Assembly: GCA_963969595.1 (NCBI GenBank)
Contig: OZ018413.1
Coordinates: forward strand, 1,800,501-1,864,500
Direction of reading: 5' to 3'
Length of the DNA: 64,000 nt
From: Neckera pumila
Taxonomy: Eukaryota; Streptophyta; Bryopsida; Hypnales; Neckeraceae
A program made the translations under genes and the position numbers. The notes beneath the pieces were generated by a model, which did no database searches, was not told where the DNA came from, and worked only from the letters and a program-made list of their open reading frames with translations. Of the stretch, positions 1 through 64,000 are shown one piece after another; the first letter of the stretch is position 1; each line of letters begins with the position of its first letter.

Positions 1-87
1 CATAAGTGTGCATAAAAACACTTTTATTAATATATAATATTACATTCAAGTTTCTACTCCTTTCTAGATTTCTAACACACACACCAC

Positions 88-3000
88 ATGCATATTAACA
101 TCGAACCGGATTCCAGGTTTGTCATGTATCCTGATGAAAGCCGAACCAATTTGTCGACGGGACCGATGATTAGTGCCTTGGAGGTTTTCAAAGTGGGCAC
201 TCCTTGGGTGCCACCTACAAATGACCGCGACTGTAAGTGGAATCTCTTCTCTTCACTTGTCGTATGTAATGAACAATTATACAGAGTATCAAACAGTTGA
301 CTGGATTAGATCACGATGTTCTAGAGTAATGGAAAGTCTCCATGGACCATACATTAAGGCCTACAACAATCTAGAAACGTGCACCGTCTCAAGTTTTGCA
401 AAATTTACCGCAAAAATCAAAATGTCAATTTCGTTAAATTGTCGATATTCCGTTACTTTGAAGAGATTTAGGCCGTGCAGCCTGAAATAAAAATATATAC
501 CTGCCCTAGTTAGTGGCCTGAAATTAGAGCATTGTGAAGATATATGTTACAATTTTGGGCTTGTAGAATATCGCCAACTTAACGAAATTGACGTTAAATT
601 CTACTGTGAGGCACACCCACCCCCTCTCGGCAGAATTGAATAAGTGACAAGATTTTGTGCGGAAGGAATGGCCTATGGCCTGAATTCCTTCTCTTGGTTT
701 ATTTTTCATTGATTCCAAATGTGTATTCAATTTGCTCTTGAAGAAGGTTGTGTAAGTTTTGTAACTCTGATTTCAATTGACCTGTTATTCTTATAAATTA
801 ATTATGTGCAGGGAGTGGGATTGCGTTTGTGAAGACCAATATGGGATTGACAAGTTGGAGAGGCGATCCTTGTCTTCCTGTTCCTCACGATTGGCTCACT
901 TGCACAAGAAACATTGTCAAGGTTCCCTGTAGGCACTATAATGGAAATCCCCTTTGAGAATTTGGGTTTTTTGCCTTTTTTTCAGTACATAGGGAGAGGT
1001 AGCTCTCACAAGGAATTGTGAGACAAGGAATTTTGTGCATTTTTGAGGGGGATAATTGTGCATTTTTCAGTGATGTCCCCGCCTCCAAATCTACTAAAAT
1101 GTGAAATTTAATATTTCAAAATGTAGATATATGCCTCCAAAATCTAAGTTTACTATAGATTTTAGCTTGCATAATCAATATAGTTCATAGATTTTGAAAG
1201 CTGAAATCTAACAGAAAAGTAGATTATGAATTTCCAATCTTAATCCTTTGTACATTTTAGATTTGCACATTTCAAAATTTCTTAGATTTCTAAATTGTAC
1301 AAACTCTAGAAAACTTAGATTATTGTGAAATCAATGAAATTCATTGCTTTGGAGATTACATGACAATTTACAATTCTCATGTGTCCAACCTCACGGTACC
1401 CTTGACAATTGATATGGGCCAATTGCATCTTCTAAAATCTACCAAATATTAGGTGGAAACAACATTGACATGTAAAATATATACAAAGTCTACCAATTTG
1501 AATTGTACACAGGGAATTTGGAGAGAATTTATGAAACTACTTGTAAAGAAAATTCATGATTTTCTCATGCATAGGAATTCTTTGAAGATCCCTCCATGGT
1601 GACAATAGAACACATGGAAACATGAAAACTAAGAGAAACTTGCAGGGAAAAACTGAGGAACCTCCAAATCAGTCGGAGGGAATTGTAAGAAAGTCAGCTG
1701 TGTTGCATTCAGTTGACGAACTCTCAGAGGCCAGTGTGCTTGAAGTGTAAGAGTTTATTAATTATAGCATTGCAGAACAATTTTTTCTTGCATTTTCAGA
1801 GTGTAGCTTTAGTGTTCAATTGATACGTAGATTGAAGCAGGCATCTAATTGTTGGCACTTGCTGAATACTTGCAGCCTACTCTCGGGATCAGAGTTGTCA
1901 TATCAGACAGAATCGGACGAATCGGACGGAATCAGGGTTGACTGGCTGCAAACTTTAGAGGCCAATAACTTTTGCAAAAATGATTCAAATTAGACATATG
2001 AGATGTTTTCCGGCATCTACAAAAACTGTAGATGCCAAAAAACATTTCATATGTCCAATTTGAATCATTTTTGCAAAAGTTACTGGCCTCTAAAGTTTGC
2101 AGCCAGTCAATCCTGATTCCATGCGATTCGTCCCGATATGACAACTCTGCTTGGGATACAATTTGACCGGAGCTATCTCACCCTGTTTTGCTGGCCTTCT
2201 CAATGTCACCAGCTTGTAAGTTTGGATAAGATTGAATAGTTCATCTCTTTTATGTAAGTCATTTTATTCAAAAGATCTGAATATTTGTACTGAGGCTGGC
2301 TGCGTTCTCTTTCTAAACAGGAAATTGGATAACAACTCTGTGTCAGGACCAATTCCTGACTTGAGAGCCTTGAAGAACTTGAAAACTTTGTAAGTTTTGA
2401 ATCTAGCCACTGGTTATGAAGAATTGAAGTTCACTATTAGTGATATTATCTCTCGGTAAAGTGTACTAGCTAAGTACGTCTAACTTAGTGGCATTAACCT
2501 ATGATATGGACGTGCAGGCATTTACAGAATAACAAGCTTACTGGGCCGCTCCCATCGTGGCTTGGCCCCTTCAAGAGCTGTAAGCAACCTTAATCCTCAC
2601 TCAGGACTAATGTACCCACAATCTGCGTTTCAAATCGCTTTTACTCCTGTGAACTAATTAGCAAACTCTGAGAATTATCCTAGCTAGTGCTAATTGTGAT
2701 CATTTCTGTTTGGGGACAGGTTTGTGCAGAACAATGGCCTCAGTGGAGAAGTTCCTGGCGAGTTCCTAACTAAAAATTGGAACTTCATGTAATTCACTTA
2801 ACCTTCTTTCTCTGCCACCAGTCTCATCTTATTGGCATTAGAACCTGTATAATTTCCATTTATTATTGAAATTCCACTGTTTCCGGAACTATTACTTAAT
2901 CATGCACTTAGTTCAACTCCAGTTCTGTTATATTGGCTGGAATTCACAATGTTTGGCACTTTTTTTTTAGAGGATTTTGGAAATCGAAATGTTCAGGCAC

Positions 3001-3413
3001 TTGCCCTAGTTCAATGGAGAGGTTAGAAAGAATTTTGTTGACGTTGTTTTTTCTGAACATAAATTCGCTAACTAGCTCTACTACACGTGTGCTTTCTGTT
3101 TGTTAGTTTCGCAGGAAATCCGGATCTGGGAACTTCCGATGTTTTCAGTAAAAATAGTCTGTTCAGCCTCTCCAACCGTATTTTCCTGAGTAAAAAAGTC
3201 GGAACAGGCAAAAAGAAGAAGAATACGAACGTCGGAGCACTAATCAGTGAGATTACAGTAGCGATCGTCGTCATTGGAGCCATCGTTGGTACCATCGTCT
3301 ACTATTGTTGCTGTCGTCGTCGTCGAGCCTCGAAAGACCCAGAAACTGTCGAGGTCGTCCAAATGGCAAACCCAAGCGCTAAGCCCAAGCCAGATATATC
3401 TGGCAGCTTTTAA
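88..3413 (+). pseudogene. Malectin-like/LRR receptor-like protein, 3' part, disrupted
   Basis: Exons read across introns give the end of a malectin-like domain (PDSRFVMYPDESRTNLSTG, then TNDRD; exon ends about 232). Next comes a WRGDPCLPVPHDWLTC segment (exon from 812), which is the hallmark linker of plant malectin-LRR receptors. LRR exons follow: 1876-2215 (LSGYNLTGAISP, split by an inserted element), 2321-2389 (DNNSVSGPIPDLRALKNL), 2518-2579 (QNNKLTGPLPSWLG) and 2720-2788 (VQNNGLSGEVPGEF). The last exon, 3107-3413, encodes NPDLGTSD, one transmembrane helix (about VAIVVIGAIVGTIVYY), an RRRR stop-transfer and a stop; no kinase follows. The exon 2518-2579 is one base short of joining the next exon in frame (expected LKELFVQNN), so there is a frameshift as well as the insertion. 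The gene start lies outside the window. Family placement is firm; loss of function is inferred from the two lesions. Confidence 0.85.
1890..2149. mobile_element. hAT-like foldback MITE inside an LRR exon
   Basis: This is a 260-bp near-palindrome. The left arm starts CAGAGTTGTCATATC and the right arm ends GATATGACAACTCTG. The arms stay complementary almost to the centre near 2020 (TCTACA/TGTAGA). The 8 bases on each side, CTCGGGAT at 1882-1889 and CTTGGGAT at 2150-2157, form a target duplication with one mismatch. Removing the element and one TSD copy joins an open LRR exon reading LSGYNLTGAISP. An 8-bp TSD with CAGAG-starting inverted repeats is typical of hAT elements. It has no coding capacity. 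Confidence 0.85.
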
Positions 3414-4017
3414 GCCAATGTGATGTCAGATGCACTTCAAAATGTGTTTTCCTCAAATTTCTGCAGTAGAATGCAGTGAAGATGTATTTGACCTACTACT
3501 TATTGAATCCAAAAGAATTGAAGTTGAGATTTTTTTTTACTTGTAACTAATGGATTCATTCAAGTATCGATTGAACCACTACCAATACTACCATAAATTG
3601 CACAAAATGCAAAGCCTTTTGAATATGGGCGCAATGTCTATGGAACTGGCAACGCTCCTCTTGCTTACATCAAATTACTGAAGCCAACTTTTGAGACCAT
3701 TGGCAGATTGTGACTCGCTGTGATAGTGGACGAACAGGGAAGTGTAGTGTGTTCACCCAATGTTCTCCAGCGCCTTTTCCCAACGACTTCCCAGGACTAT
3801 AGCTGAATTATGTTTTATGATTTTACAAAATGTCTTGTTTATGCAGTCTTTTCAACGAACTGATTGCTTCGTTTTGTACAATCTGTTGAACCATACATTG
3901 AACCGTTCCATGAATGCAAAACCAATGTAATGGTACTACTTTACTCTCAGCCAAGAGTGATGTCTGGCTTCAGAGCGGTGCTTTTGCAGGTTGCTCACAT
4001 GACGTCTTCCCATCATC
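3414..4017. other. Gap between receptor relic and copia element
   Basis: About 600 bp follow the stop of the receptor gene and probably hold its 3' UTR. I see no exon with recognisable kinase motifs here, although the ancestral receptor would be expected to continue into a kinase domain. Confidence 0.5.
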
Positions 4018-4022
4018 CGCAC

Positions 4023-4244
4023 TGTTGGAAGTATAATTAGTATACTTTATCTTAGTTAGTATTTAGTATATAAACTATAAAGTAGATCATAGAATTACAT
4101 AGAGTGAAACGATGTGCCAGTCTAGTTTGAAGAGACAACGTCTCTTCACCTATGTCTATATATAGATGTAATCTTCACCAGACATTAATAATAATAATAA
4201 GTAAAATGTGTATTCTATTCTTGAATCTAAAAGCAAAGTCTTTA
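4023..4244 (+). repeat. 5' LTR of copia element
   Basis: This 222-bp LTR starts TGTTGGAAG and ends TTTA (TG...TA, not the usual TG...CA). It contains a TATATATA box near 4157-4164 and an (AAT)n run near 4186-4200. Its boundaries are fixed by the TSD on the left and the primer site on the right. Confidence 0.95.
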
Positions 4245-4308
4245 TGGTATTAGAGCTTGGTTGAGTTTCTAATGATTAGGATATGCATATTTCCTTCAAT
4301 CTTACATA

Positions 4309-4647
4309 ATGTGCTTTGTAAGCACAACCACTTCTAAACCTCCTCGTGAGACAGATATACCATTTATTAATGATTTTGCACAAGTTCTAATAGATTATCA
4401 AAATGAAGTTGAGCCAATATCAATAGATGATCAAAATGAAGTTGAGTCAATTTCAATAGATGATCAAGTTGAAGATGAGCAAATACCAATGGTATCACAA
4501 TTTCCATTGAATCTTATAAGAACTCCTTATGGAATTCAAAATGCACCTACTATGATATTGGATGCACGTGAGCAATTAGAAGAATTAGAAGAATCAAACA
4601 ATTTCTTCATGATTAGGGAAGTCATAGATGATATGATTAACATGTAA
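4309..4647 (+). CDS. Short acidic ORF in the gag position of the copia element
   Basis: This open frame of 112 codons lies between the primer site and the zinc-knuckle region, where a copia gag of roughly 300 residues would be expected. The product is acidic and contains a degenerate 11-residue duplication (NEVEPISIDDQ / NEVESISIDDQ). It shows no recognisable gag capsid motif. It could be the remnant of an internally deleted gag or captured sequence; stops separate it from the downstream pol frame. Whether it is translated cannot be judged from sequence. Confidence 0.4.
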   Translation: MCFVSTTTSKPPRETDIPFINDFAQVLIDYQNEVEPISIDDQNEVESISIDDQVEDEQIPMVSQFPLNLIRTPYGIQNAPTMILDAREQLEELEESNNFFMIREVIDDMINM

Positions 4648-4752
4648 ATTCTATATTTAATATAATATATTTTAAATAAATACAATCTATCCATCGATTC
4701 ATAATAATATTACATAAACGGCTCAAACTCACCAACTACCAATCCAAGTGCC

Positions 4753-6000
4753 TTGTATACGGGCAAACGGAATTTTAAATCTAATAAATTTAGAACTAAA
4801 TTCGTTCCTAATACAAATAAAGCCAATACAAGTAGCTCATCAAAACCAAATTTTAATACTAAAAAGAGCAAACCAATTTGTTTTATTTGCAAACGAGACA
4901 ATCATACAACAAAAGATTGTTGTTATCTACAACGGTCGCATGAATTTGGATCAAATAAGAAACCACAATCGAATGTAGCCCAATGTTTTGAGGCTAAGGG
5001 GTATGCAAAATTATATATTGCAGCTAGTACCGTTGTCACAGAAGATGACCAATTATGGTATATTGACATAGGTGCTACACAACATATGTGTTTTGACCGC
5101 AATGCCTTTGCAAATTATAAAGAATGGGATCGGGGTCATGTTGTCTATTTAGGCGACAACACCACCCATGATATCATTGGACAAGGAGATGTCACCATCA
5201 AATTAGATGATGGAGTAGTCAAAGAAATTTCTCAAGTCCTTTATATTCCAGGATTAAAGAAAAATCTTTTTTGGTTCAACAACTCGATAAAGCTGGCGGT
5301 GAGTCCGGGCGGTGAGTTAAAACTTAAATTTGGTAAATGCATACTCTGGGATCGTAAAGGTCAAATAATTGCACAATGTCACCTTAAAGGCGATCTCTAT
5401 AGCCTAGGTACTACCTTCAAGAGGACAAGTAATGATGGGGCAGCCCTTGTTACATCCACTTTTAATAAAGCTCAATTATGGCATTTCCGTTTAAGCCATA
5501 TTAATCCATCTCGAATGAAAATCATTCAAAAGATTTCACAAGGGATAGACTCATTCAATGACAATGATCTACCATTATGTGAAGCATGTCTTCACGGTAA
5601 ACAACACTGTGACAAATTTCCCAAAACAGGAGCCACTAGAGCTAATGATCTCTTAGAGATCATACATAGTGACCTTTGTGGACCTCTACAAACGGCAACT
5701 CATTCCGGTGCCAAATACTTTCTCACATTTATTGATGACAAAAGTTGCTATACATATGTTTATTTATTAAAACATAAAGATGAAGTTTTTACGAAATTTA
5801 AAACTTACAAGAAGTTGAAAATCAACTTAATAAGAAGATTAAAATTCTTTGCTCCGATAATGGAGGAGAATATCGTTCTCAAGAATTTGATCAATTTTGC
5901 CAAGATAATGGCATCAAAAGACAATTTACAGTTGCGGATACTCCTTGACAAAATGGGGTTAGTGAACGCAAAAATGAAATACTTGTGGGAGCGGCTTTAG
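4753..6000 (+). pseudogene. Copia zinc knuckle, protease and integrase N-terminal part
   Basis: In one frame this segment holds a CCHC zinc knuckle (CFICKRDNHTTKDC, about residues 46-59). The protease segment reads WYIDIGATQHM: the catalytic Asp is present, but the usual DSGA is DIGA. A GAG-pre-integrase/HHCC finger follows (LWHFRLSHINPSRM, then CEACLHGKQ), and then the first part of the integrase core (IHSDLCGPL, FIDDKS). Around 5,820 the frame slips; the rest of the core is readable in another frame (DNGGEY near 5,855, then NGVSERKNE near 5,960). The Ser-to-Ile change and the frameshift indicate a defective copy. Confidence 0.9.
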
Positions 6001-6159
6001 CCATGCTTTCCCATAGTTCTTTGTCCAAAGTCTTTTGGGGAGAAGCCATTATCACGGCTACCTATCTCCAAAATTGTTCATCTACAAAGGCATTAAATAA
6101 CATAACTCCAATAGAGCATCTATTGGAGTGGCAAACAACCTAATCTAAAACATCTAAAA

Positions 6160-6756
6160 GTGTTTGGTTGTGTAGGCTATGTTTTAAAACATAAAGATCA
6201 TCGCAAGAAGTTAGATTCACATTCCATAGAATGTTTATTTCTTGGTTATGATGATCATTCTAAAGCCTTTCGAATGATGTCCAAAGATGATAAGCAAGTC
6301 ATAATTTCTAGAGATGTCGTATTTAATGAAGATAAGTTTATTACAAAACCGACTGATAATGATTTTCCTGCAAACAGTAATTCAATAGTAGATTTTGATT
6401 CTAATTTAATGCGGCAAATCACATGGTCTATGACTAAGGATATGCCTTCTATTCCATTACAAACTTCACCAATAATCAATTGTAATCCTCACCGAGAGGA
6501 GATTTCTCAAAGCTCTTTTCAAAATACCCAAAGACAAGCAACTTCACCTCTATCCCCTACGGCCTCTGATTTGAATGTTGAATTTTCAAACCTTTCTTTG
6601 GATGAACAAAATGTTCCAGACACACCTCCTTCTATAAATACATCAAATGATAAATCACAACCACAAGTTCTCCAAACTACCCAACCTCGCCGCAACATTA
6701 AACCTCCCTCTCGGCATATTCAAACTATTGAAGGTCGACGTTCTTACTACTCCTAA
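6160..6756 (+). pseudogene. Copia integrase C-terminal region fragment
   Basis: This frame opens with FGCVGYV.KHKDHRKKLDSHSIECLFLGY, which is the conserved copia segment after the integrase core (F-G-C-x-x-Y-V and C-x-F-L-G-Y). A low-complexity Ser/Pro/Gln-rich linker leads toward the RT. It is separated from the upstream integrase by a frame change and a stop near 6,140. A further frame change near 6,750 leads into the start of the RT. Confidence 0.85.
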
Positions 6757-6779
6757 GATCATAATCGACAAGCATTCGT

Positions 6780-7477
6780 TACTACCACAACCTCAAACAT
6801 TTAAACAAGCTCTTTCTAGTCTTCAAGCTGCGGAGTGGTCCAAAGCTATCAACTCCGAGCTACAATCTCATGAAGCAAACCAAACTTGGCCTTTGGTCCC
6901 TTTACCTTCTCATTGAAAGCCTATCTCTAATAAGTGGATTTTCAAAATCAAAACAAATGTAGATGGTACTATTAATAAGTTTAAAGCAAGACTGGTAGCC
7001 CGAGGCTTTACCCAAATATAAGGGGTCAACTATACTGACCCTAAAACCCTAAACCCTTTTTCACAGGTCATAAAGATCACTTCTGTTTGGGTTTTACTAG
7101 CACTTGTGGCTCAACTAGATCTTGAAGTCCATCAAATGGATGTTATTATGGCCTTTTTAAATGGCATCCTTGAGGAAGAAATTTATATGGAACTTCCCGA
7201 AGGATTGATACTACCTTCTCATTTTAAAAATGCTTCTATTGTTTGTAAGATCAATAAATCCCTTTATGGGTTAAAGCAATTACCAAGAGCATGGTATCAT
7301 CGCCTTGATCTATATTTATGTAAAATTGGCTTTCATCAAAGCGAAGCCGATAGCAACATTTATATCAAATACGAAACTCTAGCCTTCATTACTTTGGCTA
7401 TTTATGTTGATGATTGTATTCTGGCTACCAACTCTACTCATTTAATTCAAGTCTTTAAACGACTTATGCAACAATAG
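6780..7477 (+). pseudogene. Copia reverse transcriptase, broken
   Basis: RT begins with FKQALSSLQAAEWSKAINSEL (near 6,800). A stop falls at about 6,915 and another near 7,020. The main open part, 7106-7477, has QMDVIMAFLNG (usual motif DVKTAFLNG), SLYGLKQ and the catalytic YVDD box (near 7,407). A TAG at 7,478 separates it from the RNase H part. A short telomere-like insertion at 7039-7056 disturbs the motif usually read as Y-x-E-T-F-x-P-V. Confidence 0.92.
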
Positions 7478-7483
7478 TTTAAA

Positions 7484-8434
7484 ATGAGTGATGGTGGTGA
7501 GCTACATTATAACCTTGGCCTTCAAATCCACCGTCAACGATTTGAAAAAACTTTGCCTTTACATCAACAACAATACCTGACTAATTTATTGCTTCGTTTT
7601 TCTATGGACGCTTGTAAAGGCATAAATACACCTTTAGAAAGTGGATTCAAATTTTCTAAAACTCAAAGTCCTCAAACTCTTGAAGACATGGCATTGATGA
7701 AGGATATTCCTCATTCTAATTTAGTTGGCCCTCTTATGCATGCTATAGTTCACACACGTCTTGATATGGCATATACTGTTAGTAGCCTTGCTCAATATCT
7801 TTCTAATCCAGGAGCTTTGTATTGGAAAGCTTGCAAACGCACCATGCAATATATTAAACAAACCCTTGACCAAGGCATTACTTACCGCCAAAGCACGCAT
7901 GGCCACATCCTCTACGGCTACTCAGATGCCGATTGGGCCAGGGATCAAGATACCTGCCACTCTACAAGTAGATACTGCTTCATGTTGGCCAATGGCGTTA
8001 TTTCTTGGTCTAGTAAAAAGCAAAAATTTGTTGCTCTGTCTAGCACGGAGTCTGGGTACATGGCTCTCTCTAAAGCCGCTGCCGAAGCTATTTGGCTTTG
8101 TCGACTTCTTGCAGATTTAGGTTGTCCTCAACTTGAGCCTACTAATATTTATGTGGATAATCAGAGTGCTATTTATTTAAGTGAAAATCCTTGCTTTCAT
8201 TCTCGAGCTAAACACATAGCCATTCACTATCACTTTACTCGAGACACCATTCAAGCTAAAGATATTCAATTAAAGTACATTTCTACTCATGATATGGTCT
8301 CTGATATATTGACTAAAGGTCTTTTGCAGGCTAAACATTACCACTGTATGACACAACTTGGAATGATGGCCCTTAAAGATCAAGATTTTCAAACTAAGGT
8401 TCCTTCCCTTCAAGTCCTCATCATGCTCTCATGA
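7484..8434 (+). pseudogene. Copia RT thumb and RNase H
   Basis: An open frame of 316 codons continues the RT (LGLQIHR) and contains a typical copia RNase H. Visible blocks are YSDADWARD (first Asp), ISWSSKKQKFVALSSTESGY (Glu), IYVDNQSA (Asp) and the C-terminal KHIAIHYHF and DILTKGL. It is the best-preserved part of the element. It ends 480 bp before the 3' LTR; the interval 8435-8913 holds an unassigned 139-codon frame and the purine tract AAGATAGAGGGAG. Confidence 0.93.
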
Positions 8435-8913
8435 CCAGGACCAACATCTCTAATGATTATATTCATCAAATGCTTATTAAGCAACATTTTTTACAAGATC
8501 AACTTCATAGAGAATTGCTTTCTCTTAAGCATTCTCTTTCACCTTTTTATGTTCCCTCCTATGTGCCACATCTTATGGTATTGGAGTGGGAGAAAATGCC
8601 CTAGTTATGGCAATCGGTATGGCAGTCGGCAACCTCAATCCAATAACCATAATTGTGTCTTCAGTATGAAAGGCATGCTAGTACAAAGGAGAAAAATACA
8701 TAAATCACATGACAAACAAGTAAAACATTTGAACCAACAACAAAGAGCACAACGACAATTTATTTATGCTTCAAAAGATATAAATAAATCACTTCAAGGT
8801 TTATCAAAGGAAAAGACACATAATCGTCTTATCATAATAAAGAAGATTTTGATAAAGTATTGGACAATATAGTTTATACTTTGAACAATAAACTCTTAAT
8901 AAGATAGAGGGAG

Positions 8914-9136
8914 TGTTGGAAGTATAATTAGTATACTTTATCTTAGTTAGTACTTAGTATATAAACTATAAAGTAGATCATAGAATTACATAGAGTGAAA
9001 TGATGTGTCAGTCTAGTTTGAAGAGACAACGTCTCTTTACCTATGTCTATATATAGATGTAATCTTCACCAAACATTAATAATAATAATAAGTAAAATGT
9101 GTATTCTATTCTTGAATCTAAAAACAAAATCTTTTA
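8914..9136 (+). repeat. 3' LTR of copia element
   Basis: This is a 223-bp copy of the 5' LTR. Differences are seven transitions (six read as C-to-T or G-to-A in this copy) and one extra T near the end. It is followed directly by the TSD CGCAC. Confidence 0.95.
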
Positions 9137-9141
9137 CGCAC

Positions 9142-9887
9142 AATTCTAAATGAAACGAATCTGTATATTTGCAATTGGGTAAGGAGCGCTACCACCCTCT
9201 TCCATTGGGTTCCTTGGTCTTCATCTTTTGTCATGCATTACATTCTTGAAAGAAGCTGCCAACACCTTGGTTGCATGTGCTAATTCAAATTAGAATCAGG
9301 GTCACCAAGATCCTCTAACGTCTTACATCCTCTTCCATCTTAAGTTTAAGAATTTTGAAGAAAGAATCCTCTGACATCAATCACTTCTATAGCTCCCTGG
9401 TAATAGCTACCAGTTCATCACTAATCCTCTGATTCTCACAATCCGCTTCCATTTTGAGTTTAAATTTTTTGAAGAAAGCAGGCACCGACATCAATCACTT
9501 CTTTAACTCTTTGACAATAGCTACGGCTTTTGAGCAAGCAGAAGTAACATATTGTTGCCCACCATTCACAATTCTTTGACGCCTTCTTTCTCTTCCTTTG
9601 ACTTGCTTCTTCCTTCGTCTAACATCTTCTTACATCGTGAGTCCTTCATTTTGAAGAAGGAAACCCCTGGACATCAATCCCACCCAATTGCTCCCAGTTT
9701 GGCACTCATGAACAACAGAACTAACTTGCAATTGCACACCATTCTCAGTCCCATTGCTCGAATCCAAATCATTTCGTATTCTTAAATTTCATTTGTATTG
9801 TCAGATGCACAGTAAGATTTTGTGCACTCATAGTGAACACATGAGGACTGCTATTGAGTGGCTATGGCGATGTCTTCGTGTGTGCAG
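9142..9887. repeat. Gene-free stretch with three ~110-bp imperfect repeats
   Basis: Related blocks sit at about 9334-9410, 9446-9524 and 9641-9710. They share CTTCCATtTTgAGTTTAA, GAAGAAAG and GACATCAATC-type segments. A weaker relative with a similar tail (TTGCACA.CATTCTCA, then GAATCCAAATCAT) lies near 11,080-11,240. No protein family was recognised in either strand. Confidence 0.5.
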
Positions 9888-10145
9888 GTGCGGGCGAGTC
9901 TGGCGCAAGGCAACATCGACGTGATTTTGGACCCGGCAGTGCGCGCATCCCGTACCAACTCGGACGCCCAAGTGGAAAGTGGCGGAGATTGCGCTTCGCA
10001 GTGTGGAGCTCAAGAGTGTGCACAGCCCACCGTGAACGAGGTGGTGCAGGAGCTGATGGGCTAATCGGCATTGCAAGACAATGCGGGGAGCAACAACAAT
10101 CATACGCATCCCCAACAACACAACCGCATTGCTGCTGAGCATTAA
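9888..10145 (+). pseudogene. Relic of receptor-like kinase C-terminal exon
   Basis: After a good acceptor (tgtgtgcag at 9887) the sequence reads VRASLAQGNIDVILDPAVRAS. In shifted frames it then reads KVAEIALRSVELKSVH and PTVNEVVQELM, followed by a Gln/Asn/His-rich tail. These are kinase subdomains X-XI of plant LRR receptor kinases (D-P-x-L, W-x-V/AEIAL-C, R-P-x-M-x-E-V-V-x-E-L). At least two frame changes are needed to read it, so it is a relic. Given its strand and position, it is probably the last exon of the receptor gene that starts at the left edge. The middle kinase exons are missing. Confidence 0.75.
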
Positions 10146-12988
10146 GACCCTCTTCGGGTTCCCAGTATAGCAATAACGTAATAGCTTGAGTTACCTCACC
10201 GCTAGGTTGAAATTAGGGTTTGACCCGCAACAGTTTGCGCATGATTTCTTTCGTGGCGGAGCCAGTGTACTTCTTCAGGCTTGAAATTGCTTCCCGAGTC
10301 CTTGTTCTCCGATCAGCTGTGAGAATTGCATTACAAGGAGAGTGAACTGCGGATTTTCTCATCAGAGTTTTGTACATTAGTATTATCGGTTGGTACAGTC
10401 CGTTCTTGCAAGGAGCTTGATGTTATCGTGGGTTTCAAACCTGGAGGAACGAATTTGTGATGGTACAGAATGTGGTTGTTCCAATCACAACAGTCAGAAG
10501 CTTTGCGGACTCCAAGAAGAAGTTGAACTACACTGATTTGTGCGGAGGGGGAAACTACGGTAGTATTGCGGACGAAATTAGTGTCAAGACGGGCAATATT
10601 TTATTTTTGTGGAAATTGGTACAATATAGTAATGCGATACATTAATACTGCGAAATTTTCTTATGAAATTTCAAGTTCAAGGTACCAGAAAATCACCGTT
10701 GGAAACAGAATGCACCAGTTGGAAGAATGTCACTCAAGGTTTTAGGGTTTGAGTAGACAACGGATGGAAAGAAGCTGCTGGGCCATAGGGGTACTAGATA
10801 GTGACGGTTGAAAGCATTCACATTAGAATGCATCGCATGCAACAAAATTTGAAATCCAATATCGAACAACAAGTGCATCAACCCTACTCTTGCCCTTCTA
10901 AAATTTGCGTTTAGAGTCTAGGTCAGGGTCGCATGCATGGTGAATTATAAGCAGATCAGGCCTTATTTGCATTCGAAGGAGCTCCTAAAACTTGAGCCCA
11001 TTTCCTAATTGAAGGCACCAAGATGCTTCTGTAATCATACATCTTCAATCTTTGACAAGCACATCTTGATTTCAAGAATTTCAAAAAAGAAGTTCCCACT
11101 AACAATAATATCGATGGCTTCCTGAAAGGTGCTCCCGGATTGACACTTGGGAGGCAAATCGAACTGACATGTTGCACAACATTCTCATGCAGTTTCATGC
11201 AGTTTGATTGAATCCAAATCATATCATGTTTTTTAATATGCAACTACTCTAACAGACCATGCACCTTCGGTTTCCGTCGAAAACGATTGGTACGAGTTCA
11301 CCGGAAATGGAGGATCACGATTTTGCTCGGTGGGGTCGGTCCAATCAGTGGCCATGCAAATCCGGTTGCAGCATCAAATTCACTTCGGCGAATCTTGATG
11401 AAGTCAGAACCGTGTTGCATTGGAGCACCTTCCCCTCGATCAGAGAAGAGAATGGCAAGGACCACCAATCTAATGCAAGCCAGGACCACTGATGCATTCG
11501 TGGCTGCCAAGCGACGAATTCAACAAGAAGTTTCGCAAAAGCAGCATGCATCACGACTGAGAAAAAGACGTTGAATCTGCATGTTCGACCAGAAAATCGT
11601 ACGTATCAATAATATATTCTAGGGTTGTTTTCTAATACGTAACAACTATCAGTACAGTACCACGGTTGCAACCAAACCCACATGCTCCAGGGCAACATCT
11701 GACCTACCAAAAGGGCCTTCAGATCGTTGAATAGTCCAACTTCGAATTCAGCACGAATAAATGCGGGGTCATAGTTCAAATTGATGTAATATGATCTGAA
11801 GAGAACTGAATCCAATTGAAAGAATTAGGTTAAGTGCAGATTAAAGTTGATAAGCACGGATTGGCTGGGTAGATTACAAAACCCTACATGGATGTACAGA
11901 GAGCTTGCTGACCTCTACAGTAGGATTTCATCACAAATTGCTTGGTGAGACTACAGTATATTCTCTCTTTCCGAATGTAGCATTGTAGCCCCTCGCAATT
12001 CTGAGAACCGTGTCTCCCAAAAGCCCTTGCAGAAAATTCAAACTGCTTTGCCGAAATCGTCGTACTCTGGTACCCGCCAAGCATACTTACTTTGACGATG
12101 GATGCTTGAACATCAGCTTTGGGAGCATCGACATGCGAAGGAGCAGATATCGCAGCTGCGAAAGATTCTCTCTGACACTATTTTAAGAACAAGGAAAAGG
12201 TACGGAGGAATCGGAAGGAGCCTGGTGATGGCAGGTGTAGATTTGCGGTTTCTGCATGCATGCCGGAGTGGTTTGAGTGCTTTAAGCAGTCTGGTGCCCT
12301 TTGCTCTTCTCTTTGGCTGTTTTCCGACTTGGAGTGAGGAGGCCTCTTCTGCAGGGGTACTAGCAGGAGCTTGTGACTGTCAAAAGAGCTTCGTGTCGTG
12401 TAGTGAGTCACTGCCAAATCGCGCAACTTGTGGCCAATGTTCGCCGTCCTTCACCGCTCAGGTTGGGACTCTGTCGCCGCTCCCCTGCGACCTGTTTTGT
12501 CGCGTGCTTCTTCTTGTGCCACAGATTTGAGCAGAGTAGCAGACTGTGAACTCGAGATTGCCGGATGGCGAGCTTGAGTTGCAGCTGCATTTCGAAGAGG
12601 AGCTATCGCAACACGTGTCGACATAATTTTTCCTGTTTGATTGGAGAGGGGAGAGGGAAGTTTCATTTGACGCTGGAGTTTTGTTTTTGTAGGAACCATT
12701 GCAAATGGGTATGAAGCGCGTTTTCACTTCCGGAGATTACTCTTCACTTCGGCGGCATTGGGTTGTGCAGATTCAATTCAGGCACTCGCATTCCAGGGCC
12801 CAGGCGTGTAATTGAGAAAGGCTCGCCATGTTTAAGGATGACGAATTCACATGAGTGAGAGGTAGGGGTGTGCCAGGGGATTGCCTTGATGACCGCATCG
12901 TTGGAGTTCTAGTCTCATTGATTGAAGCTTTTGTTGAGGGTATTGTTTTCTGGAGAGGAGACTGTCGATTCGCATTCAATTTGGAGCT
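10146..12988. other. Intergenic region upstream of UVR8
   Basis: No established gene family was recognised. A 62-codon frame at 10457-10645 and a 142-codon frame at 12102-12530 are open, but I cannot assign them. The latter lies within 900 bp of the UVR8 start and could be leader sequence. GC content is higher here than in the right half of the window. The UVR8 promoter and 5' UTR must lie in the last part. Confidence 0.4.
12612..12617. promoter_or_regulatory. G-box CACGTG upstream of UVR8
   Basis: A perfect palindromic G-box (in aaCACGTGtc) sits 372 bp before the UVR8 start codon. G-boxes are bound by HY5-type bZIP factors, which act in UV-B signalling. That this one is functional is inference; it may also lie in the 5' UTR. 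Confidence 0.35.
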
Positions 12989-14715
12989 ATGGAGGAAACT
13001 TTGACGAATTTGGACAACCGTGGCAAAGCACTGAGTGCACAAGGCGAACAGCGCCGTGTTCTTACCATCTCTGCTGGCGCCAATCACTCGTTGGCTCTCC
13101 TTTGTAATGCCCCTGTTGCAACCCTCTCTGTGCACGTGCTCATGGCTGTTTAGAGAATGTCCATTTCAGTATTGTCATCCCTAGAAGCATAAATTAGGCC
13201 TAATGTGTTGGTTTCTTGCAGTAATGTTTTAGTAATTCACACAGGAGCGTAGTTTTATTTATTGTTTGACCAACGTTTGCAATGCTGTTCACTGATTTTG
13301 GTGGTATGAAACTTGACCATCTGATGCTACTCGAATTGGTCATTTTGAGAACCACGAATCCTTGGGAAAGTCTGACGATGGGGCTTGACGATACTCTGTG
13401 CAGCTGGCGGCAAGGTGTGCTCGTGGGGACGAGGGGAAGATGGGCAGCTAGGGCATGGGGATGCCAATGACCGCAACTTGCCGACTATTGTGAGTGCTCT
13501 GGATGATTGTGCAGTCTCCGCCATTTCGTGTGGTGCTGATCATACCACGGCAAGGTCTGATTCCACCAGGACAGTTTACAGCTGGGGATGGTGAGTTTGA
13601 TACCCCTGGACGGGATCAGAATGTGTGAATTTGCTTGATTTTCTCTTTTGATCTCTGTGAAGAATGTCTCAGTATTGGATACGATGTCGTTCTGTTCGGT
13701 CACAACAGAATAGCTTTAACCCGAAAGCAGGCTTGAAAAAAGAGTCTGTTAATTTGTTAGTTTGTCGGGGGAGTTCAACTGGTTAGTTTGTACTATAGAG
13801 GACCCAGAGGAGAATATGCAATAGCTTCGAAGTCCGATGCTTTGAAGGCATCTGCAGATGAGGATTTCCAATCTTGGCCTCAGAATACTCTTCGGAGATC
13901 CTTGTATATCGCAAACTCTACAGAAGGAAAAGGGTGCTTAGGGTTTGGTGTAGGTATAAGGTCGTTATTGCCGCTAAAAATTAGGGGTACCCTGGAGGTT
14001 GATCATATTGCCATTTGGTTTGTATGAATTACCTTAGGATTCTCTATACTTCAGATAGGATTTTGTCGCCTTCCATAGAACGCTGGGACTGCACAGCGGG
14101 GATCCTCTACTACTCCTGTCCCAGTTTAGACTTAGATAGCAAATCGTTACTTGGTCTAGCCCATGTTATTTTTCACAGATCTCCAGGAGAGAACGAGTGC
14201 CGCTCAGGAGACCCCACCCCCTGAAATGTATGCGTCTGGTACATTCTCTCTATGAACATACACGGGGCCTCCTGAGCAGCACTCCGGGATGTCTTATTTG
14301 TGAGAAACTATGTTTTTCTGTTCAGAAAAGAACATACGTCTTAAGGACACATATGTACAGCAAATAGAGAGTAAGTTTTAATCCTTCACCCTGACCTAAT
14401 AAGGCCGCGATGTACCCGTCCTATGACAATTATAGGCCAGGTGTCTTGGTTATGAGTCATGATTCTGCATTAACCATAGATCAGCTTTCCTGTTACCAGG
14501 GGAGACTTTGGACGACTTGGACATGGAAACTCGAGCGACTTGTTTTTGCCCCATTCCATCAGGGTTTTTCAAAGTCTTCAGATCAAGCAAATGGCTTGTG
14601 GTGACAGCCATTGTCTTGCCATCTCAACCGAGGGGGAAGTCTATAGGTATGCTAAGAAATCCCTGTTGGCAGATTTCCTCTTGCTAGTATCAAGACTTTT
14701 TGTCTTTTAGTGATT

Positions 14716-14765
<50 letters not shown>

Positions 14766-17700
14766 TTATTTTTTTTATTTTTTATTTTTTATTTTTTACA
14801 TTCATTAAATCTTGTTGCTTTGAGGCTGATGGTCGTGTTATGCAGTTGGGGCCGTAACCAGAACGGCCAACTCGGACTTGGTCACAATGAAGATTCACTC
14901 CGTCCTCAGAAGATTCCAACCTTTCAGGTACGCTCTTCGTGAATTTCTCGTTTTCTGCATGTACTCGAAGTGAAGCCACGAAAGGCAGAGGATATTATTT
15001 GTATTACTTTAAGCATTTTTACTGATGCTTAATGTGTGCTTTTATGGAGATTATTATAGAGCTTTGATTGATCACATTGTGTATATGAGCCGAATCTGTT
15101 GAGATCAAAATTTTAATATATGTAAGGATTTCTGATGCAACCCATGTCCATTCAAAGATCAGTGAAAATAGACATTTAGCCCAGTGATGCTTCCAATTCA
15201 CTTGCTAATAAGTCCAACCAATTGTATGAACAGATGTGTTGTTGTTGGTAACAAGGGTCTGGTTATGTGTATGTTATATTTAATTGGGATCAGATGGGCT
15301 TGTTTATGATTGTTCGAACACAGGGTGTAGGAGTAAAGATGGTGTCAGCTGGCGCAGAGCACACTGTTGCAATCACAGCCAGCGGCAAATTGTTTGGGTG
15401 GGGTTGGGGCCGCTATGGCAATCTTGGACTCGGCGACTGCAAAGACAGATCGGTTCCTGCTGAAGTCATCACTTTGAATGTATGCCCTCATTTCTGCACC
15501 ATGTATGCTTTTGAGGAAATTCCAGGTTCCTTAATACACTCACCCACCCACCCCCTCCCCCGAGGAAGCTTAGAAAATCTAGCTGCCTTGCAATTGGTAG
15601 GGTTTACTTTAAAACTACTTTAATGATTTTACTATTGACAAAGCTAATTTTTTCTAGAATGCTTCTGGGGATTTCTTACTACACTGGGGTTGAGGTTAAA
15701 ATCTGGCAAATTTTATGGATTACTTGTTCTGTACTAGTGTTACAACAGTGGTCTTTGGTGCAAGAGGTACATGTCGGTGCTAAGGGGATGCTCTTAAAGA
15801 TATACCATTATTTGTCTATCTATTTCTTTTTAGTATTTTAATGAATAGGGATCTCCTTGTGTTATGTTGTTATGTTTTCAATAAGATTCTTGACCCAAAG
15901 GGAGACTGCAGAGGGAGAATATGAAAATGGTGGCCTGTGGGTGGCGACATACTATTGTTGTTTCGGATGCTGGGAACATCTATTCATACGGGTGGAGCAA
16001 ATATGGGCAACTTGGGCATGGAACCTTTCAAGATCTTCTCATTCCACACCAAGTCCTAGCTCTGAATGATCGACGAATTGAAAGTGTATGTTACGTTACC
16101 CCTATGGAGGCACTTTACGAATGTGGATTGTTTAGGACGTTATATCCATAGACAATGAGGTTATACTCAATTTTTTTGACAATGAAGTTATTCCCTTATT
16201 GCCTGAACTAAGAACAGTAAAAACAGGAAGTTCGTTTTGAAAGCTCATTGTCAATTATAGGAACTTTCAAAATACACTTTTACTGTTCAAAAGTATAGGA
16301 GTGATTTTTCTTTCTATTGGTAATTCTTGCTAATTTCCTAGAAGTTTCTTAAATGATGTTATTTCAACTCCTACTGATATTGAAGTGACACTTTGACCAT
16401 TTATTGCTTAAAGGCTAAAGAGAAATTATTTTAGTAGTGTTGCATCTTTGACATGATAGTCATTGACTTCCCTTGAATTACTTAGATATCTGGCGGTTGG
16501 CGGCATTCGATGGCAATAGATGAGGAAGGGCGGCTTTATGCATGGGGATGGAACAAGGTGAGTTTCGGGACCGTATTGATATTTCTTTTTTTTGTCTTTT
16601 GTTGCTCCAGCCTCCCAATTTTATTTGTTGTCTTTACCCAAGGGAGGAGACTGAGCATGTTTTGAAAAAAAATTCTCATGAGAATTGCGATATATGTTAA
16701 AAATAATAGCAGCATGTCGGCGTTCATCAGGTTTTGTGTTTTCAAATAGTGAGGATTATACTAAGGACTATATTGAGGATATTAAGGATTGTACTGAGAA
16801 GTATAGTAAGGAACACATGGAAAAAGAATTGAAATTTTACACATCAATTTGGGGTAGACACTTACTTGACTACCTGGGGTTTTGTTGGAGCAATTTAATG
16901 TTTCCACTGTGATGATGAAATTGCATTGAGCTTCTCTGATAAGGCGATGTGCGGACTATTTACAGTTTCCCGGCCACATTTAAACTACTTTCAGCAACAG
17001 GGCAAACGTAGATAATAGGGTGAAGATAGTCTTGTGTAGCATGTATTTGCAGGCAGACGACTCATAGTATCTCATCGTAAACTGTCTGCAGTTTGGCCAA
17101 GTAGGATGTGGCAATACAGTTGATCAAAACATTCCAATGCTTGTCAGAGGTCTTTCTCACGAGGTATGTCTATCAAGCGCTGACCCTCATAACCTCCTTT
17201 TGCTTCCATTGGCACATGGCACTTCGCACTGATCGTCGGGATCTGCATAGAATTATTAAGCAAAGGAGCAGGTTCCTATAAGTAGAAGGCCTGCAATGGA
17301 ATATTCACAGCTATATTTTGAGTTGTCAGGCTCTTCTACTTCAGGAAAAAGTGAATTGGGGAAGACGCACTAATTGATGAACATCTAACCGGCTACTTTA
17401 CCCTTGTCAAGTGGGTGAATTACCTATGCTGCCTAAACTTCATAGATATCCGGGTTCAGTGCTTAATGATGTTATTTGATAGTCTTGATGTAGTCAAGAT
17501 GAGAGGGTTATGCCCGGACCCTCAACTGGTTATACTGAATTTATTCCTGCATTTGGTTCTAAAATTCTTTAAATCGGCAGCTTACTCTGCTAGTTGGTTG
17601 TAATTCTTGGCAACCAGAGAGTAGTGCAAGTGTCTTGTGGGTGGCGACATACATTGGCAACGACTCAGCGTGCAAATGTGTACAGTTGGGGTCGAGGGAC

Positions 17701-19464
17701 AAGTGGACAGCTTGGTCATGGAGATGCTGTGGATAGGTGCACATTCAATTTCTTCCGTATTTCATCGGGTTAATGATAGAATCAGAAAACACTAGGGGTT
17801 GTCAAAGTTTGCAATTTCAGCTTGTATGTTCCAAATTTGGCCCCACATGATTTTGAGACCCAGAATCTTGTATCAAAGTGCTAGCCTCTTGTAGAAATTT
17901 CTCCCAATTTGCCTCCGTTTTTGGAGCAAAAGTCTTGAACTCCGACACACCCACTACTTCACGCTCAACTGTTACAGATATTGATATCCTACTCTGTCCT
18001 TGCTTAACCAGCTCTCCTGCATAAGGGGAATCTCATCCTGGTTATATCTTAAACTCAGTATGGGAGTTCATTGCCTGCAGATTTATACCAAAGATGGTTG
18101 AGCTTCTAAGTGCAGATGGATTTGCGTGTCGACAAATTGCATCATCACGCTCCACAAGCTTGCCAGGTATTGCCTTGTATTCATTGTTGCGAATTTCAAA
18201 TATTGTGCCAAAATGCGACATTCAAGTCCTGAAAATTAGGACTATAGATGGGTTTTGAATTGCCCACTGAAACCTTAGAGCTTTAAATGCTAGGATGGAT
18301 ATAGATCTGAGAATTCGGACGAGGCGAGAGACCTTTCAAAACCTCAGAGCTTTGAAATCTTGGACGAGTACAGATCTGAGTACTCAGATGACTGTCTCAG
18401 ACTTCTCCAGTTTCAGATGGCTGTGTCTAACCAGCTCCGGTTCCTAGTTGAGAGCCTTTTTCCCAAATGCACCAATTTTCACTCTGCTCACAGTTGATTG
18501 CAATGGCTTGGACATGTGACGATGTACAGCTTCGTTCTTTGTTTCTCCTTCAGAGCGGTATGCAGTGGTTCCTGATGAAACATCAGCCATGCCTTCAAGA
18601 AGGTTGACCCCGGACTCTAATGTAAGACGTTCATCATTCTTCACCCTCTAGTTCACTGTACTTGCGACATATTTTGGATTTTCTAATCAAGAGAAAACTC
18701 AGTCCCTCTGAACGTACAATGAACATCGACGCTTCGCCCTGAGTACAAAAACTCATAATGCCAAGTCTGGTGCTCACTTTGCCACTGTCTCATTGGCTTG
18801 TCAAAAAGAGGATTCCAAATCATATTGTTTCTCTCATTCTAAGCCATTAGATCGACTCGAAAATAAATGTGGGTGTTCTTGATTCGGTAGAACGACTTTA
18901 CATTCTGCCCAATAATGCTCGAGTCTCCTGGCTGTCAACCGTCTTCTATTCCCTAATGGCCACTAACCCAAAATTGTTGCTCTAAAATCTTTGACTTTGG
19001 GTACATATTGATTAGGTAAATGAAGACCACCTAACCATCTATTCAAGGGTTGGTTTGGGTCATCTATCATTAAAACCTTTGAACCTTCATTTGCAGCGCC
19101 AAATAACTCATTACTCTTCAATGTTGTGGAACAGTTTTTATTTGCTAACTACAACACATAAGAAATTTGACCTGTCTAATAGTAAGAACTATGCTCAGCG
19201 CCAAAGTGGCAATTTTTGGGTGCTCAGACTGTGAGTCTCATCCACCTGGTTACTCACGTCTTGGCCATTTCATCATCCTCTAGAATGTGCCCTAAAGTGC
19301 TGTCCAATCAAGTGATTGGTTTATAGCAAACAATGTTGTCGAAAATGAATTAGTCCTGACATCGTGAAGAGCATTGCTTGCAGGTTGAATCATTTGTGGA
19401 GACGGAGACCGACAGCTTCAGCTCTGCAGGCGGCCTTGATGCCAGTGTCCCAGACACAGACTAG
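12989..19464 (+). CDS. UVR8: UV-B photoreceptor UVR8 (seven-bladed RCC1-type beta-propeller)
   Basis: There are twelve exons: 12989-13103, 13404-13590, 14500-14646, 14846-14927, 15324-15479, 15912-16085, 16486-16557, 17092-17163, 17618-17736, 18081-18166, 18554-18621 and 19384-19464. All junctions are GT-AG and all phases match, giving 452 aa (Arabidopsis UVR8: 440). RCC1 repeats start at VLTISAGANHSLALL and include SWGRGEDGQLGHGDA, YSWGWGDFGRLGHGN and GWGWGRYGNLGLGD. The GWRH motifs fall at residues 239-242, 291-294 and 343-346. Their Trp240, Trp292 and Trp344 match Arabidopsis W233, W285 and W337, the UV-B-sensing tryptophans. The C27 region is present as ERYAVVPDET, with the COP1-binding Val-Pro at 409-410. 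The C-terminus ends DASVPDTD and lacks the basic VKRVRI tail of Arabidopsis. By homology, the dimer monomerises under UV-B and binds COP1/SPA in the nucleus. No lesion is visible. Confidence 0.97.
14195..14284 (+). ncRNA. Foldback hairpin in UVR8 intron 2 (miRNA-like shape)
   Basis: Arms 14195-14215 and 14264-14284 pair at 19 of 21 positions, both mismatches being A-C. An inner helix TGTATG (14227-14232) with CATACA (14257-14262) continues the stem. It is transcribed as part of the intron. The geometry fits a small miRNA-type precursor or a tiny MITE; expression is unknown. Confidence 0.35.
14718..14798. repeat. (TA)n microsatellite followed by T-rich tract
   Basis: An uninterrupted TA run of about 44 bp in UVR8 intron 3 is followed by an ATTTTTT-type homopolymer-rich tract. 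It lies shortly before exon 4 (14846). Confidence 0.9.
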
Positions 19465-22442
19465 TGGCTTGCAAATTGGGACTTGAACATTGGATAACAT
19501 GAAGATCGAAGACCACCATATATGAAGACGACCGTCATGTCTTCATATCTGGTCTTCTTACATCAAGACAGCATTGTATCGGGAGGTCATCAACTAGGTG
19601 AACTTTTTCAAGTTCTATTGAACTATTTCAAGTCCACATGAACTATTTCAAGTCCTTATGATAACGCAAGTTTCCTTTTGAGAGTTCCCTTCCTGAATGG
19701 ATTTCGGCTTGTACTCATCCAACAAATCTGTACATGCCTCTCGAGTTGCAAGCAAGACCATCCCAGGCGGAACTTGGGTTAGCAAATCAATGGCTCTATT
19801 GCAAATTCTACATGTATGCCAAATCACCATGACTTGTGGGATAAGAGCATAATAGGCAGATGAGTATATTACATAATGTTGTGTAAAGATCAGTCACTTG
19901 ACTGTATCGAACCCATCAATTGTTAACATTTCAGCTGATTTGGTGCAGGTTAAAATTTTGCTGATTCCGTATTTTCTGATTGCCAAAAGAAGTCAGATTA
20001 TGGACTTCCCGGTTCTGCAAACTGCAGATTAGATTCAAAAGAGTAATACTCATCATGGCTGGTTGTAGGCATTGACGTGTGGACTTACCTTGTTCTCTCC
20101 ATGCTGATGAATGTATGTCGACATATGATGTCCCAAGGTAGGAGGTGCAGAAACTGCCCATTTAAGAGCCATTTAAGAGCATATTAGCTTGGATCTCTTC
20201 TATGTGGATCAAAGTGTTTTCTGAAAGAAGATGGAGAGAGACACATCCATTACAATTTGATTAGTAATTTTTAGACTTAAGTTGAATTAGATATGATTCT
20301 TTAAAGCTTGCAGTAGTAGGATGCTATTTAAGGCCATAGGTACTACCATTAACTGTCAAACATTTGTCCATCAATGGTGCAAATGGAATTCAAAAATGAA
20401 GGTGTGCAAACTTTAGGAAATATTTCACGATTTGTGTGGAAAGCGATGCGCCACTCTGAATGGCGTGTGTCCAGGGAGAAGAAGGCCTCACCTTGTTATC
20501 GAGTCTACACCGGCACCTTCAGAAAAAGATACAGAACTCCTGTTCCCAAAGATACACGATTAATGGGCTCTGAAATTTCCTTTTGATGCTTCCCGATGCA
20601 ACCTAAGCTGCATGTTCATGAGAACCACTACAGTACCCACTCCTCCTGCTTGCTCAGCCCTAATCCCAAGGCACCCTTTAAATCCCCGTCCTACAAGCTT
20701 AATGTGGCACAAATCATAACTTGAGGGCACTGTACGTCAAGTGTTTGACTCTGATTGCATTAAAACAAAATGGATATTTTATGACAGTGAAAATATAACT
20801 GGAGATGACTTAGCAACTACATGTAGTCATATTTTTGGAGGTCAAAATCTTAGGAAAAAATGATTGTCAGTCATATTTTGCCCTTGTACTTCACGGACGT
20901 ATAGTATATATCTGTTGGAAACGCCAAAGTACATCACAAGAAATAGCAGGGCATATGTTTGGAGAACACTAAATCAATTTTTATCAATCATACTTTTGGT
21001 TCAGTTATACTTTGCAGTCATATTTCTAAGGTAGGTGACATTTTTTCTTTTGGAGATAGCCTAAGGAAAATTTGAGTGGGGAATATGTTTGGAGAGTATC
21101 CAATTATGTTTTTGCCTCAATCATATTTTGTAATCATATTTTTTTGTTAGTCATATTCTGCAATTGCATTTTTTGGGTAATCATTTTTCTTCTTTGTGGA
21201 CTGCCCAAGAAAAAGTAGGCAATCTAAGATGGCCCTCTTATCATTAGAGAAAATTTCAGCCCATAGGAGGGTTGTTCCAAGTTGATAGGCCATGCTATTT
21301 CATGCATGGCCTGTCAACTTGGAAAGTGCCCTTGATGAGCAATCAGAGTGTATGAATGCTCGCCGGAGCAGTTAGATTTTGTAGAATTTTTTTTTTCTTA
21401 AGATTTTTTTAAGATTAAAAAAATATATTAATAATTAATTTTTTTATTAATTTTTTATTCGCAATTTTAGTTCCTACGCCACTATCACAGCAAAAACTGC
21501 TGCGTGGAAATAGGACAAAAAACAATTTTTTAGCCTCAAAAAATACGATTTCAGGGTCCTTTGGAGCAGCCTTTCGGAGGCTTGAAATTTTTTCTATAAT
21601 GTATTTTGGCCATACACACCATTCTTTTAGGTGTAGGTGTGATTTTATTTCATGCGTATTAAAAAAAGGTTATTTTTTTAGTATGTTGTGTCTATTACAG
21701 AATTGGCATCTAATTATTTGGGGTGGCACGTGTTATATTTTAATCAGTATATTTTAGAAAATTGTAGGATTTAGAAAGGAAGTAGAAAGGAATAAATTAG
21801 TTAACAACAGAAGACAATAAAAAAATTTGGAGGATTTAAGAGGAAATCAAAGACAAATAAAAAATACAAACAATCCATAGCACCATGGTAGGACCAAGCC
21901 TGAGAGTCTAGGCTTGAAAATCAAGCTTGCTTGGACCTACTATTGGAGCTTGTCGTGAGGTTGATTGATTGTGCTAATTGATTGTGATGGTTGATACAAA
22001 TTGAGAGCTAATTAGATTTGTTAATACAAAGTGAAATCCAATGCATTAAACTAGTGATGTAGATTGAAGGTTGTGGAGTTTAAAAAAAAAACTTTGAAAA
22101 AATCTAATCCCAAGAGGAAAAAAAGGAGTGTGAGAAAAATCCATACTCCAAGTGGCTATAGAGCAAGAAGAAGTGAGTGCAATTTTTGTTGAGAGTCTAA
22201 GTGTTTGAAGTATAGGTTCCAAGTGGCTACTTGAAGCTTTGGGCCCTGTTACTTCACTCATGGTTACTTTAGAAACAATGTGAGACCTACTATAGGGTAT
22301 ATTTTAAATCTTGTAGCTAATAATTTTAAAAAATATTCAAGCTACTATAGCATCACATTTTTAAGCGAGTTGTATTATAACTACTAAAGAATAGATTATA
22401 ATGATCTGTAGTACAAAATCTGTAAATCTACCCAAGGGTTAG
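19465..22442. other. Gene-free region downstream of UVR8
   Basis: About 3 kb with no recognisable gene. The first few hundred bases probably include the UVR8 3' UTR. The remainder becomes strongly AT-rich. A sharp hairpin at 21275-21324 is listed separately. A 70-codon open frame at 20374-20586 cannot be assigned. Confidence 0.5.
21275..21324. repeat. Near-perfect 21-bp hairpin
   Basis: The left arm 21275-21295 (TTCCAAGTTGATAGGCCATG then C) pairs along its whole length with 21304-21324 across an 8-base loop, with one T-G wobble. It lies in intergenic DNA with no gene nearby. Confidence 0.7.
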
Positions 22443-23384
22443 TTTACCCCCTAAAGGACCAAACACTATTTTTTGGCAACATAGCATTTTTGGGCAACTC
22501 ACTACAAATGGAAATTTTAATTTTTTTCTTTGAAATTTTCACACAAGATGTGCCCAAGGAGTAGCTTCACGGCCCAACAAATTTCATAACTTTTGACTTT
22601 ATGGGTAAAACGTTATTGCATGATATGTCATTTTCATTGCTCGGTGGGCAGCCCGGGCAGCTCAAAAAAATTCTTTAAAAAACACTTTTTTGAAAAAGTA
22701 AAACTTGAAATTGGTTTTACAGATTTATATATACTTAGAAAGCTTGGAATCATTCCATTTGGATTAACGAGTCAAAAGTTATGAGGATTCTTAGTTGGAG
22801 GGTAGTTATGGAATCTCAACTCTAAAATAAACTTTGAAGTCCTTTTTCTAACTCAATTTTCAATATTTTTGAATAAAACAAAAAACATTGGGTGTATATT
22901 GTTTATTACAACATTAAAACCGTTGGGATTGGCATTTTTCAATTCCATAACAATATTCTTGACAATTCAGTATTTTGAGTCATTCTCTACCTCTTCCTAC
23001 TTACTATTTTCTTCCTATATGTTGTACTATTCCAAATGATCTGAAAATTTTCAAGCATATAGCCAACTTGTCTTGAAGAATGAATCCAAAGAGTAACCAC
23101 CATTTTGGACATTTTTTCATACAAATGTGACCTTGTGAAGGGCAGCTGCCCGGATTTTTGCAGTGATTAAAAAAGGATTTTTGTCAATTCAAACGCTATT
23201 ATCTTGCAATCTACATGGTGGAAAATTCTGAAATTTTTTCCACATCTTCTTAAACCAGTGTACTACAAGATCCTACGGTTACATATGTTCAAAAAAAAAA
23301 ATTCTAAAATTTGGTATTTGTATTAGAAATGGCAGTTTTGGAGCGTTTTTGGTGAAGACATAGTCAAAAACCTTTAGGGGTTAA
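22443..23384 (+). mobile_element. TTAA element, subfamily A, copy 1 (942 bp)
   Basis: It begins TTTACCCCCTAAAGGACCAA and ends CTTTAGGGGTTAA. Internal landmarks shared with the other A copies are a GGGCAG box, AAAGTTATGAGGAT, TTGTACTATTCCAAATGATC, CTACAAGATCCTACGGTTAC and GAAATGGCAGTTTTGGAGCG. No ORF of note. It is an older copy with a damaged left end. Confidence 0.85.
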
Positions 23385-24489
23385 AAGGGAGAGAAGAATC
23401 TACATGAAGAGCTTCCCATTTTCATTTGCAAATATACAAAATAATGAATGTCTCATTTCGGGTAGCTTGTTCATTCCAACACAAAACTCTGTGTGTTTTT
23501 TGGCTTTTGTAGAATGCATTGTGTTCATGCAAAGACAGTTGGACAATGTGTAGCTGCTGCAACATCCAACATGCAATTTCTAATTAGAGTTTAGGGTTGT
23601 GAAATTTAGGATAGTTTCGGAAATCTTCTTTGTGCAGAGATGTCTTCAAGTTTTTGGAATTGCAATTCTATGGTAGCACTTTGCAGTTCTTGCTTGTTAA
23701 GGTCACAGAGGGTTCTTTACTTTCTATTGAAGAACAGATCTTCATCAATTTTTGTACCGTTGTGCAAGAAGATTTCCCATTATCATTTGATAAGGGTTAT
23801 ATTCATTTGTTTTGTAGTTGACGGTGTGTTGTTGTCTTTCTTCAACATCAGTTTAGGATTTCATTTAGTGATTTGTATATGTGGAAATCTCTTGTAGACA
23901 AAGAAAAGGGCGTGATGCAGCTAAGGATAAAGCTTTATACGTTGGAACATTTTGAAGGACATATTGTAATCACGCAGGAGGGCTGGGCAGAGTGGAACAT
24001 CTAATTCAGTAGGGTTTAGGGTAGTTTCAAAACCTTTTTCATGCACTATGCAAACTTCTATATGGTTTTGAACTTGAAATTTTGAAGAAGCATTTTGTTC
24101 TTTAAAGTCGCAAAGGATTCTTTACTTCCTGCTGAGGAGGGCAATTTTGGAGTCAAAGTTTGGAGTCAAAGTGCAAGAAGACTTTCCATTATCTCCTTGT
24201 AAGGATTTTCTTCATTTGTTTCATCCCCAAGTTACTTCTGACTAACTTAGAGTTTCTTCCGCATTGAATAAGTGCTGATTAATATTAAGTTCGCAATTAT
24301 TATTTTGGGAACTTGCATGTTAGTAGCTGGAAGCAGCAAAGTTTTTATTACTGAAATTGAAACCCTAGGGCATGCTGAAATGTGGTTTGCATTATTTTAT
24401 CTCTTTGCAATGTTTGTCAAAAGTGGAAGAGCTTTTCTCTATATTGGTTTTTTTGAGGAATCATCGTCCTAGGTTTAGAATGGAAAAGC
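23385..24489. other. AT-rich stretch without a recognised gene
   Basis: Short open frames only. Two loosely repeated segments containing GTTCTTTACTTtCTatTGA and AAGA.TTtCCATTATC (about 23,710-23,790 and 24,115-24,200) suggest an old local duplication. Confidence 0.4.
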
Positions 24490-24758
24490 ATTACAAAAAA
24501 TTTGAGGCCTCAACAAGGCTACTAAGCCTTGCCCCCCCATGGTGCAATTATGGAAAAAAAAAAAAAAAAAAAAAAAATTGAAAAGTTGAAATGTGACGTG
24601 GTTGCACTTTGACCATGTCAGCATCACGTCAGAGTCATGTCAGCACCACATTAGATTGAAAAAAATTTAATATATTTCTTTCAATTTTTTTTTTTTTCTC
24701 CTGTAATTCCAAAAATCACGCACTTGCAGTCTTGTTGAGGCCTGAAATTTTTTGTAAT
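24490..24758. mobile_element. 269-bp MITE with ~28-bp terminal inverted repeats
   Basis: The left end ATTACAAAAAATTTGAGGCC continues with TCAACAAG. The reverse complement of the right end reads the same with a G-to-C change at one position. The interior holds an A-tract (about 24554-24577) and several GTCAGCATCACGTCA-like motifs. It has no ORF. The right end lies only 30 bp before the next TTAA element. The TSD is not clear, so the superfamily is not assigned. Confidence 0.7.
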
Positions 24759-24788
24759 AAAAATGATTGTTGTTGCTAGAATTGTAGT

Positions 24789-25714
24789 TTAACCCCTAAA
24801 GGACCATTTTGTCTCCTTGAGGGACAATTTGGGTCTGGACAAGTTCCTACTGTCTCAATTTTTAGTGATACTTTTTGGGATTTTTTGAAGTTGTATACTT
24901 TTGCAAGAGCTTTGTGAATGTATAATTTTTATTTTAATTGATGTCTGGGAGAAAAAAAATTTGGCGCAATAAGCAAAACTGGAAATCAGTGGGCAGCACA
25001 AAAAAATCACATAAAGTCAAAATAATTTTTTTTTCTCAAAGATTATATTTTTGTCTACATGTGAAGCTTTGTTTCATTCAATTTGGACTAGTAATGAGAA
25101 AGTTATGAACAATCTTAGTTTTTTAAGGCAATCTAAGCATCTTCTTGAAAAAAAGACTTGTAGAATTCATTTTTGAGTGCCATTTTTAGAATTTTTCAAA
25201 AAAATTTGTTAAATAGGGTTAGATTTTTTTACTAGAACATTCAATCTCACCATTGGAATTATTGTGTTTCAATTCCATCTAAAAGCTATTAACAATTTAG
25301 TTTTTTCTTCAATCTTGACCCCACCTCTACTTAACAATTTCTTAATGAGTGAAAATTAAGTGCTTTTTTTCCTAAATTCTTTTTTTAAAATTTTCAACTC
25401 AACTATTTAACAAACTTTTGTAGAAAATCAAATCAATAGTGCAAAAATTTGAACTAAAAAGATTCAAAGCCAAATAATCTAATCAAGCAAGGTGCAAAAA
25501 CACTTGTTTTCTTCACTTTAAATGCATATATCTTGCAATCCTATGGTCAAAGTTTCTGAAATTGCTTCCATGTATTCATATATTAGTCAAGTATAAGATT
25601 TTATGGTTGGATATGCAAAAAAATAAAACATCTAAAGCTCTTTTCTCTTTGCAATAGAAATGACAATTTTGAGTGGTTTTTGATAGGAAAATCACCTTGG
25701 TCCTTTAGGGAAAA
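24789..25714 (+). mobile_element. TTAA element, subfamily B, copy 1 (926 bp)
   Basis: It begins TTAACCCCTAAAGGACCATT, followed by a subterminal palindrome TTGTCTCCTTGAGGGACAA. The right end is degenerate (TCCTTTAGGGAAAA at about 25701-25714). Internal segments align with the other B copies, including TAATGAGAAAGTTATG and CACCATTGGAATTATTG. It also supplies the intact empty site (TTCACTTTAAATGC near 25,520) that is occupied in the copy at 45,836. Confidence 0.85.
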
Positions 25715-26937
25715 CTTTTGGCTTGAGAAAATGATTATTTTAGGATTTATTATTTTGTTATCTTTTAGGCTTGAAGGTCCCTATTTCCCTAAACCATTGC
25801 ATTTGTAAACACATATGTAAACCGTAGATAATATAATACTACTTGTGTGGTTTTTAGTTTCCCTGGGTTTTTCTCATGTTGTTCATGTATGATTTGTTTG
25901 TATAAATTGTATGTCCATATATGTATTGTTTATATTCAAAAGTGGTTAGAGTGTACATGTTATAGCAATCAATCCTAAAACTATGTACAAATATTTGAAT
26001 TACAATAGAAACTTATTTAAATGCCTCAAATTTCAATTTGAACTACAATAGGGTATAGGAAAATGGGCAAAAAGTAGAAGTAGAAAAAAATAGGGGCATA
26101 TATATTGTGAAATAATAGCTAAATAGCCTCCAAAATAATAAAAATTTGATGCACGTATATATAGATGACACGATATAATGAAGTACCCAAACTTTGGGCA
26201 CATTTATGAGACAAATTTGACTTCCTTATAGAAATTTGACTTCCTTATAAAATTTTGACTATATATTAAACAAAGATTGTTGATTATGATACTCATAGTC
26301 AACCAAATGAAATTTTGAGGCCTTATAAATATACTTAATTATGAAATTATGAAATTTATGTCATTACAATTGTTTGATTTCTAGAATAATTAGAAATTAC
26401 TGACTAGTACTAATAGAAGTTAAACATTGCAATTCTAAAATATCCTAGAAAATATAGGAAAAAAAAATATACACCCTAGAAAATAATTTGGAGAAAGTGA
26501 AGAAGGTGAAGTAGAAAGACATAGGTTGAAAGAAAAGAATTAGATCATAGATAGAGCTTCCAAAACCTTATTAAGTTGTTATAAAAGTTGTTATTTAAGT
26601 TGTATACAAAGATACAAAAATGCAACAATACAAAAATCAAAATGGGCTTCATGATACAATTACAATATGTGTGTTAATGAATGAAAATGTAGTGGAAACA
26701 GATTCTAATGCATGTCCAAAATCTGGCACTTTGTTATTTCTCTTCTTGTAGAAATCATTGTCACATTAGAAATTAGAGGTTTAAATTAGAGTTCTAAAAT
26801 TCTTCAAAATATCCAACTTTGAATTCAAAATCACTTCTGTAATTTCTAGAGGTTCCCAATAGCGTATCAAACTTTAAAAAAATAGATAAAAATTAAAGAA
26901 GATAGAATACGATGAAATTAGATAGTCAAGAGCATTT
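25715..26937. other. AT-rich gene-free stretch
   Basis: No gene, structured RNA or clear repeat boundary recognised. Very AT-rich throughout. Confidence 0.5.
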
Positions 26938-27513
26938 ACACCCTTTGTCCCACTAAAACCTCCAAAAAGCTTCCCTGCGAGGGATTGCTTGTATTTTTTG
27001 TCTTTGTGCTAGTGATACATGCATTCAAAAATTAATAACACGTTTTGCAAAACCTTCAACTTAGGCAATATCATTTAGGCATCCAAAATCCATGCAAAAA
27101 ACATCATACTTGAGCATAATTTATAAATGCTAATAGCTCCATCATTCTTGATGATTTAAATGTTGGTGACAACAATGGGATTCTAGTAATATCTGCCCCA
27201 ACCTAAATACCCTCAACAAGGAAAACTGGACTTTATGAACAAATTTTCATAGGACCGATGTAGTTACTGAATCCATTGTCAACACTACTGTGTGAGGAAG
27301 CACATCAAGTACAAGGTGCCTCATATGAGTAAGGCCAAGCTTTCTAGGAGACGACTGCTCCCTTGTTGCTTGACTTGTCCCTGCAAGGTCGTTCAACACG
27401 GCCAATGCTTACTCAACAATCAAAATCAATAAACGGAAGTTTTTAGAGAGACAAGAATTGTGTCTAATTTAGAGGTTTTTAGTGGGACAGAGGCAGGGAC
27501 AGAGGGAGTATTA
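26938..27513. mobile_element. Possible Stowaway-like TIR element
   Basis: The left end contains TTTGTCCCACTAAAACCTCC. The right end is the complement of TACTCCCTCTGTCCC followed by a second CTGTCCCACTAAAAACCTC. CTCCCTC.GTCCC ends next to TA resemble Stowaway (Tc1/mariner) MITEs. The left end lacks one repeat of the motif, so the borders are tentative. No ORF. Confidence 0.4.
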
Positions 27514-29770
27514 GTTTTGGATAAAAGATATGAAAACTCATCCATTCAGATCAAAAAGTAATGTTGAAATTTAGGTGGAATTTAGAGTCCAATCTTGAAA
27601 GTAAAAATTAATTTAGATTTATAGGCTAAAAGAAAATGTTTGATGAAGTCTTGATGGATGAATTAGAGACAAAACTCTTCATCCACCCATAATATCTAAA
27701 GACTTTTATTATTTTGGATAGGCATGCAACGCTCTACAACATAAATTAACAAAAGTTTAAATTTCTCAACTTGGATTAGGAAGTCTAGAGATTAGGCCTA
27801 GACTGGACATAACCATCTAAACCACCCAAAACCTCTAACTTTTATAATCTTTGTTAGTTTAGTTAAGATGTGAACCACTTACAGTTTATCATTAAATAAT
27901 ATTTGTTCATTGGTTAGAATCCCAATTGAACAATACTTACATATCCAACTTAGGATTCAAAGCCCAACAACAAAAGACATGGTTGTGCATGCCTTGTCTC
28001 AAGAATATAGATAAAACACTCACGTGTTATATATTGAAGTTTTTTTCTTTCTTAGAAAGACTCTCAGCAATGTCTATAAGCCGCATTAATAGAATGTCTC
28101 TATAGACCCTATAGAAGTCAAAAAATTATTCATGTGAAGATTGAAGCTCATTGTAGGCACGTGCGAGCTTGTATTACAATGAAAAGCGTTTGTCTGGATG
28201 TTCTTATAAGGACATAGACTATTAAAGCATGATCCATTTTTTGCTTCAAAGATGCTTTTAAATAGTGCCTCTATCAAATATTTTTGCTCTTGCGCACTTT
28301 ATGCATAGACGTACATATTTTGACAGATGCATAGTATCTACTTGGATGTCTTTTTTTTTACCATAATTGTAGGTGCTTAAGGCCTTGCAACTTCCTTAAA
28401 TCCCTTCATACATTTTGTGGAGTTTTAGTATTAATATGTATCTACTTTGAATCAAATTTTGTTGTTAAAATAGCTTTGTTGCTTAGTACAATCATCTTTG
28501 GTCAGTCGCATGACTACATCAAGTCAAATAACTAAGGCAAATCATATGACTAGAGCAAGTCATGTGCATGATTAGAACAAGTCATATGACAGGTTTTAAA
28601 ATCCTAGCCGCCATGTTGTGTAGTTGATCCGGCTCCTCAGCACCACCGATCAGGTTGCTTCTCTTTTGCATATGCATTTGCTAAGGTTCCCCAGCTATGC
28701 CAATCAGGTTGCTTCTCCTTCCCAGATTGATCAAATTACCAATGAGCTCCTCAACATTACTGGACATGGTAATTGCTTGAATGTATTTTCAAACGTGGAG
28801 AATGGTGGGTAGAGTGAAAGCTGAGTACGTTATTGCTGGGGTCATGAGGACAGCCGGAAAGGAAAAGGAAGTTTGATTTTTTTTCTATATATTTTTTTCA
28901 ACTTTGTGAAGATAGGTGTCGGATGATGTAATGAATTCATGTTTTTTGATGGTTCATTAGTGATCCATGGAGTTAGAAAGGATACTGGAAACATAAAGAT
29001 TTAATTTATACAATTGAAAAGCTTTGTAGGGATTAGTGCAAATCAACATTGTAGCACTAAATTGACATGCACCACTAGAGACCTAAGTAAAAGCCAAATT
29101 GGTGCCATAGAAGCCATCTTGCAATAGTTGCATTATTGTTTCAACTTTTGTAAACTTCAATGGAAAATGCTTGCAGTAGTTGTATCATGATTTTTGAACA
29201 ACCGACTCAGATATACTCATATTAATGCTAAAACAACAGTCCCACATTCATTGAAGACTAGTGTTCAAATGAAGTCCCCAAATTAGAAGTCACAGCTTAG
29301 ATATTCCTAAAACTTGAAGTCACAGCTTGAATTCTATTTGGCAATTGGCCATTGCTCACAGTGGGAGTAAGCTTCCTTCTACTATGACTTTCTACCCATG
29401 ACTAAACCTTGACAAAATGAGGAGAATAAAATATTCTTTCCAAATCCATGGGTATCAGCGACAGCAGAGGTGGTTTCCATTATGCAATGATCTAAAAATC
29501 CTGCCCTAACCTCTGCCCCTCAACCTTTGGGCAAGAGAATTAAATTTTAGGCTTAGTATAAAAAGATGTGCCCGTGCTATTCCTTTGAGCAAGCACAACA
29601 ACTTTTCTTGGAATAACTTTTTTTCTAAAAATTGGATTGTCTTAAAAAAAATTGTCCTACAAAGATACTCCTTGGCCCTTGGGCATTCATGGTCAAAAAA
29701 TTTTGTGACCAAATATCCATTATTCTCCAAGTATTAGCCTGCCCAAAAATGCTATGTTCTCAAAAAAGGT
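27514..29770. other. AT-rich gene-free stretch
   Basis: No recognised gene. Near 28,500-28,600 there is a short degenerate run of CAAGTCATaTGACtAgAG units. Confidence 0.45.
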
Positions 29771-29778
29771 TGTTCAAG

Positions 29779-29792
29779 GCTTTAGGGGTTAA
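29779..29792. mobile_element. Isolated right end of a TTAA element
   Basis: GCTTTAGGGGTTAA matches the family's right terminus. A degenerate left end (CTAACCTCT) may lie near 29,507, which would make a 286-bp copy, but this is weak. Confidence 0.45.
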
Positions 29793-30120
29793 TTCATGCT
29801 TCTTGCTTCTTGTTTCCTCTTGTTGTTGCTATAGTTATTGCTATTAGTTTCTTCTTCTTACATTTTAACTTATGCTTCTTGTTGATTCTTATGGCATCTT
29901 AACTCATGCTTCTAGTTGCATCTTAGTTTTTTAGTTGCTTCTTCTTGTTATTTGTTGTATTTTGTTGCATCTTCACTTGTACTTTTTCTTGCATCTTAAT
30001 TCTTGCTTCTTCTTTTTTTCTTGCTTTTTCTTGCATCTTATTGAATCTTGCCTTTTAGCACTTACCACCTTTTGCTTCTTGTTCCCTCTATCACCATTGT
30101 TATTATGTCTTCTTGCTTAA
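29793..30120 (+). repeat. Pyrimidine-rich degenerate simple repeat
   Basis: About 330 bp dominated by TTGCTTCTTG, TTGCATCTTA and CTTCTTCTT variants on the + strand. Translated frames here are low-complexity Leu/Cys/Phe and are not credible proteins. Confidence 0.8.
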
Positions 30121-30667
30121 TTGCAATTTCTTGAAATACAGTAATTATGATTTTTTCCTTACCTTAAACTCGTGCTATATATTTTGTTTTGCCTTAAATC
30201 TTTGAAGGTTGAGCTATATTGTTCATTCACTAAAAATTAACCTCCTTGATTGTACATGTAGGCATTAGAAGCTAGAATGAAATTATTGGAGACCACTGGC
30301 AACACCAGAGAGGCAACATCGTCACAGTTTTGTAAGGAATATTGGTAATGTAAGCTTGTGAGCATATAGATTTATAGAGTGTTATTGTATTATATTTTGT
30401 GTTAATGATTAATAAATGTCATTGAAAAGAGTCACATTTTTTCTTGTATTTTTTCTTTTAATATAATTGTCTCTTGTGGATCTCAAAAATCATAATAATG
30501 CAAGTCTCATTTATCCATAATATTGCTTGCTAGAGTCATATTTTGCATTACATCTTGGTCAAAATATAACAAGCCCTAGTCACATAATGCTCACAATTAT
30601 GCCAAAAATGTGACTCTATACTTTAAAAATATTACTACATTCAGTTACAAAATTACTATTAACATTC

Positions 30668-31027
30668 CATGAGATCTGCCACATCATCCAAAAATATGAT
30701 TTACATGAGTCATATTTGACATTAACAAAATATATAACTCACAGGGGTTGTATTCCACATCAACATAAAAATAAGAATTCACAAAAGTCATCTTCTACAT
30801 CAATAGAAAATATGACTCACGAAAGTCATTTTTCACATCAACAAAAATATGATTCATAAGAGTCATTTCCACAATACTAAAAATGACTCACAAGAGTCAT
30901 ATTCTACATCAATAAAAAATATGATTGCCCACAGTCATATGCCACGCCAGCCAAATATGACTCTTTATAGTCATATTCCAGTATTCCACATTAGACAAAA
31001 ATATAACGAAATGGAGCCATATTCTAC
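30668..31027. repeat. Degenerate ~40-bp tandem array with ATGACTC/GAGTCAT palindromes
   Basis: Roughly nine units of 36-44 bp follow the pattern ACATCAAcAAAAATATGACTCAcaAGAGTCATaTTCtAC. In the better units each carries a small inverted pair ATGACTC...GAGTCAT. Scattered related GAGTCAT motifs extend to about 30,430 and 31,330. Confidence 0.75.
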
Positions 31028-32248
31028 GTAAGCTTTTTAAATTTGCCCAGGATGGTCATGAGAAAGTTGAGCCTCCAAGGATAGTCAACATATATGCAAC
31101 ATTGACAAAAGATGGCTTCAAATCTTGGCAGCAAAAATATGGCTAATTATATCCCCCAACACATATGACTGCAAATATAACTTATGCACAATGTGATTGG
31201 TTGGTAATTGAATGGATCCAGCTATATTGTGAGTCATCTACAATAACTTCCACGGGAGCCATACTTTTAGATTTTACAACTCACGGCAATCATATTTATA
31301 GTCATAAAACATTCATTTGTGGCATGGCTTGCATTGAAAAACAGCAAAGGCTGCAACTAGTGGGATGCTTATAACTCTTGGACTTGCCAAACCATTTAAT
31401 ACAGGGGCAGTACAGCATGCCCTAGTGGAGATGCTCTTAAACTACAATAACATAGTGCATGGAATTGCCTAGAATGGCACAAAGTATCCCACAAATCATA
31501 ACTCCGCGTTATTTATACTAAAGTTTTGTCTACTTCCAAATCAAACCTCGCCCCAACCACTTATAAAAATATAGTGATCCCAAATTAGCACCACTTCATT
31601 ACTAGACAGTTTTTCATTCCTAAAATAATATTTTATGGCATAATCTAGGAGCAATTCTTGGAGCATAGATAGAATATTGACAACCTATCTCATTTTAATT
31701 TTCATGTTGTATTTTTGCCTTTGTTCTCTAGGCTTATTGAATCCTTAGGGATTTCATTTGTGTAGAATGGTAAGATGCACTCCCTTGATTAGTACTTACA
31801 CTCGTAGAAGGTAAAAAAACATATACATTAGAAGGGAGGGCTGCGAGTTATCTTGAATTACCGGATTGTGGAAACTTGCCACATTAGCAATCTAATGTGG
31901 TTGAGAGAGTGCCATGTCAGATGTTTTGAAAAATATCATAATTTAAAAATAAAAAAATTTGTTTTTGCTTCTTTTTTCTTTTCTTTTTTAAATTTTAAGA
32001 AAAATATTGACAATGTTATTGTTGGTTCAGAACAGGGAAACATGCAAGGTGAACAAGTTTGAAACGGCCCTCTTTTGTCCTCAAATCTTCTCTAATAAAC
32101 ACTAAATGTCAAAATAATTGAACACTAATTGTCAACTAAATTTCTAAATAAGGACCAAGATAGTTCACCCTATACTAAATCAACATCCAACATGAACACT
32201 AATTGTCAACTAAATGGAAATTAGAGTGCTTTACAAGATAGGATAAAT
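31028..32248. other. AT-rich stretch left of the 10-kb element
   Basis: No gene recognised. A 9-bp-stem hairpin CCACATTAG/CTAATGTGG lies at about 31879-31900. The 9 bases AGGATAAAT at 32240-32248 are the proposed TSD of the next element. Confidence 0.45.
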
Positions 32249-34103
32249 AACGGGGATGCTAGCATGTGCGTTTGTGAGCGTGAGGTGTGAGCCTATGAGC
32301 CTCCATTTTGTAATTCCGTTTAGGGTTTGTAAATTTGTCAAGGCCATATGACCATGGAATTCAATGTAAAGATCTTTGGTACAAATGAACAACAAATGAA
32401 TATGCCACTATGCAATTTTGTACCAAAAAATTAAACCAGTATATTTCCAAAAATTTAAAAATAGTCAAAATAGATCATGTTTGATGTTTGTAAGCACATG
32501 ATGAAAATAAATATAGTCGTTTAGGATGTCTCACTACAAACTACTAAGCACATAAATGTAAAATTGCAATACATCATAACACCATCATAAAGGTGACATT
32601 TATGAGGTCTAGAATAGAGGAAGCAACAAACGTGGGCCGTAGAAGCTAAATATAATCTAGCAAGTGGCAACAAGCAAAGGCTCTAGATATTTTAAGCACT
32701 AGATCATGAACAATAATTAAGTGACAAATGTAGTCTTAATCAATGGCCTTTATGCAAAATTAAAGGATGAAAATGGTCCACCTATTATATATTTTTTATA
32801 TTAAAATATATTTTATATTTTATATATAAATATCTTGGATATAAAATATTTAAAATTAACATAGTAGTCATATATTATACACCAAATAAATGTATTAACC
32901 CCAAATGATCTAAACAATTATTTCTTGTCAATGCCCTTTTCTTTAACTCTCTTTCTTCAAATTTATTTTTTCTGAAAGTAAAAATGATTCCTAAAAAATA
33001 GAGTATATAATGAATCCAATGGTAGTAGTTTTATAGAATTCCAAGTTAAACTCTGCTTTGCGGAATTTTATAAAGTTCAGTGGTGAAGTGCAATTCAAGG
33101 CTCATGATTTATGAAAGAATGCAAGATTCCACAACAATATGCGCATTGTCTCCACATAATAAAAAATAGTAAATAAAGGATCCATACTGTCTAAAAGATA
33201 GCTAATAGACATGCCCAAATCAGCCACTATAGCATCAAAAGGCATTTATGTTTTAATAGCCAATTGCCAGACACTCTACCTTTCTTGCCACTTAATCTTC
33301 ATAGATGTGTCCATTGCTGAAGTTGCCAACATCTAAAGCTTTTCTCCAGTCATCTTTGAATTTTCACCATGAGTTTCATAGTGGTACTTCTACTACTCCA
33401 AGAATCGCATTGTGTGCTTAGAAGTTGCAATGGGAGCTAATTCTTTAATTTTGAATGAAAAGCTACCTCCACCTTTTCAACAACTTTAGAGTTCCATCAT
33501 CAAGTGCACTTGCAGTCCTATCTATTGGATTGGAATACTTCTCATAAAAATTTGTGAGCTGCAACAGCAATGCCCCCTAATTCTTGTTGCGCAAAGTAAA
33601 TGATGTATAAGAATGAGCAAAATTGCACATGATGATAATGTTATGTATAGTAGAGCAACATAATACTAATTCAAATTAACAATAAGAACAGAGTGAAGAC
33701 CTAAAAAAATTGAAAAAAAACATGAAATGAATAATTAAACTTTTTATATGAACCTAGTATAAGATTCCATTTAGTGCCTCAATAGTCAAAGTGAATCAAG
33801 TTCTTTGTTTTAACTTCTACTTGGCTTCAGTTGCAACAAGATTGTTTGTGGAGACAAGTTTTTCAAAATGAGAGTGATTGCCTAGCAATACTTTGAATGC
33901 AATAAAGCTTGTGAACAAGATTTATGGAAATATGATTTTTTGGGTTCTCCTAGCAAAACAAAATTTATTGTAATAAAATATGTGAACATCAAACAATAAA
34001 AAGGTATAATAGTAACAATTGCAATGGTCCAAACCAAACAAAGTTTGGAAACTAAGAAGTGAAATGAAATTCTAAAAAAATGATAATGAAATATAAGGAA
34101 TTA

Positions 34104-34588
34104 CTAATTGACTTCATACAATCCTACCAACATAGTTGCAATGTCCTCGTTGAAATCCAAAATAATATTTTCAACAACATAATGCCAGATGAAGTCGTCT
34201 GCATGAGTGCGGTTGACAATAGGCACCCATGTTTGTAAATGGTAGTTGACATTCCACACTAAAAACATCTTGCCAGAAAAAACTTTGAGATCTTCATCAT
34301 TTTGGAATTTTCTTCTCAAATGCAGCATTTGCCTGCACCTAGTAAGCACTTTACAATTTAATAAGATCATCCGTGACATTTATTGTCTTCCCCTTATTGT
34401 TTTCCAAGACCACATAGAAAACTCCATTTCCTTCCATATAACCACAAGTAACAAAGTGTGCAGCAAGATTTATGACATCATTCTTCAAAAGAGTCCTAAT
34501 AACTATCCAAAAAATCATACATAGTAAAAAAAATATTGATTTTTTATTTTGCCCTTGGTACTTTAAAATTGATTTTGCCCTTGATACC
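34104..34588 (-). pseudogene. Degraded element-encoded protein, minus strand
   Basis: Two overlapping minus-strand frames (34104-34379 and 34351-34588) read as one protein after a single frameshift. The first part has HFVTCGYMEGNGVFYVVLE followed by NVTDDL. The second has FSGKMFLVWNVNYHLQTWVP and NRTHADDFIW. From memory this resembles a repeat-associated protein in bryophyte genomes; I cannot name the family. The upstream coding side is cut by the TTAA element starting at 34589. Confidence 0.5.
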
Positions 34589-35514
34589 TTAACCCCTAAT
34601 AGCCCAAGGCCCTTTTTCCATAAAAAAACACTCAAAACTACCATTTCTATAGCAAAGAGCAAAAAAAAAATTTAATGTATTTTTTGCATATTTAACCATA
34701 GGATCTTGTACTACACTAGTGTAAGAATGTGAGGAAGAAATTTTAGAAACTTTGACCGTGTAGATTGCAAGATATTTTGCATTTAAAGTGAAGGAATCAA
34801 ATTTTTTTACACCTTGTTCAACCACATTTTTTGGCTTTGAACCTTTTTAACGTAAAATTTTTGCTCTAAAGATTTTGAATTTATAATTTTATATGATGAA
34901 GAATTGAGTTGAAAACCTAGGGAAAAAAATTCAAAACAAAACACGTAGTTTTCACTCATTAAAAATTTGTTAAGTAGAAGTAGGTTCAAGATTGAAGGAA
35001 AAATGAAATCATTAATAGCTCTAAGATAGGGTTGAAATATATTAATCTCAATGGTGAGATTGTTCTAGCAAGAAATCTTAACCTTGTGCAACTTTTTTTT
35101 CTTAATTGTCAAAATTGAGTTCAGAAATGAATCCTACAAGTTATTTTTTCAAGAAGATGCTCTAATTGCCCTAAAAATAAGTTTGTCCATAACTTTTGCA
35201 TAACAAATCCAAATGGAATGAATCAAAGCTTCCCATGTAGATGAAAATAAAATCTATATGAAAAATATTAGAAAAAAATTTAATTTAAAGTTTTTGTGAG
35301 GGTTTTCTTCTACCCGCCAAACTAAAATTTAGAGTTTTTATGCCATAACTTTTGCTACCGGGCACCAATTGAAATAAAAATTACATTTTTGGAAAGCTCA
35401 TCTAATTCTCTATCTTCACAAAAAAATACAAAAAATTAAAACAAATATTGAGACCGTAGGAGTCTGCCCAAAATCCATTTTGTCCTCCAAGGGGACAATG
35501 GGGCTTTAGGATAA
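34589..35514 (-). mobile_element. TTAA element, subfamily B, copy 2 (inverted, 926 bp)
   Basis: Read on the minus strand it is a B copy. The + strand starts TTAACCCCTAATAGCCCAAG and ends GGGGACAATGGGGCTTTAGG then ATAA. The subterminal palindrome TGTCC.CCAAGGGGACA is near the right border. The terminal TTAA on the right has become ATAA. It interrupts the minus-strand protein relic. Confidence 0.85.
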
Positions 35515-35750
35515 CCTCTCAAGACAAAGAAAAATGTTTACAATCTCCTTCTTTAAAAAGCTATGTAAATGTAACTTTGGCTGTTTTTCATAAAGAAGCT
35601 AAAGTACAACATTTAATCTCCATGCTTGTGAATCTTCTTGTGTCAATATCTTTAAAATAATGTTTAAATCAATATTAAAAAATTCTAATTAATGTACATG
35701 TATTGTACAATATGTAATTCAATATAAGAACTATTAACAACTGTGCACTA

Positions 35751-37200
35751 AGAAAGCTCCAATTTTTTTTTGCATTTGAACAAATTTTAGCATAATTTGC
35801 AAAAGAATTTGAATCCCCAAAATTGTGGCCGTTAACAACTAGGGTTGAAGAAGGCAATTTTTTTTAACATTTAACCAAATGGTATTCAAGATTGCAACCA
35901 TTGCCATTAATAGCAGGGGTTTAAAAAGGCTTCTTTTTCTTTGACATTTGACCAAATTGTATTAAATATTGCAAGAATATTTGAACCCCAAAAACCATTG
36001 CCGTTAATGGCTGGGATTTAAAAGGCAAATGTTTTTTAACATTTGACCAAATTGTATTAAATATTGCAAGAAAATTTGAACCTCCAAAACCACAGTCTTT
36101 AATAGCTAGGGTTTGAGAAGGCAATTTTTTTTACATTTGACCAAATTTTATTAAATATTGCAACCTTGTTGTTAATGGCAAGGGTTTAACCCCTAAAGTC
36201 CCATTGTCCCCTTGGGGGACAAATTAGATTTCGGGCAGATACCTACAGGCTCAATTTTTAGTGAAACTTTTCTATAAAATAGAAAAACTCATTAGCTTTG
36301 TGGGAATATCATTTTTATTTCAATTGGTGGCCAGGAGCAAAAGATATACCACAAAAAAGCCTCAAACTAAACTCGGCGGGCAGCACAATTTTTTTTGCAA
36401 AAAGTCAAAATAAATTTTAGTTTTTTTTTTTACTGAAATTTTATATTTTTGTCTACATTTGAAGCTTTGATTCATTTTATTTGGACTAATAATGAGCAAG
36501 TTATGGACAATCTTATTTTTTGGGCAATCTAAGCATCTTTTTGAAAAAATAACTTGTAGGATTCACTTCTGAATGCCATTTTTACAATTTTTTACAATTG
36601 GCTTTTTGATAATGTTTTGTTTGCTTGACAAAACAATCTCACCATTGGGATTATTGTATTTCAATCCCATGTAAGAGCTATTGACGATTTAGGTTTTTTT
36701 TCAATTTTGGACTTATTTCTACTTAACAATTTTTTAAAGAATGAAAATCAAGTGTGTGTTTTTTGAATTTTTTTTTGTAGACTTTCAACTTACATCTTCA
36801 ACATAAAAAAACTTAAATTCAAAGTCTGTAGTGCAAAAAATTTCCACAAATGGGGGTCAAAGTCATCTGAAATTGCAGGTCAATGTTCAAAAAAACTTTC
36901 TTTTTCAACTTTGAATGTAAATATCTTCCAATTTATGTGGTCAAACTTCATGAAATTTTCATCACATGATCTTTTACAAGTGAAGTACAAGATCCTTTGG
37001 TTAGATTCTTAAAAAACATTTTTTTTTGTGTTCTTGGGTGAACACAGCCAAAATAGCAGTTTTGAGTGATTTTTGACATAAAAATGGCCTTGGGACTTTA
37101 GGGGTTAAGAAGGCTTCTTTCTTTTAACATTTGACCAAATTATATTAAGTATTGCAAGAAAAATTGAACCCTCAAACCATTGCCATTAACGGATGGGGTC
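35751..37200 (+). repeat. ~95-bp tandem repeat array, interrupted by a TTAA element
   Basis: Units of 73-98 bp start near 35751, 35849, 35922, 36019 and 36114, and resume at 37109 beyond the inserted element. The core is AACATTTGACCAAATTGTAT followed by TAAATATTGCAAG, AATTTGAACCCC, CATTGCCGTTAATGGC and GGGTTTAA. Two more units lie at 38,691-38,856, after a second insertion. Some units lack an internal ~20-bp block. Confidence 0.85.
36186..37108 (+). mobile_element. TTAA element, subfamily B, copy 3 (923 bp)
   Basis: It begins TTAACCCCTAAAGTCCCATT and ends TTGGGACTTTAGGGGTTAA, giving terminal inverted repeats of about 18 bp. A subterminal palindrome TTGTCCCCTTGGGGGACAA follows the left end. 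It sits inside the tandem array, replacing GGGTTTAAaaaGGCTTCTT of an uninterrupted unit by GGGTTTAA...TTAAGAAGGCTTCTT. This shows TTAA as the duplicated target. Confidence 0.93.
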
Positions 37201-38690
37201 TTGGGGGGTGCAATAAGTGGTAGAAGAAGCAAACTACTTGTGAACAAATGATAGGGTGCCAAAAAAACATTGGAGCTAAAAATTATAAACTGGTTGATTA
37301 TACTATAGCATATGTAAAATGTCATTAGGTATATTGTAAATACTATAGGGTGTGGATAATGGGATGCATTAGAAAAAGATTTGACTTAAAATACCCCCTT
37401 TTTTATTAATTTAGTGGGTCAAAAGTCTTAATTATGGGCTTATAGCTAGCATTTCATTCCACATTGATACAACATTGTCTTTTTATTTTAGATTCTTTAA
37501 GCTATGATGATCTACTGTATTTTACCTACCACTTGTAAGTGTCAGAGTTAAATGAGGGTATCATCCTACCATATGTAGGTTGTGGTTATAACTCCATGTA
37601 AGGAATAGATTGTGAACACATAAGTTATGGGAGTGCATTCAGAAATGCATTTCTCCAAAAGCAGTATCATCAAAAATTCAAAATGGAATGGTTTATTAGT
37701 TTACAATCCAGATAGCCTAATGTCTTTTCTCTTTTCTAATCTTACTTGGTTTGGTCATGTATGTCTTGTTTCTCCTCTGGGCAGGCCACCTGTAAAGCCT
37801 GGGTGAACTGACCCCCTATTTGCTCCTAAGGAAAAATGTTGATTTTTTAAATTTGCAATGAATGATAAAATTTTCAAATTTTGAATTTATATTTGCAATC
37901 AAAAGCTCCAAAATTAGCAAAGAAGATTGTACAATATAAATTAATCAAGTACAAAGTAGGAGGTTTTTTTTTACATGCACCCCTAGAATGACTTGGGGAA
38001 TAAGCGATGGGGACAATTCACCTTGGCCACTTGTAGCTAGCTGGCTTGTAAGTTACTTTTTACCAATGAAAATATGTTTCATTTGTTTCAAAAATAAAAT
38101 AAAATCTAAATAATGACAAAGCCTACAATTGGATTATGATTTTTGAAGTTGCAAATATTTGCACTTTACATGAATATCAACTCTGCTACTAAAAATCTGT
38201 CAATGAAAAATTGATTACAAATTGAGCTTAAAAGGTAAGAGGTCCATAAATTGACCATTTAAGAGCTGAAATTGAATTTGAGGAGGTGAAACTTCTTAAA
38301 ATATTTTTCAAGAAATTCTCCTTGAAAGACAAGTAGAATTGGCATCCAATCCAAGCTGTTTCACAATTTTGGAGCTTTGTGGAATTAGATATGAATTTTT
38401 GGACTTTGAAGCACTAATTGGTTAAGAAGCCCCCTAATTATGAACTCTAAATCCTACACCAAATTTTGTAATTGCAAGTAGTGCAAAAAAATTGAGCCAA
38501 TATAGCATATGATATATTCATGTTAATTAGGAATTATAATTAACGTATGCCCCCTTCTTAATGGTTCAAATTAGAAAATTATATAATGATAGACCTTAGA
38601 ATAATCAATGAACAATAAGTAATACCCCCCATTTAAATACCTGGTGTTTACACCTATATCCTTATTTTTTTCAAGGAGTGCATCCCCCAA
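37201..38690. mobile_element. 1.49-kb TIR element in the tandem array
   Basis: The left end TTGGGGGGTGCA and the right end TGCATCCCCCAA are inverted. The flanks GGATGGGGT (left) and GGTTGGGAGT (right) are both versions of the GGGTTT part of the tandem unit, compatible with an imperfect TSD of about 9 bp. The interior is AT-rich with no convincing ORF. The superfamily is open; TSD length hints at a non-autonomous MULE. Confidence 0.5.
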
Positions 38691-39058
38691 GGTTGGGAGT
38701 TAAAAAGGCAAATTGTTTTTAACATTTGACCAAATTGTATTAAATATTGTAAGCAAATTTGAACCCCCAAAACCATTGTTGTTAACGCCCGGGGGTTTAA
38801 GAAGGCAAACAAATTTCAACATTTGACCAAATTTTAGCATATGCTGCAAGTTATTTGGCAACATCTAAGCAAACTCATGTAGATTTGAAGGCCCCTAATT
38901 GTGAGTGCATCTACAAGAGAGGACAAGCTCTTTATACAAGTGGGGTGGTAGGAGGTAAAACAAATCATGTGGAATATGTAAATTAGGATTACTAGGAGCT
39001 CAACCATTCATACCTAGTTAAGTCAAAAAGCAGAAATTATATTCAATGTACGACTTTG

Positions 39059-39384
39059 GACCTCATTTTGGCATAGTAAAATAACTTTTTTAAGAAAGTT
39101 TTGAATTGAAAAAAGTTAATAAATGAAGTGGAATTTTATTTCTAAAAATCTATTTGAGATTTGAAGCCTTAAATTAAAAGTTATTAACAAAATTTAGAGA
39201 GGGGTTGGAAGGAATAATTTTTTTTGACATTTTCAAACATCTTCTCTAAATTTTATCCATAACTTTCTTTTAGAGGCTCAAAATCACAAACAGATTTTTG
39301 GAGATGAAAGTGATTTGGATTTAACAACTGTTTTGGGTCTCAATGATTTTAGAAAAAGTTATTCTACTATGCCAAAATGAGGTC
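39059..39384. mobile_element. 326-bp foldback element
   Basis: The left end GACCTCATTTTGGCATAGTA and the right end TACTATGCCAAAATGAGGTC are exact complements over 20 bp. The arms stay complementary, less perfectly, along about 160 bp each (e.g. AAAAATCTaTTTG.GATTT and AAAATTTAGAGA in both arms). No coding capacity. Confidence 0.85.
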
Positions 39385-39789
39385 TAAGGTTCCACATTGA
39401 AAACAATTCCTGCATTTTGACAATGAGTGGTCAAGCTCTCATTTTTGAATTGTCTTATGTTCTTTGTGGATTCATGAAGGACAATGAATTTAATTATAAA
39501 AACAACCTCTCAATCATTCAATTTTGCTAAATATCAATAAAGTAATTCCTTCATTCAACCATCAAAAATATTCTTGATAATAGATGGTCAAATAATAGTT
39601 AATATATTGCTTAATGAATTGTTATTGGATTCTTTGGATTTTTGGCAAACCATCTTCACATTCATGTGAAAATATGGTTATTTGGTCCTAGATTTAGCCA
39701 AAAAAAGATAGCACTTTTTTTTAACTAATTTAAGCCGAGCTTACTATCTGAATATTAGCATTTGTTCAAGATGATTGTGGATGGATTTG

Positions 39790-41870
39790 GAAGTGAAGTT
39801 ACAAATGCAATCAAGTGGCAACTTTGATAATTGCTTTGTCATATTTGGTCATGTGAAAAGGGTGAAATCATAGACAAATATCGCTTGTCACATCTATGAC
39901 TCTACTTATTGCAAAGTCATGACCATTGTTGTTTGTGATACACATATTAAGGGCACCAAAGGTTAGCTCATTTTTGGTGTTGTCCAAATAGGTCATGGTA
40001 TAAAATGGGGTGTCGAATCCAACCTTCTAAGGATTCATGTGTGATAGTGCTCAAGCCAACTTTAATGCAGTTTGCATTGTGTATGGTCACGGGTTCCATT
40101 TGTTCTAATGGTATACCGTGAAAGGACTTGCTTATTCCACTGGGCAATAAACATGCACAAATACACAAAGAAGCTAATTGCCAAAGAATAATAGAACTAG
40201 CATATCCAACTCTACAAACAGTGTAAGGATGGAACATCAATGTTTGAAGTGGACAAGATGATTGTAGAAATCAGAGCTTAGGTGGTACTCCTTTGGAGTT
40301 GCATTCAAACCAGAAATTTGAAAATTGGAGGATTGAATTGCATTTTTGTATTTTCAATGCTGTTAGTGGGGTGGATTCATGGAAATGGTACTACCTTTAA
40401 CCTCATTTCTTTTTTTTCTTTTTTCCCTATATTGGAAATTGGAAATTGTGTGAATAATGACTTCATTAATGATCTTTGTAGAAACTAAAAAAAGAGGAAC
40501 TAACATATGTCCCAGTGTGCAACCTCAAAGAAATAGTGCACTACAAACAATACAAGCTTCCGAAAAATGTGCATCTAATATATTAATTGCCATGTACAAT
40601 GACTGGATTTGAACCTTCATGCAGATGACCAACCATAGGGCTTGTTCTATGGGGTCCCTCTTGGGAAAAAACCTCCAAAAAGGACTTAAAATTAAAGAAA
40701 GCTATGGCATTTGGAAACGGAAAGAAAATTGCAAACGCATTCAACAAGATGCTTGAAGCAAAAGACTTCTACATTCAAACTTTGCACTTGGAGGAAAAAG
40801 AGGTTTTTGGATTCAGCAAAAGGAAATGAGATCCTCTAATTGATTTTGAAGATGATATTCATCACCTCAACAAGGTTAACTTCTCTCATCCTTGGATTCA
40901 AATCAAATAGTCCATTACTAGAATGCAACTTGGGGTTGTACAGTTGAGGAGTTTAAAGCAACTATGCCCTATATCTAATATGTGGTAGAAACGGATTGCG
41001 ATACATTAGAACACGTAGCAAGAATTTCAGACAAGTCAAGGAAAGAATGTCACGCCATTTAGATGTACGCATAGGCCAAATGCAAGCTATTGATTGTTAG
41101 GCATGGGAGACCCATTATTGTCCCTACTTACAAAGGGCAAAAGAGTAAGTGTAAAGGTACAACAATTCAAATCAAGAATTTTTGGTTTTGTGCTTATCAA
41201 ATTGCATGACACGTCATGGGACATAAGCTTTCTCATATTCTTACCAGAGTAGAGATCCCCGAGGTTGAGCTTGTTCTTACTGATACCAATTTTACATGTA
41301 CCAAAATCATTGAACTTGAATAAGCTGATTTTGCCTACAATCTACCGAGCCAATGTCACCTTGACATCTATTCACCTCGCCTAGGATATTTGAGCATCTA
41401 CTGCGGATTTATCTTTGACCAGCACATTTTGAAAGAATCTCTTCCATTTGGAATGGCAAGCAAGTTTGTTAAAGCAGTAATTAAAAATCACCGCAATATG
41501 TAGGAAAATGCAAGGAATATTATTGCAAATCCGATTAGGGTGAACTTCCTTCCTTGCCCTAGGCTTAGTGCTATTTCTTATACTCTTTTTTGAGACTGAA
41601 CTTGAGCAAAACATTTATAACATCACACTTTTCACTTTTCCATCTTGTATATGTCTCCATTATGGAAGTATGGATGGAACTCCCATTAGAAGTATGGCAT
41701 GTACTAAGTAAACTGCAAACACCTTATTACATCTTTTGTTACTTCTACAAACTAGATTTTAAGATGACATGTTCATCCACATTCCTATCCTTAGCTTGGA
41801 TGAAGTTAAGCAAACGATTGTTATTGCTAAAATCATCAAGGCGTACAAACAAGTTAGTTAACAAACATTA
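39790..41870 (+). pseudogene. MULE-like transposase relic
   Basis: Broken frames on the + strand read MTIVVCDTHIKGTKG (near 39,920) and CDSAQANFNAVCIVYGHG (near 40,038). Farther on come WYSFGVA and, near 40,345-40,389, IAFLYFQCC followed by WGGFMEM, with stops where Trp or Arg codons would be expected. D-S-A-Q-A-N-x-N-A-V-x-I-V-Y-G and a later W-G-G-F-M are, from memory, blocks of transposase-like repeat proteins in moss genomes. Many stops and frameshifts make it a dead copy. The fit to the MULE superfamily is supported mainly by the element's TSD length. Confidence 0.5.
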
Positions 41871-42385
41871 GCACAATATGAAGTAGATACGTAACATTGT
41901 TATTCTATCTTCAAACTCTCTAAATTCAAGTAGCGAAAAATTGTATTCATATTCTAATATATATTCATTGCAACAATGAAAGAATATTTTATTATATACA
42001 CAATGTTCCACATCCTCTGATATTTTAATTGAATTTTTCTTCTTCTCATCCTCAGAATTGCTTGTAAATTATTTGTACTCTCACTTGATTAGCCCACTCT
42101 GGGATGGCCTCTCAAAGCGTGATATAAATTTTAGAAGATGCAAAAGCCCCAACTTCCCATGATTCTAGATCTAAAATCCACAGTCATGGGTCCCGTGGTA
42201 ATAGGTTGTATTTTTCTAAACATAATAAATTTTATAGAAAAAACAACAATCTTTTAACTTTTTAAGCATAAAATTTAGAAATTACATCATGTTCTAAATT
42301 TCTAGGCTCTAGGCTCACACAATCCCTGCTCACCGCTCTTAGGCTCACGCTCACACGCTCACATGCTAGCATTGTTGGGATGAAT

Positions 42386-43209
42386 AAAACTAAAGGTATA
42401 ATAACACTAATTTTATTATTCGTCTTATAAGTGGACTTCTAGAATATCTCTATTGACAATTGAATTTATTATGTACTTTTTGAAACTGAGGTTTGTATTT
42501 CAAAGTGATAAAATCTACAAGGAATGGTACTAGCACAACAAAAACTGCTCTGATTCTGGGTTGCAAATAAACAATAGGTTGCAAAATCTTCAAATTGTAT
42601 TGTTTATCACAAAAAATAACTCAAAATTCATAATCAATTTTCTTCAATACTTTGAATATAATTTTGTATGGATATGTCCAACATCTTCAAATTTGAGACA
42701 TAAACGAAAGGTTATGAACATCCAAAACTATCCTAAATGAATTATAATCTAAGGTTTTACTATACTGTGAGAATATTCCATGCATGCACAACACTGGTGC
42801 ATTCTACATTGATTACATTGATTTTTATAAGTTCTTTTTAGTTTCTATTGACTCATGATTATGGTATGTTTTCCTTAATGAAATTCATTCTACCATGGAC
42901 TCACTCTTTTAGCAAATAGTAGATTTTCTTTCTATTTTTATTACTAATGTTTGTATTTTATTCAAGAAATAAAGCATAAAGTCAAAGCACCTAGATAAAA
43001 TACTTTTTTCGGTCCCACTCTTTTAAAGTTCATGACTAAAAAATTTGATGAGATTATTAGTGAATTCCCAAAAGACAGAATCTAAGTGGTTACATAGTTT
43101 TTTTGACACTCTAGTAATATTTTACAAATTTTCAAAGTTGAAAATACAGGGTGGCCTATACATAACACTAGACTAACCTTGAATGGGCACCCTTGAAGAA
43201 CAAAATGTC
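42386..43209. other. AT-rich gene-free stretch
   Basis: Nothing recognised between the right TSD of the 10-kb element and the next TTAA element. Confidence 0.5.
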
Positions 43210-44144
43210 TTAGCCCCTAAAGGACCAACAATCATGCGTTTTTTGGCAACATAGAAATTTTGGGCAAGTACGTGTGACTGGAGATTTGCATATTTTGGGC
43301 TGAAATTTTTAAAGAAGGTGGGGACAAGGAATATCTTTCATACACACCAAATTTCATGACATTTGAAAATACAAGTCAAAAGTTATGGCCTAATACATTG
43401 TTTGTTTCTCAACTCAGGTAGTTCGGACAGATAAAAAAAAATCAATTTTTTCAAAAATAAAAATTTGAAATTGATTTATTAGATTTATATATACATGGAA
43501 AGCTTTTACTCATTCCATTTTGATCAATGATTCAAATGTTACAAGGATTTTTAGTTTGTGGGCAGTTATGGATTGTCTACTCTTAAATAAACTTTGAAGT
43601 TGTTTATTTCACTGAATTTTCAATATTTTTCAAAAAAAATAAAGCTTTAGGATGTAGATTGTTTATTAAGACATTGCAACCATTGGGATTGGCATTTTTC
43701 AATTCCATAATTAACTTCTTAACAATTTAGTGTTTTGAACATTCTCTATTTCTTTCTACTTACTATTTTTTTCTTGTATGTTGTACAATTCCAAATAATC
43801 TGAAAATTTTCAAGCGTGTAGCCAACTTGCCTTGAAGAATGAATTCAAAGAAGCTCAACCGTTTTAGATTTTTTTCATAAAAATCTGACCTTGTAAAGTG
43901 CAGCTGCGCGGTTTTTTGTAGGGTCAAAAAATAGACTTTTGCCACTTTAAACATTAATATCTTCCAATCCACATGATGGAAATTTCTGAAATTTTTTCCA
44001 CACATTTTCAAACTAGAGTACTACAAGATCCTATGGTTACATGTGTCCAAAACTGATATTTTTCAAAAATTTGGTACTTGTCTTAGAAATGGCAGTTTTA
44101 GAGCATTTTTGGTGAGAACGTAGTCAAGGAACTTTAGGGGTTAA
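43210..44144 (+). mobile_element. TTAA element, subfamily A, copy 2 (935 bp)
   Basis: It begins TTAGCCCCTAAAGGACCAAC and ends AACTTTAGGGGTTAA. The internal landmarks of subfamily A are all present in the same order. No ORF. Confidence 0.92.
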
Positions 44145-45835
44145 CTCTCATTGGTTGCTTCAAAAAACTTAAAAATTGCTCATTGCATCTAAAAGTTGTG
44201 TTCATTGTGAGTCAAGAAGTGTTCATTTTAACCCTTTATTTAGGTAATGGAGAAAAGAAAATGACGCTTGTAGACACTTCTTCCTTAACAAGTTTACAAC
44301 CAAACTGTTGTAAACTCTTGTAATTGTAATATACAAGTTGATTCAATTGGTGCAAGAGTATAATTGAACAAGCCACTTCAAACAAAGTTGGATGAATGTT
44401 TGATGAATGTGGTTTAATTAGTATGACCATTCGGATGAATTTTAGTTGAAATTTGATGAAAGTTGGATGACAATTATACTATTGGAGATAGTATGAAAAC
44501 AGAATAAACCATATTAGATCAATTCTACAAAAACACCACAAACTTCTATATTAGTTAGTCTCACAAGCTAGCAAGAAAACAATTAGCCCTTATCTAATTT
44601 ACCAAACCACAATGAAAAAACAACCTTTTCCACATCAACACCCACTTTGATACTTCCATCTTCTTTATAACCCCATTCTTTAACCCTTCACTTCTCCAAC
44701 TTCTCCAATCCCCCCCCTCCAAAAAAACATCCTCTCCTTTTATTGAATAATACTCTATAGGAAAAATAATATCTCTCTTTCAACAAAGATACTTGACTTA
44801 AGTGTCATTTGTATTGTCTTTTTAGAGTCTCTTGTGGAACCTTAAATGAACCTATTTCTTTATGTAGACCAATTATAAACAACGTGATTGGAGTTATTTC
44901 TTCTACACTTTGCAAATTTAATCAATTTCCAAGTTACTGCAACCTAGTATTAATACTGCGGGGTGTACAAATTGAATTAACTTGTCTACTACAAGCAAAA
45001 AATTTGAACAATTTGAGCTATAGTAATAATTGTTCATATTTCAATTTTTATTTTAAAACATGGCCTATTTACATTGTTTACATTGTCTTTAGTGGAAATT
45101 GGTACCTACTCCGACTTGTAAGATGGGCCAAGCAATCAATGATCCAAGTTTATACCTTTTATGTAGTTTACGCTTTGTAGTTTTGTTTTTTGTTTTTTTA
45201 TAGGTATACCATGACACTAGAACTCCACCAATGCCATTTTGTAGCTTTCAAATTTGAATTTCCCCTCCAATTCTTGTTTTGATATATATTCGAATAGAAG
45301 TTAGTTTTACCAATGGTGTTGGAAATTTGCATAATTGAAGTGTTTATGAGTTTAATTTCTACATAAGAAGATATTGTAAAAAGAGATCACCAAAAATTAT
45401 TTCTTTTGTATATTTGGTCAACTTTAGTGACTTTTATTTTTGAATGCCATCATGATCAAATGTACAAAACTAGTTGTAATGTGAAGTTCAAATAGTAAAA
45501 TCTAATTGTAGTACAAACAACAAGTATAACTAATTTCAATAATTTAACATGCAACAATCCACCATCGAAACAATCCACCACAGATTTTTATTAATTATTT
45601 AATGACAGTTTTTTTATTACAATGAAAGATGTACATTTGAATATTTCCTACATACCCACTCAAAATTTAAAACTATGAAATTGAATTTTTTAAAGTTCAT
45701 CAAAAGAGGATTTAAAAAAAAATATATATAGTCATGATTTTCCATATCTCACCATTTGAAGCTTCTAAAAGACTATTTCAAGCCTATTTCTAAATTTGGC
45801 CTGATTTTGTGAACAGTCGGTAAAGGTTGTCAGAA
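44145..45835. other. Gene-free stretch
   Basis: The longest open frame, 44809-45180 (123 codons), encodes a Leu/Tyr/Phe-rich peptide with no recognised domain, and I do not regard it as a gene. Degenerate GATGAAtgTTtGATGAA units occur around 44,390-44,470. Confidence 0.4.
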
Positions 45836-46054
45836 TGTTTTTTTCTTCAATCTTGACCTATTTCTATTTGATACTTTTTTACAGAGTGAAAATTAGGTGT
45901 ATATTTTTTGAATTTGTTTTCCTAGATTCTCAATTCAATTCTTCAACATACAAAATTAGAAACTCAAAATCATTGGTTCTCAATTTTATGTTAAAATCAT
46001 TCAAAGCCAAAAAATTCAGTCAAGCAAGGTGCAAAAAAACTTTTATTCTTCATT

Positions 46055-46593
46055 TTGACCCCTGAGCGCTCAAGCGACCATTTTTTGGTTGCTACCCGAT
46101 TTTAGGCAAAATTTTCGGGCAAAATTTTTTTTTTTCAACTTTTTTTTTTTTGGTCAAAAGATTGGATTGTCTATAAATATTTATATTCAAAACTTAGATC
46201 GCTACAGTCAAACAAAAATTATAAGAGAAATAGCACAAAGTATTTAGATTTGCCTAGTATTGAAAAACTTACTATTTTGGAAAAGTGTTCGTGTTCTCAT
46301 TCCTAAATATCATGCATTTTTTTACAAATCAATAGCAACCACAATTTTAACCAATAAAAAAAATTCAAATGCTAAAAATAAAAATTGTATTTTTGGTGAA
46401 TTTTTGAAGTTATATCTTCAAAATTCATTTTTAAAGAATCTAAAAATAATTTTATAAATTTGACCGTACGGATGCTTTCTACTTTTTGTGCTTCACATTA
46501 TCTTCTTTGATGCAAACTTCAAAAAAGATTTAGTACTTACATTTTATAATACATTTGTATTTTGTCCAAACCCCTTGGGCTTTTAGGGGTTAA
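46055..46593 (+). mobile_element. TTAA element, short subfamily C (539 bp), nested
   Basis: It begins TTGACCCCTGAGCGCTCAAG and ends CTTGGGCTTTTAGGGGTTAA, an imperfect inverted repeat. The interior differs from subfamilies A and B and contains long T runs. Its right TTAA is also the left TTAA of the following A element. Confidence 0.75.
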
Positions 46594-47512
46594 GTCCTAA
46601 GGGATCAACAACTTGCTAATTTTTGCAAAATAATGATTTTGGGTAGGTACATGTGACAGAGATTTGCATATTTTAGGCCCAAACTTTAATAGAAGTTGTG
46701 GACAAGGATTATCTTTCATGTGAACAAAATTTTATGACATTTGAAAATATGAGTCAAAAGTTATGGCCTAATAAGTTTAGTTTTTCTTTGTAAATGGACG
46801 GTCTGGTCAAATTAAAAAAATCACTATTTTCATAAATAAAAAGTTAAAATTCATTTTCTAGATTTATATATACATGGAAAGCTTTTATCATTCCATTTCG
46901 ATCAATGAGATGAAAGTTATGAGGAGTTTGTGATTGCGGGCACTTATGGATTCTCTATTCTATGATAAACTTTGAAGTCCTTTCTTTTACTCAATTTTCA
47001 ATATTTTTTGAAAAAAATAAAATCATAGGATGTAGATTGTTAATACAACATTGTAACCATTGAAATTGGCATTTTTCAATTCTATAACTAAATTCTTAAC
47101 ATTTCCGTATTTTGAATTATTCTCTACTTCTTTCTACTTGCTATTTTTTTCCTATATGTTGTACAATTCCAAATGATTTGAACTTTTTCGAGCATGTATC
47201 CAACTTGCCTTGAAAAATGAATCCAAAGAAGCACCACCATTTTTGACTTTCTTCAATTCCAATTTGACCTTGTGAAGTACAGCTGTCTTGTTTTTCGCAC
47301 GGCCAATTTCTCCCAATTTAAACGCTAATATCTTACCACATGGTGGAAAATTCTAAAAAAATTTCCATAGCTTTTCAAACCAGCATACTACAAGATCCTA
47401 CGGTTACATGTGTCCAAAAATGTGTTTGTTTCCAAAATTTGGTACTTGTGCTTAAAATGGCATTTTTCAAGCATTTGGGGGGAAAACATAATCAAAGAAC
47501 TTAAGAGTTTAA
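46590..47512 (+). mobile_element. TTAA element, subfamily A, copy 3 (923 bp), nested
   Basis: It begins TTAAGTCCTAAGGGATCAAC and ends GAACTTAAGAGTTTAA, a decayed form of the A ends. Interior A landmarks are in order (GTCAAAAGTTATGGCC, TTGTACAATTCCAAATGAT, CTACAAGATCCTACGGTTAC). Confidence 0.8.
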
Positions 47513-47917
47513 ATGCAAATATCTTGCAATCTACGTTGTGAAAGTTTCTAAAATTTCTACCACACATTTATATACCAGTTTAGTGAAAGATTCTATGGTT
47601 AGATAATTACGCAAAACCAATTTTGAAGTTTTTTGCACTTTGCAATAGAAATGACAGTTTTGAGTGGTTTTTGATGGAAAAAAATGCCTTTTGGGGTTAA
47701 AAGAGAAAAAGAGAGAAAGCTCAACAATAAGGACTGTGTGACTGAGAATCGTCCTTGCTGGCTATGTGCAAATGTTTGTCTGCAACTTCTTGGATCCAAA
47801 AAATCCATTCCAGAAAAGTGAGGTCTGATTGGCATGAGGAAACGGACACATTTCCCTTGCAGCCCCCGTGGCCCCATCGACATGACCTTTGCACTAACTA
47901 AAGGTAGTCTGCTCCAC

Positions 47918-48848
47918 TTAACCCCTAAAGGACCAACATGCGTTTTTTGGCCGTATAGAAATTTTGGGCAGGTACGTGTGATTAGAGATATCCATATTTG
48001 AGGCTGAAATTTTAATAGAAGGTGGGGGCGAGGAATATCTTCATGTGTACCAAGTTTCATGACATTTTGAAATACGAGTCAAAAGTTGTGACCTAATATG
48101 TTACTTTTTTTCGTAACTGGGCAGTTTGGGCAGATCAGAAAAAACCATTTTTTTCGGAATTTTTTTTTGAAATTGGTTCTCTACATTTATATATACTTAA
48201 AAAGCTTTGAGTCATTCCATTTCAATCAATGAGTCAAAAGTTATGAGGGTTTTTGGTTTGCGGGTAGTTATGGATTGTCTACTCTAAAAAAATCTTTAAA
48301 GTCGTTTATTTAACTCAATTTTCAATATTTTTGGAAAAAAAAAGAATCCTAGGATGTAGATTGATTATTACAACATTACAACCGTTGGGATTGGTATTTT
48401 TAAATTCCATGATTAAAATTTTAACAATTTAGTACTTTGAATCATTTTCTACTTCTTTCTACTTACTATTTTTTTCCTATATGTTGTACAATTCCAAATG
48501 ATGTGAAATTTTTCAAGCATATAGACAACTTGTTTAGGAAACTGAATTCAAAGAAGCACCACCTTTTTCGGCATTTTTTCATTGAAAAGTGAGCTTGCAA
48601 ATTGCAGCTGCCCGGTTTTTCGCAGGATTGAAAAAATGGTTTTCAAGACTTTGAATGCTTATATCTTATGATCCACACGGTGGAATTTTCTGAAATTTTT
48701 ACCACATGTTTTCAGAATATCATACTACAAGATCCTACGGTTACGTGTGTCAAAAATTGTTTTTTTCCAAAAATTTGGTAGTTGTATTAGAAATGGCAGT
48801 TTTGGAGCGTTTTTGGTGAGAACATAGTCATGAAACTTTAGGGGTTAA
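47918..48848 (+). mobile_element. TTAA element, subfamily A, copy 4 (931 bp)
   Basis: It begins TTAACCCCTAAAGGACCAAC and ends GAAACTTTAGGGGTTAA. It is very similar throughout to the copy at 61,698 and has exactly the same length, so these two moved relatively recently. The flanks (GGTAGTCTGCTC on the left, AGCAAC on the right) match a small inverted-repeat element elsewhere in the window. Confidence 0.95.
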
Positions 48849-50971
48849 AGCAACTACCTTTTACAAGCTGATTGCATTTGGAGGAAAGCTAAACTCCTTG
48901 AAACAATTTTTCAGTAGATTTTTGTAGGAAGAAAAATGGAATTGGCATCTAACCCAAGTTGCCCAATGTTTTTTTGACCTTTGTGGAATTTGTTACAAAT
49001 TCTTGAAGTTCAAACGCAATGGTCACTAAAAGCGACCACTTCTTTAAATGTATGTTGGTGCATTGAAAAAAGAGAAATTGTACCTTTGTGTTAGAAATCG
49101 CTTTTAGAGCAAGGTTGCTTTGCAGAGAGATCCTCCCTAGGGTGTGTTTTTTTGAGCAAATTTTCACTAAAAAGCATTAATAAATTGCTTATAAGGAATA
49201 TTGCTACCAAATCTTGAGATGATATTGCTCTACTTCCAACAAATGTACATTCTTTTGGATGAACAAATGAATTTTCATCCATGTATTGCAAGTTTCATTC
49301 ATTTCCATAGATGTAAATAGCTTCATCACTCTAATGACAGATGGTCGCTAAGTTTTTTTGTTTTGTTTGTTCATTTTTTATGAAGTGCCAAAGTGGTGAT
49401 ATACAATGTTATAGTGGTGCTCCAAATTTCAACATTCATCCACATATTGAATAGAAAATATCACATTAGCACAAATCACATGTCACACAATTCTATTTTC
49501 ATCCACAATCTGGCGATTTCATTCAAGATTTTTTTTAGTTCAAAGTTTTCTCACAAATTACTTCACAGTTCATTTCCATCTGAGTTTTTTAGCCAACTGA
49601 GATTTTTTTTTTTTCTAGTGCCAAAAAAACGAAAACCCTGGAAGGTTGCTTTCTCCACTCCCCAAAATTGGTCTCTTGACAAAAGTCTCGTTGACCACTG
49701 ACCCTACCTTATTACGTTGTCCTGGTCAGTCTTCCCTGACAAGACTTGTCAAGCGTCCTGCCACTGATTTCTCAAAGTGCAGAAGCCTCTACAGTACACA
49801 TGCAAGTGCTGTGGACCGAAATCAAGTACTCATCGCATAACAACTCCAAAGACCCTTTGCTTTGCTTTGGATGAGCTCGGCAAGCAGTCAACGCCCACTT
49901 TGGAAGAAAAAACCATGACACCTTTAAACCTTTGTGTAAGATATCATACAAGTGGTGGTGGGCGGAAAATTGGAAATGTTGGAGACGAGGTCCACAATCA
50001 GTCAACTCTCACCTTTGGAAGAAAAAAACATGGGTAGCTTTACCCTTTGCAAACACAACATGCAACAAACATTTTACTATGGGGGAAAAAAAAACATGCA
50101 CCAAAAAAGGTGGGTATTGAAAAGAAGGTTTGAAATTCTTTTGCTTCTGAATTCTACCCACATCGTAGGCTTTGATATTTAGAAAAACTGTGTGGCACCA
50201 CAACAACCAACACATGGAATTGCATTGTGTGTGTGCAATAAACAAATATCTGAATTCATTGAAAAGTCGACCTTGAGGCAAAAGAACCAACGCAAAATGA
50301 CACCAAAGGCTGTGATGGATTCTCAGACACCTGTTACAGAAAATGAATACAAAAATGGAAACCTTGGAAACTGCAGTAAGGGAACTACTCCTAATTTCGG
50401 CTGCTTTTTAAAACCACAGCACGGTCTAGATTTTTGCCTAAAATGCACTTTTACTATTCATGGAAAGTCTATAGTTGGTTGGTTGGTTGCCGTAAACTCT
50501 TTTTTGAGTACTTTGAAAATTTGTAGTTTATTCACACGGTGTCCAAAAAATGTATTCTAAAATAATACCCTTTTTACTACCAACCATTTTTTGATTTAAT
50601 AATGGGAACCATCTTGAACTGCTTATTAGTTTGTGCAATTTTAGATGTAGAGTTACCTAAGAGTATTTTAGCTACACAAAATAGTGAATCAAGTTGCCTT
50701 GTCAATTAGATTGCGTTACCTGAGATAAATTATCTCATGGATCAATGTTTATTCCACATAGAAGTGCATGCCACTTTCTAAATCAGGACTTGAATTGGTG
50801 CACAAATCTATGCCATACACATAGCTATGAATTGAATGCATCATTCTACAAAAGCAATGAATACTTCTATAGTGTGGACTGTCGAGAAATTAGAGTGGGG
50901 CAACCTAATTTCACGATTTTGTGTAGACCATGCAAAACTTTACTTTGCAAGTGTAGAATGGTATAAGGTGG
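48849..50971. other. Gene-free stretch with a short direct repeat
   Basis: No gene recognised. Two related blocks about 111 bp apart (near 49,888 and 49,999) share GTCAACgCcCACtTTtGGAAG and a following AAAAAAcCATG. The 122-codon frame at 50192-50560 has no recognisable domain. Confidence 0.4.
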
Positions 50972-51672
50972 TTACCCCCCAAATCCGCCATTTTTGCATA
51001 TGTGCCTAGTTAATTATTATTATGAGAGGGGTTGAATTTTTAGATTTTCTAGTTGGCACTTGAAAAGAGGTTCCAACACACCAAAGAACATGACATTTGG
51101 ATACCGTATATAAAAATTATGCAGCAACAAAGTTTGGTTCTAAAATGATTTCTTCCGCATACGTACATAATTGGTTTTGGAGATGTATGCGGAGTAAAGA
51201 TGGCGTTTTAGCATTAGTGATGTATTTTTTAGGGCCCACCTTAATCCTTAAGTAGTTCTAGGTGTCTTTCAATACATTTCTACAATACTATACATAACGT
51301 GAGTGCAATATACATAGCCTTGCAAGTGAATGGTCTATTGTCCATTTTTTTGGGATGAATACATATGGAAGTCTTCTATTGAACTGCACACTTTTTGGCT
51401 ACATCGGATATATTATCAATTTTGTAAATATTGTGAAGTTGTATCTCTAATACACGTATTTATCTAGAAGTACATATTTCAGCATGTTCTTAGCATCTCA
51501 TTTCAACAGCAAGCATCACAATATTTTTCTAAAAACATATGAAAATCAATGACTATTGCACTTTCGATTTTGTCGTTTACATACTTGGCCAATACTTCAT
51601 GGAATTTGGCAAATAAGGATTGCGTATAAATCTTGAGGACACAATGTGTTCCCCAAACCACTTAGGGGTTAA
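50972..51672 (+). mobile_element. Probable TTAA element, divergent form F (701 bp)
   Basis: The right end CCACTTAGGGGTTAA is clear. The proposed left end, TTACCCCCCAAATCC, is degenerate. An internal CACCAAAGAACATGACATTTG corresponds to the CACCAAaTTTCATGACATTTG landmark of subfamily A. Confidence 0.5.
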
Positions 51673-52996
51673 GGTATACAATTGATTTGAAACCATTCAT
51701 TGAAGCTCATACAATTCACAATTCTTGGCTCAAAATGTGCACTCTGGGAAAACAAGAGCCTTGGATAAATAGTCAGTCATTTGAAAATTTTTACTAAATC
51801 CAAAAAATATATGATGGGAGAATTTGGAAGCTTCTTTTACTTGTCAATAAAATTTAAAAAAAAACTAAAACAACTTAATAGTAATAACATCTCATTTGGA
51901 TGATTTTAGATGTATGTTAAAATCTTGGGACATAACTCACTCCACATAGTTGAAACCATTGAAATTTAATCCTTGAATATAAAGTTTTGTATCTAATATA
52001 GGCAATTGGTCAATCTCATAATAAAACTATACTCAATTGATGCTCAAAGTTTTCAAATAAGGTGTAAAATAAATCATCATATCAAGATCACAATTTTTGA
52101 TTTCACTCCTTGGACTTAGGAAGTGTACACCAAGGCTTTTTTTTTACTTTTTGTAAATGAATGAAAAGGCAACCTTCCATTGTGTGAGAGTGCTCAAGTG
52201 GCGATTTGGATGGAAAATTGGCAGTCACGAGGTGGTGACAAGGGTCGGATTTCATCCAAAATAGTGGACAAATTTTTTTAAATATTTTGAATTTTTTAGG
52301 CAATCACAAGTGACTGCAAAAAGAGACAGTGGTGATTTCCTTGTTTCTAGGCACGCAAACTGGCGACATTTGATGGAGCATTGGGATCACTCAAGAGACA
52401 ACTTGGTCACCGATTCTCGTATACTGGGCGGCATGTAAGGAAGGCGGATGGAAGGTTACAGTTTCAAATTTCAACATGTAAGAAAGGGATAGAAATTACG
52501 CTTTCAATTTCAACCTGGACCTGCACCCTCCACACACCCCTTCAACACCCAAGTAAGTCTAGGGAAATCACAAGTAAACATAAAACACAAGCAGTCCTCC
52601 AATGATTGACCTGCAACCACCCAAAACACCCCTCTGACGTCTAGGTCAATCCAACAAAGTAACAAAAAACAACAAAAACACAAAGACACCCTAAAGGGAA
52701 ATATAATTAAGGAGTCTCTGAGAGCACAAAATAGAAGCAGAAGAGGGAAAGACGATTAAGGAGTCTCTAAGAGCACAAAGCACCGTTGGAAGTTATGAAC
52801 CAAACATCCAGCAAACATCGCTGTGAACTATAGTAACATACTACTACTGCATCTCACATAATATGAAAGATTGAGTGGAGAAGAGAGGCTACACCTCAAC
52901 TGCTGAGTAACTAAATGAGTATAGCTCCTGCAAACTAATGCTTCAAAGAGCACTACACTACCTCCTCTTTTGCTACATAAATTCTCTAAATGCTTG
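51673..52996. other. Gene-free stretch
   Basis: No gene recognised. A 25-bp unit (ATTAAGGAGTCTCTgAGAGC followed by ACAAA) is repeated at about 52,706 and 52,753. Confidence 0.45.
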
Positions 52997-55657
52997 CTAG
53001 GTACTTGTCCCATCTACCTGAGACAAACCACTCGTCAATACAGCTTGATACGGGAAGTTGTCCAAGCTATAAACACGTTGGGAGTACATTCCAAGAGCAA
53101 CTCGGATGTGTTCGTGTAGATTGTTCCTCGGTTTGGACTTGAGAAACCCAACGCTAGAGAAAGTGCATTCTTCTTCCACGGAGCCAATGACATGCACTAT
53201 CGCCATTTCTGCAAGTTTAAGGAATTCCCCGAAGTTTTGCGTCAGGTTGTTGTTACTGTCAAGTATCCACCATAATTTTGTCAAGGGATGGACATCGTAT
53301 GGAGGTAACATGGCAGCTCTGCAATGCAACTTCATACAAGCTTTAAAGAGGCCACGCTGAGACATGATCGCATCTCAATCTATCAGAGGCTTTAGGAGCA
53401 TCTTTTTGTCCCCCTCTCCCAAAATCTTGCCATGGCCGTAGGTGTCCAGAAGTGTTCGCAAATTCTTGTCAAACATTTCCTCAATGCTAACTTGGCACTA
53501 GTACTGCTAGGGATATAAAATGCCGAAGGCATTCATGACATGATGCTCTGGAAAACTACAGATTGTTTGAATGTGTAAGTTGAAGCTCATTTGTGGAGAA
53601 CGATGTCTCTTTGTCCTCGTACATCCTATATAGTGATCCTTGGCAAATTTTGACTGCTGCTACAAAATCAAATATGTAAACGTCTCTTTTTTGCACAAAA
53701 TTCACAAGTGTGTCAATTTCTTCTAGCAGAGGCAAAAGTGCACACATTTGAAGCATTGGATAGGGATCAAGGAGCATGACAAGGCAAGCCTAAAATGTAC
53801 ACACATGAACACAATTAGTTCACATTCATCTTCTGACAATGTAATTGATAGAAGACTTACATTGCACTCAAGGCTTACAGTGACTTACATCAAGGCTTAC
53901 GGTGACTTACATCAAGGCTTACATGACTCACTGAAGGCTCACGATGATTCACATACAAATGGACATGACTTGAGAGTGTAGTTCTCTCTACATTCCCAGA
54001 AAAAGACACTGGGAACTTATCAATCACATGCTGAACCACTACTAACAAATCACATGCTCAAGAACTACTTTATCAAGAGCAGTTGTTTAAATATTAAATG
54101 TCGTTCAATTCTCTTATGTAGTTCATTTGTTACATAAGTAAAAACTACAGATTGTTTGAATGTGTAATTCGAAGCTTCTTCCTACCCTAGTGACCGATCT
54201 CACCAAGCTTGTCTAGTATCCTGATAGATTGTAACGGAGAATTTTATTTTTCTACATAATTGAGGATTAGTGGGTTACTGTTCTTTACAAATCACATGCT
54301 CAATGAAAACTTACATGGAATCATAGAAATAATTGTGCAAACATGACAAAACAACAATGACGACCACACTAAAAACAACCGCACAGTTGCAAGCCCGCTC
54401 CATTGTGCAAAAATCCAAGAACAAAAATTGGTAGATGCTTACCTCGGCCTTGGAGTTCTCTCCCAAGTCGGCTATCATCTTATAGATGAGGGTGCGGTAT
54501 TCGGAAAGCAGCCTCCGCAAGGGCTCAATGAGGCTGGCCCATCTGGTCTTCACATTCTTCAACATTTTCAAGCCCTTCGTCTCAGTAAGCTCGGCTTGCT
54601 GTTGGAATTCCGCCAATCTTTTGGGGCTTTTATAGAAGTACGCATGAACCATGGTGAGGACCTTCTCAATATCAAAAAAAATTCTAGATCCGACAACGCC
54701 TTGAAGGCCAAGTTATATCGGTGTGCAACGCAATGCACTCCAATCATAAAAGGAGCATGCTTCTTACGGACTTACTGTGTGACACCAGATCTACTTTCTT
54801 GCAACATGGAGGCACCGTTAGCGCCAAAATTCAGAAGCTTCGATGCTACAATTTCCATATCCATTCCACCACCAGCAATGACAAACTCAACAATGAGCTT
54901 GGTGAGATTATCGGCATTTGGGGTGCAGTCCACACGTTCCAGAGAGACCAAGAAAGGAATTCGAACCCAATCCTAAACCACATAAATATGGACGGAGAGG
55001 TAATTGTTGTTGTCAACAGCAGTCACTTCATCAACAATCACCGCAAAATAACGTGCAATGCCAATCAACTTCTTCATCTCAAAGACTACCTGCTTGTACA
55101 TATAACTAGCCATAATCCAATCTAAATTATCACACCAATGAGCAGGTGGCAGATCAAGGACATCAAAAAGTCTGTAGAGATGGACACGGGACTCATACTC
55201 TGTTATAGGACGACCTTCACTGAGAAGCTGAAAAGAGTGTTGCGAATTGAACCCTCTTCTTCCGTGCCTCCGTAGTCGTGTAGTGATTGATTTGTTGCAA
55301 AACCGTTGGTGGCGGATGTGCTTAATAGAGCTGCAAGTTCTTTCTATGTTTGCAGTGCGTGGCAACATAGTGCTCCCCTGCTTTCACCTTGAATTGAGGC
55401 GATACCATTGCCAATGGTTGCCCACCTCCAACGCCACGACTCGATTGAAAACAGGATTGCATTGCTTTCTTCGCTGTCTCCACCTTCCTCAAGTCTATCA
55501 TCTTTGCTTTGCGCTTGATTTCCTTTTGTGCAAACACTAATGCCTCCGTAGCAGCCTGCTCCGCCTTCTTCTTTGTTGATCTCACACAATTTGCAACCCG
55601 CACCGCCATATCAACCGCATCTCTTGCAAAATCTCCGTCATCGTCACCAGAACCCAT
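52997..55657 (-). pseudogene. hAT-type transposase (DUF4371/ZNF862-like), decayed
   Basis: Read on the minus strand from 55,657. First is a charged N-terminal part with KKKAEQAATEALVFAQKE. After a frame change near 55,340 come LLSEGRPITEYE and WCDNLDWIMASYMY, then FAVIVDEVTAVDNNNYLSV. Next are NFGANGASMLQESRSGVTQ and an in-frame stop (complement of 54772-54774). Then GVHCVAHRYNLAFKALSDL, and KMLKNVKTRWASLIEPLRRL. Near 53,556-53,777 is LPLLEEIDTLVNF, and the end is a hAT C-terminal dimerisation block (VEEECTFSSVGFLKSKPRNN). The order matches DUF4371-containing hAT-like proteins. The stop and frameshifts make it non-functional. A stretch of about 530 bp at 53,780-54,310 without homology may be an intron or insertion. 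Confidence 0.8.
53860..53945. repeat. Short tandem repeat in the transposase relic
   Basis: Three to four copies of TGACTTACATCAAGGCTTAC-like units occur in the non-homologous segment of the transposase relic. A nearby 22-bp sequence starting ACTACAGATTGTTTGAATGT occurs twice (about 53,564 and 54,145). Confidence 0.7.
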
Positions 55658-57140
55658 TGTTTGAAGCTATTACTCAAACAAGCAAAAAACAAAGGTTGCA
55701 TGCGAGACTGCAAGATCAGACCACAACCAAAATCTCGACTACGGAAACAAAGGTCATGAACAATGAAGACCACTGCACGGAAAACCCAGAGCCATGGGAG
55801 TCCTTTTATTTTTATACTATGTCTACAGCTCTCATGAAGGCCCGACACCTCCATGATTACAAGTAAAATTGAATAAGTAGTAAAGGATATGGTGCAAACT
55901 GCAAACGTGAAAATTTCAAATTGCAAGAGGGAGGTTAGGGACTCCCTAGAATGCGACGGCTCCACCACTCCATGACATCAAAATGCCCTCCCGTACTCAG
56001 TAATTGTTGGTGACAAGCAGCACAACATATAGCGTCCCCTCTAGAAAAATTATGGCGAAACCAAAGCCCACTCCGGCATGAAGATGACGAACTAATGCCC
56101 ACTCTTTGTAGACATTGTGGCGACAATGGCAACTTCAGGAGCGTAACACCAGGCGATAACTACACACGCGGGAGTACTGAAGCGGCGAGAAGAAGTTGGA
56201 AACTCATGAAGACAAGCGCCCCCTCCAGACAAAGTGGGCGATAATCACGCGGTGGTGGGGCGCAAACCCTAAACCGTGGGCGACACGGACATGCAGGAGG
56301 GAAGGGAATGGCGCTGGGAAGGAGACAACGGCCGCCATCATGGGGATTCCATCCACTTTTCATCCATATGAATGTATCAGTGATTTTGCTCAACGTGACG
56401 TTCCGGTGCAAACTGGCACCCTGAGGCCAAAAAAAAAAGCCCTGGTGTACACCGACACTGATCCGTGGATTAAGCAAATTCTTTTGTAAAATAGTCAACA
56501 TCTCCATGACATAATATCCAACATCAACCACTACCGAGACTACTACAAATGTATTCAAGCAAATCCCCCACACCAAATGGAATGATACTTTGTGTTTCTC
56601 TATTCACCAAGGCTTCTCAAAGTCATCCATTGGTCATTTTTCAACAAGATGCAATTTTCCACCATTTGCCTAATTGCTTCACATTTCATTTTCACTATAA
56701 CTATGATGGCAAAAGATATGAAGGATGGAATTTGAAAAATTTCTTGGAGTATGGAGTTTGAGGAATTTTGTGGAATGTGGAATTTCATACTACCTACAAA
56801 TCCTATTCTTGACTCCAACTCGCTTCACAAAAGACTAAGTTTTTCTAAGCACAATGAAGAAAAATGAAAGTCCTTGCTTGTCATGGATAGCATACTTTCT
56901 TAATTAAAGGTAAGTTCATCCATTATCAACATTGCCCAAAATGCCACACTTAAATTTGGATCATTGAAATGAATTACAAAAAATAGATATTTATTATACA
57001 TGATGTACACAATCAAAATATGAGAGTCCATGAGAGTCTAATGCTATTTTTTAATACACCTACAAACATACTTTAAATTTCAAAACTTTGTCATACAATG
57101 TCCAAAATCACTAGAAGAAAAATGTGCCCACCATAGCTGG
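55658..57140. other. Stretch upstream of the hAT relic
   Basis: The segment 55,900-56,450 is less AT-rich than its surroundings and may hold the 5' part of the hAT element. A minus-strand frame at 55935-56132 has a CCAAC...H pattern but no convincing BED finger. I could not find the element's terminal inverted repeats. Confidence 0.35.
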
Positions 57141-58069
57141 TTAACCCCTAAAGGACCAAGTCCTTTTTTCTGCCAAAGAACTCTCAAAACTGCCATTTCT
57201 AGAGCAAAGAGTAAAAAAATCTGAAAATTGTTTTTTTTGCACATCCAACCATTAGATCTTATACCTAACTAGTATGACAATGTGTGCAAAAAATTCCAGA
57301 ATATTTGACCCCATAGATTGCAAGATATCTGTGTTCAAAGTGAAAAAAACAAGATTTTCAGCACATTGCGGGACTAGATTTTTTCGTATTTGAACATTTT
57401 TAACTTAAATTTTTTGCACGACAGAGTTTTGAGCTTTAAATCTTTATAGTAGAGAATTGAGTTGAGAGTCTAAGAAAAAAAAAGAAATTCAAAAAAAATT
57501 AATTTTCATTCTTAAAAAAATTGTTAAGTAAAAGATAGTATAAGATAGAAGGAAAATCTGAAATATTAATACCTTTTAGATGGAATTAAAATGCACTAAT
57601 TCCAATGGTGAGATCGTTCTAGCAAGAAAACTAAACCAAGTGGAACTTTTTCTTTTGAAAAATTGCAAAATTGCATTCCAAAATGAATCCTACAAGTTAT
57701 TTTTTTCAAGAAGATGCTCTAATTGCCCCAAAAACAAGATTGTCCATAACTTTCTCATAAAAAGTCCAAATGAAATGAATCAAAGCTTCACAAATAGGAA
57801 AAAACATAATTTATAAGGAAAATAAACTAATTTTTTTTTCAAATTTTTTGCAAAAAAATTTTGGCTGCCTACTCTCCCTTGTTTTGAGCTTATTTGGACA
57901 TAACTTTTGTTCCCGGGCATCGATTGAAAAAAATTATCTTCCCACAAAGCTTATTATTTTTTCTATCTTCAAAAAAAGTTTCAAAAAATCACAACAAAAA
58001 TTCAACTTGTAGGTACCTGCCCAAAATCCCATTTGTCCTCCAAACGGATAATGGTCCTTTAGGAGTTAA
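57141..58069 (-). mobile_element. TTAA element, subfamily B, copy 5 (inverted, 929 bp)
   Basis: The + strand begins TTAACCCCTAAAGGACCAAG and ends TGGTCCTTTAGGAGTTAA, terminal inverted repeats of about 17 bp. The interior matches the inverted copy at 34,589 landmark by landmark (ACTCTCAAAACTGCCATTTC, TTCCAATGGTGAGATCGTTC). Confidence 0.92.
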
Positions 58070-59675
58070 AGAACAATTAAGTGTCCTATACCACTGTCTT
58101 GCGACTGTGGTCCTTGTTATTAGTACCAAATCGTACGTATACATTGTTGTAGTCGTAAAGTAGTTGTAGAATGAAAAGTAGGATTATGAGAATGTAACAG
58201 AGTTTAAATTTAGAATAAATGTAAGCTATTCACCATCCAGTATACATCTCAGTTGTTGATGTAGACAAGTCTATACTTTGTGGAATCCATTGTGTCAATA
58301 TGCAGTTGCAAAAAAACTAAAGTTGACTAAAAAGTGATTGCAATTTGACTAGGAAATGAGTACCACTGTACAATGATTGTCGTTTTTCCAATTGTCTTAT
58401 ATCAATAATCCCACTCAGTTGTCAAGAATACCATTAGGTTAGACTTATAAGACTTGTAAGTTGTGTACTTGTATACAATGAATTTTGTTAATATTATTCT
58501 AAGATTTCTATAGTCTTTAAAAATATTAAAATATTAAAACCTATGAAATTGTAATGTTTTCTGAACATTGAAGTAAAATCTATTAAATACTAATATTTGA
58601 ACTTTTAAAATCTAAAAAGAATCCAAATATGAAATTTTGAAATCTACAAATAAAATAGCTATTTTTTGTAATTGCAAAACCTTCATTTTCTTCTAGTGAA
58701 TATTGCATGCTAAAGTGTTTAGGAATTCTCATTTTGTTTCCGATGCCATCCACTAAAAATATTTTGCGTTTTACGGTTAATAATAATAGTTGTGCTTAGT
58801 TGGAATTAGTGACGATTGCAAGTGTACATACCTTATTTATTGTATATCCTTTTATATTCTGCGTTGTATATGGTGAGAGCATTGCCACCCCTGCTCGGCC
58901 AAGCAATCTGGCCTTGCAAGCGAGCAACTAATCTCACTTTTTTTCCTCCCCCGTGCCTCTTTCCACATATATCATGTGACCAAATATGGCTTGTTCAAAA
59001 TCAACCCATATTCACTTCCTGATTGAGCCTACATTCCACCACATTCTTGTGATCTTGGCTTGTTTCTTCTTATAGTCAACCTTGTCATGCCCAATTGAAT
59101 GAGCATAGTACAACAAAGATTCTTGAGGAACTTGAGCCTCGAACATAGGGAAATGCACATCAGATTTTCAAGGTTTTACTAATTTAAGAAGTTGCAAGCC
59201 GGGACCGAGGCGGTGGAAAGATGGAGTCATGACCGGTAATGAGAAAAGCTTTTTTTGAACCGACCCACACAACAACAATGCTCTCATACATTGAAAGAGG
59301 TCACTGTATATGCACCGTCTCCATGCCCGCCGTCCGTCCGTGATGCCTCTCTTTTTGCAAGCAGAGTTGGTGAAGCTACTAACGAGGATGATGGAGCCCG
59401 GTTGCATCAGTCATGTTGACGTCAGTCGGTCGGTCCTAAAATCAAAAGAAATTTTCATGCATGAACTTGGAAACCCAATCCCACGCAGTAGACGTGAGTA
59501 TTGATGGCCACTGCACACAAGGTCCCAAGGTGTGGGGAATCACAGTGTATTATTTCAATGCTTTTTTATCAAGTCGGTTCCATCAGCTCTCCTTGTCCAT
59601 CACTGTGCTGGCCAGAGGGCAGGGATTACAATTCAATCTGCACTTGACTTGAATAGACTTGAGTAGGGAACACCT
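58070..59675. other. Gene-free stretch
   Basis: No gene recognised. The part from 58,880 to 59,640 is richer in GC and has a few short open frames on both strands without known domains. Confidence 0.45.
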
Positions 59676-59813
59676 AAGGTAGTCTCCTCTCAAAGCAACC
59701 GTGTTTTAAATGCAATCCCTATCTAGGAAGGAGCGACATGTGCTTGAAATATCTATTATTGTCAATGATGTGTTACGTAGGCTTCAATGGTTGCTTTAAG
59801 AGCAGACTACCTT
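59676..59813. mobile_element. 138-bp inverted-repeat MITE
   Basis: The arms 59676-59700 (AAGGTAGTCTCCTCTCAAAG then CAACC) and 59789-59813 are complementary at 23 of 25 positions. TA occurs just outside both ends, suggesting a Tc1/mariner-type TA target. The right arm contains TTAA in the position occupied by the TTAA element at 47,918 in a related sequence. Confidence 0.65.
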
Positions 59814-60321
59814 ATAACTGTCATGCTCATGAGAAAGGAACGCCAACGAGTGAGTCTTGAAAGGTAAGAGGCTTAAAAATTGCTCGGACTTTAAGAATTG
59901 CCCTTATAATTCGCTTTGAAATGGACATGAGGTGGTCCTTAAATTGACCTCTACAATTAATTGAATGGATGGAGGAAGAAAAAATCTATTAATTGCAAAA
60001 GCCAATCATTCTCCTTGCCTCCCTCCCATGTTTCTTTACAAGATGCAAGTGAATGAAATAGGTGCTTATGCCACAACTTGTATGAAAATCCATAAGTAAT
60101 TCAATAATGCTTCAAAAAATATGAAACCACTAGTGTTACATTTTGCATCTATTTATCTTTGTCTGAAAAATGAGCTAAAAATATCCCCATTGAGATACAC
60201 GCATGAAGTACGGCGGACTAGTCTTTAAATGAGCGATTTTTTAGCCTCCTACCTTAATTGACCTAATTAATGTCTTTTGGATCTTCTTGGAGTTTGCTCA
60301 AAACTAAAGCCCAAGTTTGGT

Positions 60322-60820
60322 TTAACCCCTAAATGCCCAAGCCTTTTTTTTGTTTAGAAAAACATTTTGGAAATTTTAGAACGCAAGCTTTGAGAGCGAT
60401 CCAAAAAGATGAAACAAAATTGTAAAAATATGATCTTGGACTTCAAGGCTTGTCGAGGGTGTTGCAAAAAAGAATCAAATCAGAAGAAATAGTTGCATGG
60501 GTGTTGAGATATTTCTGATTGAATGTAAGGATAAGTAAGGAACTTAATTTTTTTTTTTCAGTTGCATGAAACTTTTAATGCCCGAATGGCAGCCTTCATA
60601 TTGGAAATTGGGAACAACCAATTATAGTGACTTAGTACCTATTGTTGTTACTAAAAACATACTAATTTCCCTCCAAAATCAATGACAACAACTTCAAAAA
60701 TGAACTTGCATTGCACAAGTTCTCCCAAAAAATTGAATAAAAAACTAAACCACTACCTTTAGCATGGACTCAAAATTTTCTACACACTAGATTTTGGTGC
60801 CATGGGCATTTAGGGGTTAG
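60322..60820 (+). mobile_element. TTAA element, short subfamily D (499 bp)
   Basis: It begins TTAACCCCTAAATGCCCAAG and ends CATGGGCATTTAGGGGTTAG, terminal inverted repeats of about 17 bp. The interior is unlike A, B and C. No ORF. Confidence 0.85.
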
Positions 60821-61129
60821 ATTTTATCAATTTAAAAAAACATTATAACCATACAAATTTGAACTAGACGTATTATGGATCACATATGAAAAGAAACACA
60901 ACAATATCACTTGTAGATTGAAAGATTATAATCTTTAAGAGGGTGTTAAAGTTATAAAAGTGATGTAATGTCTTTCACTTTTCTTCTTACATGTCAAATC
61001 TAAAATTGAGGTCATGAAAAATATATGAGGCCAAAGGACATGGCATGCACAACTATAACTGATTTATAGCTTTTCAAAATCTATTTTACATTTTTTTTAA
61101 ATGAATTTTCAATGTGATTTCTCTCCTAA

Positions 61130-61379
61130 GATCCGATGTACTTGAAGCTCATCTCCATAAGCCTCTAACACTAAAAAATCAACATTTGCAATGGGCATCC
61201 TTGCACAAACTCTTCAACAAGAAAATCATATAACACTAATTTTTGAGACTAGATTTTTGGTGCTTAAAATGGACTTTAAAGGATATTCAATTTTTAAAAA
61301 GTGCCAAAATAGAAGATTTTATTTAACTTCAAAATTTAGTCAACACCAAAATATGGTGCTTTAGGCATTTAGGGGTTAA
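61130..61379 (+). mobile_element. TTAA element, D-like right part
   Basis: The right end GGTGCTTTAGGCATTTAGGG continues as GTTAA. TTTTTGGTGC and GACTAGATTTT are shared with the complete D copy. The left border is not identifiable; 61,130 is approximate. Confidence 0.5.
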
Positions 61380-61697
61380 TCCCTAACAATCCTTGAATTA
61401 ATACAACATTCCTAAAATGTAAGATGTGTTATAAAATACAATATAAGAAAAATATTATTTGGTAATTTTTAAACAAAGTTGTAAGCAATGACTTATGGGT
61501 CATATTCACATAAATGGATCTACTTCTACATTAGCCAGTTGATATTTATTAATAAAAAAAGTATAGAACCAAAAAATTCTTTCTAAATTGATTGTATCAT
61601 GATTGTTAGTGATTTTTACAAGATTCTTTTTGTTATGAACTTATCATTTAAAATTTCAACAATGTTGATCTTTAAATATTTTGGTATTATTCATTAA

Positions 61698-62628
61698 TTA
61701 ACCCCTAAAGGACCAACATGCGTTTTTTGGACGTATAGAAATTTTGGGCAGGTACGTGTGACTAGAGATATCTATATTTGAGGCAGAAATTTTAATAGAA
61801 GATGGGGACAAGGAATATCTTCATGTGTACCAAGTTTCATGACATTTCAAAATACGAGTCAAAAGTTGTGACCTAATATGCTACTTTTTTTTGTAACTGG
61901 GCAGTTTGGGCAGGTTAGAAAAAAAATCATTTTTTCCAAAAAAAAAATTTGAAATTGGTTCTCTACATTTATATAAACTTAAAAAGCTTTGAGTCATTCC
62001 ATTTCAATCAATGAGTCAAAAGTTATGAGAGGTTTTGGTTTGCGGGCAGTTATGGATGTCTACTCTAAAAAAAACTTTAAAGTCGTTTATTTAACTCAAT
62101 TTTCAATATTTTTGGGAAGAAAAAAATGCTAGGATGTAGATTGATTATTACAACATTACAACCGTTGGGATTGGCATTTTTAAATTCCATAAGAAAATTT
62201 TTAACAATTTAGTATTTTGAATCATTTTCTACTTCTTTCTACTTACTATTTTTTTCCTATATGTTGTACAATTCCAAATGATGTGAAATTTTTCAAGCAT
62301 ATAGACAACTTGTTTAGGAAACATAATTCAAAGAAGCACCACCTTTATTGGCATTTTTTCATTGAAAAGTGAGCTTGCAAAGTGCAGCTGCGTGTTTTTT
62401 CGCAGGATTGAAAAAATGGTTTTCAAGACTTTGAATGCTTATACCTTATGATCCACACGGTGGAATTTTCTGAAATTTTTACCACATGTTTTCAAAATAT
62501 CATACTACAAGATCCTACGGTTACATGTGTCAAAAATTGTTTTTTTCCAAAAATTTGGTAGTTGTATTAGAAATGGCAGTTTTGGAGCGTTTTTGGTGAT
62601 TACATAGTCATGAAACTTTAGGGGTTAA
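61698..62628 (+). mobile_element. TTAA element, subfamily A, copy 5 (931 bp)
   Basis: It begins TTAACCCCTAAAGGACCAAC and ends GAAACTTTAGGGGTTAA. It is the same length as the copy at 47,918, with only scattered substitutions and small A/T-run indels. No ORF. Flanked on both sides by TTAA. Confidence 0.95.
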
Positions 62629-62836
62629 GTTTGTATTAGATGTTCTAGTTCTTCACCTAAGAAATAAAGTTAGTCTTCACTAAGATGAAACATGTTTGAA
62701 AAGTTCAAATTACAAAATATTTACAAAGAAGAGTTTTGAAAATCCTTACCACAAAAATACTAGAAAACTCCAAATGATTTTATACTCAATGCCAAGCATA
62801 AAAAACAAGAATTATGTGGTAAAGGCTTGATCATTT

Positions 62837-63754
62837 TTAACCCTTACAGGACTAAGGAGCCCACTTGTTTTTATTTGAAAACTTGAGGTAGGCTTTGTTG
62901 ACTTTAGAATTTAGAATTTGCAAGAAATTCTAAGGATGGATGCTAATTATCCTAATCTATGTGTAAAGCTTTGTTTAAGTTCATTCTAATAAATATTGAA
63001 AAAAATAAAAGTTTTTTACTAGTTTTCATATCAAAATAGACAGCTAAAAATACATTCTAAAAAAAGATTTGTTATTTATTATTGGATTTTATAAATTGAT
63101 GCCTACTCAAAAATATTAGAACCATTCAATTTCAAATGATGAGGTGAAAATTACAAAGACTTTTATTTTGTGGGCAACAAAGTTAGAAAAAACATATAAA
63201 GAGTCAATTTTAACACTCAATTTTGAATTTTTTTCAAATTAAAAAATAAGAAAAGATACCAATTTTTTATTAGATACCAAATATACACCAACTATTAACA
63301 ATTAACAATTCTCAACTTCTTGTAAAAGTTATAAGTAGTTTAATTTTTTCTTTCATTTAGAACCACTTTCCATTTTATAATTTCTTAAGGTTAATATGAA
63401 AAAAAATGTTTAAGTTTTTTGCCATACATTCTCAAACCATTTTTCAACAAGCTGACTAAAATACACACAGTTATAGGATATGTTTTCTTCTTAAAATGTT
63501 AAAAGATCAAAATTTACCTTTTAGAAGGGCTAGAAAAGCCTACATTTTGAAGTGTAGGCACATTGAATTTACAATCGGTGGAAATATTCACTTTAAATTT
63601 TGGGAGGATGTCACTTGAATAAGTTACTTAAAGGATCCTAAGGCTGGATTAATTAAAAAGTAAATATATATAGATGAAGATTTTAGCTTGGCTTTGGGGA
63701 CAAGTATTTTGAAGCAGTTTTAGGCCTCGAAATATCAAAGAACTTAGGGGTTAA
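62837..63754 (+). mobile_element. TTAA element, divergent form E (918 bp)
   Basis: It begins TTAACCCTTACAGGACTAAG and ends AAGAACTTAGGGGTTAA. The interior keeps only faint A landmarks (CATTCAATTTCAAATGATGA, then GAAAATTACAAAGACTTTTA, TTTGTGGGCA). Length is close to the A and B copies despite the sequence divergence. Confidence 0.8.
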
Positions 63755-64000
63755 ACTAATGTTTGTGGTCATACTTTTTCATTTTCTTAGCTTTGTCTCT
63801 AGTGGAAAGTGTTTGCAATACAAGAATCTTTAAAAATTTGGTTGGATGAACTTGGGCATTGAAAAATAAAAAAAAGAGTGTATGCATGGATGAATCCAAA
63901 TACTCCCTTTGTGCCAAAATCATCTTCTAGTTGAACAAACGGTTCAAGGCCTTAGACTAAAAACAACTTTGTTTCAATCCATTTCAAACTGTTCATAAAA
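63755..64000. other. Right edge of the window
   Basis: AT-rich sequence with no recognised feature. Confidence 0.5.

What the first reader, a model, noticed from the sequence alone, without database searches (positions are those of the whole stretch)
22443..63754. A TTAA-flanked, CCCCTAAAG-ended transposon family: piggyBac-like non-autonomous elements in a land plant
At least twelve copies or fragments begin TTAACCCCTAAAG and end CTTTAGGGGTTAA, at 22443, 24789, 34589, 36186, 43210, 45836, 46055, 46590, 47918, 57141, 60322, 61698 and 62837. TTAA as target duplication plus inverted repeats starting CCC is the established signature of the piggyBac superfamily, which is well known from animals and some fungi and protists but not from land plants. 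None of the copies has an ORF, so an autonomous partner must exist elsewhere. I consider this the best candidate for an undescribed system in the window.
Basis: partly seen in the sequence, partly recalled or inferred. Interest (0 to 1): 0.88.

Follow-up and report, generated by a model that had tools for sequence, protein, structure and literature searches.

The report
TTAA-targeting non-coding transposons in a plant
This stretch of what is most likely a land-plant genome is littered with copies of a non-coding jumping element that inserts at the sequence TTAA, probably moved by a piggyBac-type enzyme encoded elsewhere; it looks like a new family of a known kind of element, in a lineage where such elements are poorly documented.

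Summary
The window carries 10 end-to-end copies of a roughly 930-bp element (subfamilies A and B plus an outlier), one interrupted B copy, one truncated A end and two shorter elements with the same ends. Inverted termini are 9-14 bp (core CCCCTAAAG). Conservation starts exactly at TTAA: 18 of 24 termini examined are exact, and host flanks carry almost no signal. Two paralogous empty sites in the window show clean insertion: the closest sibling of one has a single TTAA; at the other, two of four siblings read TTAA and two TTGA. The copies are non-coding. A UVR8 gene points to a land-plant host. TTAA plus CC..GG termini match piggyBac and argue against Kolobok (RR..YY), but the fourth base is C, not the T of the CC[C/T]T hallmark, and no transposase was found. 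The host assembly search did not complete (14 attempts), so piggyBac membership is inferred. 'Not known from land plants' is overstated: published lists already name PiggyBac MITEs in angiosperms and PiggyBac hits in a fern. Verdict: a real non-autonomous TTAA family, new member of a known kind.

The parts
22444..23384 (+). full copy, subfamily A (left tetramer TTAC, right TTAA)
43210..44144 (+). full copy, subfamily A (left tetramer TTAG, right TTAA)
46590..47512 (+). full copy, subfamily A, decayed termini, TTAA at both ends; lies next to element C inside a B copy
47918..48848 (+). full copy, subfamily A, exact 13-bp ends
61698..62628 (+). full copy, subfamily A, exact 13-bp ends, closest pair with 47918 (K2P 0.06)
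62837..63754 (+). divergent full-length copy, about equally distant from A and B (48-51% identity)
24789..25716 (+). full copy, subfamily B; right terminus has lost its TTAA (end placed by alignment)
36186..37108 (+). full copy, subfamily B, inserted in a 95-bp tandem array that supplies the empty site
57141..58069 (-). full copy, subfamily B, reverse orientation
34589..35516 (-). full copy, subfamily B, reverse orientation; terminus on the high-coordinate side decayed (end placed by alignment)
45823..46058 (+). first part of a B copy interrupted by elements C and A
47507..47700 (+). remainder of the interrupted B copy, with right end CTTTTGGGGTTAA
46055..46593 (+). element C (539 bp including the flanking TTGA and TTAA), CCCCT ends
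60322..60820 (+). element D (499 bp including the flanking TTAA and CTAA), 14-bp TIR CCCCTAAATGCCCA; a second similar right end lies at 61379
29566..29792 (-). truncated A copy, only the left about 220 bp with intact TTAACCCCTAAAG end
50972..51672 (.). uncertain candidate element (ends TTACCCCCCAAAT / TTAACCCCTAAGT), not counted in any statistic

Best explanation
A family of non-autonomous cut-and-paste DNA transposons. Each roughly 930-bp element carries short inverted termini (9-14 bp, core CCCCTAAAG) that a transposase supplied in trans recognises. The transposase cuts the element out and joins it to both strands of a TTAA target with a 4-bp stagger, so TTAA ends up on both sides. Shown here: inverted termini, TTAA target, tetramer on both sides of filled sites against one in paralogous empty sites, nested insertion, lack of coding capacity in the frames examined, and diverged subfamilies. 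Inferred: that the trans-acting enzyme is a piggyBac-superfamily transposase encoded elsewhere in the genome, and that excision restores TTAA.
For: 26 end motifs against 2.30 expected. Across 24 termini information starts exactly at TTAA: flank positions at most 0.21 bits, TTAA positions 0.80-1.29 bits, CCCC positions 1.49-2.21 bits. Of 12 elements examined, 6 have exact TTAA at both ends and the other 6 at one end; none has the same non-TTAA tetramer on both sides. Site 1: 36186-37108 joined on one TTAA aligns without a gap at the junction to the closest sibling array unit at 35860-35985 (84% over 126 columns, GGGTTTAA in both). Site 2: the interrupted B copy joined over 46055-47512 aligns without a gap at the junction to the B copies at 25462-25580 (82% over 121 columns) and 34726-34841 (84% over 117), both reading TTAA there. 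Termini CC..GG plus 4-bp duplication are published for piggyBac (PMC10045372 passage); C-rich termini and TTAA in PMC2872659 (passage) and PMC10813416 (passage). Closest pair 94-95% identical.
Against: No transposase gene: six-frame Pfam scans of seven 4.8-kb stretches (42 translations; one match, E 0.05, unrelated family) and tblastn with a recalled T. ni piggyBac transposase (best E 0.43) found none. The fourth terminal base is C, not the T of CC[C/T]T. The empty sites are not uniform: of five same-strand sibling units aligned at site 1, two read TTAA without a gap, one reads TTTAA with a one-base gap beside it, and two lack TTAA at that place; of four B siblings at site 2, two read TTAA and two TTGA, and the filled site itself has TTGA on its left. 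Because TTAA is its own reverse complement, a shorter duplication (TA, TTA) with a strict TTAA preference cannot be formally excluded.
Confidence: 0.7

Rival explanations
1. The elements are moved by a TTAA-specific transposase other than piggyBac or Kolobok, such as a Sola3-type enzyme or one not yet described.
For: TTAA is used by more than one superfamily; the terminal CCCC lacks the piggyBac T at position 4 (PMC2872659 passage); no partner gene was found. Sola hits are listed in a fern (PMC6890710 passage). That Sola3 uses TTAA is recalled, not read.
Against: CC..GG termini fit piggyBac (PMC10045372 passage); the Sola3 terminal sequences were not found in the passages seen.
Confidence: 0.14
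2. Kolobok superfamily elements, which also duplicate TTAA.
For: TTAA target; Kolobok is reported from chlorophytes and rhodophytes (PMC9587614 passage).
Against: Kolobok termini are 5'-RR..YY-3' (PMC9587614 passage); here the first terminal base is C in 20 of 24 ends and the second is C in 20 of 24 and T in 4.
Confidence: 0.05
3. Tc1/mariner (TA) or PIF/Harbinger (TWA) elements whose enzyme happens to prefer TTAA.
For: TTAA contains TA, TTA and TAA, so duplication length is ambiguous by one or two bases in any single site.
Against: The outer T is kept at 21 of 24 ends and the inner A at 20 of 24, about as well as the central T and A (22 and 21 of 24). A TTA duplication would need asymmetric ends (ACCCC...GGGG). 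The closest sibling at empty site 1 has a full TTAA.
Confidence: 0.1
4. Not transposons but dispersed segmental duplicates or satellite-like repeats.
For: Family sequence makes up 10968 of the 41311 bp from 22444 to 63754, and copies cluster.
Against: Both orientations, flanks without shared signal, sharp boundaries at TTAA, nested insertion and two empty sites.
Confidence: 0.01

Closest known systems
piggyBac superfamily MITEs (for example the coral CMITE families, PMC2872659; passages read)
   Same: TTAA duplication, C-rich short inverted termini, non-coding, several families sharing internal sequence, arrays and insertions into one another
   Different: Here about 930 bp rather than about 100 bp; termini CCCCT rather than CC[C/T]T; plant host; no partner transposase identified
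PiggyBac entries in plant MITE/repeat surveys (PMC10004981, PMC6890710; passages read)
   Same: Class name only; the passages read do not give TTAA or terminal sequences
   Different: Survey lines without anatomy; no sequence could be compared, so identity with a named family is untested
Kolobok superfamily (PMC9587614; passages read)
   Same: TTAA-specific 4-bp duplication
   Different: Kolobok termini RR..YY, these CC..GG
Stowaway and Tourist MITEs (TSDs from PMC10004981 passage; otherwise recalled)
   Same: Non-coding, short inverted termini, AT-rich target, abundant in plants
   Different: Their duplications are TA and TTA/TAA; here TTAA

Membership tests
Class II non-autonomous DNA transposon | Inverted terminal repeats with target duplication and an empty-site counterpart | tested here: met
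   TIRs; two paralogous empty sites, with the variation among siblings told above
piggyBac superfamily | TTAA target and 4-bp TTAA duplication | tested here: met
   18 of 24 termini exact TTAA; 6 of 12 elements at both ends, 6 of 12 at one; closest sibling at site 1 has a single TTAA. Formal TA/TTA ambiguity remains.
piggyBac superfamily | Termini 5'-CC..GG-3' | tested here: met
   C in 20 of 24 at each of the first two terminal positions; signature from PMC10045372 passage
piggyBac superfamily | Terminal motif CC[C/T]T | tested here: not met
   Terminus is CCCCT: terminal position 4 is C in 23 of 24 ends; motif from PMC2872659 passage. PMC10813416 (passage) stresses CCC in the first three bases, which the consensus meets.
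piggyBac superfamily | DDE_Tnp_1_7-type transposase in an autonomous partner with the same ends | not tested
   Host assembly search unanswered in 14 of 14 attempts; not found in the window stretches scanned
Kolobok superfamily | Termini 5'-RR..YY-3' | tested here: not met
   CC..GG against PMC9587614 passage
Sola3 | TTAA duplication and Sola3 termini/transposase | not testable with these tools
   No passage seen gave the termini; a guessed DOI led to an unrelated paper
PIF/Harbinger or Tc1/mariner | TWA or TA duplication | tested here: inconclusive
   All four bases of TTAA similarly conserved, but the palindromic target leaves formal ambiguity

The most novel reading that the evidence does not exclude
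A land plant houses a long-lived TTAA-specific transposition system: a resident piggyBac-lineage (or undescribed TTAA) transposase that has kept moving a length-stable 0.93-kb non-coding passenger while its subfamilies diverged to about 0.7-0.9 substitutions per site and the termini stayed nearly fixed.
Probability: 0.35. Interest if true: 0.62.

Novelty: new member of a known kind. Interest (0 to 1): 0.4.

Why it matters
piggyBac-type enzymes can leave no scar on excision and are widely used as genetic tools (recalled), yet the plant mentions that I found are survey lines rather than described elements. A plant TTAA family with in-window empty sites gives a concrete end sequence with which to fish out a plant transposase from the assembly. 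If found, it would settle whether land plants have native piggyBac-type transposition and could supply a plant-adapted tool.

Tried and rejected
Structured RNA inside the elements: folding z-scores in 150-base windows over 10 copies were mostly near zero, the lowest -3.3 and -3.1 in neighbouring windows of one B copy; not pursued. Rfam on the window at gathering thresholds: 0 matches. Hidden coding remnant: of twelve consensus frames, the four scanned had one Pfam match, at E 0.2. A transposase in the window: none found. No positive control with X-masked stops was run. Not covered by the six-frame scans: 1-25714, 35202-37099, 46602-48848, 57702-58069 and 62872-64000 (only single ORFs from 1-25714 were scanned). 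The end motif elsewhere: 0 exact 18-mer matches in viral contigs; 1 in bacterial/archaeal contigs, in a Denitrovibrio MAG, no more than chance would give for an 18-mer in 257 billion bases, not followed up. One A copy against plasmids by distant blastn: no match. A GGGCAG/CTGCCC motif is enriched in A (13 in five copies against 0.6 expected from first-order random sequences) but absent from one A copy and present only 1-2 times per B copy; not built on. Copia protein search for taxonomy was uninformative: named hits among the 120 listed of 367 included an ant, spider, liverworts, a fern, cotton and a fungus. P-MITE paper not held. The moss paper only mentioned expression 'piggybacking'.

Rows dropped before the 24-terminus count: the truncated A end 29792, the B fragment end 47700, the extra D-like end 61379, and the uncertain ends 32895, 50972 and 51672. 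The two decayed termini (25716, 35516) were placed by alignment and were kept in the count.
Full report
Observation. The end motif TTAACCCCTAAAG (up to 2 mismatches) is found 26 times in the window where shuffles give 2.30 on average and 6 at most; 11 of 26 are exact. blastn with six seed copies, alignment and nhmmer profiles show ten elements that align end to end or nearly so. Subfamily A is at 22444-23384, 43210-44144, 46590-47512, 47918-48848 and 61698-62628 (75-95% identity to each other). Subfamily B is at 24789-25716, 36186-37108, 57141-58069 (-) and 34589-35516 (-) (70-74%). One outlier at 62837-63754 is 48-51% to the rest. A and B are 50-55% identical in the global alignment, and cross-profile matches reach E 6.1e-60, so the relation is real along nearly the whole length. 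An interrupted B copy (45823-46058 plus 47507-47700) and a truncated A end (29566-29792, -) complete the set. Two shorter elements share the ends: C (46055-46593) and D (60322-60820, 14-bp TIR CCCCTAAATGCCCA). Together these cover 10968 of the 41311 bases from 22444 to 63754.

Boundaries. Twenty-four termini of twelve elements were stacked (six other ends were left out as truncated, fragmentary or uncertain). The twelve host positions outside show at most 0.21 bits of information, the four TTAA positions 0.80-1.29 bits, and the next four 1.49-2.21 bits. Exact TTAA is present at 18 of 24 ends. The other six each have an exact TTAA at the opposite end of the same element, as expected of later mutation rather than of a different target. 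The perfect inverted match of the consensus ends is 13 bp for A and 18 bp for B including TTAA, that is TIRs of 9 and 14 bp.

Empty sites. Two filled sites have paralogous empty counterparts in the window. The copy at 36186-37108 lies in a 95-bp tandem array; removing it together with one TTAA gives a sequence that aligns without a gap at the junction to the closest sibling unit, 35860-35985 (84% over 126 columns; CAAGGGTTTAAGAAGGC against CAGGGGTTTAAAAAGGC). Of the four other same-strand units aligned, one (38716-38850) also reads TTTAA without a gap there, one (35937-36080) reads TTTAA with a one-base gap beside it, and two (36032-36163, 35765-35897) have lost TTAA at that place. The B copy near 46 kb is interrupted by C and then A, nose to tail across a shared TTAA; removing 46055-47512 less one tetramer restores alignment to B copies. 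Of four B siblings, 25462-25580 and 34726-34841 read TTAA at the site, while 57279-57394 and 36881-36966 read TTGA; the filled site has TTGA on the left and TTAA on the right. Both sites show clean insertion with one extra tetramer; site 1 supports TTAA well, site 2 less strictly. Because TTAA is palindromic, the strict statement is 'TTAA target, duplication most simply TTAA'; duplication of an inner TA or TTA with a strong TTAA preference would look the same.

Content. Consensus A (933 bp) and B (931 bp) have 14-25 stops in every frame. Four of the twelve frames were scanned against Pfam, with one match at E 0.2. Folding gave no consistent structure, and Rfam gave no match in the window. Six-frame Pfam scans of seven 4.8-kb stretches found no transposase (42 translations, one unrelated match at E 0.05), and a recalled piggyBac transposase had no tblastn hit below E 0.43. 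If a partner still exists it is most likely outside the window. The closest copies (47918 and 61698) differ by K2P 0.06; A copies otherwise differ by 0.22-0.31, B copies by 0.32-0.39, and A from B by 0.68-0.84; the outlier is 0.79-0.90 from the rest. The inserted length, counted with one TTAA, stays at 914-937 bp over the ten copies. Subfamilies so far apart that still share a nearly full-length non-coding interior imply a non-autonomous common ancestor and long reuse of the same ends; that is inference.

Host. Nine exon-sized tblastn matches to a recalled UVR8 run in order from 13058 to 17761, two of them weak (E 0.12 and 0.033). The joined translation is 85% identical to an unnamed sequence, 71% to a Marchantia paleacea protein, and 64-72% to the other hits among the 120 listed of 659; most named ones are land plants, while one entry (Mesen1) is to my recollection a streptophyte alga. 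This points to a land plant, apparently not one of those named in the list; the clade remains open.

What it works like and what it is. It works like a TTAA-specific cut-and-paste passenger. Among TTAA users, Kolobok is published as RR..YY (PMC9587614, passages) and piggyBac as CC..GG with 4-bp duplications (PMC10045372, passage); these elements are CC..GG. The stricter hallmark CC[C/T]T (PMC2872659, passage) is not met at the fourth base. I therefore call it piggyBac-like by structure, not a proven member, at about 0.7.

Novelty. The claim that piggyBac is unknown in land plants does not hold as stated. A review lists PiggyBac among seven angiosperm MITE superfamilies (PMC10004981, passage), and a fern genome paper tabulates 1230 PiggyBac hits, 122417 bp (PMC6890710, passage). 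Ten full-text searches, judged by titles and starts of abstracts of the papers listed, showed none that describes a TTAA/CCCCTAAAG family in a plant; Repbase, Dfam and P-MITE could not be searched. It is best called a new member of a known kind, of moderate interest, which would rise if the partner enzyme is found.

Noticed in passing
window 13058-17761 (+): Exons of a UVR8 (UV-B photoreceptor) orthologue, in order; best database match 85% to an unnamed sequence, best named match by score 71% to Marchantia paleacea.
   Followed up: partly
window 4276-8434 (+): Degenerate Copia-type retrotransposon in consecutive ORFs; Pol_BBD and gag_pre-integrs above cut-off, rve and RVT_2 only weakly, protein relatives with RVT_2.
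   Followed up: partly
window 35761-36163, 37098-37176, 38693-38868: 95-bp tandem array split by a TTAA element; diverged units appear again about 1.5 kb further on.
   Followed up: partly
window 39022-39421: Inverted repeat with 179-nt arms (74% complementary) 42 nt apart, a possible fold-back element.
   Followed up: no
window 61367-61390: Two terminus-like sequences back to back across one TTAA (CATTTAGGGGTTAATCCCTAAC), as if two elements had inserted at the same TTAA; compare C and A sharing a TTAA at 46590.
   Followed up: no
window 52997-55383 (-): Broken ORFs that read to me like a hAT-type or zinc-finger-862-like protein (recalled impression); no Pfam match.
   Followed up: partly
window 1-22443: The family profiles found no copy in the first 22 kb, which hold the UVR8 gene and the Copia relic; 10968 of the next 41311 bp are family sequence.
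   Followed up: no
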